Assembly: GCF_030685535.1 (NCBI RefSeq)
Contig: NZ_CP131601.1
Span: forward strand, 992,001 to 1,056,000
DNA length: 64,000 bases
From: Photobacterium leiognathi
GTDB taxonomy: Bacteria; Pseudomonadota; Gammaproteobacteria; Enterobacterales; Vibrionaceae
Reading direction: 5' to 3'
Shown: one piece after another, positions 1 through 64,000 of the stretch
Layout: each line of letters starts with the position of its first letter
Position numbering within the stretch: the stretch's first letter is position 1
Notes under the pieces: generated by a model
Told to the model about the DNA's origin: nothing
The model's input: only the letters and a program-made list of their open reading frames with translations
The model's database searches: none
Position numbers and translations under genes: made by a program

Positions 1-64
1 TATGTATAATTTCTAGTGTTTGAATATATGTAAAAAATATGTAAGCATAAACTCATCGTACCAG

Positions 65-577
65 ATGGGGGCTTTTACATTGTTTAACGTCTATAAGCCA
101 AGTGTGGTCAAATATGCACTGAATTTATGGCCGCCGTTTTGGGGGGCTGGAATTAAAATTGTATCTATCAGTGATGATTTCCGAACTGTTAAAGTAAGGT
201 TAAAATTACGCTGGTGGAATAAGAATGCTAACCGTACTCAATATGGCGGTAGTATCTTCTCGTTAACCGATCCGATGTACTCATTAATGCTAATGGGGAT
301 TTTAGGTCAGCAATATTTTATTTGGGATAAACAGGCGAGTATTAACTTTATTCAGCCTGGCGATAGCGATTTAACAGCCGACTTTGTGATTTCAGAACAA
401 TGCATTGAAGCGATTAAGCTGGCGACACAGCATGGCGATAAATATTTTCCTTCATTTACGGTCAATGTACTGAATAACAAAGGGGAGTTGGTATCACAAG
501 TACAACGAACCTTGTATGTGAGAAAGAAACCAGAATATCGAAATCATCTGGATGTTGAAGAGCAAACAACAGAATAA
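65..577 (+). CDS. DUF4442 family hotdog-fold protein (putative thioesterase-like)
   Basis: About 170 residues. It resembles the DUF4442 group of hotdog-fold proteins, related to acyl-CoA thioesterases, through the run YKPSVVKYALNLWPPFWGAG near the N-terminus and the central TQYGGSIFSLTDPMYSLMLM segment. The fold suggests an acyl-thioester substrate, but none can be named. The frame stays open upstream to a TTG at 20. I chose the ATG at 65 because the family-like sequence begins right after it; no convincing ribosome binding site is visible for either start. It converges on fldA with a shared terminator between them. Family assignment is fairly sure; function is inference. Confidence 0.7.
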   Translation: MGAFTLFNVYKPSVVKYALNLWPPFWGAGIKIVSISDDFRTVKVRLKLRWWNKNANRTQYGGSIFSLTDPMYSLMLMGILGQQYFIWDKQASINFIQPGDSDLTADFVISEQCIEAIKLATQHGDKYFPSFTVNVLNNKGELVSQVQRTLYVRKKPEYRNHLDVEEQTTE

Positions 578-595
578 TGAGTGTTTATGAGATAT

Positions 596-625
596 AAAAA
601 AACGCGCTAACAAGCGCGTTTTTTT
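596..625. terminator. Bidirectional Rho-independent terminator (DUF4442 / fldA)
   Basis: A perfect stem AACGCGCT/AGCGCGTT with loop AACA has an A-run on the left and a T-run on the right, so it can terminate both convergent genes. Its loop-closing triplet GCT...AGC is the same as in two of the terminators occupied by IS copies elsewhere in the window, yet this one is empty. Confidence 0.85.
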
Positions 626-638
626 GATGTATCTATGA

Positions 639-1166
639 TTAGTCAGCAAGTTCTGCTAGACACATTTCATCATAAATTTGATCAACCCATTGCTTAACAC
701 GTTGTGCTGTTAGCTCTGGTTGGCGATCTTCATCAATACATAGACCTACGAAGTGGTTGTCATCAACAAGAGCTTTTGATGCTTCAAACTCAAAACCTTC
801 TGTTGAGAAGTTACCAACGATAGTTGCACCGCGACCTTCAACGATATCACGTACAGTACCCATCGCATCACAGAAGTATTCTGCGTAATCTTCTTGGTCA
901 CCACAACCAAAGATAGCCACTAGCTTGGTTGAGAAATCAATTTGCTCAAGCTCTGGGAAGAAGTCATCCCAATCACATTGTGGTTCACCGTAGTACCAAG
1001 TAGGGATACCTAGTAGTAACAGATCAAAATTGTCGATATCTTCTTTGCTGCTTTTTGCGATATCTTTTACTTCAACTAGCTTGTCGCCAAGTTGTTTCTG
1101 GATCATTTTAGCGACAGCTTCGGTATTACCTGTGTCGCTACCAAAGAAGAGTCCAACGCTCGCCAT
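639..1166 (-). CDS. fldA: Flavodoxin, long-chain type
   Basis: A 175-residue flavodoxin, an FMN-binding one-electron carrier in the cytoplasm. The phosphate-binding P-loop reads GLFFGSDTGNTEAVA at residues 5-19. The FMN-contacting loops IPTWYYGEPQCDWDDF (about 54-69) and FGCGDQEDYAEYFCDA (about 86-101) are present. The insertion typical of long-chain flavodoxins is present, and the length matches E. coli FldA. It lies downstream of a DUF2788 gene and ybfF on the same strand, an arrangement I associate with vibrios. The ATG is preceded by a weak purine stretch. Confidence 0.95.
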   Translation of the reverse strand: MASVGLFFGSDTGNTEAVAKMIQKQLGDKLVEVKDIAKSSKEDIDNFDLLLLGIPTWYYGEPQCDWDDFFPELEQIDFSTKLVAIFGCGDQEDYAEYFCDAMGTVRDIVEGRGATIVGNFSTEGFEFEASKALVDDNHFVGLCIDEDRQPELTAQRVKQWVDQIYDEMCLAELAD

Positions 1167-1359
1167 AGTAGAGATTACCCGTATATAAAATAGTTAACTG
1201 CTGCGTTGCAGTTTACAGAAATCAGTAGAAACGGTGCAATGATAATTACTGTTTACTGACGTTTTGTCTGTTTTTTCGCCTAAACAGTTGCATTGTCCGC
1301 AAGAATCTAGTCTTAGGTGTTGAGATAAACAGCATAAATCACACAAAACTGCTGTGAGA

Positions 1360-1578
1360 TCAAATACCCGTACCTTCCCAACTTAGCTGAATTATTCCTT
1401 TAGCAATAAAGCCAGCACAACCGAGAAATAATACAAGCCAGACAATCTTTTGTCCAAAAGGTGGAACATTACCTTGTTTTAAAACATCTTTTATTGCCAT
1501 GCCAATAAAGAAAAAAATGGCGGCAAAAACAAGGTCTAACCCGATGGACTCAATTAAATCCATGTATTCATAAAGCAT
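1360..1578 (-). CDS. DUF2788 family small membrane protein
   Basis: A 72-residue protein with two predicted membrane segments, about residues 15-32 (GLDLVFAAIFFFIGMAI) and 44-62 (KIVWLVLFLGCAGFIAKGI). They are joined by a short polar loop, DVLKQGNVPPFGQ. It resembles the DUF2788 proteins found between ybfF and fldA in vibrios. Function is unknown. About 190 bases separate it from fldA, enough for fldA to have its own promoter, but I cannot point to a convincing one. Confidence 0.75.
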   Translation of the reverse strand: MLYEYMDLIESIGLDLVFAAIFFFIGMAIKDVLKQGNVPPFGQKIVWLVLFLGCAGFIAKGIIQLSWEGTGI

Positions 1579-1652
1579 AACAAATCCTTTGCTATTGAGC
1601 TAAATGAGACTATAGCATAGTCGAAAAAGGGAATTAATAGATCAGAAGGGGA

Positions 1653-1690
1653 ATATCCCATGGTTAGTGAGCAGGCTAACAATGGGATAT
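1653..1690. other. Strong inverted repeat 3' of ybfF, no U-tract
   Basis: Arms ATATCCCAT and ATGGGATAT continue, after one mismatch, into GTTAG/CTAAC, giving a 14-bp stem and an 8-nt loop just past the ybfF stop codon. On the minus strand no T-run follows, so it does not look like an ordinary terminator. It may be an RNA-processing or 3'-protecting hairpin between ybfF and the DUF2788 gene. Confidence 0.6.
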
Positions 1691-1705
1691 AACATCGAAA
1701 AAGAG

Positions 1706-2470
1706 TTACTTTTCAAGGAAGTTGGTAATGATACGAGTCACGGCTTCTGGTTTTTCAGCATGCAACCAATGACCTGTATTTGCCACCATATGCGCTTTGG
1801 CTTGAGGGAATTGACGCATTATTTCATCACGGTATTCAGGAACAATATAGTCAGACTCTTGGCCTTTGATGAATAACGTTTTCCCCATAAACGGCTCTGC
1901 TGCTGGTTGCCAGCTCATAATGGTACTGTAGTTTGCAATAATTCCATCAACGTTAAAACGCCATTGATAAGCGTCATCTTGTTTCGCTAAAGACTTGAGT
2001 AAGAACAGTCTAACGCCAGCATCTTCGACATACTGAGCAAGGTAATGTTCTGCTTCACTACGTATACTAATGATATGCTTATTCACTTCTTGTAAGCCAT
2101 TAAACACATTTTGATGACGATGGGCTTGATAACTCACTGGTGCCATATCAAGTACAACCAAATGTTCCATGCGATTTGGTGCTATTGCAGCCAATGCCAT
2201 GGCTACTTTTCCACCCATTGAGTGACCAATCACTGAAAATTGATCAATATCTAAATGGTTGATCACATCCAGGACATCCTGTGCCATTTCTTGATATGTG
2301 AAATGATCCGAGTGTGGCGATAAACCGTGATTACGTAAATCGACACTAATCACTTTATATTTATTTTTCAATGATCTGGCGAGTAAGCCTAGATTTGCAG
2401 CGCTGCCGAATAAGCCATGGATCAAAATGATCGTTTTTCCATCGCCTTCGACCTGATAATGAAGATTCAC
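1706..2470 (-). CDS. ybfF: Alpha/beta hydrolase, YbfF-type esterase
   Basis: A 254-residue alpha/beta hydrolase. The oxyanion-loop motif is LIHGLFGSAANLG near residue 16. The nucleophile elbow is GHSMGGK, with Ser at about 84, and the C-terminal catalytic His lies in NTGHWLHAEKP. The acid residue is probably the Asp in KGQESDYIVP. E. coli YbfF, also encoded next to seqA, is an acyl-CoA/ester hydrolase in vitro; the natural substrate is unsettled. It is transcribed divergently from seqA with about 90 bases between the starts. Confidence 0.88.
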   Translation of the reverse strand: MNLHYQVEGDGKTIILIHGLFGSAANLGLLARSLKNKYKVISVDLRNHGLSPHSDHFTYQEMAQDVLDVINHLDIDQFSVIGHSMGGKVAMALAAIAPNRMEHLVVLDMAPVSYQAHRHQNVFNGLQEVNKHIISIRSEAEHYLAQYVEDAGVRLFLLKSLAKQDDAYQWRFNVDGIIANYSTIMSWQPAAEPFMGKTLFIKGQESDYIVPEYRDEIMRQFPQAKAHMVANTGHWLHAEKPEAVTRIITNFLEK

Positions 2471-2562
2471 TGACTATTTTCTCTATTTAGTTGTGGTATT
2501 TACCGTAGAGTATAACCTCGGATCAAGCTATAATCGTACCCAGATTTTTAAACGGAACGATA

Positions 2563-3117
2563 ATGAATAATACGATGAAGACTATTGAGGTAGACGAAGA
2601 GCTATATCGTTATATTGCTAGCCAGACTCAGCATATTGGTGAAAGCGCTTCTGATATTTTGCGTCGGTTGCTTATGGTGCCTGAAGAGCAATTGCAGCAA
2701 CCTGCTGTAGTAATGCCTGTTCGTCCTAAGGGAATTGTTGTGAGCAAAGATGCTGGCAACGAGCCAACAATGGATCGCGTGAAAGAGATGCGAACCGTGT
2801 TGATCTCTGATGAATTTGCGGCACAAGAAAAAGCAATTGGTCGTTTTATGATGATCTTGTCTTCTCTATACCGCATTGATGCAGAAAGCTTCTCTGAAGC
2901 TGCTGCGATTAAAGGTCGTACTCGCGTTTATTTTGCTCATGATGAAGATACATTGTTAGCAAGCGGTAAAACGACTAAGCCAAAGTCGATCCCTTCGACA
3001 CCATTTTGGGTTATCACAAATACGAATACCGAGCGTAAGCGTCAGATGATTGACCAGTTAATGACAAAAATGGGATTTGGTTCTGACATCATCGATAAGG
3101 TATGTGGCGAGATCTAA
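2563..3117 (+). CDS. seqA: SeqA, negative regulator of replication initiation
   Basis: SeqA binds hemimethylated GATC sites and sequesters oriC after initiation. The N-terminal oligomerisation domain is EVDEELYRYIASQTQHIGES (about residues 8-27). The C-terminal DNA-binding domain contains KGRTRVYFAHDE and TPFWVITNTNT, the loops that contact methylated GATC. A poorly conserved linker lies at about 45-75, and the protein is slightly longer than the E. coli one. The ATG at 2563 has GGAAC six bases upstream. A second ATG at 2575 gives MKTIEVDEEL, which is exactly how E. coli SeqA begins, so the start could be four codons later. pgm follows after 38 bases, as in E. coli. Confidence 0.95.
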   Translation: MNNTMKTIEVDEELYRYIASQTQHIGESASDILRRLLMVPEEQLQQPAVVMPVRPKGIVVSKDAGNEPTMDRVKEMRTVLISDEFAAQEKAIGRFMMILSSLYRIDAESFSEAAAIKGRTRVYFAHDEDTLLASGKTTKPKSIPSTPFWVITNTNTERKRQMIDQLMTKMGFGSDIIDKVCGEI

Positions 3118-3155
3118 CCGCGACATATTGACGTCAAAATAACAAGGATAAAACT

Positions 3156-4802
3156 ATGGCTATCCATCCTCGTGCTGGGCAACGTGCTCAGCAAGAAGAT
3201 ATGCATAATATTCCAGCGCTTATCGCCAATTACTTTTTAATTGAGCCAAGTGCTCAAGACGCATCACAACGCGTTGAGTTTGGTACTTCGGGTCACCGTG
3301 GAACGGCAGATAAAGGCACATTTAACCAGCACCACATTTGGGCTATTGCACAAGCAGTGGCTGAAGTGCGTGCAGCTAATGGAGTGACAGGGCCTCTTTT
3401 CCTTGGTAAAGATACCCATGCATTATCAGAGCCTGCTTTTACTTCTACATTGGAAGTGCTTGTTGCAAACAATGTAAAAGTCGTTATTCAAGAAGGTAAG
3501 GGATATACCCCAACACCTGGCATTTCTCATTCGATCCTTTGTTATAACAAAGCACACGAAGATAAAGCTGATGGTATTGTGATCACACCATCACATAATC
3601 CACCTCAAGATGGCGGTATTAAATATAACCCGGTTCATGGTGGTCCTGCTGAAAGTGAGTTAACGACAGCGATTGAGCGTCGTGCTAATGAAATCATTGC
3701 TAATGGTTTAGTCGATGTTAAGCGTGTTGCTATCACTGAAGCATTTGCATCAGATCTTGTGGTTGAGCAAGATCTGGTTGCACCATACGTTGCTGATCTT
3801 GTTAATGTTATTGACATGGAAGCAATTCAAAAAGCTGAGCTGAAATTAGGTGTTGATCCACTAGGTGGTTCGGGCATTGAATACTGGCGCCAAATCGCTG
3901 CTTATTATGCGCTTGATTTAACGTTAGTCGATGAATCTATCGATCCATCATTCCGCTTTATGTCATTAGATAAAGATGGCGTAGTACGTATGGACTGTTC
4001 ATCACCCTACGCGATGGCTGGCTTATTAGCTTATAAAGACAATTACGATCTTGCGTTCGGTAATGACCCAGATTACGACCGTCACGGTATCGTAACGCCA
4101 GCGGGTTTAATGAATCCTAACCATTACTTAGCAGTATGTATTGATTATCTGTTCCGTCATCGTAGCGGTTGGTCAGATCAAGTTGCTGTAGGTAAAACAT
4201 TAGTATCAAGTGCATTGATTGACCGTGTAGTTGCGTCACTTGGTCGCGAACTGGTTGAAGTGCCTGTTGGCTTCAAATGGTTTGTCGATGGTTTATACAG
4301 TGGTAAGTTGGGCTTTGGTGGTGAAGAAAGTGCAGGCGCATCTTTCTTACGTAAAGACGGTACACCATGGTCAACAGATAAAGACGGTATTTTACTGTGT
4401 TTGTTAGCTGCTGAAATTACAGCGGTAACAGGCAAAACACCGCAACAATACTACGATGAGTTGGCAGATAAGTTTGGTCATTCAGAGTATTCTCGTCTAC
4501 AAGCGGTAGCGAACAAAGAGCAGAAAGCAGTATTAAGTAAGCTTTCGCCTGAGATGGTTTCTGCTGAAACCTTAGCTGGTGAGCCAATTACTGCACGTTT
4601 GACTCATGCACCAGGTAACGGTGCTTCTATTGGCGGCTTGAAAGTGACAACAGAGAACGGTTGGTTCGCTGCTCGTCCATCCGGTACTGAAGACATCTAT
4701 AAGATTTACTGTGAAAGCTTCAAAGGTAGGGAACACCTAGCACTTATCGAACAAGAAGCACAGGAAATTGTAAGTAAAGTCTTTGCTGACGCTGGCTTAT
4801 AA
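3156..4802 (+). CDS. pgm: Phosphoglucomutase (alpha-D-glucose phosphate-specific)
   Basis: Interconverts glucose 1-phosphate and glucose 6-phosphate, linking glycolysis with UDP-glucose, glycogen and LPS precursors. A 548-residue cytoplasmic enzyme, close to E. coli Pgm. The phosphoserine loop [11 protein letters not shown] carries the catalytic Ser146. The metal-binding loop is DPDYDRHG (about 305-312), the sugar-binding loop GGEESAGAS (about 388-396), and the phosphate-binding loop [12 protein letters not shown] near the C-terminus. It is probably co-transcribed with seqA; ACAAGGA ahead of the ATG is the ribosome binding site. Confidence 0.97.
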
Positions 4803-4816
4803 TCACTTATAGTAAG

Positions 4817-4843
4817 AAAAACGCCCTATGTGGGCGTTTTTTT
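4817..4843. terminator. Bidirectional terminator (pgm / DUF1853)
   Basis: Stem AAAAACGCCC/GGGCGTTTTT with loop TATGT, followed by further T residues. It lies between the convergent pgm and DUF1853 genes and has A/T runs suited to both directions. Confidence 0.85.
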
Positions 4844-4860
4844 ATATCTGATATTTATGG

Positions 4861-5643
4861 TTACAATTCACTGTTATGCTTAGGCCAGTGATTCGGCACA
4901 ACAAACCACACCTTATTTTTGCTATCAATAGCTTGCGTTGGCACAGTTATTTGGCTTGGGTCGAGATATTCTTCAAGTTCAATAAATGCTGGTGGTGCTA
5001 TCCATTGTTTTTTCGTCAACGTTTTTAAGAGCATATCTTCAGCTTCAGACTGATAACACCATAATCCAGTGTGAGCACTTGGATTGATATGAATGGTTGA
5101 ACCTTGTTGTGGCTTTGGACAAGCATGAAATAATCGTCCTTGCATGATCAGTCGACGTTTAGCAGGTATAAAATCAAAAGTCTGTGTAAAGGCGCCATGT
5201 TCACTAAGTGTGAGTTGATGCTCAATCATTCTTGCCGTTTTCTTATCTAAATTATCTTTAGCATTAGGCCCAGGCCAGCGATTATCAAAAGCTAGATAAA
5301 ATTTTATAGCGACTTCCCAGTGTTCAATTTCATCAGTTAGTAAGTTTTTAACTAGAAAATCAATCGAGCCTACGGTTTGTTTATTCCAATGGAGTTGGAC
5401 TTCTTCTTCGATAAGCTCGTAATCTGGATGATGAATGATTAATTGTTGCCATAGCCATTGGTAATAGAAACCTAAACGGTGATTGCCTAAATATTCTCGT
5501 GGTGTAGGTAACTGGGCTTTTTTTCTAAATGTCTCTAACCAAGCATCATCGCATACATAATCATATGACGAGATCAAACTTGGCATATTGAGTACAGCGA
5601 GATAGTCCTTCGTTAATTGTATATCCATTTCTTTTTGTAACAT
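4861..5643 (-). CDS. DUF1853 family protein
   Basis: 260 residues, cytoplasmic by composition, without signal peptide or membrane segment. It matches my recollection of DUF1853 proteins in the LGFYYQWLWQQLI and GSIDFLVKN...EHWEVAIKFYLA blocks. The spacing of Asp in IDFLV and Glu/Lys in EVAIK (about 94-113) recalls a PD-(D/E)XK nuclease core. That is my inference and not an established activity. An internal Met at residue 6 is an equally possible start. Intergenic spacing suggests a single-gene unit. Confidence 0.65.
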   Translation of the reverse strand: MLQKEMDIQLTKDYLAVLNMPSLISSYDYVCDDAWLETFRKKAQLPTPREYLGNHRLGFYYQWLWQQLIIHHPDYELIEEEVQLHWNKQTVGSIDFLVKNLLTDEIEHWEVAIKFYLAFDNRWPGPNAKDNLDKKTARMIEHQLTLSEHGAFTQTFDFIPAKRRLIMQGRLFHACPKPQQGSTIHINPSAHTGLWCYQSEAEDMLLKTLTKKQWIAPPAFIELEEYLDPSQITVPTQAIDSKNKVWFVVPNHWPKHNSEL

Positions 5644-5770
5644 TTCTACATAACTCGCTTGTATCGGAGGGTTTTACCCAATTTTGACGGAATTTCACCC
5701 GAAAATCTGTAGTAATATTTCATAAACTCAATTAGAGTAATAACAGATTTGATCAGAAAGAGGTTCTGCT

Positions 5771-5968
5771 ATGTACACTCAGTATTCAAAGTTTAATATT
5801 ACTTTTCGTCGTATTTTTGTGGTACTAGCAGGACTATTGTCGTTGCCTGTTTTATTGCTACTACCTGTCAATAAACGTACACGCTTAGGCAGTTTTTTAC
5901 ATCGTTACTGGACGCAAACCAGTGCTCAGCCAGTATGGCTTAAAAAAATAGAGCAAGGTTTTAAATAA
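5771..5968 (+). CDS. Small putative membrane protein, unknown function
   Basis: 65 residues. A basic N-terminus (FRR) is followed by a hydrophobic stretch, FVVLAGLLSLPVLLLLPV at about 15-32, and a positively charged tail ending WLKKIEQGFK. This is consistent with one membrane segment. The coding call rests on AAAGAGG about 7 bases ahead of the ATG, a Rho-independent terminator immediately downstream, and ordinary codon use. I do not recognise the family. No neighbour suggests a role. Confidence 0.55.
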   Translation: MYTQYSKFNITFRRIFVVLAGLLSLPVLLLLPVNKRTRLGSFLHRYWTQTSAQPVWLKKIEQGFK

Positions 5969-5982
5969 CGTTTTCTAACATT

Positions 5983-6007
5983 AAAAGCTGCATTGGCAGC
6001 TTTTTTT
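5983..6007 (+). terminator. Rho-independent terminator after the 65-aa gene
   Basis: Stem AAAAGCTGC/GCAGCTTTT, loop ATTG, followed by a T-run. It supports the preceding small ORF being a real transcription unit. Confidence 0.8.
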
Positions 6008-6046
6008 ATATCATTTGTTTGCTGTTAATGCAGAGAAAACTTTTAA

Positions 6047-6314
6047 TATACCCAAGCGACTTCAAGATGCCTGATTCAGAGCGAAGTCACTGAGTTGAAT
6101 TCAAGGAAGACAACGAAGCGGAATAGCGAGCTCTTTCCAAGTTGTCTGATGCAAGAAGTCGGCTCAGTGATACGCTCCCAAAGGGCGAGCGTCCTTAGCT
6201 CTCAGACTTTGTTAACAATTCTCAATGTAGAACCACTATATCTACGAATCGTTGCCGCGCCTGAGAATTAAGGTCGTCTCGCTGAACACTGCATCTTGAG
6301 GTTGCTTGGGTATA
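6047..6314. mobile_element. MITE-like element with terminal inverted repeats
   Basis: A 268-bp non-coding segment between the 65-aa gene's terminator and ybgI is bounded by inverted repeats of about 24 bp. The left end begins TATACCCAAGCGACTTCAAG and the inverted right end begins TATACCCAAGCAACCTCAAG; the arms differ at only two positions. The interior has no credible ORF and is less AT-rich than the surrounding spacer. The TATA/TATATA context at the ends fits a TA-type target but is not proof. I infer a non-autonomous miniature transposable element; I believe similar ends recur in Vibrionaceae, but this was not checked. Confidence 0.65.
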
Positions 6315-6385
6315 TAATGATAGCCTTAGTACACTAATGCCATAATATTAAAAAGACGTAAGTTAGAAGATTAAGGACAACATCA

Positions 6386-7144
6386 ATGAATAATTTTGCC
6401 TTAGAAGCGGTACTGAATGAGTTGCTCTCTCCTCACTTGATCAAAGATTATTGTCCTAATGGGTTACAAGTTGAAGGTAAAACAGAAGTCAAAAAAATTA
6501 TTACCGGAGTAACGGCTTGTCAGGCTCTCATCGATCGTGCAATTGAAGAAAAGGCTGATGCGTTATTAGTGCATCACGGCTTTTTCTGGAAAGGCGAGCC
6601 AGCTGAAATTCGCGGCATGAAATATCGTCGTATTAAGGCCTTAATTGAAAATGGTATTAATCTATATGCTTACCATTTACCGTTAGATGTGCATACTCAA
6701 GTGGGTAATAACGTCCAGTTAGCACAACGTTTAGGGTTAGACATTACTGGCGGTTTAGAGCTAGGTAACCCACGTTCAGTTGCGATTTATGGTGAGTTAG
6801 AACAAGCTATTTCAGGTGAAGATTTTGCTGCAAGAATTGCGATGGCGCTTCAGCGTGAGCCTTTACATATTGCACCAAATAGCCCAGATCTGATCAAGAA
6901 AGTCGGCTGGTGTACCGGTGGCGGTCAAGATTATATTGAGTTAGCGGCACAGCAAGGGTGTGACGCGTTTATTTCAGGTGAAGTTTCTGAAAGAACAACA
7001 CATACCGCACGTGAATTAGGTATCCATTATTTTGCTGCAGGGCATCATGCAACAGAGCGTTATGGTGTTAAAGCATTAGGTGAGTGGTTAGCACAAGAAC
7101 ATGGATTTGATATCAACTTTATTGATATTGATAACCCAGTTTAA
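6386..7144 (+). CDS. ybgI: Nif3-like dinuclear metal-centre protein (YbgI family)
   Basis: 252 residues, matching E. coli YbgI, a NIF3-family protein that forms a toroidal hexamer with a two-metal site. Likely metal ligands are the His pair in LLVHHGFFWKGE (about 61-72), DVHTQVGNN (about 100-108), and the late His and Glu residues in HHATERYGV. The motif KDYCPNGLQVEG (about 20-31) is typical of the family. A GTP cyclohydrolase-like role has been suggested for the family, but the function is not settled. AGGACA precedes the ATG. It converges on gltA. Confidence 0.92.
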   Translation: MNNFALEAVLNELLSPHLIKDYCPNGLQVEGKTEVKKIITGVTACQALIDRAIEEKADALLVHHGFFWKGEPAEIRGMKYRRIKALIENGINLYAYHLPLDVHTQVGNNVQLAQRLGLDITGGLELGNPRSVAIYGELEQAISGEDFAARIAMALQREPLHIAPNSPDLIKKVGWCTGGGQDYIELAAQQGCDAFISGEVSERTTHTARELGIHYFAAGHHATERYGVKALGEWLAQEHGFDINFIDIDNPV

Positions 7145-7165
7145 TTTTTGATTATTAAACAAATG

Positions 7166-7195
7166 AAAAAGGTTGAGCGAAAGCTCAACCTTTTT
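7166..7195. terminator. Bidirectional terminator (ybgI / gltA)
   Basis: A long stem AAAAAGGTTGAGC/GCTCAACCTTTTT closes on a GAAA tetraloop, with A- and T-runs on both sides. It serves both convergent genes. Confidence 0.9.
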
Positions 7196-7217
7196 GTTTA
7201 TGAGTTTGTTCTAGCGA

Positions 7218-8507
7218 TTATTCACGTTCGTGAAGAGGTTTAAATTCACGTTGTGATTCACCAGTGTATAGCTGGCGAGGACGACCAATACGGTTTGTTG
7301 GATCACTGTGCATCTCATTCCAGTGCGCAATCCAGCCGATAGTACGTGACATCGCAAAGATCACTGTAAACATAGATACAGGAATACCAATCGCTTTTAA
7401 GATGATACCGGAATAGAAGTCTACGTTCGGGTAAAGCTTCTTGCTAATAAAGTATTCATCAGAAAGTGCAATACGCTCAAGTTCCATTGCTACATCAAGT
7501 AGTGGATCTTTAATTTGTAGCTCTTCTAATACTTCATGGCACGCTTCACGCATAACGGTCGCACGAGGGTCATAGTTTTTGTAAACACGGTGACCAAAGC
7601 CCATTAAGCGGAATGGATCGTCTTTATCTTTTGCACGCTCAACGAATTCAGGAATGTTTTCAACACTACCGATTTCTTCAAGCATTTTCAGACAAGCTTC
7701 GTTTGCACCACCATGCGCAGGACCCCATAGCGAAGCAATACCTGCTGCAATACATGCAAATGGGTTAGCACCAGAAGAACCTGCAAGACGTACTGTTGAC
7801 GTTGATGCATTTTGTTCATGATCAGCGTGCAGCGTGAAAATCTTATCCATTGCGCGAGCCACAACTGGGCTTACTTCATACTCTTCACAAGGTGTTGCGA
7901 ACATCATATGAAGGAAGTTTTCAGCGTAATCAAGGTCGTTACGTGGATAGATAAACGGTTGACCAATGTTGTATTTATGGCACATCGCCGCAAGCGTTGG
8001 CATTTTAGACAAAAGTCTAAATGCTGCAATCTCACGGTGAGTATCATTGTTGATATCCAGAGAATCGTGATAGAACGCAGATAAAGCACCAACAACACCA
8101 CACATTACAGCCATCGGGTGAGCATCTCGACGGAAACCGTGGAAGAAGCTTGCAATTTGCTCATGTACCATCGTATGACGTGTAACAGTTGTTCTAAACT
8201 GCTCATATTCAGCTCGGGTAGGGACCTCACCGTATAACAATACATAACAAACTTCTAAGTAGTCTGCGTGATTGGCTAATTGATCAATTGGGAAACCGCG
8301 ATGAAGCAGAATTCCTTTCTCGCCATCAATGTATGTAATTTGAGATTCACACGAGGCTGTTGCGAGAAAACCTGGGTCAAATGTAAAAAAACCGTTTGCG
8401 CCAAGTTTACGCACATCAATTACATCTTGGCCTTCAGAGCCCCCGATAATCGGCAGTTCGATAGGTGCTTTCCCTTCAATATGAAGAGTAGCTTTCTTAT
8501 CTGCCAT
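7218..8507 (-). CDS. gltA: Citrate synthase, type II
   Basis: Condenses oxaloacetate and acetyl-CoA at TCA-cycle entry. 429 residues from the ATG at 8507, which is preceded by AAGGAGA. The open frame continues 27 codons upstream but that part is not family-like. Catalytic and substrate residues are visible in [35 protein letters not shown] and PNVDFYSG, covering the His/His/Asp triad known from E. coli. The length and N-terminal domain ([16 protein letters not shown]) mark the hexameric, NADH-inhibited gram-negative type. It is divergent from sdhCDAB-sucABCD. Confidence 0.97.
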
Positions 8508-8896
8508 AACAATCTCCTTTGCTATTTTTATAATCCTAATCCGATGCGGATGTGCATTTGTTGTACCGCTAGGCGCATCCTTTGTCAATTCTTGTGCTTC
8601 TTTGTGTGCGCTTGTTAATAAGTTTTATCGAAAAAGTGTTATTTTGTAAGAATCGTGTTTGACATCATGTTACTGGGTTTGTTTTTGAATGTTACGGGGC
8701 GTATAGTGATGCTAGGTCTCTGGTTATAGTACCGCCAGGATTTTTTAAGCAAGATGTCAGTCATTTATGAGAGTTAGGTAACGACGTGTACAAACGTTAG
8801 CTCAACATAATAATAACCTAATATTGAATTTTTGTTGCACTTGTTTACTGGCTTGTACGTATACCTCAGAGAATTTAATAAAAATAAATTGCTTCA
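8508..8896. other. Divergent gltA / sdhC promoter region
   Basis: 389 bases without a gene between two TCA-cycle transcription units. It must hold both promoters, and regulators such as ArcA and CRP control these operons in E. coli. I see AT-rich blocks and a TTGACA at about 8659-8664 that could be a -35 element toward sdhC, but no site clear enough to assign. Confidence 0.4.
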
Positions 8897-9298
8897 ATGG
8901 AGCTGAGTGGGCAAACCGTGAAAGTAAATAAGCCAAGACCTGTCAATCTCGATCTGCAAACGATACGCTTTCCGCTAACAGCGATAGCGTCAATCCTACA
9001 CCGCGTTTCAGGCGTGATTACATTCGTATCCCTTGCCATCTTGCTATGGCTGCTAAACCTATCTTTATCTTCTCCTGACGGATTCGCAGCTGCTGCCAGT
9101 ATTACTGATAGCTTTTTTGTGAAATTTGTTCTGTGGGGGGTGCTGACAGCATTGTTTTACCACATTGTATTAGGCGTCCGCCACTTGCTGATGGATTTAG
9201 GATATTTCGAAGAAATGGACACCAGCATTGCAAGTACCAAAGTGAGCTTTGCAATTGTCGCTGTACTAGCAGTATTTGCAGGAGGCTTAGTATGGTAA
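8897..9298 (+). CDS. sdhC: Succinate dehydrogenase cytochrome b556 subunit
   Basis: Membrane anchor of complex [22 protein letters not shown] and [10 protein letters not shown] are nearly identical to E. coli SdhC, including the Ser and Arg of the ubiquinone site. Three hydrophobic segments follow. The haem-ligand His is in the [13 protein letters not shown] region. The ATG at 8897 lacks a clear ribosome binding site; a GTG at 8918 (giving [12 protein letters not shown]) is an equally good start judged against E. coli. The 3' end overlaps sdhD by 7 bases. Confidence 0.95.
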
Positions 9299-9639
9299 CT
9301 AACGTATCTTCCGTCGGCCGTAATGGTATTCACGATTTTATACTGATCCGTGCAACAGCGATCATTCTTACCCTTTACACTGTATATATGGTCGGTTTCA
9401 TTGCGTTTGGGCCTGAGTTAACGTTTGAAACCTGGAGTGCATTCTTTAGCCAAATCAGTACTAAAGTTTTTACCATGTTAGCGTTGGTTTCAATCCTCGT
9501 TCATGCATGGATTGGTTTATGGCAAGTGCTAACAGACTACATTAAACCTGCCGTTTTAAGAGTGGGATTGCAGTTTGTTGTTGTAGCCGTTCTTTTTGTC
9601 TACCTGTTTGCAGGTTTCTTTATTGTGTGGGGTGCGTAA
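9292..9639 (+). CDS. sdhD: Succinate dehydrogenase hydrophobic anchor subunit
   Basis: 115 residues from the ATG at 9292, which overlaps the end of sdhC and has GGAGG at 9281-9285 upstream. [19 protein letters not shown] and [14 protein letters not shown] are the typical SdhD blocks. The second contains the conserved His and the Asp-Tyr pair near the quinone and haem site. Three membrane helices are predicted. The frame runs open into sdhC, but the upstream extension is not SdhD-like. Confidence 0.95.
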
Positions 9640-11406
9640 GTGAGCATTGCAGTTCGTGAATTTGATGCCGTGGTTATCGGTGCTGGTGGTGCGGGTATGC
9701 GTGCCGCATTACAAATATCTGAGCAAGGTCTAAAGTGTGCTTTGTTATCAAAAGTCTTCCCTACGCGCTCACATACTGTATCTGCTCAAGGCGGTATTAC
9801 TGTTGCACTAGGTAACTCTCATCCCGATAACTGGCAGTGGCATATGTACGATACAGTCAAAGGCTCTGATTACATTGGTGATCAGAATGCCATTGAATAC
9901 ATGTGTCAGAATGGCCCTAAGTCAGTTATTGAATTAGAAAAAATGGGCCTGCCGTTTTCGCGCTTTGACAACGGTACTATTTATCAACGCCCATTTGGTG
10001 GTCAGTCTAAAGAATTTGGTGGAGAGCAGGCTGCACGTACAGCGGCTGCTGCTGACCGAACTGGTCATGCCTTACTTCATACGCTTTACCAGCAAAATAT
10101 TAAGCACCAAACAACGATTTTCTCAGAATGGTATGCGCTAGATTTAGTGAAAAACCAAGATGGTGCAATTTTAGGGTGTACTGCTCTGTGTATGGAAACA
10201 GGCGAGATTTGTTACTTCAAATCTAAAGCAACGATTCTTGCCACTGGTGGTGCAGGTCGTATTTACGCATCAACAACGAATGCACACATCAATACAGGTG
10301 ATGGCGTTGGTATGGCACTTCGTGCTGGTGTACCAATGCAAGATATGGAAATGTGGCAGTTCCATCCAACAGGTATTGCTGGTGCAGGTGTACTGGTGAC
10401 AGAAGGTTGTCGTGGTGAAGGTGGTTATCTTCTTAACAAAGATGGTGAACGCTTTATGGAGCGTTACGCGCCAAATGCTAAAGACTTAGCGGGTCGTGAC
10501 GTTGTTGCACGTTCAATGATGGTTGAGATCCGCGAAGGACGTGGTTGTGATGGTCCATGGGGCCCACATATTAAGCTTAAACTTGATCACCTAGGTAAAG
10601 ATGTTCTGGAATCACGTCTACCGGGTATTTGTGAGCTCTCTCGTACCTTTGCCCATATTGATCCAGTAAAAGAGCCAATCCCAGTTATTCCTACTTGTCA
10701 CTACATGATGGGTGGTGTACCAACGCAGGTTTCAGGTCAAGCACTTAAACAAAATGCGTCTGGCGCTGATGAAGAAGTTCAAGGTCTATTTGCCTGTGGT
10801 GAGATTGCTTCTGTATCGGTGCATGGTGCAAACCGCTTAGGAGGTAACTCACTGCTTGATTTAGTGGTATTTGGTCGTGCTACGGGCTTACATCTAGGTG
10901 AAACTTTAGCGGCACAAGCTGAAGCACGTCCTGCAACGGACTCTGATATTGAAGCATCGCTTGCACGAGTAAACCGTTGGAATAGCACTCAGAAGGGTGA
11001 AGACCCAGTTCAAATTCGTAAAGATCTACAAACATGTATGCAAAACAACTTCTCGGTATTCCGTGAAGGTGATGCAATGGCTACAGGTTTGACAGAGCTG
11101 AAAGAAATTCGTGAGCGTTTGAAAACAGCACGTTTAGATGACACCTCTTCAGAATTTAATACCCAACGTATTGAATGTTTGGAGCTTGAAAACTTAATGG
11201 AAACAGCAATGGCAACGGCAGTCGCGGCAAATTACCGTACAGAAAGTCGTGGTGCTCATGCGCGTTTCGACTTCCCTGAGCGTGACGATGAAAATTGGCT
11301 ATGTCACTCCATTTACAACCCTGAGACAGAAGCAATGTCAAAGCGTGATGTAAATATGACACCTGTTTATCGTGAAGCTTTCCCACCGAAAGCGCGTACA
11401 TACTAA
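9640..11406 (+). CDS. sdhA: Succinate dehydrogenase flavoprotein subunit
   Basis: Catalytic subunit oxidising succinate to fumarate. 588 residues, identical in length to E. coli SdhA. The dinucleotide-binding motif [14 protein letters not shown] is at 11-24. [10 protein letters not shown] carries His45, the covalent FAD site. [21 protein letters not shown] and the active-site Arg and His ([21 protein letters not shown]) are present. A GTG start directly abuts the sdhD stop codon, implying translational coupling. Confidence 0.98.
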
Positions 11407-11421
11407 GGGGAGGTTATTAAG

Positions 11422-12135
11422 ATGAAACTCAATTTCTCTATTTATCGCTATAACCCGGATGTGGACAATGCACCACATATGAAAGGTTATACGCTTGAAG
11501 TGCCAGAAGGCTCTGACATGATGGTGCTTGATGCTCTTATCTTGTTAAAAGAGCAAGATCCAACATTAGCTTTCCGTCGCTCATGCCGTGAAGGCGTATG
11601 TGGCTCTGATGGTATCAACATGAATGGTAAAAACGGCCTCGCTTGTATTACGCCATTATCAGCTTTAACGGGTAGCAGCACGATTGTTATTCGCCCACTA
11701 CCGGGCTTGCCTGTGATCCGTGATTTGATCATCGATATGGAGCAGTTCTACAGCAATTACGCCAAAGTGAAACCTTTCTTAATCGATGATGGTGCAGTTC
11801 CGCCTGCGCGTGAAAACCTTCAGGCACCTGAAGATCGTGCACATTTAGACGGTTTATACGAATGTATTATGTGTGCATGTTGTTCAACGTCTTGTCCGTC
11901 ATTCTGGTGGAATCCTGATAAATTTATTGGCCCTGCGGGTTTATTGGCAGCCTATCGTTGGTTAGTTGATAGTCGTGATACAGCAACAGATGAACGATTA
12001 TCAAATCTTGATGATGCATTTAGTGTTTTTCGTTGCCATGGCATAATGAACTGTGTAAATGTTTGTCCTAAAGGACTAAATCCAACGAAAGCGATTGGTC
12101 ACATTAAATCTATGCTGCTTAAACGCGCAGTCTAA
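11422..12135 (+). CDS. sdhB: Succinate dehydrogenase iron-sulfur subunit
   Basis: 237 residues carrying three Fe-S clusters from the flavoprotein to the membrane quinone site. The [2Fe-2S] ligands are in SCREGVCGSDGINMNG and GLAC (about 54-76). The [4Fe-4S] and [3Fe-4S] ligands are in CIMCACCSTSCPSFWW and CHGIMNCVNVCPKGLNP. GGGGAGG precedes the ATG, 15 bases after sdhA. The last gene of sdhCDAB. Confidence 0.98.
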   Translation: MKLNFSIYRYNPDVDNAPHMKGYTLEVPEGSDMMVLDALILLKEQDPTLAFRRSCREGVCGSDGINMNGKNGLACITPLSALTGSSTIVIRPLPGLPVIRDLIIDMEQFYSNYAKVKPFLIDDGAVPPARENLQAPEDRAHLDGLYECIMCACCSTSCPSFWWNPDKFIGPAGLLAAYRWLVDSRDTATDERLSNLDDAFSVFRCHGIMNCVNVCPKGLNPTKAIGHIKSMLLKRAV

Positions 12136-12253
12136 AAATATAATATCGATATGCAGGTGATACTAACTCAATGATTGAGTATGGTCAGTCGGCCTTAATG
12201 CCCGAATGATACAATCGGTGCAAACGACGATAACTAGTGGTTAAGGGAAAATA

Positions 12254-15085
12254 ATGCAGAACGGCGTTATGAAGGCATGGCTTGAGTCTTCACATTTAGC
12301 TGGCGCCAATGCGACTTACGTAGAAGATCTCTACGAGTTGTATCTTAGCGACCCAGAATTAGTTGACGAGCAATGGCGTGATATTTTCGTTGAGTTACCC
12401 GTAGTCAATGAGACTGCTGTAGAACAACCGCATTCACGTGTTCGTGATTATTTCCGACGTTTAGCGAAAGAAACCAACTTTTTAAGTGCTACCGTCAGTG
12501 ATCCAGATGTAGATGCAAAACAAGTAAAGGTATTGCAGCTTATTAATGCATACCGTTTCCGTGGACATCAAAATGCAAGACTTGATCCGTTAGGGTTATG
12601 GCAGCGTGATTTAGTGCCGGATCTTGATCCTGCATTTCATAGTCTGACTGAAGAAGATTTTGATGAAACATTCAATGTAGGTTCATTCGCTGTTGGTCAA
12701 GAGACCATGAAGCTATCTGAAATCTACGCTGCACTGAAACGAACATATTGTGGTTCGATTGGTGCAGAATACATGCATATTACTGATACAGAAGAAAAGC
12801 GTTGGATTCAGCAACGCCTTGAATCAGTCATGGGGCATGGGTCTTTCTCTCAAGATGAACAACTGGCTTTTCTTGATGAATTAACGGCCGCAGAAGGTCT
12901 TGAGCGTTACTTAGGCGCTAAGTTCCCAGGTGCGAAGCGTTTCTCATTAGAAGGTGGTGATGCACTGATCCCGATGATGAAAGAGCTTATTCGTCATGCG
13001 GGTTCACAAGGTGTACGTGAAGTTGTTATCGGTATGGCTCACCGTGGTCGTCTTAACATGTTGGTTAACGTGTTAGGTAAAAAGCCACAAGATCTTTTTG
13101 ATGAGTTTGCAGGTAAGCATGGCGAAAGCTGGGGTACGGGGGATGTTAAATATCACCAAGGTTTCTCTGCCGATTTTGCAACACCTGGCGGTGATGTTCA
13201 CCTTGCTCTTGCCTTTAACCCATCTCACCTTGAAATTGTTAACCCAGTAGTCGTGGGTTCAGTTCGTGCTCGACAAGATCGCTTAGGTGATGAATCTGGT
13301 TCAAAAGTATTACCAATTACTATCCATGGTGACTCAGCGGTTGCAGGGCAAGGTGTTGTTGCTGAAACCTTTAACATGTCGCAAGCACGTGGTTACCGAG
13401 TTGGTGGTACGGTTCGTATCGTAGTGAATAACCAAGTTGGTTTTACCACATCGAATCCAAGTGATACTCGCTCTACAGAATACTGTACAGATATCGCTAA
13501 GATGGTGCAGGCTCCAATCTTCCACGTGAATGCTGATGATCCTGAAGCTGTGGCTTTTGTTACACGTCTTGCGTTTGACTTCCGTAATGAGTTCAAGCGC
13601 GATGTTGTCATTGACTTGGTTTGTTACCGTCGTCATGGTCACAACGAAGCTGATGAGCCAAATGCGACTCAGCCTTTGATGTATCAGAAAATCAAAAAGC
13701 ATCCAACACCACGTAAGATCTATGCAGATTTCCTAACTGATGCTGGTGTGTTTGGTTTAGATACTGCTACTAGCCTTGTGAATGAATATCGCGATGCGCT
13801 TGATCGCGGCGAGTGTGTGGTAAAAGAATGGCGTCCAATGAATCTGCATACAGTCGACTGGACTCCATACTTAGGTCACGACTGGACAGTTGAATGGGAT
13901 AGCAAATTTTCAGAAGAACGCCTTAAAGAGCTAGGATCTCGTCTTTGCCAATATCCTGAAAGCCATAAATTACAAAGCCGTGTACAAAAGCTGTATAACG
14001 ATCGCTTAGCCATGATTGCAGGTGAAAAACTGTTTGATTGGGGCATGGCGGAAACGCTAGCTTACGCAACACTGGTTGATGAAGGCAGTCGTATTCGTAT
14101 TACTGGTCAGGATTCTGGTCGTGGTACTTTCTTCCACCGTCACTCTGTACTTCATAATCAAGATGATGCGAGTACTTATGTACCTCTTGCTCATATTCAT
14201 AATGGTCAAGGTCCATTCCAAGTCTTCGATTCCGTACTTTCGGAAGAAGCGGTATTGGCATTTGAATATGGTTATGCAACGGCAGAGCCAGGTGGTTTAA
14301 CGATTTGGGAAGCGCAATTTGGTGATTTTGCCAACGGTGCTCAAGTTGTGATTGATCAGTTCATCAGTTCTGGTGAGCAAAAGTGGGGCCGTATGTGTGG
14401 TTTAACCATGCTGTTACCTCATGGTTATGAAGGTCAAGGCCCTGAGCACTCATCGGCACGTTTAGAACGTTACCTACAATTGTGTGCTGAGCAAAATATG
14501 CAAGTGGTTGTGCCATCAACACCTGCTCAGGTTTATCACATGATTCGCCGCCAGGTGGTTCGCCCAATGCGTCGTCCATTGATCGTAATGTCACCGAAAT
14601 CGCTGCTTCGTCATCCTTTATGTACATCGACATTGGATGAATTAGCCAACGGTACTTTCTTACCAGCGATTGGTGAAGTTGATGATTTAGACCCTAGCAA
14701 AGTAAAACGTGTTGTGTTCTGTTCTGGTAAAGTTTACTACGACTTACTTGAGCAACGTCGTAAAGATGAACAAGATGATGTTGCCATTGTTCGTATTGAA
14801 CAGCTGTACCCATTCCCTAAAGAGGATGTTGAAGCTGCAATTGCGCAATATCAACACGTTACTGATTTTGTATGGTGTCAAGAAGAGCCTCAAAACCAAG
14901 GTGCATGGTACTCAAGCCAACATAATTTCTATTCAGCATTGCCAGCAGGCGCGCGTTTAAGTTATGCCAGCCGCCCAGCATCAGCCTCACCTGCGGTGGG
15001 TTACATGTCGGTGCACTTGAAACAACAAAAAGCACTTGTAGAAGATGCTTTAACAATTGCTCCGAAAGAGCAAAATAATAATTAG
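12254..15085 (+). CDS. sucA: 2-oxoglutarate dehydrogenase E1 component
   Basis: Thiamine-diphosphate-dependent decarboxylase of the 2-oxoglutarate dehydrogenase complex. 943 residues, about ten more than E. coli SucA. The N-terminal segment LEDLYELYL-type E2-contact region (SSHLAGANATYVEDLYELYL) is present. The ThDP motif follows GDSAVAGQGVVAETFNMSQ, and GMAHRGRLNMLVNVLGK and HNEADEPNATQP bind substrate and cofactor. The C-terminal transketolase-like domain has GQDSGRGTFFHRHSVLH. The 118-base gap after sdhB holds no visible terminator, so sdh-suc read-through is plausible as in E. coli. Confidence 0.97.
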   Translation: MQNGVMKAWLESSHLAGANATYVEDLYELYLSDPELVDEQWRDIFVELPVVNETAVEQPHSRVRDYFRRLAKETNFLSATVSDPDVDAKQVKVLQLINAYRFRGHQNARLDPLGLWQRDLVPDLDPAFHSLTEEDFDETFNVGSFAVGQETMKLSEIYAALKRTYCGSIGAEYMHITDTEEKRWIQQRLESVMGHGSFSQDEQLAFLDELTAAEGLERYLGAKFPGAKRFSLEGGDALIPMMKELIRHAGSQGVREVVIGMAHRGRLNMLVNVLGKKPQDLFDEFAGKHGESWGTGDVKYHQGFSADFATPGGDVHLALAFNPSHLEIVNPVVVGSVRARQDRLGDESGSKVLPITIHGDSAVAGQGVVAETFNMSQARGYRVGGTVRIVVNNQVGFTTSNPSDTRSTEYCTDIAKMVQAPIFHVNADDPEAVAFVTRLAFDFRNEFKRDVVIDLVCYRRHGHNEADEPNATQPLMYQKIKKHPTPRKIYADFLTDAGVFGLDTATSLVNEYRDALDRGECVVKEWRPMNLHTVDWTPYLGHDWTVEWDSKFSEERLKELGSRLCQYPESHKLQSRVQKLYNDRLAMIAGEKLFDWGMAETLAYATLVDEGSRIRITGQDSGRGTFFHRHSVLHNQDDASTYVPLAHIHNGQGPFQVFDSVLSEEAVLAFEYGYATAEPGGLTIWEAQFGDFANGAQVVIDQFISSGEQKWGRMCGLTMLLPHGYEGQGPEHSSARLERYLQLCAEQNMQVVVPSTPAQVYHMIRRQVVRPMRRPLIVMSPKSLLRHPLCTSTLDELANGTFLPAIGEVDDLDPSKVKRVVFCSGKVYYDLLEQRRKDEQDDVAIVRIEQLYPFPKEDVEAAIAQYQHVTDFVWCQEEPQNQGAWYSSQHNFYSALPAGARLSYASRPASASPAVGYMSVHLKQQKALVEDALTIAPKEQNNN

Positions 15086-15112
15086 AACTGGAACAAAAAG
15101 GACAAAACCGAT

Positions 15113-16318
15113 ATGACAATCGAAATTCTGGTTCCCGACCTCCCGGAATCTGTTGCTGACGCAACCGTTGCCACTTGGCACAAACAACCTGGCGATGCCG
15201 TATCTCGTGATGAGGTACTGGTTGATATCGAAACGGACAAAGTAGTATTAGAAGTTCCAGCTCCTGAAGATGGTATTTTAGAAGCTATCTTTGAAGATGA
15301 AGGTACAACTGTTCTTACTAAGCAGTTGATTGGTAAGATTAAAGCGGGTGCTGTGGCTGGTGAGCCTACGCAAGATGTACCAACTGAAGCAGAAGCGTCA
15401 CCAAACAAACGAAATACAGCATCTCTAACTGAAGAAACTAGTGAGGCACTAAGCCCTGCTGTTCGTCGCCTTTTAAGTGAGCATGGCATTGAAGCAAGTG
15501 CAGTGAAAGGTTCAGGCGTTGGCGGCCGTATTACACGTGAAGATGTTGAAGCGTATTTGAAATCGCAATCAGCACCTGAATCTGTAAAAGCGCCAGTAGT
15601 AGAAGCACCATTAGCTCACCGCAGCGAAAAACGTGTGCCTATGACACGTCTACGTAAGCGTGTCGCTGAGCGTCTACTTGAAGCGAAAAACAGTACTACG
15701 ATGCTAACTACGTTTAACGAAGTAAACATGAAGCCAATCATGGATCTGCGTAAGCAATACAAAGATATCTTCGAAGAGCGTCATGGTATTCGTCTTGGCT
15801 TTATGTCTTTCTACGTGAAAGCTGTGGTTGAAGCGCTGAAACGTTACCCTGAAGTGAATGCATCTATTGATGGTGACGACATTGTTTACCACAACTTCTT
15901 CGACGTCAGCATTGCTGTCTCAACGCCACGTGGTCTGGTAACACCTGTGCTACGTGATTGTGATAAGTTGAGCTTAGCTGAAATTGAGAAGGGTATTCGA
16001 GATCTCGCCATTAAAGGCCGTGATGGTAAGTTAACAGTTGATGATTTAACTGGTGGTAACTTTACGATCACTAATGGCGGTGTCTTTGGCTCACTGATGT
16101 CGACGCCAATTATCAACCCACCACAATCAGCAATTCTAGGTATGCACAAGATCCAAGACCGTCCAATGGCGGTAAATGGTCAAGTTGAAATTCTACCTAT
16201 GATGTACCTTGCGTTGTCTTATGATCACCGTTTAGTCGATGGTCGTGAATCAGTGGGTTACTTGGTAACGATTAAAGAGTTGCTTGAAGATCCAACACGT
16301 CTACTTCTAGACGTATAA
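15113..16318 (+). CDS. sucB: Dihydrolipoyl succinyltransferase, E2 of 2-oxoglutarate dehydrogenase
   Basis: 401 residues. The lipoyl domain at 1-77 has Lys43 in ETDKVVLEV as the lipoylation site. A short linker is followed by a peripheral-subunit binding domain ([20 protein letters not shown], about 115-150). The catalytic domain ends with [11 protein letters not shown], whose His and Asp are catalytic. It moves the succinyl group from E1 to CoA. The E3 gene (lpd) is not in this window. AAAAAGGA lies before the ATG. Confidence 0.97.
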
Positions 16319-16330
16319 TTTGGCATATAG

Positions 16331-16359
16331 AGGCTGAATAAATGCTCATTATTCAGCCT
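16331..16359 (+). other. Intra-operon hairpin between sucB and sucC
   Basis: A perfect 11-bp inverted repeat AGGCTGAATAA/TTATTCAGCCT with a 7-nt loop sits 12 bases after the sucB stop. The following bases (ATTACTGAC) are not a U-tract, so full termination is unlikely. It may stabilise the upstream mRNA 3' end or act as a processing or partial-termination site between the sucAB and sucCD parts. Confidence 0.6.
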
Positions 16360-16469
16360 ATTACTGACTTTTAGTCTAAAATTGCCAAGCATAATGACGA
16401 AGAGGTTCCCAAGAGTACCTCGTATGGATATAACAAGTCCCAAAGGGATAATAAAACGGATAGAACATC

Positions 16470-17636
16470 ATGAATTTGCACGAATATCAGGCAAAACAGC
16501 TATTCGCTGAATATGGTTTACTGGTACCGGAAGGTTATGCATGTGATACGCCTCAGCAAGCAGCTGAAGCAGCAGGTAAAATTGGCGGTACTAAGTGGGT
16601 GGTGAAATGTCAGGTTCACGCTGGTGGTCGCGGTAAAGCGGGCGGTGTGGAATTACATGAGACCAAAGACGGCATTAAGCAATTTGCACAAAACTGGTTA
16701 GGTAAGAACCTTGTAACTTACCAAACAGATGCAAATGGTCAACCAGTCACTAAAATCCTTGTTGAAGAAGCATCAAATATTGCTAATGAACTGTACTTAG
16801 GTGCGGTTGTTGATCGCGGCTCTCGACGCATTGTTTTCATGGCATCAACTGAAGGTGGTATGGAAATTGAGAAGGTTGCAGAAGAAACGCCTGAATTAAT
16901 TCATAAAGCAGCAATCGATCCACTAGTAGGTCCTCAGGCATATCAAGGTCGTGAGCTTGCATTCAAACTTGGTCTTAAAGGCGACCAAATCAAGCAATTT
17001 ACTAAGATCTTTATGGGCTTAGGTAAAATGTTTGCTGATTACGATTTAGCACTGCTTGAAATCAACCCACTAGTTATCACGGGCGATAACAACCTTCTGT
17101 GTTTAGACGGTAAAATTAACATCGATTCAAATGCAATGTACCGTCAGCCAAAACTGCGTGAAATGCACGATCCATCACAAGAAGATGATCGTGAAGCGCA
17201 TGCCGCACAGTGGGAGCTTAACTATGTTGCACTAGACGGAAACATTGGCTGTATGGTTAATGGTGCTGGTCTTGCAATGGGTACGATGGATATTGTTAAC
17301 CTACACGGTGGTAAGCCAGCAAACTTCCTTGATGTAGGTGGCGGTGCAACCAAAGAGCGTGTAACTGAAGCGTTCAAAATTATCCTTTCTGATAGCAACG
17401 TGAAAGCCGTTCTAGTAAATATCTTCGGTGGTATCGTACGTTGTGATCTTATTGCAGATGGCATTATCGGTGCGATTGCAGAAGTTGGCGTTAAAGTACC
17501 TGTTGTTGTTCGTCTTGAAGGTAACAATGCAGAAGTAGGTGCGGCTAAGCTTGCAGATAGTGGTCTTAATATTATTGCTGCGACTTCGCTAACAGAAGCG
17601 GCGGAAAAAGTAGTTGCTGCAGCGGAGGGTAAATAA
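16470..17636 (+). CDS. sucC: Succinyl-CoA synthetase beta subunit (ADP-forming)
   Basis: 388 residues, the same length as E. coli SucC. The N-terminal ATP-grasp domain begins [20 protein letters not shown] and includes [23 protein letters not shown] and [13 protein letters not shown] mark the metal/nucleotide site and the CoA-ligase domain. With SucD it makes succinate and a nucleoside triphosphate from succinyl-CoA. Its stop overlaps the start of sucD by one base, indicating coupled translation. Confidence 0.98.
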
Positions 17637-18508
17637 TGTCAGTTTTAATTAATAAAGATACCAAAGTGATTTGTCAGGGTTTCACTGGCGGTCAAGGTAC
17701 ATTCCACTCTGAGCAGGCGATTGCTTACGGTACTCAAATGGTAGGCGGTGTATCTCCGGGTAAAGGTGGTACAACACACCTAGGTCTTCCTGTATTTAAC
17801 ACGGTACGTGAAGCGGTTGAAGTAACAGGTGCTACAGCGACAGTTATTTATGTACCTGCGCCATTCTGTAAAGATGCAATCTTAGAAGCGATTGATGCTG
17901 GTATTGAGCTTATCGTAACTATTACAGAAGGCATTCCAACGCTGGATATGTTGGATGTGAAAGTACGTCTTGATGAAGCTGGCGTTCGTATGATCGGCCC
18001 TAACTGTCCGGGTGTTATCACACCTGATGAGTGTAAGATCGGTATCATGCCTGGTCATATTCACAAAGCGGGTAAAGTAGGCATTGTATCACGCTCAGGT
18101 ACATTGACTTACGAAGCGGTTAAGCAAACCACTGACGAAGGCTTTGGTCAGTCAACGTGTGTCGGTATCGGTGGTGATCCAATTCCAGGTTCTAACTTCA
18201 TCGATATTCTTGAGATGTTTGAAAAAGATCCAGCGACAGAAGCAATCGTAATGATTGGTGAAATCGGTGGTACTGCTGAAGAAGAAGCGGCAGCTTACAT
18301 CAAAGAGAACGTGACGAAACCTGTTGTTTCTTACATTGCAGGTGTTACGGCGCCTCCTGGTAAGCGTATGGGTCACGCTGGTGCGATTATTTCTGGCGGT
18401 AAAGGTACGGCTGAAGATAAATTTGCAGCACTTGAAGAAGCGGGCGTTAAAACAGTGAAAAGCTTAGCCGATATAGGTAAAGCGTTACGTGAAGTAACAA
18501 ACTGGTAA
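17636..18508 (+). CDS. sucD: Succinyl-CoA synthetase alpha subunit
   Basis: 290 residues. The Rossmann-type CoA-binding domain begins [20 protein letters not shown]. The phosphorylated active-site His is in [17 protein letters not shown] at about residue 247. [10 protein letters not shown] and [12 protein letters not shown] are typical of the family. It partners SucC and closes the TCA operon; a terminator follows 24 bases later. Confidence 0.98.
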
Positions 18509-18531
18509 TTATTACTTATCGATGATAAATG

Positions 18532-18562
18532 AAAGCCCTGCTATTTTAGCAGGGCTTTTTTG
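18532..18562 (+). terminator. Terminator of the sdh-suc operon
   Basis: Stem AAAGCCCTGCT/AGCAGGGCTTT with loop ATTTT and a T-run of six. It points away from sucD. Only three A residues precede the stem, so it is weaker toward the convergent PhoX gene. Confidence 0.85.
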
Positions 18563-18582
18563 TTATAGCTTAATATTGAAAA

Positions 18583-20643
18583 TCAAACACCAATTTCACC
18601 GCCATCTTCACGGCGAATTACAACAGTTGATGAACGTGGACGTACTTCTGTACCGTTAGGCGCAGCTTCAGCAGCATTATCACTATACGGCCAATTGCTA
18701 GGGTGTTGGATATTTACAAATAATGATGTGTAGTCCGGGCTAATAGTAAAACCTGTCACTTCACAGCCATTTGGACCAACAAAGAAACGCTTTAGGTCTG
18801 CTTGATTCGCACTAGAAACGACAGTTTGGTTATCATCGCTATCTAGTAGTTGAGATGGAACAACCGCAAGCATCTGATCATTGGTGTACTCTTCAACTTC
18901 ATCAGCGCCATTATCGGTTTGAATCCACATAATACCTCGTTGATCAAACGCTAAACCATCAGGGCTAGCAAACTGATTTAAGTCAGTTAAACCTGAGCGG
19001 TTTGTCTTTTCATCACTATTACTTGGTGAGCCGAAAACGAAAATATCCCAGTCAAACTCTGTTGGCTTTTCACCTTCATCCCAGCGAATGATATGGTCAA
19101 ATTTATTGTTTAGGCGAGGGTTGGCAGGGTTAGTACTGTCTTTACGTTTCGTGTTATTGGTGAGAGTGAGGTAAACAGAACCCGTGTATGGATCTACTGC
19201 AGCCCATTCAGGACGATCCATCGGTGTTGCTCCAACTAAATCTGCTGCACCTGCAGTATTAACAATAATTTCTGCCAAAGAGTTAAAGTGTGAAGCCAGT
19301 GTATCACCAGATCTTGTAATACTATCAAGTGTTAATGGCAGCCAGGTTCCGGTGCTGTCTTCATTGAATCGAGCCACATACAGAGTACCTTCATCCATAT
19401 ACTTATCACAGGTTAATAAGCGGTTTGAAGGTGATGCATCAGCTGGATCCCATAGTGCTTTTGACTCAAATTTGTACAGATACTCAAAGCGTGAGTCATG
19501 GCCTGAATAAAACACGACAGGCTTGCCTTCTTCTAACTTGCCAAAGGTACAGCCTTCGTGACGGAAGCGTCCTAATGCCGTACGTTTTTTAGCGCGGGAG
19601 TTTTTGGTATATGGGTCAATTTCAACAATGTAGCCATGACCATTGGCTTCATTTCGATAATCATCAAGTGATGAACTGCCAGTTGGTGCCAAATTAAAGC
19701 GCGCAAACTCATCAAGACGCTCTTCATCATGGCCTGCTAACGTTTCCCACTTGTAGCGCCCTTGTAGATATTTACCTGCACCCGAAATACCAATACGATC
19801 TTGCTCTTCGGTACGTGTACCTGTGTTTGTAAAGTAGCCCGGCCAGTTTTCTTCACAAGTTAGGTAAGTACCCCAAGGCGTATAACCGTTACCACAGTTG
19901 TTAAGTGTTCCGCGAGCTTGGCTACCGTCTGGTGAGAAGCGTGTTACTGTTAATTCTGAGTGTGCGATAGGACCAGATAAATCCATTACAGTCGCTCCGG
20001 TGTAGCGACGGTTAAGTGGGTCGTTGTCGATTAACTTCCATTGATTATTTTCAAGTTGGATACGAACAACAGAAATACCATGAGCGTTTATCTCTTTGCG
20101 GATTTCATCAATATCAGTACGTACTTCTTTGGCTCTTTCAGTGTCTTTGTCCCAGTTAGGGTGTAGGGCTTGCTGATCGATGTATTCGTGGTTGATACAC
20201 AGTAAGCCATCGGTAGAAGCTTCATTTAACGGGAAGAAGTGCATGCCATCATGATGCATACCTAATGCGTTTAATTGATCAGTGCTGTCGTTAGTACCGT
20301 CATTTTTCCACACATTACCGTTGGCGTTTAGCGGTGTACCCCAAGGAACTAACACTTGTGCAGTGTAGCCTGAAGGAATTGATACGGCATCAGTTAATGA
20401 GCCGGGAATAGAATCGAAATTTAAAACAGCTTGAGAACGATCTGCGACCTTTGCCGTAGTTCCTTCAGTAGAACTGGAAGAGTTACACCCCGCAAGACCA
20501 AAAGCGCCGAGTGCTGTCATGGCACTTACACCTAAACCACCTTTCAGAATGCTTCGGCGTTGTAAGTTTGCTTGAAGAACATCTTCAAATGTTTTGTTAT
20601 TACTGGTGTTATAGCGGGTAGGGTCGAACGTTTCCTTACTCAT
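18583..20643 (-). CDS. phoX: PhoX family (DUF839) Tat-exported phosphatase-like protein
   Basis: 686 residues. The N-terminus has a twin-arginine signal, RRSILKGGLGVSAMTALGAF, followed by GLAGC, which looks like a lipobox. It may therefore be a folded, Tat-exported lipoprotein. The body matches PhoX/DUF839: DGMHFFPL, LCINHEYID, GATVMDLSGPIAHSELT, NNCGNGYTPWGTYLTCEENW, RFRHEGCTFG, and the late block SPDGLAFDQRGIMWIQTDNG. PhoX enzymes are Ca/Fe-dependent alkaline phosphatases for extracytoplasmic phosphoesters. Activity of this member is inferred. I did not find a convincing Pho box upstream. Confidence 0.88.
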   Translation of the reverse strand: MSKETFDPTRYNTSNNKTFEDVLQANLQRRSILKGGLGVSAMTALGAFGLAGCNSSSSTEGTTAKVADRSQAVLNFDSIPGSLTDAVSIPSGYTAQVLVPWGTPLNANGNVWKNDGTNDSTDQLNALGMHHDGMHFFPLNEASTDGLLCINHEYIDQQALHPNWDKDTERAKEVRTDIDEIRKEINAHGISVVRIQLENNQWKLIDNDPLNRRYTGATVMDLSGPIAHSELTVTRFSPDGSQARGTLNNCGNGYTPWGTYLTCEENWPGYFTNTGTRTEEQDRIGISGAGKYLQGRYKWETLAGHDEERLDEFARFNLAPTGSSSLDDYRNEANGHGYIVEIDPYTKNSRAKKRTALGRFRHEGCTFGKLEEGKPVVFYSGHDSRFEYLYKFESKALWDPADASPSNRLLTCDKYMDEGTLYVARFNEDSTGTWLPLTLDSITRSGDTLASHFNSLAEIIVNTAGAADLVGATPMDRPEWAAVDPYTGSVYLTLTNNTKRKDSTNPANPRLNNKFDHIIRWDEGEKPTEFDWDIFVFGSPSNSDEKTNRSGLTDLNQFASPDGLAFDQRGIMWIQTDNGADEVEEYTNDQMLAVVPSQLLDSDDNQTVVSSANQADLKRFFVGPNGCEVTGFTISPDYTSLFVNIQHPSNWPYSDNAAEAAPNGTEVRPRSSTVVIRREDGGEIGV

Positions 20644-20786
20644 AACTTTGCTTTCCTGTGTCTTATTAACTATTGGTTTAATAATTTGAGCAGGAGAGAG
20701 AGTAAGAATGGGTAGTGACAGTATTTGTCTTTTATTATTAAACTTATGTTTAAATAATATTGTCAGCTACCCATAAGCTGATGGGA

Positions 20787-21572
20787 TTAACGCTCAGTGC
20801 GTTTTAATTGGCTTAGCATGAACATTGCAGCTGCGGAGACAACCACAGAAGGGCCTGCTGGTGTATCGTAATGCCATGACATCGCAAGGCCTAAGCATAC
20901 TGCAATAGCGCCGAGTATAGAGGCAAGTACTGCCATTGACTCAGGACTACGTGCAAAACGACGCGCAGTCGCTGCTGGGATGATCAGTAATGACGTGATG
21001 ATCAAGGCGCCAACAAATTTCATCGCAACAGCGATAACCATACCCACCATTAGCATCAGTATTAAACGCATTAAATCAACGTTAACGCCTTCAACTTGTG
21101 CCATTTCTTCACTGATAGTCATCGATAGTAATGGACGCCATAGGAAGATAAGTAATCCTAGAACAACGGCACCACCGCAATAAATCCAAAGAATATCTGT
21201 GGTTGTTACAGCGAGTAAGTCGCCAAATAAGTACGCCATTAAATCAATGCGTACATTATCTAAAAAGCTAACAGCCACTAAGCCGAGTGAAAGGGCACTA
21301 TGGGCTAAAATACCTAATAAAGTATCCGTGGCGACATAACGCTGTTTTTGCAGTGTTACTAAGATCACAGCAAGTACTAAACAGCAGATCACTAGAGCTA
21401 GGTTCAAGTTGATATTAAATAGGAAACCTAGTGCGATACCTAATAATGAAGCATGCGACAGGGTATCACCAAAATAGGCCATTTTTCGCCATACAACGAA
21501 TGAGCCCAATGGACCTGCTAAAATAGCAATACCAATTCCAGCAATAAGGGCAGGCAGAAGAAACTCAATCAT
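20787..21572 (-). CDS. znuB: Zinc ABC transporter permease
   Basis: 261 residues with several hydrophobic membrane helices, an ABC-3 family permease. The N-terminal block [22 protein letters not shown] and [15 protein letters not shown] are highly typical of ZnuB. It forms the membrane channel of ZnuABC for high-affinity Zn uptake. It overlaps znuC by 4 bases (ATGA-type), so translation is coupled, and it probably shares the Zur-controlled promoter upstream of znuC. Confidence 0.96.
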
Positions 21573-22333
21573 GCTTTTGTATCCTGATGGTTGTTACAGC
21601 AGCCTTGAGGTTTGCCTGAGGCATCGTGCTGGTGGTTATGTTGGTGTTCATAGAGAGCCAATTGTTCAGTCGAGGTATGACCGAATAACGCAATATATTT
21701 TGGATGGTTTGTTACGCTTAATGGGCTACCTGAACAACAGATGTGATGCTGCAGACAAATCACTTTATCTGTTTTTGCCATCACAAGGTGCAGATCGTGA
21801 GAAACCATTAAAATCGCACAGTTAAGCATATCACGTAATTGTTGAATTAAACGGTAAAGCTCAAGTTGGCCTGTCACATCAACACCTTGAACAGGTTCAT
21901 CAAGTACTAATAAATCAGGTTTTTGTAGTAGTGCACGTGCAAGTAGGACACGTTGCATTTCACCACCAGATAAACCGTGCATATCGCTATTTAGCAAGCG
22001 ACTACCGTTTACCATTTCAAGGGCTTCAATACGCTGTTCTTTACTATAACGCCCAGCTAAGCGCATGAAACGATCAACAGACAATGGCAGTGTATCATTT
22101 AAACGTAGCTTTTGAGGTACGTAGCCAATACGGATCCCTTTTTTACGAACCACTTTTCCTTTTGTTGGTTTGCTAAGTCCCGTAATAACTTTTACAAGGG
22201 TGGATTTACCTGCGCCATTTGGGCCAATTAAGGTAGTAATTTCACCACGTTCCAATTTAAGCGAAATGTTATCTAAAACATCACGTTCACCAAATGAAAC
22301 AGTGACTGATTGTAGTTCGACTAGGGTTGTCAT
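21569..22333 (-). CDS. znuC: Zinc ABC transporter ATP-binding protein
   Basis: About 254 residues from the ATG at 22333. A TTG ten codons upstream is less likely, since [20 protein letters not shown] is the usual family start. Walker A is GPNGAGKST, the signature [15 protein letters not shown], Walker [13 protein letters not shown], and the switch His is in VSHDLHLV. The C-terminus is His-rich ([20 protein letters not shown], near residues 230-250) and could bind zinc. It energises ZnuB and is divergent from znuA across the Zur-like sites. Confidence 0.96.
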
Positions 22334-22370
22334 AAAGGGAGTTGTCTTAAATAGGCTTTGCAAAAGATGT

Positions 22371-22389
22371 AATGTTATAATATAACATT
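22371..22389. promoter_or_regulatory. Zur-box-like palindrome 1 (znuC side)
   Basis: A perfect 19-bp palindrome, AATGTTATAATATAACATT, lies 37 bases upstream of the znuC start. It matches my recollection of the gamma-proteobacterial Zur operator core (ATGTTATA-N-TATAACAT). Located between divergent zinc-uptake genes, it is almost certainly a Zur site. Confidence 0.85.
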
Positions 22390-22398
22390 GTTTGATTT

Positions 22399-22413
22399 GT
22401 TATATTGTAACAT
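22399..22413. promoter_or_regulatory. Zur-box-like palindrome 2 (znuA side)
   Basis: TGTTATATTGTAACA is a 15-bp palindrome with one imperfect pair. Its centre is 26 bases from the centre of the first site. Two tandem operators suggest separate or cooperative control of znuCB and znuA. Confidence 0.7.
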
Positions 22414-22498
22414 TATCCAACTTGTTAGGGAATATACCGTTAAGGCGTAAAAGTGCATTGACGGTATCATAGTGCAATTAAAATAATTAGGACAAAAC

Positions 22499-23479
22499 AT
22501 GCAGCGTATTACATCATTAGCTTGTGCAGCAGCATTAATGCTATCAAGTTCAGCTATGGCAAAAGAATTCAATGTAGTCACCACTATAAAGCCACTTAAT
22601 TTGATTGTAAGTGAGTTAGTTCAAGGTGCTGCAACCAGTGAGGCGATTTTGCCGCCTGGTGTTTCTCCGCATGATTATGCGTTGCGTCCGTCTGATGTGA
22701 AAAAATTGAATAATGCAGATCTTGTGATTTGGGTAGGGCCACAGTTAGAAACCTTCTTAACCAAACTTATGGCGGATAACCCAAATAGTTTTGCATTAAC
22801 TCAGCAAGCAGGCATTCATTTCTTAAATTATGCTAGTGAAGAGAAAGATGAAGCTCATCATGATGACCATGACCATGACCATGACCATGACCATGACCAT
22901 GACCATGAGGGACATGAGGGACATGAGGGACATGATGAACATGCAGGACATCATCATAACCATTCAGGTCTAAATCCACACTTCTGGATGGGGCCAAAAC
23001 AGACAATTGAAGCTGCAAATGTGATCACAGAGGCACTGATTAAACATGATCCATTGCATAAAAACGTATATCTCGCTAACCTTTCAACGTTTACCTCAGA
23101 AGTTAACCAGGCCGTAAATGAGCTGAATACGGAATTAAAACCACTTTCAGGTAAAGGTTACTATGTTTTTCATGATGGTTATGGTTATTTTGAACACCAA
23201 TTTGGTTTGAATAACCTTGGACATTTCACGGTTGAACCTGACCGTCGACCTGGCGCAAAAACCTTAATTACAATCCGTAAATCGTTACAGGATAAGCAAG
23301 CCTACTGTGTGTTTAGTGAGCCACAATTCTCACCAGCAGTGGTTGATAGCGTAACAGAAGGGACTGGGGTAAACATAGGGACTCTTGACCCGATGGCTAC
23401 CAACGTCAAAGAGGGCAAGGGAGGATACGTCCGATTTATTAAGGAACTCGGACAAAGTTTTGCCAAGTGTTTAAAGTAA
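22499..23479 (+). CDS. znuA: Zinc ABC transporter substrate-binding protein
   Basis: 326 residues. A Sec signal peptide, ITSLACAAALMLSSSAMA, is cleaved before KEFNVVTTIKP. Zinc-ligand regions are PPGVSPHDYALRPSD, GLNPHFWMGPKQ, FHDGYGYFEHQFG and LDPMATNV. Between the first two ligands lies a long His/Asp-rich loop (residues about 118-156) built from DH and EGH repeats, which is known in ZnuA proteins as a flexible zinc-collecting loop. It delivers Zn to ZnuBC from the periplasm. AGGACA precedes the ATG. mepM starts 4 bases after the stop. Confidence 0.97.
   Translation: MQRITSLACAAALMLSSSAMAKEFNVVTTIKPLNLIVSELVQGAATSEAILPPGVSPHDYALRPSDVKKLNNADLVIWVGPQLETFLTKLMADNPNSFALTQQAGIHFLNYASEEKDEAHHDDHDHDHDHDHDHDHEGHEGHEGHDEHAGHHHNHSGLNPHFWMGPKQTIEAANVITEALIKHDPLHKNVYLANLSTFTSEVNQAVNELNTELKPLSGKGYYVFHDGYGYFEHQFGLNNLGHFTVEPDRRPGAKTLITIRKSLQDKQAYCVFSEPQFSPAVVDSVTEGTGVNIGTLDPMATNVKEGKGGYVRFIKELGQSFAKCLK
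22865..22933 (+). repeat. In-gene tandem repeats encoding the ZnuA His loop
   Basis: Seven perfect GACCAT units (Asp-His) run from 22865 to 22906, followed by three perfect GAGGGACAT units (Glu-Gly-His) from 22907 to 22933. The unit sizes are multiples of three, so slippage would change loop length without breaking the frame. Confidence 0.95.
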
Positions 23480-23482
23480 ATA

Positions 23483-24841
23483 ATGAAATTATATAAAGCG
23501 GTAGCGACTTCTATTAGAGGGTTACCGCGTCAGCACAAAATTGCGTTAGTTTCCACTTCTGTGCTTATGATGGCTGCCATAATGTGGCAGCCATCTAAGC
23601 AATCAGTTACTTTTTCAACATCAACACCTAAGCGTGTTGATGTTGAATTACCTGCTAAATTGGATTTGCTATCTGAACAAGATAGCGAACCATTAGGCGT
23701 TTCTCTCGATCAGAACGATCCTGAATTCCAAGCTCCTAAAGATGAAATTGAACAACAGCTTGTAGAAGCAAAAGCGGAGGTTGAGCATAAACACCGTGTT
23801 GCTTCTGGTGAAACGCTAGGGATCATTTTCTCTCAATATGGTTTACCTATTTCTGATATGTACCGCCTAATTGATGCGAATAAATCTGTTCAGCATCTAC
23901 GTGTTGGGCAAACATTGGAATGGGAAGTCGATGATGACGGTAAGTTAACCGAACTAAAAATTATTCGAAGTAAGAAAGAAACCGATACTTTCACTTTGTC
24001 GAAGAAAGGCTACGTGTATAAAGAAATCATCCTAAAGGGTGATATTAAGCCTGTCATGTTAACAGGTCGTGTTGATGGTAGCTTTTATAATTCAGCTCGT
24101 GCCGCTGGATTGACGCCGACTCAAATTCAAACCTTGGTTAAGGCACTGCAATGGAAATTTAACCTTGGCCGAGAAGCCCATAAAGGCGATCGCTTTGCTG
24201 TTGGACTTGATCGTGAGTTCATTGATGGTAAAGCTGTGAGCAAAGGGGAAGTCAATGCGTTTTATTACAAGTCAGGCAATGGCAAAAATAACTTCTTTAT
24301 CGTTCGTGGCGATGACGATCAATTCTATGATGATGATGCGCACAGTTTAAACCGTTCATTCCGTCGTATTCCAACGGCGAAGCGCTACCGTATTAGTTCA
24401 CCTTTTAATCCTAACCGTTTGCATCCAGTTACAGGACGTCGTTCACCACATAATGGTACCGATTTTGCGGTTCCGATTGGCACATCTGTTTTGGCTGCAG
24501 GTGATGGCGTAGTCGTAAAATCTCGTTACCACCCATTAGCGGGTAACTATATCGTGGTGAAACACGGTCGTGAATATATGACACGATACCTTCACCTAAG
24601 TAAGCGTGAAGTGAAAGTCGGCGATAAAGTGAAAATGGGTCAACGTATTGCGAAAAGTGGTAATACAGGTCGTTCAACAGGCCCTCACTTACACTACGAA
24701 TTACTGAAAAATGGTCGTCCGGTAAATGCGATGAAAGTACCACTGCCGCAGGCCGATCCTTTATACGGTAAAGAGCGAAGCAACTTTATGAAGCAAGTCA
24801 GCTTCTATAAGAAGAAATTTAAAGATGCTATGGCTAGCTAA
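23483..24841 (+). CDS. mepM: Murein DD-endopeptidase, M23 family
   Basis: 452 residues. The N-terminal OapA-like anchor region (RGLPRQHKIALVSTSVLMMA) contains a membrane segment. A LysM-like domain follows (HRVASGETLGIIFSQYGLPI, about 103-150). The C-terminal M23 peptidase has the Zn ligands in SPHNGTDFAVP and GPHLHYELLKNG, plus YLHLSKREVKVGD. E. coli MepM cleaves D-Ala-mDAP cross-links to allow wall growth. It is adjacent to znuA here, and in E. coli the two genes are also neighbours. The short gap suggests zinc-responsive co-transcription. Confidence 0.93.
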   Translation: MKLYKAVATSIRGLPRQHKIALVSTSVLMMAAIMWQPSKQSVTFSTSTPKRVDVELPAKLDLLSEQDSEPLGVSLDQNDPEFQAPKDEIEQQLVEAKAEVEHKHRVASGETLGIIFSQYGLPISDMYRLIDANKSVQHLRVGQTLEWEVDDDGKLTELKIIRSKKETDTFTLSKKGYVYKEIILKGDIKPVMLTGRVDGSFYNSARAAGLTPTQIQTLVKALQWKFNLGREAHKGDRFAVGLDREFIDGKAVSKGEVNAFYYKSGNGKNNFFIVRGDDDQFYDDDAHSLNRSFRRIPTAKRYRISSPFNPNRLHPVTGRRSPHNGTDFAVPIGTSVLAAGDGVVVKSRYHPLAGNYIVVKHGREYMTRYLHLSKREVKVGDKVKMGQRIAKSGNTGRSTGPHLHYELLKNGRPVNAMKVPLPQADPLYGKERSNFMKQVSFYKKKFKDAMAS

Positions 24842-24855
24842 TCGTTATTAATTAT

Positions 24856-24883
24856 AAAAAGCGCACTTTGGTGCGCTTTTTTT
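24856..24883 (+). terminator. Terminator after mepM
   Basis: Stem AAAAAGCGCAC/GTGCGCTTTTT with loop TTTG and a continuing T-run. It ends the znuA-mepM unit. Confidence 0.85.
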
Positions 24884-25111
24884 ATGTGACTTTTTCATAG
24901 GAAGAGAAAAGAGAGCTACAAGCTCATGGTAGGTGACTTGCTTATGCATTGGAAAGTAAAATATCAAATAAGAATTAGGGCGTAGTTACTTATCTTTTGA
25001 CTGTATTTAATTCTGGTTGGTGAGCATTTTTCGCTCTAAAGAGATAAAAAAATATTTTTTTTGATTTAAGACAAGACAGAAATTGTATCAAGCGGTAAAC
25101 TCCCAATCACA

Positions 25112-25130
25112 AATGCTAATAATTCGTATT
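25112..25130. promoter_or_regulatory. Putative Fur box upstream of feoA
   Basis: AATGCTAATAATTCGTATT is 16 bases before the feoA ATG. It agrees with the palindromic Fur consensus AATGATAAT-N-ATTATCATT at about 14 of 18 positions. Iron control of feo by Fur is established in relatives; this site is inferred. The rest of the 24884-25146 spacer is AT-rich with nothing else recognised. Confidence 0.5.
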
Positions 25131-25146
25131 AAGGTAGCGATTGACT

Positions 25147-25374
25147 ATGAAGCTGTCAGAGATGTCATGCGGAAACTGCGGGACGGTCATTAATATGTCT
25201 GCGTTACCAGCAGCAACACGAAAAAAATTAATGGTTATGGGGTTACTTCCTCGAACTGAGATCACCGTCGTTCGTTTGGCTCCTTTAGGCGATCCGCTTC
25301 AAGTACGCGTTCGCGGTGTTGATATCGCTTTACGTAAGCAAATTGCAGAAAATATCGAGGTTGAGGCGCTGTAA
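25147..25374 (+). CDS. feoA: Ferrous iron transport protein A
   Basis: 75 residues, an SH3-like cytoplasmic protein that works with FeoB. Typical features are KLSEMSCGNCGTVINM at the N-terminus, KKLMVMGLLPRTEITVVRLA and LGDPLQVRVRGVDIALRKQI. I chose the ATG at 25147 over a TTG two codons upstream. The stop overlaps the feoB start by one base. Confidence 0.95.
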   Translation: MKLSEMSCGNCGTVINMSALPAATRKKLMVMGLLPRTEITVVRLAPLGDPLQVRVRGVDIALRKQIAENIEVEAL

Positions 25375-27659
25375 TGCAATACAATATTCTGACTGTTGGT
25401 AATCCTAATAGTGGTAAAACGACCCTATTTAATGGCTTAACAGGCGCTAAACAGCAAGTTGGTAACTGGGCTGGTGTAACGGTTGAGAAGAAAACAGGTC
25501 GATACCAACATAATGGTGATGATTTCTCCCTGACCGATCTTCCTGGTATCTACAACCTTGATAGTGCAAATGATGCTAACAGCCTTGATGAGGCCATTGC
25601 TTCACGTGCGATTTTAACTACACCTGCGGATGTGATTATCAATGTTGTTGATGCATCGAGCTTAGAGCGTAGCTTATACATGACGCTACAGCTGCGTGAG
25701 CTAGGTCGTCCAATGGTTGTCGTGCTTAATAAAATGGACGTACTTAAACGTCAGCGTCAGGTGTTAGATATTAAGGCACTTGAAAAAGCACTAGGTTGTC
25801 CGGTATTAGCATTATCTGCTAACAACATGGAACGTATTGCAGAGTTCAAAACTAAGCTACACAAGATGTTAACGCAAGGTGTTGTGGTTAACGAGTTTGA
25901 GCTCGATTATGGTCAAGATTTTGAGCAAGCAGTGAGTCAATTAGCACCGTTGTTCAAACATAACGATAAGCTAAATGCTCGTGCACAAGGTATCCGTGTA
26001 TTAGAAAACGATACTTTAGTGATCAACACACTATCTGATGAAGATAAAGCGACAGCATGTGGTTTACGTGCGAATTTATTGAATACTGTTGATCCTGATA
26101 TTCAAGTGGCTGATGTACGTTACACCTTCTTACATCAGTTATGTCAAAAAGTGCGTCGTCAAGAAGGTCGTTTAAGTAATAGCCTGACAGATAAAATTGA
26201 CCGTGTATTACTGAACCGCTTTGTTGGTATCCCATTTTTCTTCTTAGTAATGTACGTGATGTTTATGTTTGCGATAAACATTGGTAGTGCATTTATTGAT
26301 TTCTTTGATATTAGCTTTGGTGCGTTATTAGTCGATGGTGGTCATCACCTATTAGATGATCACTTGCCTGTATGGTTAGTCACAATCATTGCCAACGGTA
26401 TCGGTGGTGGTATCCAAACAGTTGCAACCTTTATTCCTGTGATTGCGTGTTTGTACTTATTCCTTGCGGTACTTGAAAGCTCAGGTTACATGGCACGTGC
26501 TGCGTTTGTTCTTGATAAAGTGATGCAAAAAGTAGGTTTACCGGGTAAAGCATTTGTTCCCCTAGTGCTTGGTTTTGGTTGTAACGTACCAGCGATCATG
26601 GCTACACGTACTCTAGAGCAAGAGCGTGAGCGTAAACTTGCTGCGGCAATGGCACCGTTTATGTCATGTGGCGCACGTTTACCTATATATGCATTATTTG
26701 CAGCAGCATTCTTCCCTGAAAATGGTCAGAACGTGGTATTTGCACTGTACTTATTAGGTATTGTGGCAGCTGTGATGACGGGTCTTATTTTACGTTCAAC
26801 GCTTTACCCAGGTTCTAGTGATAGCTTTATCATGGAAATGCCAAACTACGAGTTACCAACTATTCGTAACGTTGTGATCAAAACTTGGCAAAAGCTAAAG
26901 CGCTTTGTATTTGGTGCTGGTAAAACCATCGTTGTCGTTGTGGCGGTATTAAGCTTCTTTAACTCATTAGGTACTGATGGTTCATTTGGTAACGAAGATA
27001 CGTCTAACTCTGTGCTATCTAAAGCATCACAAGTGGTAACGCCTGTGCTTGAGCCTATTGGCGTGAAAGCGGATAACTGGCCTGCAACTGTTGGTATCAT
27101 TACGGGAATTTTCGCAAAAGAAGCCGTTGTAGGTACGCTAAACAGCTTATACGCACCAGCAACAGATGATGGTAATGAAGAATACAACCTTGTTGCTAGC
27201 TTAAAAGAAGCGGTTCAATCAGTTGGTGATAACTTAGCAGCATTAAGCTTTAGTGATCCACTTGGTATCGAAGTTGGTGATTTAGAAAACAAACAAGCTG
27301 TTGCTGAAGAGCAGGGTGTTAACGAATCTGTGTATGGTAACATTCAAGCGCACTTCGTAAGTGGTGCGGCAGCAATGGCATACTTGATTTTCATTCTGCT
27401 GTACACACCATGTGCCGCTGCAATGGGTGCTTACGTACGTGAGTTTGGTCAGAAGTTTGCTCTGTTTATTGCAGGTTGGACTATGTTAATGGCTTATTCG
27501 TTTGCTACTTGGTTCTACCAAATTGCTCACTTTGTTGATCATCCTGCAACGAGTGCATTTTGGATTGGCTTCTTCGTCTTGATTAATGGCGGTATCTTCT
27601 TGTTATTGAAACGAGAAGGGAAAAAGCAAACTAACCTTGAAGGCTTGTTAGTAGAATGA
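25374..27659 (+). CDS. feoB: Ferrous iron transporter FeoB
   Basis: 761 residues. The N-terminal G domain has G1 GNPNSGKTTLFN, G3 DLPGIYNL, G4 NKMD and G5 LSANN. A GDI/helical domain is followed by two Gate-type membrane repeats. Transport motifs include the conserved Cys in GFGCNVPAI and in PFMSCGARLPIY. Imports Fe(II) across the inner membrane. Central gene of feoABC, overlapping both neighbours. Confidence 0.97.
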   Translation: MQYNILTVGNPNSGKTTLFNGLTGAKQQVGNWAGVTVEKKTGRYQHNGDDFSLTDLPGIYNLDSANDANSLDEAIASRAILTTPADVIINVVDASSLERSLYMTLQLRELGRPMVVVLNKMDVLKRQRQVLDIKALEKALGCPVLALSANNMERIAEFKTKLHKMLTQGVVVNEFELDYGQDFEQAVSQLAPLFKHNDKLNARAQGIRVLENDTLVINTLSDEDKATACGLRANLLNTVDPDIQVADVRYTFLHQLCQKVRRQEGRLSNSLTDKIDRVLLNRFVGIPFFFLVMYVMFMFAINIGSAFIDFFDISFGALLVDGGHHLLDDHLPVWLVTIIANGIGGGIQTVATFIPVIACLYLFLAVLESSGYMARAAFVLDKVMQKVGLPGKAFVPLVLGFGCNVPAIMATRTLEQERERKLAAAMAPFMSCGARLPIYALFAAAFFPENGQNVVFALYLLGIVAAVMTGLILRSTLYPGSSDSFIMEMPNYELPTIRNVVIKTWQKLKRFVFGAGKTIVVVVAVLSFFNSLGTDGSFGNEDTSNSVLSKASQVVTPVLEPIGVKADNWPATVGIITGIFAKEAVVGTLNSLYAPATDDGNEEYNLVASLKEAVQSVGDNLAALSFSDPLGIEVGDLENKQAVAEEQGVNESVYGNIQAHFVSGAAAMAYLIFILLYTPCAAAMGAYVREFGQKFALFIAGWTMLMAYSFATWFYQIAHFVDHPATSAFWIGFFVLINGGIFLLLKREGKKQTNLEGLLVE

Positions 27660-27898
27660 TCTTACAGCAGCTAAAACAATATATTGAACAGCATGGACGT
27701 GTGAGTCGTAAACAGCTTTCGCAACACTTCGGAATGTCGGAAGACGGGGTTGAAGCTATGCTTGAGGTTTGGATCCGCAAAGGCTCTGTTGGACGAGAAT
27801 TGGTTGGCTGCGATAGTACTGATTGCTGCCAAACCGCCAAAGAGGTTTGGTATCGTTGTCTTGCTGATAACGAGCTTTCCATCACGGTGATGCGATAA
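27656..27898 (+). CDS. feoC: FeoC-like regulator of ferrous iron transport
   Basis: 80 residues with a winged-helix N-terminal part (HGRVSRKQLSQHFGMSEDGV). It overlaps feoB by 4 bases. Four cysteines occur at 52, 57, 58 and 68 (GCDSTDCCQTAKEVWYRC). Enterobacterial FeoC uses four Cys to bind an Fe-S cluster; the spacing here is C-x4-C-C-x9-C, a variant. FeoC stabilises or regulates FeoB. Its terminator is broken by IS copy 1, so its transcript may run into the IS. Confidence 0.88.
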   Translation: MILQQLKQYIEQHGRVSRKQLSQHFGMSEDGVEAMLEVWIRKGSVGRELVGCDSTDCCQTAKEVWYRCLADNELSITVMR

Positions 27899-27945
27899 TC
27901 ACACTATGAGATAAAACAAAGGCAGCTTACGAGCCTGTCTCTTGA

Positions 27946-29337
27946 TCACAAGTCATTGTGTTCAAGAGACTTAGCTAGTTCATATCCTTCAAGGATGGTT
28001 TGTAACCTAAACCATCCTTGCCATAATGTCTTTACAGAAGCGCGACCCGTCCGCTTGGTATCTTTCCAACCACCTAACCGTGCAATACTTTTGTAAGCCC
28101 ACGATATATTTGGTGCTTCTTTGGGCAGCTTTTTCTTCTCCAATTTTAACCACATAAGCTTCCACGCTTTACCTTTTAACACCCGTTCACAACAGCTACT
28201 AGATAACTCTTTAGATTCGTTCATAAATCTTAACTGGAGTAAACGAGTAGCAATAAATGCCAAAATAACACTGAGCCTTTCTAAGTTATCTTTACTTTGC
28301 ATTCTCAGTTGTTCAACTTGCGTGCCTTCACTTTTCCAAACCTTGTGAAAATCTTCTATCAGCCAACGACGCTCATAATAACTGACGATGTTAAGTGCTT
28401 CCTCTTTGTTCGTTACAGGCTCTGATGTCAGTAAATGCCATGCGAGCTTGTCGTCACTCTCACCTTGCTCTATACATCCAACATAGTAGAGAGAGATATT
28501 ATCGAACTCTTTTTTATTAGCGGGAGACTTAAGTGTCACGGGAGCATATTTGATGTCTAGATGAGCCGTGCGGGACTTACGACCGCCTTTTTGCGGTATT
28601 TTTAGCTCTTTGCTTCCTGCTGATAACAACTTGGAAGCGTAGTCATAAAGACGATTATCATGCTCCTCGATACAGCGACTTTGCATTGAGCGAACGATAA
28701 ATCGTTGTTGTTGCTCGTGCTTGTAAGTGAGGTACTCGAATAAATCGGCTTCTCTATCACATACAGAAATAACCTCTGACATTTTCTCGCCTAGTCGCTC
28801 TGCAACATGGCGAGATGCTTGTTCCCATTTATAACTTTCTTTTTCTTTGTATGGTCGAGTTGCATGCTGGTGTCTTTGACCACGTTTTTCAATATCTCGG
28901 GTCCAGCGTTGTTGTTCGATTAAACCAACTACAGTGTGAGTTTCGGGAGCAAAAAGCAACGTTGAATGAACGAACATTGCTCGGTGTCGATTACCTTGAT
29001 TGGAATGCCCGAGTGTATCTTGTATGCTGTGATGTGAGTAACTTAGAGAAGTGGTATCTTCCAATGCAAGCAGTGTTTGTTGTTCAAAAGCTTCTTGTGC
29101 TGTGACATAGAATCCAGCTTCTGCAATATCTTCTGCTTTGATTTGGTCATTACGAATAAAGCGATAAGCCCCTTCCATATCGGCTGGGGAGATGATGAGT
29201 TTTGAGATAGGGATACCAGGTTGTTCAGCCAGAGAGGTAGCTAGAGCAACGAGTCTTTGAGTGCGTCTTGGGTCATTAAGATCGGCTTGACCGAATTGTT
29301 TTTGAGCCCAAAGAGTTGGTTCTATATAGGTCATCAT
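27946..29337 (-). CDS. IS4-family (Tn5/IS50-like) transposase, intact
   Basis: 463 residues from the ATG at 29337, chosen for AAGGA five bases upstream; an in-frame ATG lies five codons earlier at 29352. It resembles Tn5 transposase throughout: LNDPRRTQRLVALA, MEGAYRFIRND and LALEDTTSLSY (first catalytic Asp); VISVCDREADLFEYL (second Asp); the YREK-type block YERRWLIEDFHKVWKSEGTQ (catalytic Glu); and WAYKSIARLGGWKDTKRTGR. It cuts and pastes the element through hairpin DNA intermediates. No inhibitor-type start is evident, but an internal start cannot be excluded. Confidence 0.95.
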   Translation of the reverse strand: MMTYIEPTLWAQKQFGQADLNDPRRTQRLVALATSLAEQPGIPISKLIISPADMEGAYRFIRNDQIKAEDIAEAGFYVTAQEAFEQQTLLALEDTTSLSYSHHSIQDTLGHSNQGNRHRAMFVHSTLLFAPETHTVVGLIEQQRWTRDIEKRGQRHQHATRPYKEKESYKWEQASRHVAERLGEKMSEVISVCDREADLFEYLTYKHEQQQRFIVRSMQSRCIEEHDNRLYDYASKLLSAGSKELKIPQKGGRKSRTAHLDIKYAPVTLKSPANKKEFDNISLYYVGCIEQGESDDKLAWHLLTSEPVTNKEEALNIVSYYERRWLIEDFHKVWKSEGTQVEQLRMQSKDNLERLSVILAFIATRLLQLRFMNESKELSSSCCERVLKGKAWKLMWLKLEKKKLPKEAPNISWAYKSIARLGGWKDTKRTGRASVKTLWQGWFRLQTILEGYELAKSLEHNDL

Positions 29338-29390
29338 AATCATCCTTATCATTGCTTAGATGATCAGATCATGAAACATAAAATTAGTTC

Positions 29391-29422
29391 AAAAAAATCC
29401 CCAAGCATTGGCTTAGGGATTT
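29391..29422 (-). terminator. IS-borne terminator inside the outside end (copy 1)
   Basis: On the minus strand, stem AAATCCCTAAGC/GCTTGGGGATTT (one mismatch) with loop CAAT is followed by a T-run of seven. It lies between the IS outer end and the transposase start. It would stop transcription entering from the flank and could replace the broken terminator of the HIT gene. The same structure is in copy 2 (32165-32196) and copy 3 (52352-52383). Confidence 0.8.
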
Positions 29423-29477
29423 GTGTATAAGAGACAGGCTTACGAGCTGCCTTTTTGTTTATCTATGCTTTTAGTTA

Positions 29478-29909
29478 TTAACTGATAGCGCTAAAGCCTT
29501 CAATTTGACTTAGTTCTGCACGTAACTCTTCTGCTAATGCCGCTTGTAATTCATCACTACGTTGGGTGCCATCAGTGTTACCCCAAATTGGACCAGGCCA
29601 TGCGATATCATTACTAAAGCGTGCAATGTGGTGTAAATGCAGCTGTGGGACTAAATTACCTAATGCACCAACATTAATTTTTTCGGCTTGGTAATCATTT
29701 TCTAGCAAAGTTGCAACTGCACTGGATTCGCGCATTAATTGAAATTGATCTTGTTCTGGTAGGTGGTGGATCTCACGCAGTTCGTCAACACGAGGAACGA
29801 GGATAATCCACGGACCTAAAGCTTCTTTTGATAGTAAAACACGAGAAAGAGGAAAGTCACCAAGCACTGTAGTATCTGATTCTAGACGAGGATGAAGAGT
29901 GAAATGCAT
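29478..29909 (-). CDS. HIT domain protein
   Basis: 143 residues from the ATG at 29909, preceded by AAGGA; the upstream extension lacks family similarity. The HIT signature appears as PQLHLHHIARFSND (about 87-100), followed by WPGPIWGN. The HIT superfamily comprises nucleotide hydrolases and transferases using a His triad; the exact substrate is unknown. It lies alone between two IS copies and transcribes toward IS copy 1, which has replaced its terminator. Confidence 0.85.
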   Translation of the reverse strand: MHFTLHPRLESDTTVLGDFPLSRVLLSKEALGPWIILVPRVDELREIHHLPEQDQFQLMRESSAVATLLENDYQAEKINVGALGNLVPQLHLHHIARFSNDIAWPGPIWGNTDGTQRSDELQAALAEELRAELSQIEGFSAIS

Positions 29910-30051
29910 GTAATTATTCCTTAATGGTACATTATGGCTCACAAGCCAGAGCAATAGTTATCATAGTATGCCTAATTCCAGCTTATTGGTATTATCCTTA
30001 ACGTATTCTCTAACATTTTGTTAATTACACGAATTTATTGTGAGGCTATGT

Positions 30052-30657
30052 ATGGCAAGCGAATATCAGTTTGTACTCGATTATTGGTTTGGCGAACTCG
30101 ATGGTGAAGTGACAAAAGAAAATAAACACTCACTTTGGTTTCTAGGCGGCGATGAGGTTGATGCTTATATTAAAACTCACTTTCAATCGTGGGTAAGTAA
30201 AGCAGGTAAAGGTGAATTGAATCATTGGTGTGAAACAGCGAAAGGGCGTTTAGCATTAATCATCTTATTAGATCAATTTAGCCGTAATATTTACCGAGGC
30301 TTAAGTGCCGCGTTTCGTTACGATTCATTAGCTTTAGCACTATGTAAACGTGGCTTAGCGTTAAATCAAGATATGGAATTAACGGCAATTGAGCGTGTGT
30401 TCTTCTATTTACCATTAGAGCACGCTGAAGATTTAGAAGATCAAGAAGAGAGTGTGTTCCGTTTTAAACAATTAACAGAATGTACTTCAGCTGAAAATAG
30501 TGAGCTTTTCGACGGCTTTTATAACTATGCCAAAAGCCATTTTGAGGTGATCAAACAGTTTGGTCGTTTTCCTTACCGCAATGCAGTACAAGGACGCTTA
30601 TCAACTCAAGGCGAACTTGCTTGGCTCAACGACGGTGGTCAGCGATTCGGGCAATAA
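30052..30657 (+). CDS. DUF924 family protein
   Basis: 201 residues. Family-typical blocks are FVLDYWFGELD, LWFLGGDEVDAYIKTHF, LALIILLDQFSRNIYRG, ERVFFYLPLEHAEDLEDQE and FGRFPYRNAVQGR. It is an all-helical, TPR-like cytoplasmic protein of unknown biochemical role. I chose the ATG at 30052, which has TGAGG seven bases upstream; an in-frame GTG lies at 30040. It reads toward IS copy 2. Confidence 0.85.
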   Translation: MASEYQFVLDYWFGELDGEVTKENKHSLWFLGGDEVDAYIKTHFQSWVSKAGKGELNHWCETAKGRLALIILLDQFSRNIYRGLSAAFRYDSLALALCKRGLALNQDMELTAIERVFFYLPLEHAEDLEDQEESVFRFKQLTECTSAENSELFDGFYNYAKSHFEVIKQFGRFPYRNAVQGRLSTQGELAWLNDGGQRFGQ

Positions 30658-30707
30658 CTTTAGTTGTGTTACTTATTCGTCAGATATAAAAAAGCCTTCC
30701 AGATGGA

Positions 30708-32211
30708 CTGTCTCTTGATCACAAGTCATTGTGTTCAAGAGACTTAGCTAGTTCATATCCTTCAAGGATGGTTTGTAACCTAAACCATCCTTGCCATAAT
30801 GTCTTTACAGAAGCGCGACCCGTCCGCTTGGTATCTTTCCAACCACCTAACCGTGCAATACTTTTGTAAGCCCACGATATATTTGGTGCTTCTTTGGGCA
30901 GCTTTTTCTTCTCCAATTTTAACCACATAAGCTTCCACGCTTTACCTTTTAACACCCGTTCACAACAGCTACTAGATAACTCTTTAGATTCGTTCATAAA
31001 TCTTAACTGGAGTAAACGAGTAGCAATAAATGCCAAAATAACACTGAGCCTTTCTAAGTTATCTTTACTTTGCATTCTCAGTTGTTCAACTTGCGTGCCT
31101 TCACTTTTCCAAACCTTGTGAAAATCTTCTATCAGCCAACGACGCTCATAATAACTGACGATGTTAAGTGCTTCCTCTTTGTTCGTTACAGGCTCTGATG
31201 TCAGTAAATGCCATGCGAGCTTGTCGTCACTCTCACCTTGCTCTATACATCCAACATAGTAGAGAGAGATATTATCGAACTCTTTTTTATTAGCGGGAGA
31301 CTTAAGTGTCACGGGAGCATATTTGATGTCTAGATGAGCCGTGCGGGACTTACGACCGCCTTTTTTGCGGTATTTTTAGCTCTTTGCTTCCTGCTGATAA
31401 CAACTTGGAAGCGTAGTCATAAAGACGATTATCATGCTCCTCGATACAGCGACTTTGCATTGAGCGAACGATAAATCGTTGTTGTTGCTCGTGCTTGTAA
31501 GTGAGGTACTCGAATAAATCGGCTTCTCTATCACATACAGAAATAACCTCTGACATTTTCTCGCCTAGTCGCTCTGCAACATGGCGAGATGCTTGTTCCC
31601 ATTTATAACTTTCTTTTTCTTTGTATGGTCGAGTTGCATGCTGGTGTCTTTGACCACGTTTTTCAATATCTCGGGTCCAGCGTTGTTGTTCGATTAAACC
31701 AACTACAGTGTGAGTTTCGGGAGCAAAAAGCAACGTTGAATGAACGAACATTGCTCGGTGTCGATTACCTTGATTGGAATGCCCGAGTGTATCTTGTATG
31801 CTGTGATGTGAGTAACTTAGAGAAGTGGTATCTTCCAATGCAAGCAGTGTTTGTTGTTCAAAAGCTTCTTGTGCTGTGACATAGAATCCAGCTTCTGCAA
31901 TATCTTCTGCTTTGATTTGGTCATTACGAATAAAGCGATAAGCCCCTTCCATATCGGCTGGGGAGATGATGAGTTTTGAGATAGGGATACCAGGTTGTTC
32001 AGCCAGAGAGGTAGCTAGAGCAACGAGTCTTTGAGTGCGTCTTGGGTCATTAAGATCGGCTTGACCGAATTGTTTTTGAGCCCAAAGAGTTGGTTCTATA
32101 TAGGTCATCATAATCATCCTTATCATTGCTTAGATGATCAGATCATGAAACATAAAATTAGTTCAAAAAAATCCCCAAGCATTGGCTTAGGGATTTGTGT
32201 ATAAGAGACAG
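30708..32211 (-). mobile_element. IS50-like insertion sequence, copy 2 (frameshifted)
   Basis: 1504 bp, with ends identical to copy 1 and in the same orientation. By eye the only difference from copy 1 is one extra T in a homopolymer at 31361-31366 (six T instead of five). Flanked by a 10-bp duplication TCCAGATGGA. Near-identity to copy 1 implies recent movement or gene conversion. Confidence 0.95.
30719..32111 (-). pseudogene. IS50-like transposase, single-base frameshift
   Basis: The same transposase as copy 1, split by the extra T at 31361-31366. The N-terminal 250 or so residues end abnormally in KELKIPQKRRS. The C-terminal part, containing the YERRWLIEDFH block, is in another frame. The two DDE Asp residues and the catalytic Glu are thus separated. 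The homopolymer could be a sequencing error or a slippage site. Confidence 0.88.
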
Positions 32212-32250
32212 TCCAGATGGAAGGCTTTTTAATGTAAAGAGGAATGTGAA

Positions 32251-33981
32251 TTACATACGCTCTAGTGTTTCGATACCAAGCAGATCTAGACCTTGCTTGA
32301 TAGTCTTCGCTGTTAGCATTGCAAGCTTCAAGCGGCTTTGCTTGGTTGCTTCGTCAGCGTTAAGAATTGGGCATGCTTCGTAGAAGCTAGAGAACATACC
32401 AGCAAGTTCGAATAGGTAAGTACACATTAGGTGTGGCTGACCTTCACGCGCTACAGATTGAACAGCTTCTTCGAATTGAAGCAGTTTAGACAGTAGTGCT
32501 TGCTCTTTCTCGTCAGTGATAACGATAGGTTGAGTAAGATCTGCTAGTTCAACGTTCGCACGTTTGAAGATAGATGCTACACGAGTGTATGCGTACTGCA
32601 TGTATGGTGCAGTGTTACCTTCGAATGCCAACATGTTGTCCCAATCGAAGATGTAGTCTGTCGTACGGTGCTTAGAAAGATCAGAGTACTTAACTGCAGC
32701 CATAGCAACAGTTTGTGCAATGTTTGCTTTTTCTTCAGCACTTAGTTCAGGGTTCTTCTCTTCGATTAGCTTGTTAGCACGCTCTTCTGCTTCATCAAGT
32801 AGATCTGCTAGACGAACTGTACCACAAGCACGCGTCTTAAATGGACGACCGTCTTTGCCTAGCATCATACCGAATGCGTGGTGCTCTAGAGATACACTCT
32901 CTGGCACGTAACCCGCTTTACGTACGATTTCCCAAGCCATCATTAGGTGTTGGTGCTGACGTGAGTCGATGAAGTAAAGCACGCGATCCGCATGTAGTTG
33001 CTCGTAACGGTACTTAGCACAAGCGATGTCGGTAGTTGTGTATAGGTAACCGCCGTCACGCTTCTGGATGATCACACCCATAGGCTCGCCGTCTTTGTTT
33101 TTGTACTCGTCTAGGTAAACAACCGTTGCACCGTCGCTTTCTACTGCTAGACCTTTTTCTTTAAGATCTGCAACAACGCCAGGTAGCATGTCGTTGTACA
33201 TAGATTCGCCCATTACGTTGTCATCAGTTAGCGACACGTTTAGACGATCGTAGTTACGTTGGTTCTGCTTTAGTGTGATCTCAACAAGTTGCTTCCACTT
33301 CTCTAGGCAGTACTCGTCACCGCTTTGTAGGCGAACAACGAAGTTACGCGCAGTTTCACCGAACTCTGCGTCTTCATCGTAAAGTACTTTAGATTCACGG
33401 TAAAAGCCTTCAAGATCGCTGATGTTCATCGATACGTCAGCGCCTTCTTTCTCTTTACGCTGCATGTTAGCGATAAGCATACCGAACTGAGTACCCCAGT
33501 CACCAAGGTGGTTAGCACGGATAACATTGTGACCTAGGAATTCAAGCGTACGAACAACTGCATCACCGATGATAGTTGAACGTAGGTGACCTACGTGCAT
33601 TTCTTTAGCAACGTTTGGTGCTGAGTAGTCAACAACGATGTTTTGTGCAGTTTCAGTGTTAACAGCTAGACGCTCGTCTTTAAGCGCTTCTTCACCACGC
33701 TCTGCTAACCATGCTTTGTTTAAGAAAATGTTGATGAAGCCTGGGCCTGCGATTTCAACTTTCTCTGCAATACCGTCAAGGTCTAAGCAGTCGATAACTT
33801 TTTGTGCGAATTCGCGTGGATTAGTACCTAGCTTCTTTGCTACGCCCATAACACCGTTCGCTTGGTAATCACCAAACTGAGCTTTAGCTGATTGGCGAAC
33901 TGCTGCAGGACTGCCTGCAGGTGCGCCAGCGGCTTCTAGAGCCTGAGATACTTTATCGTTAATAAGTGCTTGAATGTTCAC
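32251..33981 (-). CDS. argS: Arginyl-tRNA synthetase
   Basis: 576 residues, one fewer than E. coli ArgRS. Class I enzyme: the HIGH-type motif is in [20 protein letters not shown] (about 122-141). A degenerate KMSKS region, [17 protein letters not shown], lies at about 373-389. The anticodon-binding DALR domain ends with [13 protein letters not shown]. Charges tRNA-Arg. It ends 20 bases from the interrupted terminator, so IS copy 2's own terminator may end its message. Confidence 0.98.
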
Positions 33982-34399
33982 ACGCTGATCCTTACATCAT
34001 TTGTAAAGCCAATTATTAATAAGAGGCAAAAATGCCTACGTATCGCAAGATCACCGTCAAAAATAATCACGAAATAAAACAAGTTGATCACAAAAGGTAA
34101 TCAAGTAATTAACGTGAGTATTTTTGACGGGGTCGCGAATATCTAAATATGCACCGAAGTCTTGAATACGCAGCAGGTATTGTCCTAATAATACCCACAC
34201 ATAGAGGTACTTTGGCAACTGGAAAAACCTATTGTTTACGTTTTTTTTTAAACTTTTTTTGTTATGGGTAAATAATGTGTAACGCGTTATTGTATTGGGA
34301 ATGGAGTGCGTTAAATTCCTGTTTCAATAAATCATTAAAAATGGATAATTATTCACTTCACCTAATTATAGTTTCAGTCGTCAATAATGGGATTAATTC
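33982..34399. other. Divergent argS / yecM intergenic region
   Basis: 418 bases without a gene. It is AT-rich and includes a T-run followed by AAACTTTTTTT near 34240-34260. Promoters for both genes must lie here. I see no hairpin terminator, tRNA or known operator. Confidence 0.4.
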
Positions 34400-34984
34400 A
34401 TGAACACGTTAGAACAACATCATCTTCATCCAACGCAAATGCTTGCGCAATTACCAGACTTCATGAAAGCCATTACCGCATTAATCGATGATTTAGGTAT
34501 TTCGCTAAAAGGCTTTCAAGCCGATCACATTGCTTTGCGTGTTAACGATCAAACGTTGGCAGAAGCATTACATCAAGCATGGCTAAGTTATGGTCAAGAA
34601 TGGTCGAATAATATGATCAATGGACGCCCAATTGTGATTATTGGTTTTGAGCAACCATTACAAGCTGGCGATTGGTCATTTGAAGCCTTAGAACTGCCTT
34701 ACCCAAGTGATAAGGCTTACCCGAAGCAAGGGTGGGAGCATATTGAGTTTGTTGTGCCATCAACCGCACGAACAACCGATGAATTAAAACAAGATTTGCA
34801 AAAGCAATTACCGACCTTGGATTGGGATGGTTTAGCAGCGAAAGGCATTAAGGTAAAAGCAAGTTCACCAGCAGGTGATAATGAACGCTTACCAAACCCA
34901 ACTTTTGCTTTTAAACGTGATGGTGTGTGTATCAAATTACATGGGCACTCGTTAAAAGCGGTACTGGAAAGTGAACAAGCTTAA
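34400..34984 (+). CDS. yecM: YecM family protein (glyoxalase/VOC-like fold)
   Basis: 194 residues. Matches E. coli YecM in LPDFMKAITALIDDLGISL, ADHIALRVND, ELPYPSDKAYPKQGWEHIEF and HAPS-type FAFKRDGVCIKLHGHSL. His and Glu residues in ADHIALR and WEHIEFVV could bind metal, as in the vicinal-oxygen-chelate fold. Biochemical function is unknown. In E. coli yecM is also near argS. Confidence 0.9.
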   Translation: MNTLEQHHLHPTQMLAQLPDFMKAITALIDDLGISLKGFQADHIALRVNDQTLAEALHQAWLSYGQEWSNNMINGRPIVIIGFEQPLQAGDWSFEALELPYPSDKAYPKQGWEHIEFVVPSTARTTDELKQDLQKQLPTLDWDGLAAKGIKVKASSPAGDNERLPNPTFAFKRDGVCIKLHGHSLKAVLESEQA

Positions 34985-35006
34985 CGTCGAATAAAGTTGA
35001 GATAAT

Positions 35007-35056
35007 AAAAAGCGCAGCTTACGACTTTTTTTGAGCGGTAATGACTGCGCTTTTTT
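35007..35056. terminator. Long-loop terminator (yecM / purU)
   Basis: Stem AAAAAGCGCAG/CTGCGCTTTTT with a long 27-nt loop and a T-run lies between convergent yecM and purU. The loop begins CTTACGAC and contains a T-run, as if a shorter hairpin had been enlarged. Confidence 0.7.
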
Positions 35057-35073
35057 AATTGTGTATTTAGTTA

Positions 35074-35907
35074 TTAAAGAATAACGGTGCGGTTGCCGTG
35101 AACAAACACGCGATCGTCTACCACTAATCCTAATGCTTTACTGAGCACTGATTTTTCAACATCACGACCTGATTTTGCCATCTCTGCGGCGCTGAAGCTG
35201 TGATCCACGGGGATCACGTTTTGGGTAATGATTGGCCCTTCATCAAGATCATTGGTTACAAAGTGTGCTGTTGCACCAATGATTTTCACACCACGTTCAA
35301 AAGCTTGCTGATAAGGTTTGGCACCAATAAATGCAGGTAAGAAACTGTGGTGAATATTAATGATTTTATTTGGGAATTGAGCAACAAAATTTGGCGTTAA
35401 GATACGCATGTATTTTGCTAGCACCACATAGTTAGGTTGGTATTGTTGTACCGCTTCTAATAGCTTTTGTTCGTGCTCTTCACGGCTCAAACCTTCATGG
35501 CACACATGATGGAATGGAATATCAAATTTTTCTGTTAGGCCTTGTAGCGTGTTGTAGTTACCCACAACTGCTGCAATTTCAATATCTAGCGAGCCATCAA
35601 ATGCTTTAACTAGAATGTCACCTAAACAGTGAGCCTCTTTGGTTACCATGATCACGACTTTTTTTCGATCAGAGCTAATTAAGCGACGCTTGCTGCCTTG
35701 TGGCAATGCATGATCTAAATCGGCAAGGAAGGTGGTGTCATTAAAATAGCCTTCCAGCTCGGTACGCATGAAAAATTGATCATGTGTATTATCAACATAT
35801 TCTTTATTGTTGATGATGTTCAGTTGGTGTTTGTGACAAATATTGGTGATTTTCGCGATAAGCCCCATATCATCTGGGCATTCCGTGAGAAGTGTTTTCT
35901 TTTCCAT
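35074..35907 (-). CDS. purU: Formyltetrahydrofolate deformylase
   Basis: 277 residues. An N-terminal ACT domain (LLTECPDDMGLIAKITNICH) precedes a formyltransferase-like catalytic domain. Catalytic residues are in INIHHSFLPAFIGAKPY (Asn-His) and GATAHFVTNDLDEGPIITQ (His, Asp). Hydrolyses 10-formyl-THF to THF and formate, feeding PurT and balancing one-carbon pools. It is alone in its transcription unit. Confidence 0.96.
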   Translation of the reverse strand: MEKKTLLTECPDDMGLIAKITNICHKHQLNIINNKEYVDNTHDQFFMRTELEGYFNDTTFLADLDHALPQGSKRRLISSDRKKVVIMVTKEAHCLGDILVKAFDGSLDIEIAAVVGNYNTLQGLTEKFDIPFHHVCHEGLSREEHEQKLLEAVQQYQPNYVVLAKYMRILTPNFVAQFPNKIINIHHSFLPAFIGAKPYQQAFERGVKIIGATAHFVTNDLDEGPIITQNVIPVDHSFSAAEMAKSGRDVEKSVLSKALGLVVDDRVFVHGNRTVIL

Positions 35908-36143
35908 GTCGATTCCTGACTACGATTCACGCCTGTCTATATACTGCGTGTTACAAAGATCTTAATTAACTATTACCTAGATTTAACCTTATGGTCAAAG
36001 CATTTATGTCTTTGCTTCTCTGATTAATGAGAAATGAAGGGTGATAATTGCTGTTCTGTGAAAGGAGAGTGCTGGTCGGTTGAGGAGATAATTGGCATAA
36101 TGACAATATAGATACTGTATATATGACCAATAGTGCGAAGTAG

Positions 36144-38099
36144 ATGATAACGAAGTTTTTTGCCTCTGGCGGTGCGTTAGACAAAGCGATTCCGGGTTTT
36201 CAGGCTCGCCAACCCCAAATTGATATGGCGAATGCAGTAGCAGACGCAATCAAACATGAGTCTCAGCTGGTGGTTGAAGCCGGAACGGGTACAGGCAAAA
36301 CCTTTGCTTATGTAATTCCTGCTTTGCTTAGTGGTAAGAAAACTATTATCAGTACTGGTTCTAAAAACCTTCAAGAGCAGCTATTCCACCGTGATTTACC
36401 ATTAATGGCGGATGCGATTGGCTTTACAGGGCGAGTGGCATTGCTAAAAGGGCGCTCAAATTACCTATGCATTGATCGCTTAAATCGCCAAGTATTAGAA
36501 AGTCATGATGTTGAATCGGATCCTACACTGCTTACTCAATTGGTTAAAATTCGCCAATGGTCTTCATCATCAAAATCGGGCGATTTTGGTGAGTGTGATG
36601 ATGTCGCAGAAGATAGCCCCGTTATTCCGTTGATCACCTCTACTAATGACAACTGCTTAGGTCGTGAATGTCCGTCTTATGATGAATGCTTTGTGGTTAA
36701 AGCGCGTCGAAAAGCGATGGAAGCGGATGTGGTAGTGGTAAACCATCACTTATTCTTGGCTGATTTAGCGATTAAGGAAACAGGCTTTGGTGAGTTAATT
36801 CCAGAAGCTGAAGTGTTTATTTTCGATGAAGCACATCAAATGCCAGATATCGCCAGCCAGTATTTTGGTCAAAGCCTGACCAGTCGCCAGCTGGTTGAAT
36901 TGGCAAAAGATATTGATATCGGCTATCGCACTGAAGCGCGTGATATGCGTCAGTTACAGAAAACAGCGGATCGTTTGCAACAAGCCGCGTTTGAAATGCG
37001 GATTATTTTAGGTGATCCCGGATTTCGTGGAAACTGGCGAGAAGCCTCACAAACACCAGCGGTTCAGCGTGAGTTAACACGATTATCTGATGCGCTCGAT
37101 CTTACCTATGATGTACTGAAATTAGCATTAGGACGTAGCCAGCTTTTAGATACCGCCTTTGAACGAGCTGCGACGTTAAAAGCTAAATTAAAGCGTATGG
37201 CAGATACGTCTATTACGGGTTACTCCTATTGGTACGAATGTACGCCAAGACAGTTCAGTCTAAACATTACGCCGCTAACAGTGGCTGATAAATTTAAAGA
37301 TCAAATGGCAGAGCAAAAAGGGGCGTGGATATTTACTTCAGCGACACTTGCCGTCGATGAAAACTTCACCCACTTTAGCCATCGTCTTGGGTTAGAGCCG
37401 AAAAAGCAGTTTTCATTAGAAAGCCCGTTTGATTACAACCAACAAGCCTTATTGTGTGTGCCTCGTCATTTGCCAGAGCCTAATAGCTATGGTTTAGCAA
37501 ACAAGCTGGTGGCGTTATTATCGCCTGTGATTGAAGCTAATAACGGGCGTTGTTTCTTTCTATGTACCTCTCATCAAATGGTGCGAGAGCTTGCCGAAGG
37601 GTTTCGAGAAAAGCTCAATTTGCCAGTGTTGGCACAGGGCGAGACAACAAAGCAAAAACTGCTGAATGAATACCTCGCTCACGGAAATGCGTTATTAGTG
37701 GCAACGGGGGCATTTTGGGAAGGGATTGATGTTAGAGGCCAAGCCCTTAGCTGTGTTATCATTGATAAATTGCCGTTTACAGCGCCAGATGATCCGTTAT
37801 TAAAAGCACGTATCGAAGATTGTCGTATGCGTGGGGGCGATCCGTTTGCTGAAGTGCAAATTCCAGATGCCGTAATCACCTTAAAGCAAGGTGTTGGGCG
37901 TTTGATCCGTGATACCAAAGATAAAGGCGCACTGATCATTTGTGATAATCGATTAGTGACAAGGCATTACGGCGCTGTATTTTTACGAAGTTTACCGCCA
38001 ATTCCTCGCACTCGAAGTGTTGAAGGAGTTAGTGACTTTTTGTCTACTATTAATAACATCACTGTTATTGAAGATGACAACCAACATTCAGAGGCTTGA
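36144..38099 (+). CDS. yoaA: ATP-dependent DNA helicase, DinG/XPD-like (YoaA)
   Basis: 651 residues. Walker A is EAGTGTGKTFAYV and the DEAH box is FDEAHQMPD. Four Cys suited to the XPD-type Fe-S cluster lie between them: one in SNYLCIDRL and three in NCLGRECPSYDECFV. Motif VI is QGVGRLIRDTKDKG. E. coli YoaA unwinds DNA with the HolC clamp-loader subunit during repair; the same role is likely. tsaB starts directly after its stop codon, as in E. coli. Confidence 0.93.
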   Translation: MITKFFASGGALDKAIPGFQARQPQIDMANAVADAIKHESQLVVEAGTGTGKTFAYVIPALLSGKKTIISTGSKNLQEQLFHRDLPLMADAIGFTGRVALLKGRSNYLCIDRLNRQVLESHDVESDPTLLTQLVKIRQWSSSSKSGDFGECDDVAEDSPVIPLITSTNDNCLGRECPSYDECFVVKARRKAMEADVVVVNHHLFLADLAIKETGFGELIPEAEVFIFDEAHQMPDIASQYFGQSLTSRQLVELAKDIDIGYRTEARDMRQLQKTADRLQQAAFEMRIILGDPGFRGNWREASQTPAVQRELTRLSDALDLTYDVLKLALGRSQLLDTAFERAATLKAKLKRMADTSITGYSYWYECTPRQFSLNITPLTVADKFKDQMAEQKGAWIFTSATLAVDENFTHFSHRLGLEPKKQFSLESPFDYNQQALLCVPRHLPEPNSYGLANKLVALLSPVIEANNGRCFFLCTSHQMVRELAEGFREKLNLPVLAQGETTKQKLLNEYLAHGNALLVATGAFWEGIDVRGQALSCVIIDKLPFTAPDDPLLKARIEDCRMRGGDPFAEVQIPDAVITLKQGVGRLIRDTKDKGALIICDNRLVTRHYGAVFLRSLPPIPRTRSVEGVSDFLSTINNITVIEDDNQHSEA

Positions 38100-38801
38100 A
38101 TGAGCACCAAAATTTTGGCAGTAGATACTGCAACTGAAAACTGTTCTGTTGCCCTTTTAGTGGGTGATGAAGTTATTTCTCGTTGTGAATATGCACCACG
38201 TGAGCACACAACAAAAATTTTGCCAATGGTTGATACTGTACTTGCAGAAGCAGGTCTTAAATTAAATCAACTTGATGCATTAGCTTATGGTCAAGGCCCT
38301 GGTAGCTTTACTGGTGTGCGCATTGGCATCGGTATCGCGCAAGGCTTAGCATTTGGTGCTGATTTACCTATGGTTGGTGTTTCTACGCTGGCTGCAATGG
38401 CGCAAGGTACTTACCGTGTTCATCAAGCTGAGAACGTATTATCAGCGATTGATGCACGTATGGGCGAACTATATTGGGGTCAATACCAACGTAAAGCGGA
38501 TGGTGATTGGCAAGTCGTCGGTGCAGAACAAGTGATTGCACCTGAAGCGTTAGTTGAATCTATGCAAACAGAATCTGGCATTTGGTTAACGGCAGGTACA
38601 GGTTGGGAAGCGTATGCTGAAACCCTAAGCAAATTACCTGTAGCAATGCAGCAAGGCACATTGCTATACCCTGATTCACAAGATATGGTGCAGCTTGCGA
38701 AATTTGCATTTGCTCGTGGTGAAGTAGTACTTGCAGAAGAAGCAAGCCCTGTGTATTTACGTGATACCGTGACGTGGAAAAAGCTACCAGGTCGCGAGTG
38801 A
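38100..38801 (+). CDS. tsaB: tRNA t6A37 biosynthesis protein TsaB
   Basis: 233 residues, an ASKHA-fold TsaD paralogue (formerly YeaZ). Typical segments are [40 protein letters not shown] and [15 protein letters not shown]. It scaffolds TsaD and TsaE in making threonylcarbamoyl-adenosine at position 37 of ANN-decoding tRNAs. The ATG abuts the yoaA stop codon (TGAATGA), implying coupling. Confidence 0.96.
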
Positions 38802-38885
38802 TCGTATCAAAAGTGAGAGTGGTAGCTATGTCTACTACTCTCGTTATAGATGAATCTTGGGTTTATTGGATGATGAGAGGGGATT

Positions 38886-39179
38886 ATGGTAACTATTAAT
38901 CATGGTGTTATTTCTTTACCATCAAAGCCACTCAATTCAACTAATAAAACAGAAAGTGCAAAACAAACAGCGTCAGCGAGTGAGGCTGTTTCTCCTGTTT
39001 CCTCTTCATTATCGTCAGTGGCTCAATCGCCCGAGTTGGCGAATCAAGAATACCGTCAACTTCAATATGATCGTCCTGATGGTAAGCATCAAAAAGCACT
39101 GACTGCTTATATGGATGTGATGCTTCATAGCCGTAAAGAACAACTCTCAAATCTTATCGGTATTGATATGGTTGTTTAA
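38886..39179 (+). CDS. Small hypothetical protein, Ser-rich N-terminal half
   Basis: 97 residues. The first half (to about 48) is low-complexity, rich in Ser, Ala and Pro and probably disordered. The second half, YRQLQYDRPDGKHQKALTAY and MDVMLHSRKEQLSNLIGID, looks like a compact helical segment. GAGAGGGGATT precedes the ATG. No membrane segment or signal. I do not recognise the family. The polar, ordered C-terminal half argues for a real gene. Confidence 0.6.
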   Translation: MVTINHGVISLPSKPLNSTNKTESAKQTASASEAVSPVSSSLSSVAQSPELANQEYRQLQYDRPDGKHQKALTAYMDVMLHSRKEQLSNLIGIDMVV

Positions 39180-39296
39180 AACCATTCCCACTTACTATAT
39201 TCTCCTCGCTATTAACACTTTAATATAAGGTGCCAGCAGACTGTGCATTGATGAGTATTTCTGCTGTTAAATTGAACAGTTATGGTGAGGTTTTAT

Positions 39297-39863
39297 ATGT
39301 TTCGTAAGCTATTTCTTGGGCTGATATTGATCTTTATGGTAGGCTGCGCCAGCGTTCCAGCCAGCTTGCAGACTAAAACGAAAAATCCTATCACAGATTT
39401 ACACGTTATCACCGAGCATCCTACTGTAATGCAACATCAGGAAGTAAGGTTAGGTGGGATCATTGCTTCGATTAAAAATGAAGCAAAGCAAACACGGATT
39501 GAAATTGTCGCATTGCCGTTAACCTCTGACGGTCGACCACTCTTACACAGTAAACCTCAAGGTAGATTTATTGCGAATGTACCTGGCTTTCTCGATCCTA
39601 TTGAGTATGCCAAAGGGCGTTTATTAACTGTGGTGGGACAATATACTGGAACGGAAAAAGGTAAAGTAGGTCAATACGATTACACCTTCCCTGTTGTTAC
39701 AGTGACAGGTGAGCAAATTTGGCAGGTTCAGCAACAAATCCAAATGGAAACACCAATGCGATTTAACCGTTGTATTGGCTTTAATTGTGGGTTCTGGGGC
39801 GATGATTACTTTATGCCGCCGTTTGGTATTGAAGGCCGTGTCGTAGACAGAGTGGTAATGTAA
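39297..39863 (+). CDS. Slp family outer-membrane lipoprotein
   Basis: 188 residues from the ATG at 39297, which has GTGAGG six bases upstream; an ATG five codons earlier gives a poorer signal. The lipoprotein signal is FRKLFLGLILIFMVGC with the lipidated Cys at 17. Slp-typical blocks are HQEVRLGGIIASIKNEAKQT, RLLTVVGQYTGTEKGKVG and YDYTFPVVTVTGEQIW. E. coli Slp is a starvation/acid-linked outer-membrane lipoprotein. The alpha/beta hydrolase gene follows after 3 bases. Confidence 0.88.
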   Translation: MFRKLFLGLILIFMVGCASVPASLQTKTKNPITDLHVITEHPTVMQHQEVRLGGIIASIKNEAKQTRIEIVALPLTSDGRPLLHSKPQGRFIANVPGFLDPIEYAKGRLLTVVGQYTGTEKGKVGQYDYTFPVVTVTGEQIWQVQQQIQMETPMRFNRCIGFNCGFWGDDYFMPPFGIEGRVVDRVVM

Positions 39864-39866
39864 TTG

Positions 39867-40745
39867 ATGGAAGCGATAACCTTTCGCCTTGCAGAAATTG
39901 AGTTAGCTGGATTGGCGAATTTTTCGCTCTCTGCTCCGATTAAAAATAACAAGTCTGTGTTGTTGTTTCTCCATGGTTGGCAAGATAATGCAGCAACGTT
40001 TTCAACGCTTTGGCAACGATTAGACGCTGACTTTAATCTTGTCGCGATTGATTTGCCGGGGCATGGATTATCGCAATCTCGAAGTGAAGATAACTATTAT
40101 CATTTCTTCGATTATATTGATGATTTACACCAAGTGATTTTACAGCTACCTGTTAAGTCAGTGTGTTTAGTTGGACATTCACTGGGTGCCATTATTTCAA
40201 GCTGTTACAGTGCCGCTTATCCTGAACATGTTGAGCAGTTGATCTTAATTGAAGGACTAGCGCCTGTAGTTGAAGAGCCTGCTTTAGCGGTACAGCGATT
40301 AAAGCAAGGATTGAAAAGTCGTCAGCAATATCGCAAACAGCGTGGACGCCGTAAAGCACGGGTAATGGTGTCGTTTGATGAAGCATTGCAACTGCGGGCT
40401 AATGTGAATGGCTTGCCGACGGCATGTTTAGTACCAGTTGTAGAGCGGGCTACTGTTGAGCATGATGGAAAATGGTATTGGCGACATGATCATCGTTTAC
40501 GTTGTGATTCGTTGTATCGCATGACGTTATCACAAGCGCAGGCCATTATGTCGTCTATTGAAGTGCCTATTTACTCTATTGTCGGCAGTCATGGTTTTCC
40601 TATCTTGCGAGATAATCCGCAACAGAAATACGGCATTAAACAGTTTTCTCAGGTAGTGGTTGCAGGGGGGCACCATTGTCACTTAGAGCAGCCTGATGTG
40701 GTATCTGATTGTATTCAAGGCTTTATTTCCCCTCAAAGAGATTAA
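39867..40745 (+). CDS. Alpha/beta hydrolase
   Basis: 292 residues from the ATG at 39867. Oxyanion motif LFLHGWQDNAATFSTLW, nucleophile elbow LVGHSLGAIIS (Ser at about 106), and C-terminal catalytic His in VVAGGHHCHLEQP. The basic stretch SRQQYRKQRGRRKARV lies in the cap region. It resembles serine-hydrolase-like and epoxide-hydrolase-type family members; the substrate is unknown. It probably forms an operon with the Slp gene. Confidence 0.85.
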   Translation: MEAITFRLAEIELAGLANFSLSAPIKNNKSVLLFLHGWQDNAATFSTLWQRLDADFNLVAIDLPGHGLSQSRSEDNYYHFFDYIDDLHQVILQLPVKSVCLVGHSLGAIISSCYSAAYPEHVEQLILIEGLAPVVEEPALAVQRLKQGLKSRQQYRKQRGRRKARVMVSFDEALQLRANVNGLPTACLVPVVERATVEHDGKWYWRHDHRLRCDSLYRMTLSQAQAIMSSIEVPIYSIVGSHGFPILRDNPQQKYGIKQFSQVVVAGGHHCHLEQPDVVSDCIQGFISPQRD

Positions 40746-40922
40746 TCTTTGCTTTTCAATGAGTGACTTCAAAGTTTCAAACTCAGTAAATTTAGCAAGA
40801 TGTTAATTATAAGTTAATTGTGCTGTAATGCAGGCAAATAAACGCTTGTTTGATTTTTTCATTGCAGCCTTTACCTATATTGCTATAGGTAGCAACGCAG
40901 TCTAATAATAAGGAGAGTGCAA

Positions 40923-42608
40923 GTGGATAAAGTTTGGCTTAGCCGCTATCCGAAAGATGTACCAGCAGAAATTAATCCGGATGCATATTCATCATTAGTT
41001 GATATGTTTGAGCAATCAGTACGTAAATACGCTGATCAAACCGCATTTATTAACATGGGTCAGGTGATGACCTTCCGTAAATTGGAAGAGCGTAGCCGTG
41101 CTTTCGCCGCGTACCTGCAAAATGAATTGAAGTTGCAAAAAGGCGATCGTGTTGCGGTAATGATGCCAAACTTGCTGCAATATCCTATCGCACTGTTCGG
41201 TATTTTGCGTGCAGGCTGTGTTGTTGTAAACGTTAACCCGTTATACACACCACGTGAGTTAGAGCACCAGTTAAATGACTCTGGCGCGAAAGCGATCGTT
41301 ATCGTTTCTAACTTCGCTCATACGCTAGAAGCTGTTGTTAAAAATACCTGTGTTAAGAACGTTATTCTAACTAGCCTTGGTGATCAGTTATCACGTCCTA
41401 AAGGTACATTAGTTAACTTCGTTGTTAAGTACATTAAGAAAATGGTGCCGAAGTACCATTTACCTCATGCAACATCCATGCGTATGGCGCTGCGTAAAGG
41501 TCGTCGTATGCAATATGTTAAGCCGTTTATTACTGGCGATGATATGGCATTTCTGCAATACACGGGCGGCACTACAGGTGTAGCGAAAGGTGCGATCTTG
41601 ACTCACCATAATATGGTGTCAAACGTGATGCAGGCGAAAGGCGCTTATGGCCCTGTATTAACGGAAGGTCGTGAGCTTATTGTTACTGCCTTACCGCTAT
41701 ATCACGTATTCGCATTAACGGTTAACTGTTTACTGCTAATGGAAATGGGCGGTCAAAACCTATTGATCACTAACCCTCGTGATATTCCAACGTTTGTGAA
41801 AGAGCTACAGCGTTACCAATTTACGGCCATTACTGGTGTAAATACGCTATTTAATGCGTTGATCAATAACGAAGATTTCCAAGAGCTAGATTTTAGCCAT
41901 CTGCGTCTATCTGTTGGTGGTGGTATGTCTGTACAGCGTGCTGTTGCGGAAAAATGGCAAAAGATCACTGGTAATTACTTACTTGAAGGTTACGGCTTAA
42001 CGGAGTGTTCACCACTGGTTGCAGCGTACCCGTACGATTTAACCAAATACAATGGCTCTATCGGTCTGCCTGTTCCTTCAACTGAAATTCGTATGGTTGA
42101 TGATGAAGGTAATGTAGTTGGTATTGAGGAAGTGGGTGAGCTACAAGTTCGTGGTCCTCAAGTGATGAAAGGTTACTGGCAACGTCCTGAAGCAACCAAA
42201 GAAGTGTTAACTGAAGATGGTTGGTTATCAACGGGTGATATTGTTAAATTCGATGACGAAGGTTTCCTACATATCGTTGATCGTAAGAAAGACATGATCT
42301 TAGTATCAGGCTTTAACGTTTATCCTAATGAAATCGAAGACGTTGTTGCGCTACATGACAAAGTGCTTGAAGTAGCTGCGATCGGTCAGGCACATGAAGT
42401 GTCTGGTGAAGTGGTGAAGCTTTGTGTGGTAAAACGCGACCCAAGTCTAACCAAAGACGAGCTGATTGCACACTGTCGCCAACACTTAACGGGTTACAAG
42501 ATCCCTAAAGTGGTTGAGTTTATGGATGATTTACCAAAAACCAACGTAGGTAAGATCCTACGTCGTGTATTGCGTGAAGAGTCTGACAAAAAAGCACAAC
42601 AGCAATAA
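40923..42608 (+). CDS. fadD: Long-chain fatty acid-CoA ligase
   Basis: 561 residues from a GTG at 40923, seven bases after AAGGAG; a GTG at 40917 is too close to that site. [20 protein letters not shown] aligns with E. coli FadD from its first residue. The AMP-binding motif is [20 protein letters not shown]. The FadD signature region includes [20 protein letters not shown], and the catalytic Lys is in [13 protein letters not shown]. Activates fatty acids for beta-oxidation and uptake at the inner membrane. No clear FadR site seen. Confidence 0.97.
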
Positions 42609-42688
42609 GTATCGCTAGCTAAGTACGTAAAAATACTCGTCAGTTTTTGATGAGATATGTAATTACGTACCATTGCACGATACTATAG

Positions 42689-42716
42689 ATGCCGACGTTA
42701 ATACGTCGGCATTTTT
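42689..42716 (+). terminator. Terminator after fadD
   Basis: Stem ATGCCGACGT/ACGTCGGCAT with loop TAAT followed by a T-run. It separates fadD from rnd. Confidence 0.85.
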
Positions 42717-42772
42717 CTTAATATAATTTACTAAAAGGTTAATGATTTAGCCCTGCACCGAAAAGGTATCAT

Positions 42773-43900
42773 GTGAACTTCGACATAATTACAACAACCG
42801 AGCAATTACAACAGCGTTGTGACTCAGCCAAAACGCAGGCTGCCGTTATGCTGGATACAGAGTTTGTCCGTACGCGCACGCTATATCCGCGTTTAGGTTT
42901 GATTCAATTATTCGATGGTGAGCATTTATCGTTAATTGATCCGTTAGAGATTGATGATATGGAGCCGCTATGGGCACTATTGCGTGATCAATCTGTAATT
43001 AAAGTCCTTCATGCTTGTGGTGAAGATTTAGAAGTATTCCAACACCACGCAGGTTGCCTACCAACGCCAATGCTTGATACTCAGCTAATGGCGGCATTTT
43101 TGGGTCATGGTATCTCAACGGGCTTTGGTGCATTAGTTAAAGAATATGTGGGTGTGGAGCTTGATAAAGGTGAAGCGCGTACTAACTGGCTAGCTCGCCC
43201 ATTAACGGCGAAGCAATTAGATTATGCTGCGGCAGATGTTCACTACTTAAAGCCATTGTATGAAACCCTACTCGCAAAAGTCGAAGCGACAGGGTACATG
43301 GAAGCGCTACAGCAAGAATGTAATTCTGTCATGTTACGCCGTATTAAACCTATTGATCCTGAGAAAGCATATTTAGATATTAAAAATGCATGGCAGTTAT
43401 ATCCGTCGCAATTAGCGGTATTACAAAAGGTAGCAGCATGGCGAGTTCGCGAAGCGCAAAAGCGTGATATTGCCTTAAACTTCATTGTTAAAGAGTTGCA
43501 CCTATGGAAACTAGCTCGCTTTAATATCAAGTCACGAGCAGGGCTTGAGAAAGAAGGCTTCGAGCCAATGGAGATCCAGCGTCACGGTAATCGCTTACTA
43601 AAGATGGTGCATGATTGTGAGCATATTGCAGCGCAAGACTACCCAGCTAAAATTGAGCGTTTAGTGGATTTCCCTGGCTATAAGCAAATGGTGAAATACA
43701 TTAAAGACGTGGTGACTGAAGTAGAGAAAGAGACGGGGTTAGCCCCTGAGTTTTTAGCATCGAAAAAGCAAATACACCAAGTGCTTTCTTGGGCATGGAA
43801 ACATGATCGTAAAGAAGAGAAACGCCCTGAAATGCTGAAAAACTGGCGTCGTGATCTGTTTGAACAGCGTGTATTAACGATTTTGGATGAGAAAGCTTAA
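42773..43900 (+). CDS. rnd: Ribonuclease D
   Basis: 375 residues, GTG start with AAAAGG upstream. A 3'-5' exoribonuclease of the DEDD-y class that trims tRNA and small RNA precursors. Catalytic motifs are LDTEFVRTRTL (ExoI), HACGEDLEVF (ExoII) and YAAADVHYLKPLY (ExoIII). An HRDC domain lies near the middle (VLQKVAAWRVREAQKRDIAL) and a second helical domain at the C-terminus. The fadD-rnd-minE order resembles E. coli. Confidence 0.95.
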   Translation: MNFDIITTTEQLQQRCDSAKTQAAVMLDTEFVRTRTLYPRLGLIQLFDGEHLSLIDPLEIDDMEPLWALLRDQSVIKVLHACGEDLEVFQHHAGCLPTPMLDTQLMAAFLGHGISTGFGALVKEYVGVELDKGEARTNWLARPLTAKQLDYAAADVHYLKPLYETLLAKVEATGYMEALQQECNSVMLRRIKPIDPEKAYLDIKNAWQLYPSQLAVLQKVAAWRVREAQKRDIALNFIVKELHLWKLARFNIKSRAGLEKEGFEPMEIQRHGNRLLKMVHDCEHIAAQDYPAKIERLVDFPGYKQMVKYIKDVVTEVEKETGLAPEFLASKKQIHQVLSWAWKHDRKEEKRPEMLKNWRRDLFEQRVLTILDEKA

Positions 43901-43927
43901 GCGAACTTTACTTAAGCTTTAGATAAG

Positions 43928-43953
43928 AAAAAACCCGCTATCTGCGGGTTTTT
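43928..43953. terminator. Bidirectional terminator (rnd / minE)
   Basis: Stem AAAACCCGC/GCGGGTTTT with loop TATCT, with A- and T-runs on both sides. It serves convergent rnd and the min operon. Confidence 0.85.
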
Positions 43954-43958
43954 CCGTA

Positions 43959-44222
43959 TTAACGTTCTTCGTCAGGTAACGTTACGTTAAGTTCGAGTAC
44001 GGATAAATCTTCCTCTTTATGATCAAGGTTCACAGACACTTGATTTGGGTCGATTTGTACGTACTTACTGATCACATCTAAAATATCTTGTTTTAGCTGA
44101 GGTAGGTAGGCTGGAGTCGATTGTCCAGCACTACGACGTTCAGCGACGATAATTTGTAGTCTTTCCTTCGCTACGTTCGCTGTTTTCGTCTTTTTCGGGC
44201 GGAAAAACTCGAGCAGTGCCAT
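43959..44222 (-). CDS. minE: Cell division topological specificity factor MinE
   Basis: 87 residues. The membrane-targeting and MinD-activating N-terminus is [26 protein letters not shown] (split here: [11 protein letters not shown] then [13 protein letters not shown]). The C-terminal dimerisation part carries [18 protein letters not shown]. It stimulates MinD ATPase to drive the pole-to-pole oscillation that confines division to mid-cell. It starts 6 bases after minD. Confidence 0.97.
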
Positions 44223-44228
44223 ATAAAG

Positions 44229-45041
44229 TTAGCCTCCAAATAAGCGTTTTAGGAAGCCTTTCTTCTCTTCCTCTAAGAATTTAAACGGGCGTTCCTCACC
44301 CAATAAGCGTGCTACTGTATCTTCATAAGCAATACCAGCATCAGATTCTTTATCGAAAATAACTGGTTCACCCTTGTTAGACGCGTTTAGCACTGCTTGG
44401 CTTTCAGGAATAACACCTAAAAGAGGAATATGCAAAATTTCTTCAACATCTTGAACGCTTAGCATTTCACCTTGCGTTACACGTGTCGGGTTGTAGCGTG
44501 TTAGTAGCAGGTGTTGTTTAACTGCATCTTTACCTTGTTCTGCACGGCGTGACTTAGAATCTAGAATACCTAGGATACGGTCAGAGTCACGAACAGAAGA
44601 AACTTCAGGGTTGGTTGTTACAATCGCTTCATCTGCGAAGTAAAGTGCCATTAATGCACCTGTTTCAATACCTGCAGGTGAGTCACAGATAATGAATTCA
44701 AAGCCCATTTTATCCAAGTCATTTAAAACGCGCTCAACACCTTCACGAGAAAGTGCATCTTTATCACGAGTCTGAGATGCAGGAAGAACAAACAAGTTGT
44801 CAACGCGCTTATCTTTGATTAGTGCTTGGTTTAAATTTGCTTCGCCGTTAATAACATTAACGAAGTCATAAACGACACGGCGTTCACAACCCATAATGAG
44901 ATCTAGGTTACGCAGACCGATATCAAAATCGATAACTGCAGTTTTTTTACCGCATAATGCTAGGCCAGATGCAATGGCAGCGCTTGAAGTTGTTTTACCA
45001 ACGCCACCTTTACCTGAAGTAACAACGATAATTCGTGCCAT
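44229..45041 (-). CDS. minD: Septum site-determining ATPase MinD
   Basis: 270 residues, the length of E. coli MinD. The deviant Walker A is IVVTSGKGGVGKTTSSAAIA. Switch motifs include DFDIGLRNLD and ICDSPAGIETGALMALYFAD. The C-terminal amphipathic membrane-targeting helix is EEKKGFLKRLFGG. It recruits MinC to the membrane and oscillates with MinE. Second gene of minCDE. Confidence 0.98.
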   Translation of the reverse strand: MARIIVVTSGKGGVGKTTSSAAIASGLALCGKKTAVIDFDIGLRNLDLIMGCERRVVYDFVNVINGEANLNQALIKDKRVDNLFVLPASQTRDKDALSREGVERVLNDLDKMGFEFIICDSPAGIETGALMALYFADEAIVTTNPEVSSVRDSDRILGILDSKSRRAEQGKDAVKQHLLLTRYNPTRVTQGEMLSVQDVEEILHIPLLGVIPESQAVLNASNKGEPVIFDKESDAGIAYEDTVARLLGEERPFKFLEEEKKGFLKRLFGG

Positions 45042-45065
45042 TTACTCAATTCCTTATTAAAACTT

Positions 45066-45773
45066 TTATAAAGCCAGGTGCTCGATGCTGAGTGTATTAT
45101 TAGCAATAGAGATAACTACACCTTTGCCCCAGAACTCTTCCTGAATGTTATCACTTAGCCAGTAGTTTCCTGCAACTGAAATCAATTCAGATTGCAAGTT
45201 CTGACAGAAAATTGTTGCTTCTTGGTCTCCATTGGCACCTGCAATAGCGCGACCACGTAGTGTTCCGTAAATATGAATACAACCATCAGCAAGAATTTCA
45301 GCGCCAGCACTCACATGATTGAGAATGACAAGGTCACGATTTTTTGCGTAAATCTGCTGACCTGAACGAACAGGGGTGCGAATAATAAGTGCTGACTCTC
45401 GGCCTTTTTCTTCTGGCTGAGGAGATGGTTCTACTTCAGTAGATTCTGCTGTTGATTGCTCTTTTACTGAACGAGCGGCATTCATAATAGCAAAACCAGC
45501 AGATTTTGCTTGTTTTTGTAACTCAGGCTCTTTGCAACCACTAATACCCACAGGGATCATACCTGCGTCAACAATTCCGGCTTTTAACTGCTTAAAGTTA
45601 ATATCTTTGCCTGCATTAGATATATCGATAACAACAGGTGCAGAGGCGAAGAAATTAGGTGCGAGTTCAACTTTTTCTTTAAGGTGATCAGTTGCTTTTT
45701 TAATATCACCATCGATTAAATGAAGTGCAGAGAGCGTGAACGAGCTCCCTTTAAGTTCAGCTGTCTTGGTCAT
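45066..45773 (-). CDS. minC: Septum site-determining protein MinC
   Basis: 235 residues. The N-terminal FtsZ-inhibiting domain includes LKGSSFTLSALHL. A variable Glu/Pro-rich linker is followed by the beta-helical C-terminal dimer and MinD-binding domain (RSGQQIYAKNRDLVILNHVS, GAEILADGCIHIYGTLRGRA). Inhibits FtsZ assembly away from mid-cell. Leads minCDE; about 220 bases to the divergent ycgL hold the promoters. Confidence 0.96.
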   Translation of the reverse strand: MTKTAELKGSSFTLSALHLIDGDIKKATDHLKEKVELAPNFFASAPVVIDISNAGKDINFKQLKAGIVDAGMIPVGISGCKEPELQKQAKSAGFAIMNAARSVKEQSTAESTEVEPSPQPEEKGRESALIIRTPVRSGQQIYAKNRDLVILNHVSAGAEILADGCIHIYGTLRGRAIAGANGDQEATIFCQNLQSELISVAGNYWLSDNIQEEFWGKGVVISIANNTLSIEHLAL

Positions 45774-45994
45774 GGGCGTTATTATGGTTAGTGATTAAAT
45801 TAACCACTCTTGTTGATTATCACAAAGGTAGTAGCATGGTATATTCCCTAGCAGTTAGGGGCAAGTTATCCTTGCTTTGACGTTGGAATTTCAGACAAAA
45901 GTCTCATCCTTTATGGTGAAAAATAAACCAATAGGGAATGATGCGTTAAAATTGTGGTCTGAAAGAGGAAGCTTTAACAAATAGGCGAATTGAG

Positions 45995-46273
45995 ATGTTG
46001 TGTGCAATCTATAAAAGCTTAAAAAAAGATAACACTTATTTATATATTAATAAGAAAGATGATTTCTCAGATGTACCTGAAGCATTAATGACTACATTTG
46101 GTAAACCACAATTTGTTATGGTGTTAAAGCTTGATGGTAGAAAGTTAGCATTGGCCGATGTTGAAAAAGTGAAAGAGGCATTAAATACGGTTGGATTTTA
46201 TCTTCAAGTTCCACCGCCAGTGACTAACTTATTGGATCAATATAAAGCCGACAAAGCTAGCAGAGTTAATTAA
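45995..46273 (+). CDS. ycgL: YcgL domain protein
   Basis: 92 residues. Typical YcgL sequence: [46 protein letters not shown] and GFYLQVPPP. Function unknown. In E. coli ycgL also lies next to minC, divergently as here. The transglycosylase gene begins 7 bases after its stop, so they likely form one unit. Confidence 0.92.
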
Positions 46274-46280
46274 GGTTATT

Positions 46281-47252
46281 ATGCATAAGCGTTTAATATC
46301 GGCCGTTGTGGCCTTAGGATTAGGGATTTCCTCAACAGCTTTTGCTGCTGATGAAGGATTTAACGCATACATAAATAAATTAAAAGCTGAAGCACGTTCA
46401 AAAGGTATATCTGAACCTATTTTAGATTCTGCTTTTGATGGTATTACTTTTACGCACCGCGCAGTAAAAGCAGACAAGAATCAGCCTGAAAAAAAATTAA
46501 CTTTAGATCAATATATTCCACGTGCTGTGCCTGATTGGAAAGTAAAACAAGCACGTCGTTTATATCATGAGAATAAAGAGACCTTAGATCGCATTGGTAA
46601 AAAATATGGTGTTCAGCCTCGCTTTATTGTTGCGTTGTGGGGTGTTGAAAGTAACTTTGGTAAATTACAAGGTAATTACCATGTTGTGGAAGCATTAACG
46701 ACATTGGCTTATGAAGGTCGTCGTGAAGAGTTATTCCGTAAACAAGTTATGGCGGCATTACAAATTCTTCAAGAAGGTCACATTACTATTGATGAGATGA
46801 GAGGTTCGTGGGCTGGCGCAATGGGTCAGTGTCAATTTATGCCAACCTCTTATTTAACTTTCGCTGTTGATGGAAATAATGACGGTAAAGCGGATATCTG
46901 GAATACAAAAGCAGATGTATTTGCTTCTGCTGCGAATTACCTGAAGAAGTCTGGCTGGAATGATAAATATACTTGGGGACGCCAAGTGCAAATCCCATCA
47001 TCATTATCTGACAGTTTAAAAGGTACTGATGCGGATAAAGGAAAAACGCTAGCACAGTGGCAAGCATTAGGGGTTCGTACCTTATCGGGTGCTAACTTAC
47101 CACAAGAAGACATTGAAGCGTGGTTAGTTCAACCTGATGATAATCATGGTCGTGCGTATCTTGTTTACGGTAATTACCAAACGCTAATGAAATGGAACCG
47201 ATCTCACTATTTTGCATTAGCAGTAAGCCATTTAGCAGATAAGATTTATTGA
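46281..47252 (+). CDS. Lytic murein transglycosylase (MltB-type, SLT_2)
   Basis: 323 residues with a Sec signal peptide (RLISAVVALGLGISSTAFA) and no lipobox, so it is probably periplasmic and soluble. The catalytic Glu is in ALWGVESNFGKLQGNY. Family motifs GSWAGAMGQCQFMPTSYLTF and VDGNNDGKADIWNTKADVFA follow. It cleaves glycan strands to 1,6-anhydromuramyl products. The peptidoglycan-binding PG_1 domain found in some relatives is absent. Confidence 0.9.
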   Translation: MHKRLISAVVALGLGISSTAFAADEGFNAYINKLKAEARSKGISEPILDSAFDGITFTHRAVKADKNQPEKKLTLDQYIPRAVPDWKVKQARRLYHENKETLDRIGKKYGVQPRFIVALWGVESNFGKLQGNYHVVEALTTLAYEGRREELFRKQVMAALQILQEGHITIDEMRGSWAGAMGQCQFMPTSYLTFAVDGNNDGKADIWNTKADVFASAANYLKKSGWNDKYTWGRQVQIPSSLSDSLKGTDADKGKTLAQWQALGVRTLSGANLPQEDIEAWLVQPDDNHGRAYLVYGNYQTLMKWNRSHYFALAVSHLADKIY

Positions 47253-47286
47253 TCTAAGTTAATTTCATTGTCATGTTAAATGTATT

Positions 47287-47316
47287 AAAAGCCAGGCATG
47301 TTTGTCTGGCTTTTTT
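47287..47316 (+). terminator. Terminator after the transglycosylase gene
   Basis: Stem AAAAGCCAG/CTGGCTTTT, extended by a G-T wobble and a C-G pair, with a T-run of six. Confidence 0.8.
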
Positions 47317-47425
47317 ATTGTTGATGTTGGTTTGGGTATTAAAATGGAAAATAAGGGAAAGGTAACTTATACCTTTAGACTATTTATATTTGGGGAGGCG
47401 AGATATAGATGCTTTTAACAAGTAT

Positions 47426-47453
47426 AAAAAAAGCCCAACGAGGTTGGGCTTTT
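47426..47453 (-). terminator. Terminator after hns
   Basis: Stem AAGCCCAAC/GTTGGGCTT with loop GAG and a long A-run on the left gives a T-run on the minus strand, 20 bases past the hns stop. Confidence 0.85.
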
Positions 47454-47472
47454 CAGTAATGCTTTTAGCGAA

Positions 47473-47868
47473 TTAGATTTCGAAATCTTCTAAAGATTTA
47501 CCTTCATCTAGTGCTTTCTTAAGTGCGCTTGGCGTACGACCTTGGCCTGTCCATGTTTTTTCTTCACCGTTTTCGTCGATGAACTTATATTTAGCAGGAC
47601 GTGCAGCACGTTTTGCTTTTGGTGCTTTAGAAAGGCTAGCTAATAATTCTTCTGGGTCGATGCCATCAGCTAATAGCATTTCACGGTATTGAGCTAGTTT
47701 TTCATTACGCTCATTTTCTTTAGCTTGTTCTGCAGCTTCAGCTTCAGCACGTTCTTGAACAACGGTAGTTAATTTCTCAAGTGCTTCTTCTAGTTGCTCT
47801 AGAGTATATTCACGAGAAAGCGCACGAAGACTACGAAGGTTTAAAAGTGCTTTCATTGCATCAGACAT
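47473..47868 (-). CDS. hns: H-NS family nucleoid-structuring protein
   Basis: 131 residues. The N-terminal coiled-coil oligomerisation domain covers about 1-65 ([20 protein letters not shown] and following Glu/Ala-rich helix). The C-terminal DNA-binding domain has [20 protein letters not shown], with the minor-groove hook GQGRTP. It silences AT-rich, often horizontally acquired DNA. The gene is followed by a terminator, and a long AT-rich spacer lies upstream. Confidence 0.95.
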
Positions 47869-48234
47869 TTTTATATTTCCTGTTATTTTTAACTAACTGT
47901 AAATAATAATAGCAGTGTCGAATCATTTATTACAATAGTAATACTTTTATTCTTTATGTCAAAACACTTTAATCGTTATTTCCCTTAATAGTTAATTAAA
48001 ACAACAATCCTATTTATAAATAAAAGAATAGAGTGAAAAAGATAAATTGCTCGTTAAATAGTTACAAAATGAAACAGCTCATGCGCTTTAGTTCATAATA
48101 TTTCATCTTCGTTGCTATAATTGAATAAAATTTATTTATGAAAGCAATGTTATTCATTGTGAGATGTTAAAACTTTTCTGTGATGTTGTTGCAAATGATG
48201 AAACATTACGTAGAATGTTCGCATCCTTATTGTA
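47869..48234. other. AT-rich spacer upstream of hns
   Basis: 366 bases of very AT-rich DNA with phased A/T tracts and no ORF, upstream of hns and of the lysine riboswitch on the other strand. It likely carries the hns promoter, where H-NS autoregulation on curved DNA is plausible, and the promoter of the riboswitch transcript. No specific site can be assigned. Confidence 0.4.
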
Positions 48235-48408
48235 AGGTAGAGGTGCATTATCTAACAGTAATTAGCAAGAGGGTGAAACCGATGAGGGTTAATGAAAGGA
48301 GCTAATGCCGAAGTAAGCGTGACATCGAATCATCTTACTGGGGTTGCATTGAATAAGTGTAACACTGCCATAGTGTATACATCATATTAACTATGGAGCG
48401 CTACTGTG
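48235..48408 (+). ncRNA. Lysine riboswitch (L box) aptamer
   Basis: The conserved L-box landmarks occur in order: GTAGAGGTGC, AACAGTA, AGGGTGAAACCGATGAGGG, GAAAGGAGC, ATGCCGAAG, TTACTGGGGTTGCATTGAA, TAAGTGTAACACTGCCATAG, CTATGGAGCGCTACTGTG. Length of about 174 nt fits the five-helix aptamer. P1 closes by GTAG/CTAC. Downstream, ACAGTAG (48456-48462) can pair with the P1 3' strand CTACTGT (48401-48407), which would give a mutually exclusive switch. Whether it acts on termination or translation is not clear. Confidence 0.93.
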
Positions 48409-48496
48409 ACGAAGGGAGCTTTAAGAGGCTCTTCATATATGGTGATAGCCATCTCCTACAGTAGATCTCCCACCTAATTCGGTTGTCGTTGAGATC

Positions 48497-50095
48497 ATGA
48501 ATTTAGTCGATTATTCCCATTCATTAGTATCAATCATTCCTCCTGTAGTTGCGCTGGTGCTCGCGATACTTTCTCGTCGCGTGTTACTTTCACTTGGCGC
48601 AGGTATATTATTAGGGGCTCTTTATTTAAATGATTTTTCATTTAATCATTCTGCTTCTTATTTAGGAGGAACAATAAAAGGCTTATTCATTTCTGATGGT
48701 GGGGTAAACACCTGGAACATGAGTATTGTATTATTCCTCATTATATTAGGGATGATGACAGCACTGTTAACCTTGTCCGGTGGTACACGTGCGTTTGCAG
48801 AATGGGCACAAACAAAAATCAAAAGTAAACGTGGTGCCAAGTTACTAGCTGCTTTTTTAGGCGTGTTTATTTTTGTTGATGATTACTTTAATAGCTTAGC
48901 GGTCGGTTCTATTTCACGACCAGTAACCGATCGTTTTTATATCTCACGCTCTAAGCTTGCTTATATATTAGATTCAACGGCAGCGCCGATGTGTGTATTG
49001 ATGCCAGCATCAAGCTGGGGTGCTTATATTATTACTTTAATTGGTGGCATTTTAGTTACCCACGGAGTAACTGAGTACACGCCACTAAGTGCATTCTTAA
49101 CGCTAGCGCCAATGAACTTCTATGCGATCTTTGCTTTAGCTATGGTGTTTGTTGTGTCTTGGTTCCAGTGGGATATTGGACCAATGAAAAAGCATGAGAT
49201 GGCCGCCATGCATGGTCGTGGCTTTGATGAGGGCGGTGATGTTGATGAGCAAGCAAAAGATCTCACCGAAGAATTAGAAATAACGGAGAGTGAGAAAGGT
49301 AAAGTCGGCGATTTAGTGTGGCCTATTATTATTCTGATTGCCGCTACTTTCTTCTTTATGATTTTCACAGGCTATCAAGCACTTGCAGCAGACGGTAAAT
49401 CTTTTGCTATTCTTGGCGCATTTGAAAATACTGATGTGGGTAAATCACTTTGTTTAGGTGGTTTATTTGGTCTTGTTGCTGCGATTATTCCAGTGTTCCG
49501 TCAGCGTATTGTGTTTAAAGAAATTGCTCGAACATTATGGATTGGTGCTAAATCCATGTTCGGAGCGATTTTAATTTTATTATTTGCTTGGGCGATCGGT
49601 AGCGTTATTGGTGATATGAATACAGGTCGTTATTTATCGACCTTAGTTCAAGGCAATATTAGCCCAATGTTATTACCTATGATCCTATTTATCTTATCGG
49701 GTGCAATGGCATTCTCGACAGGAACATCATGGGGTACGTTTGGTATCATGTTACCGATTGCAGGGGATTTAGCTGGCGCTACAGATATTGCGTTAATGCT
49801 ACCAATGTTAGCAGGCGTATTAGCAGGCTCCGTATTTGGTGATCACTGTTCGCCGATTTCAGATACCACCATTTTGTCGTCAACAGGGGCACGTTGTCAC
49901 CACATTGATCACGTAGCAACGCAATTGCCATATGCGATGTCGGTTGCTTTTGTCTCTATGATTGGCTATTTGGTATTGGGGATGACCGATTCATTACCTG
50001 TTGCGTTTATTGCAGCGATTACTACATTCATTATGGTATGTGTGTTCTTTGCGTGGTTGTCTCGTCGAACCTATCAACCAATAGTGAAAAGCTGA
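48497..50095 (+). CDS. lysW: NhaC-family transporter, predicted lysine transporter LysW
   Basis: 532 residues with about a dozen membrane helices. NhaC-type features include FVDDYFNSLAVGSISRPVTD, LDSTAAPMCVLMPASSWGAY and FGDHCSPISDTTILSSTGA. A cytoplasmic charged loop occurs at about 236-270. By sequence alone it would be called a Na+/H+ antiporter. The lysine riboswitch 88 bases upstream instead supports the LysW group, proposed from comparative genomics as lysine importers. Function as a lysine carrier is an inference from regulation. Confidence 0.85.
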   Translation: MNLVDYSHSLVSIIPPVVALVLAILSRRVLLSLGAGILLGALYLNDFSFNHSASYLGGTIKGLFISDGGVNTWNMSIVLFLIILGMMTALLTLSGGTRAFAEWAQTKIKSKRGAKLLAAFLGVFIFVDDYFNSLAVGSISRPVTDRFYISRSKLAYILDSTAAPMCVLMPASSWGAYIITLIGGILVTHGVTEYTPLSAFLTLAPMNFYAIFALAMVFVVSWFQWDIGPMKKHEMAAMHGRGFDEGGDVDEQAKDLTEELEITESEKGKVGDLVWPIIILIAATFFFMIFTGYQALAADGKSFAILGAFENTDVGKSLCLGGLFGLVAAIIPVFRQRIVFKEIARTLWIGAKSMFGAILILLFAWAIGSVIGDMNTGRYLSTLVQGNISPMLLPMILFILSGAMAFSTGTSWGTFGIMLPIAGDLAGATDIALMLPMLAGVLAGSVFGDHCSPISDTTILSSTGARCHHIDHVATQLPYAMSVAFVSMIGYLVLGMTDSLPVAFIAAITTFIMVCVFFAWLSRRTYQPIVKS

Positions 50096-50114
50096 TTTTT
50101 AATACGATGTAGTG

Positions 50115-50143
50115 AAAGCCCATACAATGTTATGGGCTTTTTT
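50115..50143 (+). terminator. Terminator after the lysW-type gene
   Basis: Stem AAAGCCCATA/TATGGGCTTT with loop CAATGT and a T-run. Confidence 0.8.
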
Positions 50144-50246
50144 GTAACTAATGTGTAGTTGTTAAGTCTATCACTTTTCATTATGAGTGAATTTCTGTAG
50201 CATCGGCGCAGTTTTTTTAAAGCAATCGTATTACTAGGGAATTCTC

Positions 50247-50825
50247 ATGGCCCAGATGTATTTCTATTACTCTGCAATGAATGCAGGGAAATCGACCACA
50301 TTATTGCAATCTTCGTTTAATTACCGTGAAAGAGGCATGACGCCGCTTATTTTCACCGCTGCTATCGATAACCGTTATGGTGTGGGTAAAGTGACTTCTC
50401 GTATTGGTTTAGAAGAAGAAGCTGAGCTATTTAATTTAGAAGATGATTTATTCGAGCGAGTAAAAGCATTATCGAATAAAGGTAAAATTGACTGTGTATT
50501 AATTGATGAGTGCCAGTTCTTATCTAAAGCGCAGGTTTATCAATTAACGGAAGTGGTCGATAAACTCGATATTCCAGTTTTATGTTACGGCTTACGTACA
50601 GACTTCTTAGGGGAGCTTTTTGAAGGTAGTCGTTACTTATTATCGTGGGCTGATAAGTTAGTTGAACTAAAAACAATTTGTCACTGTGGTCGCAAGGCAA
50701 ACATGGTGATCCGTCAAGATGAAACCGGTCGTGCTATTGCTGATGGTGATCAAGTTGAAATTGGTGGTAACGATCGTTATGTATCTGTATGCCGATTACA
50801 TTATAAAGAAGCATTAGGTCGTTAA
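50247..50825 (+). CDS. tdk: Thymidine kinase
   Basis: 192 residues, type II thymidine kinase. P-loop [14 protein letters not shown], Walker B-like [13 protein letters not shown], and lasso-domain Zn ligands in [10 protein letters not shown] and a late Cys/His pair ([11 protein letters not shown]). Phosphorylates thymidine in pyrimidine salvage. An hns-tdk neighbourhood is also seen in E. coli. Its 3' terminator is disrupted by IS copy 3. Confidence 0.96.
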
Positions 50826-50910
50826 TTATTTAATGATGAATAGGGATAGTCTTCTTTATTTAATCCAGTAATACGTAATTATTGCGAAACAAAAAGCCAG
50901 CTTATTTAGC

Positions 50911-52398
50911 CTGTCTCTTGATCACAAGTCATTGTGTTCAAGAGACTTAGCTAGTTCATATCCTTCAAGGATGGTTTGTAACCTAAACCATCCTTGCCAT
51001 AATGTCTTTACAGAAGCGCGACCCGTCCGCTTGGTATCTTTCCAACCACCTAACCGTGCAATACTTTTGTAAGCCCACGATATATTTGGTGCTTCTTTGG
51101 GCAGCTTTTTCTTCTCCAATTTTAACCACATAAGCTTCCACGCTTTACCTTTTAACACCCGTTCACAACAGCTACTAGATAACTCTTTAGATTCGTTCAT
51201 AAATCTTAACTGGAGTAAACGAGTAGCAATAAATGCCAAAATAACACTGAGCCTTTCTAAGTTATCTTTACTTTGCATTCTCAGTTGTTCAACTTGCGTG
51301 CCTTCACTTTTCCAAACCTTGTGAAAATCTTCTATCAGCCAACGACGCTCATAATAACTGACGATGTTAAGTGCTTCCTCTTTGTTCGTTACAGGCTCTG
51401 ATGTCAGTAAATGCCATGCGAGCTTGTCGTCACTCTCACCTTGCTCTATACATCCAACATAGTAGAGAGAGATATTATCGAACTCTTTTTTATTAGCGGG
51501 AGACTTAAGTGTCACGGGAGCATATTTGATGTCTAGATGAGCCGTGCGAGACTTACGACCGCCTTTTTGCGGTATTTTTAGCTCTTTGCTTCATGCTGAT
51601 AACAACTTGGAAGCGTAGTCATAAAGACGATTATCATGCTCCTCGATACAGCGACTTTGCATTGAGCGAACGATAAATCGTTGTTGTTGCTCGTGCTTGT
51701 AAGTGAGGTACTCGAATAAATCGGCTTCTCTATCACATACAGAAATAACCTCTGACATTTTCTCGCCTAGTCGCTCTGCAACATGGCGAGATGCTTGTTC
51801 CCATTTATAACTTTCTTTTTCTTTGTATGGTCGAGTTGCTGGTGTCTTTGACCACGTTTTTCAATATCTCGGGTCCAGCGTTGTTGTTCGATTAAACCAA
51901 CTACAGTGTGAGTTTCGGGAGCAAAAAGCAATGTTGAATGAACGAACATTGCTCGGTGTCGATTACCTTGATTGGAATGCCCGAGTGTATCTTGTATGCT
52001 GTGATGTGAGTAACTTAGAGAAGTGGTATCTTCCAATGCAAGCAGTGTTTGTTGCTCTAAAGCTTCTTGTGCTGTGACATAGAATCCAGCTTCTGCAATA
52101 TCTTCTGCTTTGATTTGGTCATTACGAATAAAGCGATAAGCCCCTTCCATATCGGCTGGGGAGATGATGAGTTTTGAGATAGGGATACCAGAGAGAGGTA
52201 GCTAGAGCAACGAGTCTTTGAGTGCGTCTTAGGTCATTAAGATCGGCTTGACCGAATTGTTTTTGAGCCCAAAGCGTTGGTTCTATATAGGTCATCATAA
52301 TCATCCTTATCATTGCTTAGATGATCAGATCATGAAACATAAAATTAGTTCAAAAAAATCCCCAAGCATTGGCTTAGGGATTTGTGTATAAGAGACAG
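50911..52398 (-). mobile_element. IS50-like insertion sequence, copy 3 (degenerate)
   Basis: 1488 bp, same ends and orientation as copies 1 and 2, and flanked by an 11-bp duplication. The 15-bp deficit from copy 1 is explained by a 4-bp and an 11-bp deletion. Several scattered substitutions mark it as an older insertion. The intact duplication shows it has not recombined with the other copies. Confidence 0.95.
50922..52298 (-). pseudogene. IS50-like transposase, multiply inactivated
   Basis: Compared with copy 1 there are three lesions. An 11-bp deletion near 52190 frameshifts the N-terminus. A 4-bp deletion near 51838 shifts the frame again. A GGA-to-TGA change (51591-51593 on the minus strand) creates a stop in the LLSAGSKEL region. 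The C-terminal 197 codons with the YERRWLIEDFH block remain open. No functional transposase is expected, although its ends could still be mobilised by copy 1. Confidence 0.92.
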
Positions 52399-52438
52399 GC
52401 TTATTTAGCTGGCTTTTTCATAGTAACTGACTCTTGAA

Positions 52439-53062
52439 TTATTGCTTATTGTGACGTTCTTGCAGTTTATTGGTCACATCTAACAACGATAAACCTTGAT
52501 CTTGAAGCAGTACAAGTAGGTGATAGATCAAATCCGCTGATTCACATACTAATTCCGCCTTGTCACCCGACGTTGCCGCAAGCGCGACTTCAACGCCTTC
52601 TTCGCCCACTTTTTGCGAAATACGCTTGGTGCCACGGGCGTAGAGGCTCGCTGTGTAGGAAGACTCAGGATCTGCACCTTTACGACTCGCCAAGAGCTGC
52701 TCAAGTTGATGAAGGAAGACCAGTGATGGTGGTTGGGCACCGCTTTCATCAGAATCAAAACAGGTGGTTGTGTTTAAGTGGCAAGTTGGACCAATCGGAT
52801 CGACTTGTACTAATAAGGTGTCTTGGTCACAATCCAGCTGAATACTTTTAAGTTGCAGCACGTTGCCTGATGTTTCACCTTTGGTCCACAGGCGCTCTTT
52901 GGTGCGAGACCAGAAGGTTACTTGCTTGGTATCAAGTGTCTTTTGAAGAGCATCTTCGTTCATGTAGCCAAGCATTAGCACTTGACCACTGGCATTATCT
53001 TGAACAATAGCAGGGATCAGTCCGGCTACTTTTTCCCAATTGATGTTGGTTAATAAACTCAT
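52439..53062 (-). CDS. hisI: Bifunctional phosphoribosyl-AMP cyclohydrolase / phosphoribosyl-ATP pyrophosphatase
   Basis: 207 residues performing steps 2 and 3 of histidine synthesis. HisI part: [32 protein letters not shown], and metal ligands in [19 protein letters not shown]. HisE part: [20 protein letters not shown] with [14 protein letters not shown]. The fusion is normal for gamma-proteobacteria. It overlaps hisF by 4 bases and is last in the operon; its terminator is interrupted by IS copy 3. Confidence 0.97.
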
Positions 53063-53832
53063 AGTCGGATCTCCACATTTTGCGTTTTCAGAAATTGCTT
53101 TAACTCACCAATATTGATGATTTGTTTATGGAAAACAGAGGCCGCTAAAGCACCATCAACATTCGCAAGCTTAAAGGCATCGCTAAAGTGTTGCATTTCG
53201 CCTGCACCACCAGAAGCAATCAAAGGTACATTACATATACTGCGTACCATGTTGAGTTGTTCTAAGTCGTAACCATTACGGACGCCATCTTGATTCATCA
53301 TGTTCAGTACGATTTCACCAGCGCCACGACGTTGAACTTCTTCAACCCAATCACGTGTTTGCCATTGGGTTGCTTTGGTGCGGCTTTCATCTCCTGTAAA
53401 TTGATATACCTGATATTGACCTGTTTCAGCGTCAAAATAGGAATCAATACCGACCACAATACATTGCACACCGAACTTATCCGCCAGTGTAGTGATTAAT
53501 GTTGGATCTGCCAGAGCTGGTGAATTGATAGAAACTTTATCTGCACCAAATTGAAGAATACGGCTCGCATCGTCGGCTGATTTAATACCACCTGCCACAC
53601 AGAATGGAATATCAATCACTTCTGCAACGCGAGAAACCCAGCTTTTATCAACAACACGACCGTCACTTGATGCGGTAATATCGTAGAAAACCAGTTCATC
53701 TGCGCCTTCTTCAGCGTAACGTTTGGCTAGCGGTACAATGTCGCCAATGATTTCGTGGTTACGAAATTGGACGCCTTTTACAACCTGACCATCACGTACG
53801 TCTAAACAAGGAATAATACGTTTAGCTAACAT
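53059..53832 (-). CDS. hisF: Imidazole glycerol phosphate synthase cyclase subunit
   Basis: 257 residues from the ATG at 53832, preceded by AAGGAG. The frame is open 26 codons upstream into hisA, but [20 protein letters not shown] is the family start. Catalytic Asp residues are in PCLDVRDG and [14 protein letters not shown]. Phosphate-binding motifs are [13 protein letters not shown] and IASGGAGEM. It forms IGP and AICAR with ammonia from HisH. Confidence 0.98.
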
Positions 53833-53842
53833 TGTGGTCTCC

Positions 53843-55244
<1,402 letters not shown>

Positions 55245-55245
<1 letters not shown>

Positions 55246-56321
55246 TACAACACTCCTTTACTGCTTGGTAGCTCGTTACCTTCAACTTTAATCGCTTGGC
55301 GTAATGTGCGCCCGAACGCTTTAAATAGGCTTTCAACGATGTGGTGATCGTTATTACCTGATGACGATAAGTGCAGAGTACAAGCGAGCGTATCAGTTAA
55401 AGAGCGGAAGAAATGCGGCACCATTTCCGTTGATAAATCACCTACTTGATCACGACTAAATTGCGCATCAAATTTCAAATACGGACGACCAGATAAATCT
55501 AACGCACATTGGGCTAAGCATTCATCCATCGGTAGGCTAAAGCCAAAGCGACCAATGCCACGTTTATCACCTAAGGCTTTTTTCAATGCTTCACCTAACG
55601 CAAGTGCGGCATCTTCAACACTGTGGTGATCATCGATGTGTAAATCACCATCAACAGTTAAGGTCATTTGGAAACCACCGTGCGTGGCGATTTGATCTAG
55701 CATGTGATCAAAAAAGCCAAGACCTGTTGAAATGGTATTGCCGCCAGTTTGATCTAAATTCACTTTAACGCGAATGTCAGTCTCTTTGGTGGTTCGTATT
55801 ACTTCAGCAATGCGAGGTTGGGTGGTTAAATCAGTTAAAATCTGCATCCAATTCATGGTTTCAGGATTGTACTGAATACCACGAATTGCCATGTTTTCAG
55901 CAAGCTGTAGATCGGTAATACGATCGCCAATGACCGCAGAAGTTTCGAAATCCACACGACCTTGCTGAAGGTACTCTTTGACAAGTCCAAGCTTAGGCTT
56001 ACGACAACTACAACCTTCGTTATCAAAGTGAGGACAGATCAGTACATCGCTAAATACCACACCTTGTGATTCGAAGATTTCCATCATCATGTTATGTGGT
56101 GCGTCGAAATCCGCTTGTGGGTAGCTATCTGTACCTAAACCATCTTGGTTTGTCACCATCACTAGTTTGTAGCCTGCGCTTTGCAAAGCCAGCAGTGCAG
56201 GGATCACATTCGGTTCAAATTTAAGTTTATCTAAACGGTCTACTTGAAAGTCTACTGGCGGCTCAACAATTAAGGTGCCGTCACGGTCAATAAATAAAAT
56301 CTTTTCCTTGCTCACAATCAA
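55245..56321 (-). CDS. hisB: Bifunctional histidinol-phosphatase / imidazoleglycerol-phosphate dehydratase
   Basis: 358 residues. The N-terminal HAD phosphatase has [28 protein letters not shown] and zinc ligands in [17 protein letters not shown]. The C-terminal dehydratase has the Mn-binding motifs [15 protein letters not shown] and [17 protein letters not shown]. Catalyses steps 6 and 8. This fused form is characteristic of gamma-proteobacteria. Confidence 0.98.
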
Positions 56322-56326
56322 CGTCC

Positions 56327-57379
56327 TTATTGTTGTTCTAATTGGCTACGAATAAAGGCGAGCGTTTTTTCACACTCATCACGATTACCTACACTGATTC
56401 GTATACAGTTTTCAATTGGAGAGCGGCGTAAAATAATGCCGTTATCCCATAATGCTTTAAATAGTTGATCCGCATTAGGGAATTTAACCAGTAGGTAATT
56501 ACCGTAGCCATCAAATACGGTTACGCCATCTAACATGCTTAAACCCGCTTGTAAGTAAGCGCGGTTAGCGCTGATATCAAGCACTTGGAATTTTGTTCGT
56601 GCTCGACCTGCTTCTGATAGGGCTTGTACTGCAATTTCAGTCACAGGTACAGGCACTGGGTAGGGTGCAATCACTTTAAGCAATACATCAATGATGTCGC
56701 TATTAGCAATGGTAAAGCCACAGCGCAAACCCGCTAAGGCAAATGCTTTTGATAGCGTACGAAGAATGACTAAATTCGGGTAGCTCGACAGTAAATCGCT
56801 GGCACTTTCTTCTAGGCAGAAATCGATATAGGCTTCATCAACCACGACTAGGGCTGAGTTTGCTGTCATATCTAACAGGGCTTCAATGTCTTTACGTGCT
56901 AATAAGTTACCTGTTGGGTTATTCGGGCTACAGACGAAAACAATTTTCACACCATCAAGGTTTTGTGAAATGGCCTCTAAATCTAATTGCCACTTGCTTG
57001 TAAGCGGAACAACTTTCGCATTCACATCGTAAGTTTCAGAACTGATGGCATACATGCCATACGTCGGTGGACAATATAAAATACTGTCTTGGTTTGGCTC
57101 ACAAAAAGCGCGGATCAAAAGCTCAATACCTTCGTCGGCACCCCGTGAGGTTAATACTTGCTCGGGCTTTACATTGGCATAGTCAGCGTAAGCATTGATA
57201 AGCTCAGGTGGCTGACATTCGCTATAGCGATTTAATCGTGCAAGGCTAATGTTGTATTCGTTATCAAACGGTGATTCGTTGGCGTTTAACCAAATATCAC
57301 CGTTACCGCCTAATCGACGGGCTGATTGGTAAGGGGTTAATTCACGTACTGTTTTACGTGCGAGTCTTGCCATCGTCAT
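56327..57379 (-). CDS. hisC: Histidinol-phosphate aminotransferase
   Basis: 350 residues, PLP class I/II aminotransferase. NLTPYQ-type start [42 protein letters not shown] and the PLP-binding Lys in [16 protein letters not shown]. The C-terminal Arg for substrate carboxylate binding is in [13 protein letters not shown]. Step 7 of the pathway. Three bases separate its ATG from the hisD stop. Confidence 0.97.
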
Positions 57380-57382
57380 GAT

Positions 57383-58684
57383 TTATCCCTCACGATTTGC
57401 CATTAATTTTTCAACGCGGATTGTTACGGCACGTTTGTGGGCATCAAGACCTTCGGCATCGGCAATCGTTGTTACGGTGTTCGCTAAACCTAGCAGACCA
57501 TCTGCAGACAGCTCTTGTACTGTCATGCGTTTAGAGAAATCTGCTAAGCCTAAGCTTGAATAGGTGCGTGTATAGCCATAAGTCGGTAATACGTGGTTAG
57601 TACCAGAGGCATAATCACCAACAGATTCTGGTGACCAGTTACCTAAGAAAATAGAGCCTGCATTGTCCAGTAATGGCACTAAATCACGTGGCGTACGGGT
57701 TTGAACAATTAAGTGCTCAGGCCCATAGTTATTTGAAATCGCAATACACTGCGGTAATGTTTCTGCCACAATTAACAGGCTTGAACCTAATGCTTCTTTT
57801 GCAATATCAGCTCGTGATAATTCAGCGAGTTGACGTTGAATTGCATCTGCTGTTTTATCGGCAATGACTGGATCTGGTGTAACCAAAATAACTTGAGAAT
57901 CAGGGCCATGCTCAGCCTGACTCAGAAGATCTGCGGCAATGAAATCAGGATCAGCATTGCTATCTGCAATAACTAAGACTTCTGATGGGCCTGCTGGCAT
58001 ATCAATCGCAGCACCGCGAAAATCATTACTCACTTGGCGTTTAGCTTCGGTGACAAAGGCATTGCCAGGGCCAAAGATCTTATCCACTTTGGCAACGGTT
58101 TCGCTGCCGTAGGCCATCGCTGCAACAGCTTGCGAGCCACCGACGTTGTACACTTCATCAATGCCACATAATTTGGCTACGTATAAGATTTCATCTGCGA
58201 TCGGTGGTGGAGAGCACAACACGACTTTTTGACAGCCTGCAATTTTAGCTGGCACACCTAACATCAATACGGTTGATGGAAGGGGAGCACTACCGCCGGG
58301 AATGTATAAGCCGACAGAGTTAACCGGACGGGTCATTTGCTCACAAATAATCCCCGGTTGGGTTTCAACCCGCAGTGTTTGTTGTTTCTGTGCTTTATGA
58401 AACGTACTGATATTGTCGAATGCCTGCTGCAGTGCCACTTTCATTTGGTCGCTGATTCGTGAGCATGCTGCGTCTATCTCATCATTACTCACTTTTAAAG
58501 ACGCAGGACGAATACCATCAAACTTTTCTGTAAGCTCTAGTAACGCTTCATCACCACGACGACGAACATCATCAATAACACCAGTTACAATCGCACTGAT
58601 ATTGGCGCCATTATTAACGGCTGGTCGAGCAAGTAGCTTTTCTCGCTGACTCTCACTTAGAGATTGCCATACAACTGTTTTCAT
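57383..58684 (-). CDS. hisD: Histidinol dehydrogenase
   Basis: 433 residues, zinc enzyme making histidine from histidinol in two NAD-dependent oxidations. NAD/substrate motifs: [36 protein letters not shown] and [15 protein letters not shown]. Catalytic His residues are in [10 protein letters not shown] and SGTNHVLPT. It follows hisG by 3 bases. Confidence 0.98.
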
Positions 58685-58687
58685 CGA

Positions 58688-59590
58688 TTACTCCATCATC
58701 TTCTCGATTGGCAATACTAGAATAGAGCTTGCGCCTAATTCTTTTAGCTGTTCCATTGTTTCCCAAAATAGATTTTCAGAACTCACTAAATGGATAGCAA
58801 CACGAGATTTGTCTTCAGCAAGAGGAAGTACCGTTGGATCTTCAGCGCCCGGTAGTAGTAATTTGATTTGCTCAAGGCGATCCGTTGGTGCATGTAGCAT
58901 GATGTATTTTGATTCTTTTGCTTGAATCACACCTTGCATACGAGTTAATAGACGTTCGATAAGTGCTTGTTTTTCATCATCTAAGGTTTCTGTTGATTGG
59001 ATCAGAACGGCTTTTGAACGCAGGATAACTTCCGCTTCCTTAAGGCCATTCGCTTCAAGTGTTGCGCCTGTTGAAACCAAATCACAGATTGCATCAGCAA
59101 GCCCTGCACGAGGAGCAACTTCCACTGAACCGTTTAGCATACATGTGCTGAATTTCACGCCAAGATCATCCATGTAGCGTTTAACTAGCTGAGGGTAAGT
59201 CGTTGCAATGCGTTTGCCGTTAAGATCTTGGGGACCGTTGTATTCGGCATCTTTATCAATGGCAATAGAAAGGCGGCAACCACCGAAATCAAGGCGACGT
59301 AGTTTCTTATAATCTGATGGTTCACCACGCGCCTGACGCTCAAGGCTAACTTCTTCTAATTCGTTTTCGCCAATCACACCTAAATCAACCACACCATCCA
59401 TGATCAGACCTGGAATGTCATCATCACGAACGAGTAGTAAATCGATAGGCATATTTTCAGCGTGGACAACTAGACGCTCACCAACCATATTGAATTTCAC
59501 ACCACAGCGTTTAAGCAGTGTTTGACATTCTTTGCTTAGACGGCCTTTTTTCTGAATCGCAATGCGTAGTCGTTGTGTTTGCATAGTCAT
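58688..59590 (-). CDS. hisG: ATP phosphoribosyltransferase, long form
   Basis: 300 residues, the long (HisZ-independent) form. The N-terminal [19 protein letters not shown] and [12 protein letters not shown] are typical. The PRPP loop is [18 protein letters not shown]. The C-terminal regulatory ACT-like domain, which binds feedback inhibitor histidine, ends [20 protein letters not shown]. First committed step. First structural gene after the attenuator. Confidence 0.98.
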
Positions 59591-59626
59591 TTCCCTGTCC
59601 TAATTCACTTAATTCAAAATCTGGTA

Positions 59627-59663
59627 TTAAAAAACCCTCGGAAGTCTATTTCTTCCGAGGGTC
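59627..59663 (-). promoter_or_regulatory. his operon attenuator terminator
   Basis: On the minus strand, a perfect 11-bp stem ACCCTCGGAAG/CTTCCGAGGGT with a 7-nt loop is followed by a T-run, 37 bases before hisG. Upstream, CTGGAAG...CTTCCAG (59689-59712) forms a second hairpin. The shared GGAAG/CTTCC segments allow alternative pairing, as an attenuator requires. Confidence 0.9.
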
Positions 59664-59736
59664 TGAATTTGATTATTCCTTGTGACCACTGGAAGAATAT
59701 GTTGTCTTCCAGGGTGAGGCGTATCCTCCCGAAAGA

Positions 59737-59784
59737 CTAGTCAGGATGGTGATGGATATGATTGTTAGCCATTTGGATACGCAT
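59737..59784 (-). CDS. hisL: his operon leader peptide
   Basis: A 15-codon ORF, MRIQMANNHIHHHPD, with four His codons among five consecutive positions (CAT ATC CAT CAC CAT). It ends 74 bases before the attenuator hairpin. AGAGAGATTT lies upstream of the ATG. When His-tRNA is scarce, ribosome stalling here would favour the antiterminator. E. coli HisL has seven consecutive His codons, so this one has fewer. Confidence 0.9.
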   Translation of the reverse strand: MRIQMANNHIHHHPD

Positions 59785-60060
59785 AATTAAATCTCTCTAA
59801 CGCTTGATAGTGTTATTTTCTTGTTATCCACACTAACTAAGTGTGTTAGATATTGCAACACTATTTTTAACGTTTTAGTGGATTTATTTTTCTTTCCAAA
59901 AAAGCTTACGGTGACGTCACAATTGTCAGGTTTTATTTTATAAGATGTTGAGTTTTAAATATTTAAATAGATTTGTATTGAAGATGTTGTCGAGGTGTAA
60001 GGTATGTCTTTTCACTATGTTTTTTAGAAAAATAGACATTTTTCGAAACAATAGGCAATA
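59785..60060. other. his promoter region
   Basis: AT-rich spacer between the his leader and ychJ. It holds a dyad CACACT-AACTA-AGTGTG at 59829-59845, which lies where the his promoter should be. TTGCAA on the minus strand near 59856 could be a -35 element, but the promoter cannot be fixed. Nothing else recognised. Confidence 0.4.
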
Positions 60061-60087
60061 AAAAACCGATCTAAAGATCGGTTTTTT
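60061..60087 (-). terminator. Terminator after ychJ
   Basis: Stem AAAAACCGATC/GATCGGTTTTT with loop TAAA and flanking A- and T-runs, 41 bases past the ychJ stop. It also insulates the his promoter region from upstream read-through. Confidence 0.85.
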
Positions 60088-60127
60088 GTTAGTTAGCTGT
60101 TAATGGTGATTTTGGCGTAAGTGCTAA

Positions 60128-60652
60128 TTAGCCACAACACTTTTTAAATTTTTTACCGCTACCACATGGGCAAGGATCATTACGACCGACGGTTTTCTCA
60201 CTTTTAACAGGAGAAGGTGGGGCTGCTTGCTCTACTGGTGGCGGCTCTGGGTATTCACCATCAATGTAAAACCAACATGATTGCCCATTGATTTCTTCTT
60301 TTAAAAAGCGAGAGCGCTCTTGAAGAATATATTCACTGCCTGCTTCTTTGTACATGGCTTTAAATTCAACAAAACCTTCGCCACTTTCAGCAATGTCACT
60401 GTTAAGAACATCTAGCCCTAACCATTTTAAATTCACTGATTCTGCAATTGCATCACGGTGTTGTTCTGCTTCACAGCTAGGATGGTAAGTTTGAACAACG
60501 AAATCAACTAATCCCAGTACATGGGCACTATAACGTGCACGCATTAATTGTTCTGGATGTAATGCTTTAGCATGATCAAGGTGAATTGGTTTACAGCACT
60601 CAATCAGCGGTTTGTTACTACCACAAGGACACTGTGACGTATGTTTAGACAT
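60128..60652 (-). CDS. ychJ: YchJ family SEC-C motif protein
   Basis: 174 residues. N-terminal metal-type motif [16 protein letters not shown] and C-terminal SEC-C motif [19 protein letters not shown] flank an NTF2-like middle part ([20 protein letters not shown]). The SEC-C motif binds zinc, as at the SecA C-terminus. Function is unknown. A proline-rich linker (about 128-150) precedes the SEC-C motif. It follows the EAL-HDOD gene by 2 bases and is probably co-transcribed with it. Confidence 0.92.
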
Positions 60653-60654
60653 GT

Positions 60655-61881
60655 TTAATTTGCTAGCGTTTGCTCATATTCAGCCGACCATTTTACTGAC
60701 TCTAAATAGTAATCTGCAATGCTAGATTCATTGATCTTTAATGCGTCACTGTATTTCTTCACTAAAGGCCAGTTAGCCTGATCGTAAGCATCAGTAAGAT
60801 TTAAAATTGCGCCAAGCGGTCCTACGCGTTTAGTTAAGGCGAGTTTTACTTGCTCGCTTAACGGAAGATGTTTCAATAATTCATCTAATGGCTGGTCTAA
60901 CAATGAATCTAATAAAGAGAATAGGCCAGTTAAAAATGCCTGATTGCCGTTATCTTTAGGGACTCGGGTGCGATAAAGTTGTTCACAAAAGTGTGCCCGT
61001 TGTAACGATAAGTTATACAGTGATGGTGGCTTATTCTCTACCGCATGAGAGGTTGCAACAAAGGTAATAAAGCGTCTTAGCTTTTCTTCACCCAAGAAGA
61101 TCAGCGCCTGTTTAAATGAAGTAACGGGCTTTGATCGCGTTGATGTCATGGCATTAACGTGACGCAACAACTTATAAGATAAGGTGACATCTGTTGCGAT
61201 GATTTCTTCCACTTTGTCGTAATCGACCTCTGCCACGCAAATCTCTTTAAATAAACGTAAGGTGGTAATAGAAGAAGGTTTTAAAGATTTACGTTGAATT
61301 AATTCAGGTTTGCTAAAAAAGAAGCCTTGGAATAGATCAAAACCTGCATCATAAGCTTGTTGATACTCTTCCTGAGTTTCGACTTTTTCAGCTAAGAATC
61401 GAAGTTTGGTTTTTTCTTTATAGAACTTAATAAAGCGAGCGGCTTTCTCTATAGAAATAATGCGGATATCAAATTTGATGATATGAATGTAAGGCATAAA
61501 CCGATTCCAAGCCTCACTTGGAATAAAGTCATCTAATGCTAAGGTATAACCTTTTTGATGCAGTTGTTTTATCGCTTCAAATAGTTCATCTGTAGGAGAG
61601 CAACTTTCCAGAATTTCGATGATAAAGCTTTGTTTTGGGAAAAGAAATGGTGTTCCTGATACAAGTGAATTGTATGGGAAATTTACAAAGGCACGTTTAC
61701 CTGATGTTAATTGTACCTCACCAGCCGTACTGAAAAAGTTATCGTTAAGAAGACGGTTGGTCGCTTGCTCATCACCAATATTAGGAAAGCAGTTATCCGG
61801 ACCATCTCTGAACAATAGCTCATAACCGATAGTATGCTTATTACGATTTAAAATAGGTTGTCGAGCAATATATGAAAACAT
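60655..61881 (-). CDS. EAL-like and HDOD domain signalling protein
   Basis: 408 residues. An N-terminal EAL-like domain (about 1-195) is followed by an HDOD domain (about 200-395, with [20 protein letters not shown] and [10 protein letters not shown]). The EAL hallmark is altered to GYELLFRDG. The catalytic DDFGTG-type loop is ALDDFIPSE, and the late Glu/Lys positions read [10 protein letters not shown]. Several metal and catalytic residues thus look degenerate. It probably acts as a c-di-GMP-related signalling or scaffold protein and not an active phosphodiesterase. No input domain or membrane segment. Confidence 0.88.
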
Positions 61882-62215
61882 GTAATTCTACAGAAAAAGT
61901 TAAAAATTATTTATTTTTAATATTGTTATTATCGAGAAAATCATATCAAAAATTGTTAATTAGCAAAGTGATGGTTTTAACAATATTTAAATAAAATGCG
62001 TGCTACAAAAAAAGCCTCATTTAAATGTATGTTTTATGCTCAATCGGAGCTAAAAAGCCTAAGAATTTTTATTGTGAGTATTTGTTGAGCGAATAAAAAT
62101 GGTCAGGGGTACGTTTTAGCGTCATAATGGCGACCACTATCGGATGCTTGTCATTTATTCTTGAGTTATCTGATTTACCCTTTGAATATACTGTTAAATC
62201 CTATTTGTGCAACTT
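61882..62215. other. Divergent EAL-HDOD / TauE intergenic region
   Basis: 334 bases, AT-rich. The left part has the promoter side of the EAL-HDOD gene. AAAAAAAGCCTCATT near 62007 is not paired with a downstream arm, so no terminator is evident. No RNA gene recognised. Confidence 0.35.
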
Positions 62216-63118
62216 ATGTCTATATTTACCTTGATACAAGCGGGATTGCTTGTTGGTGGTAGTGTTTTTATTGTGATGCTGATTAGAGCATGGCGAAGAA
62301 ACCGGAAGCAGGAAGCAGATACACGTATTATTCCCGTCGCCTTGATTGGTGGTTTTGCAAACTTCTGTGACACCCTTGGTGTTGGAAGTTTCGCTATTAT
62401 GACAGCAGGTTATAAACAATTTAAGCTTATTGACGATCAGGTACTGCCTGGTACGTTAAATTGCCAAGCCGTTTTAGCGACGGTCGTACAGGCTCTCATA
62501 TTTCTTACTGCTGTTAATGTCGACTCTGTTACTTTACTTAGTTTGGTTGTTTCAGCCTGTTTAGGTGCGACGGTCGGTGCGCGATTAGTATCGAACTGGG
62601 ATCGCCAGCTTATTCGTATTGTAATGAGTGGTGCCTTGCTAGTGGTGGCAGGCTTAATGCTAGCGGGTCAGTTAAAGCTATTCCCGCTTGGCGGAACCAG
62701 TTTAGGCTTAACAGGATGGAAGTTGGCAGTCGGTATTGCAGGTAACTTCTTATTTGGCGCATTAATGACGGTAGGTATTGGTTTATACGCACCATGTATG
62801 ACGATGATCTACATGTTGGGTATGAATCCGTTAGCGGCATTCCCTGTGATGATGTGCTCATGTGGCTTCTTAGGTTTCTTCTCGGCAGGTGGTTTCCTTC
62901 GCCGTAATAAGATCAATAGCCGAGCTTCTGTTGCTGTAGCAATTACAGGTCCTATTGGGGTGGTGATTGCTGCATATCTAGTGAAATCACTGGATATGAA
63001 GGTATTAGCATGGCTAGTGTGTGGCGTGGTGCTTTACACCTCAATTACTATGTATCGTTCTTGGGCTACTGATAGAAAGCAGCTGAAGAAAATGAATGTC
63101 GAACATAAGACAGCATAA
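62216..63118 (+). CDS. TauE/SafE family membrane permease
   Basis: 300 residues from the ATG at 62216; a GTG three codons upstream (62207) is possible. About eight membrane helices. Two half-repeats are recognisable: GGFANFCDTLGVGSFAIMTA (N-half) and GLYAPCMTMIYMLGMNPLAAF (C-half). The family exports sulfite, sulfoacetate or other organosulfur anions in some members; the substrate here is unknown. It is not near sulfur genes. Confidence 0.85.
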   Translation: MSIFTLIQAGLLVGGSVFIVMLIRAWRRNRKQEADTRIIPVALIGGFANFCDTLGVGSFAIMTAGYKQFKLIDDQVLPGTLNCQAVLATVVQALIFLTAVNVDSVTLLSLVVSACLGATVGARLVSNWDRQLIRIVMSGALLVVAGLMLAGQLKLFPLGGTSLGLTGWKLAVGIAGNFLFGALMTVGIGLYAPCMTMIYMLGMNPLAAFPVMMCSCGFLGFFSAGGFLRRNKINSRASVAVAITGPIGVVIAAYLVKSLDMKVLAWLVCGVVLYTSITMYRSWATDRKQLKKMNVEHKTA

Positions 63119-63121
63119 AAG

Positions 63122-63150
63122 AAAAGGTACGCTCGATGCGTACCTTTTTT
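63122..63150. terminator. Bidirectional terminator (TauE gene / lpxH)
   Basis: Stem AAAAGGTACGC/GCGTACCTTTT with loop TCGAT. It overlaps the lpxH stop region by two bases and serves both convergent genes. Confidence 0.85.
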
Positions 63151-63889
63151 ATTGGGACTGACTTTGCTCAAAAGCGCGTGTTTCTAGTTGATAACCATCA
63201 GGGGTTACCACAAGTACAGAGCCATGTTCGTACCAATCACCCAGCACAATACGTGTCGCTGGTTTATCATCAACGGTGAGTGAGTGAATATCAGGTCGGT
63301 GAGTATGACCATGGATCATTTGATCAACATGGAACTCTTCCATTACACGGACGACTTCACTAGCTGTCACATCCATGATGGATTGGCTTTTCATCTGATT
63401 ATTTTTGCTACTGTTGTTTCTAAATTTCTCACCAATTTGGATACGTTTAGAAAGTGGGATACGGAAAAATAACCATTGAATAAACTTGTTGTGCACTTTC
63501 TTGCGATAACGTTGATACGCTTCATCTTCAATACACAGCGTATCACCGTGTAAGATCAGCGTTGGTTTATCATAAAGATCAACCACCGAGTGCTCAGGTA
63601 ATAGTTGAACCCCTGTTTGCTGACTAAAACGTTTGCCGATCAGAAAATCACGATTACCGTGAACAAAGTAGCAGGGGATGCCCGAATCTGTCAGTGTTTT
63701 AAAAGCCTGTTTGATTTGCTGTAAGAAAGGCGACTCTTCATCATCACCGATCCACATTTCAAACAGATCGCCAAGCACATATAAAGCATCGATATTAGTG
63801 GTGTCTTCTGCCATAAAACGCAGAAAACAATCCGTCATATCAGGGCGGCTAGCACTTAAGTGCAGATCTGAAATAAATAGTGTTGTCAT
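63149..63889 (-). CDS. lpxH: UDP-2,3-diacylglucosamine diphosphatase
   Basis: 246 residues, calcineurin-like phosphoesterase of lipid A synthesis at the inner membrane face. Metal-binding motifs are FISDLHLSASRP (D-x-H), LGDLFEMWIGDD (GD), VHGNRDFLIGKRF (GNRD), LHGDTLC and IHGHTHRPD (GHTH). Splits UDP-2,3-diacylglucosamine to lipid X and UMP. It follows ppiB, the same pair as in E. coli. Confidence 0.97.
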   Translation of the reverse strand: MTTLFISDLHLSASRPDMTDCFLRFMAEDTTNIDALYVLGDLFEMWIGDDEESPFLQQIKQAFKTLTDSGIPCYFVHGNRDFLIGKRFSQQTGVQLLPEHSVVDLYDKPTLILHGDTLCIEDEAYQRYRKKVHNKFIQWLFFRIPLSKRIQIGEKFRNNSSKNNQMKSQSIMDVTASEVVRVMEEFHVDQMIHGHTHRPDIHSLTVDDKPATRIVLGDWYEHGSVLVVTPDGYQLETRAFEQSQSQ

Positions 63890-63892
63890 ATG

Positions 63893-63919
63893 AAAAAAGG
63901 GTAGCAGATAGCTACCCTT
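63893..63919 (-). terminator. Terminator after ppiB
   Basis: Stem AAGGGTAGC/GCTACCCTT with loop AGATA; the A-run at 63893-63898 gives a T-run on the minus strand. It lies between the ppiB stop and the lpxH start, so it may attenuate ppiB-lpxH read-through. Confidence 0.75.
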
Positions 63920-63935
63920 GATAAATTAAGAAGAC

Positions 63936-64000
63936 TTATTCTTCGATTGTTACGCTTTCGATAACAACCTCTTCAACTGGCACATCAGAGTGGTAACCGT
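63936..64000 (-). CDS. ppiB: Peptidyl-prolyl cis-trans isomerase B, 3' end (partial)
   Basis: Only the last 21 codons are in the window, reading GYHSDVPVEEVVIESVTIEE to the stop at 63936-63938. E. coli PpiB ends with a very similar sequence (HQDVPKEDVIIESVTVSE) and is also followed by lpxH. A cytoplasmic cyclophilin. The call rests on this short tail and synteny. Confidence 0.8.
   Translation of the reverse strand, partial: GYHSDVPVEEVVIESVTIEE

Follow-up and report, generated by a model that had tools for sequence, protein, structure and literature searches.

Target duplications of an IS50-like insertion sequence in Photobacterium leiognathi follow the spacing of inverted half-sites, mostly found in terminators

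Three copies of one insertion sequence (IS) lie in the window, the whole stretch of 64,000 nucleotides of Photobacterium leiognathi DNA that was analysed, and each of them interrupts a terminator-like hairpin at its centre. This raises the question of what the transposase recognizes at such sites, a DNA structure or a sequence, and what determines the length of the duplicated target. Copy 1 (27935..29437, minus strand, 1503 bp, ends CTGTCTCTTGATCA...TATAAGAGACAG) encodes an intact Tn5-like transposase of 468 aa (27946..29352, minus strand). The transposase of copy 2 (30708..32211, minus strand, 1504 bp) is interrupted, leaving two ORFs (197 and 258 aa), and copy 3 (50911..52398, minus strand, 1488 bp) holds a single ORF of at least 150 aa (197 aa).

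The transposase of copy 1 is encoded by one ORF and has a DDE triad (D99, D199, E333) with spacers of 99 and 133 residues and a YREK motif (YERRWLIEDFHKVWK), in agreement with the traits of the IS4 family (section 6 of PMC2266710: DDE spacers of 60-110 and 100-150, YREK motif, single-ORF transposase). The duplication of about one helix turn expected for this family is also found, with lengths of 8-11 bp in the own genome and 10 bp in 12 of its 25 exact duplications. For the IS50 subgroup, Table 1 of PMC2266710 gives the end consensus CW------Y---CA-A--W-, a size of 1350-1550 bp and duplications of 8-9 bp. Both 20-base ends and the size of 1503 bp fit, as do the Tn5-like domains of the transposase (Pfam Tnp_DNA_bind, Dimer_Tnp_Tn5 and DDE_Tnp_1, all above cut-off), and Tn5 structures in the PDB are matched over residues 12-463 (E 1.3e-82). 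Because 13 of the 25 exact own-genome duplications measure 10 or 11 bp, we call the element IS50-like rather than a plain IS50 member. Judged by its sequence, it is an IS50-like element of the IS4 family with ISVa18 as the nearest named element; the end consensus, the domains and the structural match bear out the Tn5/IS50-like assignment made in a preliminary description of this locus.

Excision of each copy together with one duplicate restores a terminator hairpin, as had been claimed for all three, and the duplications are perfect (10, 10 and 11 bp) and centred on the dyad of the restored A-tract/stem/T-tract hairpin in three out of three cases. The preliminary description saw no extended sequence common to the three targets; this was wrong, since AAAG(G/C)C(A/T) precedes the cut and its inverse follows the cut in each. 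At copy 1 the left half-site AAAGGCA (27918..27924, plus strand), with the cut directly 3' of it, is followed by the 10-bp duplication GCTTACGAGC (27925..27934 and 29438..29447) and the right half-site TGCCTTT (29448..29454, minus strand). Copy 2 is framed by AAAGCCT (30691..30697, plus strand) and AGGCTTT (32222..32228, minus strand) with the 10-bp duplication TCCAGATGGA (30698..30707 and 32212..32221), and copy 3 by AAAGCCA (50893..50899, plus strand) and TGGCTTT (52410..52416, minus strand) with the 11-bp duplication GCTTATTTAGC (50900..50910 and 52399..52409).

We examined 31 copies in the own genome and, in relatives, 120 junction pairs (151 unique junction pairs in all), after 17 hits with unrecognisable ends or short flanks had been discarded. 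Thirty-five pairs have no exact duplication, including six own-genome copies, of which two have flanks that do not belong together (L008, L020) and four have changed duplicates (L023, L027, L029, L030). The three closest groups, A, B and C, provide 71 sites (142 arms), excluding a tandem pair that fills two rows (L181) and the orthologue of L033 (L002). At the 25 exact own-genome duplications a hairpin is restored in 24 cases (-12.3 to -21.0 kcal/mol; the exception, L006, reaches -8.7), and C occupies position -2 of both arms in 24, the exception being L002 with one base lost. The background sample of 464 kb contained 121 terminator-like sites, and the placement of the insertions in terminators is not due to chance.

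Over the 71 sites the arms follow the consensus AAAGSCW^SC, with the cut at ^. Among the 142 arms, A is found at -7 in 135, at -6 in all 142 and at -5 in 135, G at -4 in 136, S at -3 in 141, C at -2 in 141, W at -1 in 125 and C at +2 in 120. As C at -2 is present in 141/142 arms (123/124 in A and B) versus about 40% of the arms of background terminator-like sites (100/242 and 79/200), the targets share sequence; GSCW in both arms was seen at 7/121 and 7/100 background sites. C at +2 occurs in 38/50 own-genome arms of group A and 66/70 arms of group B, and in 49/100 arms of the free GSCW sites listed with spacing 8-12. Half-sites are weaker or different in groups E, F and H. The cut register within the arms is fixed, the distance from cut to A/T-tract being 4 nt in 129/142 arms. 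Of 137 arms with an AAA run, motif and tract agree in 106, 15 have no GSCW nearby and 16 are in conflict. The conflicting arms are split evenly (8 GSCW, 8 tract); motif and tract distance are indistinguishable as rulers, and we claim neither over the other.

Such regularity bears on the idea that insertion is near-random and that the survivors are those in harmless intergenic terminators. Of 86 flank clusters, 47 have convergent flanking genes and one has divergent ones (by crude ORF calls), which would fit it, but host selection would not be expected to produce a register fixed in both arms, preferred bases on either side of the cut and a selected spacing among terminators, and we give this idea next to no weight.

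The duplications span 8-12 bp in A, B and C and up to 14 bp in a relative. In the preliminary description their length was thought to track loop size, with a hairpin or cruciform being recognised and each strand cut three pairs below the loop, so that the duplication would equal the loop plus 6. This holds for the three window copies, where loop plus 3 bp of stem per side gives the observed lengths, and at 35/71 sites, and the insertions are indeed centred on the dyad (offset 0 in 70/71 sites; L026 is off by half a base). As a rule it fails at the other 36 sites and was rejected: length and loop size are uncorrelated over the 71 sites (Pearson r=0.08, p=0.53), and the pairs between cut and loop, supposedly always three, number 1 (2 arms), 2 (55), 3 (71) or 4 (14) in 142 arms. 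All 8-bp duplications (n=11) have a 4-nt loop and 2 bp of stem per side, and 4 bp per side are found in 5/8 of the 11-bp and 2/2 of the 12-bp duplications. The base preferences of the arms and two insertions without proper hairpins (L006, L150) also speak against this model, which is highly improbable. Off-centre insertions and insertions outside hairpins, named beforehand as the cases that would contradict it, exist and are rare (L026 is off-centre, L006 lies in an ORF).

The preliminary description did prove correct in that the duplications vary in length and that it is the target that sets this length. What the length follows is the spacing of two inverted half-sites. This spacing is selected. 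All 25 exact own-genome duplications have a spacing of 8-11, a range that holds 19 of the 50 free sites listed for spacing 4-20 (p=2.7e-8), and 24/25 have a spacing of 8-10, against 24 of the 50 free sites listed for spacing 8-12 (p=2.4e-5); the spacings of the free sites listed extend from 5 to 20. Duplications of 9 bp make up 4/4 and 3/4 in groups I and J, which do not target terminators, 5/5 in group F, with mixed targets, and 19/100 in the terminator-hitting groups.

Half-site pairs in the genome usually coincide with hairpins, which makes it difficult to disentangle sequence from structure. The hairpin might assist, with the base of the stem and its sequence being read, the cut made about 4 bp into the stem and the spacer extruded or unwound, which would account for the elastic spacing. 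A rigid enzyme acting on B-DNA would seem ill suited to a spread as wide as 8-12 bp, and the 4 nt between cut and tract in 129 arms include 8 of the 16 in which GSCW points elsewhere. Inner pairing is also high at insertions: it is poor in 0/35 sites of group B versus 8/50 free sites listed from another genome (G000), and in 2/60 insertions (own A and B), one of them (L026) counted solely through its half-base offset, versus the same 8/50, a mild hairpin excess. Inner pairing is, however, confounded with the preference for C at +2, and stems of greater length that carry these arms (spacing 12-20, 27/50 listed free sites) should likewise extrude, yet not one of the 25 exact insertions in the own genome lies in them. 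Poorly paired insertions also occur. L006 lies inside a Sel1-repeat ORF and has both half-sites, L150 inside an ORF that is SDR-like by eye and has kept both, and L060 and L145 are further cases. Against reading of half-sites on duplex DNA, a non-hairpin half-site pair of spacing 11 lies intact in 18/18 IS copies on contig C1 of G119, though it has no C at +2. We consider hairpin assistance unlikely, though with a better claim than the loop-plus-6 model; the arm preference, the narrow spacing and the insertions at poor hairpins are not easily reconciled with recognition of structure only, and extrusion may have a helper role.

Our preferred explanation, which we regard as probable, is that a sequence-specific IS50-like transposase reads two inverted half-sites with elastic spacing, presumably on duplex rather than extruded DNA. 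Counting against it are the even split between motif and tract as ruler, the weaker or different half-sites of groups E, F and H and the GGGA arms of a copy of ISVa18 (L241). Each protomer of the synaptic dimer would read one half-site, 5'-AAAGSCW^SC, and join a transposon end at ^, and the target sought would be two inverted half-sites with cuts 8-12 bp apart. As such a dimer would tolerate 8-12 bp, the spacing of the target would set the duplication length. Most half-site pairs in these genomes belong to intrinsic terminators that work in both directions (A-tract, GC stem, T-tract), and for this reason the IS would land in terminators, centred on the dyad.

The element also carries a terminator-like hairpin of its own. 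In copy 1 (29391..29422, minus strand) it is read from the right end into the element, in the direction of the transposase, as a 12-bp stem followed by T7, and its sequence recurs in copy 2 (32165..32196, minus strand) and copy 3 (52352..52383, minus strand); the subterminal inverted repeat at the left end of copy 1 (27937..27970) has no T-run. The hairpin covaries, 132 of 133 inner pairs being standard over 19 sequences, a value reached by 0/2000 shuffles. It is carried by the groups that mainly hit terminators and by group F, though the targets of the latter are mixed. Insertion splits the host terminator, and the IS supplies another just inside its end upstream of the transposase. This hairpin would halt transcription entering the element, so that the adjacent gene is spared and the transposase kept silent. 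An orientation bias towards the gene whose transcript meets the hairpin, at first 14 versus 6, was rejected once further groups were included and each cluster was counted once (18 versus 14, p=0.6). It is tempting, if somewhat doubtful, to view this Tn5-like lineage as exchanging terminators: elastic half-site spacing lets the target encode a duplication of 8-14 bp, the covarying terminator replaces the destroyed one, making insertion nearly silent for host and element, and targeting and carried terminator evolved together. For such co-evolution only 2-3 independent contrasts are available (sign test p=0.5; F rows, L038, L085 and L154 excluded from the targeting trait).

DDE transposases are usually described with a near-fixed stagger. 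With an element that makes duplications of 8, 9, 10 or 11 bp according to the position of two arm motifs, the geometry of the target complex of Tn5 can be put to the test, and the residues that read the target might be mapped by means of the shifted specificities seen in relatives (groups E, F and H). Likely sites of future insertion can be predicted from the target motif. The findings also suggest a route by which an IS may reach high copy number at low cost, by targeting terminators and bringing one along.

Tn5 itself has a loose target preference. The element studied here resembles IS50/Tn5 in transposase, DDE and YREK motifs, end consensus and size, and differs in its duplications, 8-14 bp over the groups studied and 8-11 bp in the own genome versus the 8-9 bp listed for the subgroup in PMC2266710. 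ISVa18, a name not found in the open-access literature searched, shares 86% DNA identity over the whole element and has the same ends; its copy L241 interrupts a hairpin of the A-tract/stem/T-tract type, with a 9-bp duplication, and carries an IS-borne hairpin of like kind, but has GGGA arms instead of the GSCW type. An IS50-like element in terminators, or a duplication length set by target spacing, was the subject of none of the open-access titles and abstract openings listed. In the sections consulted, PMC2266710 does not state that target spacing sets duplication length, and its main text does not contain the word "terminator". Within the same family, its IS231 and IS4 subgroups (section 6 and the legend of Figure 3) have longer duplications (10-12 and 10-13 bp) and, in some elements, conserved target arms, as ours does. 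IS1272 likewise targets inverted repeats, but, in what PMC5678879 reports of it, replaces the stem-loop without duplication at targets without shared sequence, whereas our element makes duplications and has shared arms and is thus not of this replacement type. As regards a repeated palindrome family of the REP kind, 72 sites fall into 63 flank clusters whose spacers differ. ISRm22 and other REP-targeting ISs, as far as PMC1525189 describes them, are an IS4-family precedent for palindromic intergenic targets, with REP elements in the place that terminators take here.

The three insertion sequence (IS) copies in the window, each about 1.5 kb in size, lie at 27935-29437 (copy 1), 30708-32211 (copy 2) and 50911-52398 (copy 3); the transposase is intact in the first (468 aa), while the longest ORFs of the other two reach 258 and 197 aa. 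The copy 1 protein matches the Tn5 transposase and carries D99, D199 and E333 together with the YREK motif. The ends agree with the consensus that PMC2266710 gives for the IS50 subgroup, and the closest named element identified was ISVa18, at 86% identity. The left end of copy 1 has a long-stemmed subterminal inverted repeat that lacks a T run (27937-27970).

The 34 matches in the genome itself represent 31 full or near-full copies; the other three come from two small fragments or from a copy matched in two pieces. We added relatives from 52 genomes of the genus and 329 of the family (33 of the latter matching at 1e-60 or better), together with the listed copies of 30 genomes, hits from scanning named genomes, and extra stretches. 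This yielded 151 unique junction pairs, 116 of them with an exact target duplication. Relatives were binned by transposase identity to the copy 1 protein, with exact-duplication sites as follows: group A (94-100%; 27 sites, 25 in this genome), B (84-90%, ISVa18-like, from Vibrio; 37 rows, two from the tandem locus L181), C (72-83%; 10), D (65-69%; 7), E (61%; 8), F (61-64%; 5), G (48 and 55%; 2), H (52-55%; 11), I (50%; 4) and J (39-40% by tblastn; 4), plus one Pseudoalteromonas copy. Groups A to C without L181 and the site L002 gave a set of 71 sites, which with L002 (72) fall into 63 flank clusters, so that not all are independent.

As the preliminary description had stated, removal of the IS and one duplicate restores a hairpin with A and T runs at all three window copies, with the duplication at its centre, and the lengths of 10, 10 and 11 bp are correct. 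Centring extends to the larger set (dyad offset zero at 70 of the 71 sites, half a base at one). The proposed rule that duplication length equals the loop plus 3 bp of stem on each side is true for these three copies but fails in general: it fits 35 of 71 sites, and length is uncorrelated with loop size (r=0.08, p=0.53). The stem pairs between cut and loop number one in 2, two in 55, three in 71 and four in 14 of the 142 arms. The 9-bp duplication of L002 looks like the result of a later one-base loss, because its orthologue L033 in genome G022 has a perfect 10-bp duplication in the same terminator.

The constant feature is the arm sequence, with a consensus round the cut (^) of AAAGSCW^SC over the 142 arms (S, G or C; W, A or T). 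The IS selects terminators of a particular stem sequence, since C occupies position -2 in 123 of 124 arms at group A and B insertions, compared with 41% and 40% of arms at background terminator-like sites in this genome (121 sites in 464 kb) and a Vibrio genome (100 in 400 kb), about a quarter of which may be chance, as one shuffle of the same sequences yielded 33 and 21. The core GSCW occurs in both arms at only 7 of the 121 and 7 of the 100 background sites. In 129 of the 142 arms, 4 nt separate the cut from the A/T tract; where motif and tract distance conflict as the ruler for register, the arms split 8 to 8.

The best reading is that the arm sequences are read in duplex DNA, with elastic spacing, and that the target sets the duplication length. 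Uninterrupted AAAGSCW-N4-20-WGSCTTT occurs 114 times in this genome, 52 times with N8-12. Among the 50 free N4-20 sites listed, the spacing is 8-11 in 19 and 12 or more in 27, whereas all 25 exact duplications in this genome measure 8-11 bp (p=2.7e-8); likewise, spacings of 8-10 account for 24 of the 25 occupied sites versus 24 of 50 listed free sites of 8-12 (p=2.4e-5). The longest duplications reach 12 bp in groups B and H and 14 bp in group E. Hairpin extrusion might act as a helper. A ruler set from the stem base or loop of an extruded hairpin would be expected to be indifferent to stem length; sensitivity to spacing would instead be expected of a dimer that bridges two sites on a single duplex. 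Uninterrupted AAAGCCA-N11-AGCCTTT, a non-palindromic half-site pair with spacing in the allowed range, also lies within the transposase gene on contig C1 of genome G119 (e.g., 134613-134637), in 18 of 18 IS copies there among the matches listed.

Some targets form poor hairpins. In this genome, L006 is an insertion within a Sel1-repeat ORF at AAAGCCT^GCCAATAGTT^AGCCTTT, with interrupted pairing (-8.7 kcal/mol versus -12.3 to -21.0 in the other 24 sites), and L150 of group E lies in an SDR-like ORF at ACCG^GCGCAGGAAG^TGGT, without inner pairing. Group F has a mixture of targets (a fold of -13.7 kcal/mol or better at three of the five sites but not at the other two, and a single good half-site at L145), and all five duplications are 9 bp. 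Groups I and J have no terminator targets, and their duplications are 9 bp in 4/4 and 3/4 cases, versus 19 of 100 rows, not made independent, in the terminator-hitting groups. Although F, I and J contribute few sites, this fits a Tn5-like 9-bp default that the presence of two half-sites overrides. A related element in G031, another species of the genus (L037, L051, L060, L145, L149), varies in its targets, some of which offer a single good half-site, and all four of its exact duplicates are 9 bp; it should be of use in comparing target specificity.

The window copies lie between convergent pairs (feoB-feoC and a HIT-domain gene; a DUF924 gene and argS; a thymidine kinase gene and hisIE). Across 97 insertions of terminator-hitting groups in 86 flank clusters (excluding four poor sites and L181 but including L006), crude ORF calls gave 47 convergent, 32 tandem, 1 divergent and 6 unclear arrangements, with no bias in IS orientation at the tandem clusters (18 versus 14). 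At the homologous loci L018 and L073, different elements (transposases about 72% identical) occupy terminators whose arms are the same, an indication that one site has been used repeatedly. Both this pair and L013, L069 and L184 have homologous flanks in different species with differing IS types or duplications, suggesting recurrent hits. About 22 bases of left flank are identical next to L008 (G000:C3:67310-68812) and L009 (52813-54315) and differ beyond, and the two half-terminators at L008 and at L020 are mismatched, not one original pair; perhaps IS copies recombined or underwent conversion. Between the left duplicate and the left end, L023, L176 and L181 have an additional C or GC; since many copies have GC at this position, it may be donor flank brought in with the IS. 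L181 (G119:C1:1472286-1476200) comprises two tandem copies in one terminator, flanked and separated by the 8-9-base duplicate.

The element also carries a terminator-like hairpin, AAATCCC-stem-loop-stem-GGGATTTTTTT or close variants, just within its right end and upstream of the transposase, reading inward. It is found in groups A to H and two Pseudoalteromonas copies with a recognised right end (right ends were misassigned at L043, L084, L161 and L165), is damaged in the single copies L065 and L183, and is absent from groups I and J and the Photorhabdus copy L096. Among the 133 inner pairs of 19 distinct sequences, 132 are standard; of the seven inner positions, six vary among three to five pair types and one is invariant. 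Re-dealing whole right arms gave a mean of 99 and reached 132 in none of 2000 tries. We infer from its sequence that the hairpin would terminate transcription. Its outer arm AAATCCC is unlike the target half-site, and the element should therefore be no target for itself there. Terminator targeting and the carried hairpin each change three times on the protein tree, and their association is suggestive only, because no more than two contrasts fall on branches with good support.

Among published systems, a tie between duplication length and target spacing was not found in the portions of PMC2266710, PMC5678879 and PMC1525189 consulted. In these portions, duplications are 8-9 bp in the IS50 subgroup and variable in the IS4 and IS231 subgroups (PMC2266710), IS1272 replaces stem-loops without duplication (PMC5678879), and REP sequences serve as targets of elements that include ISRm22 of the IS4 family (PMC1525189).
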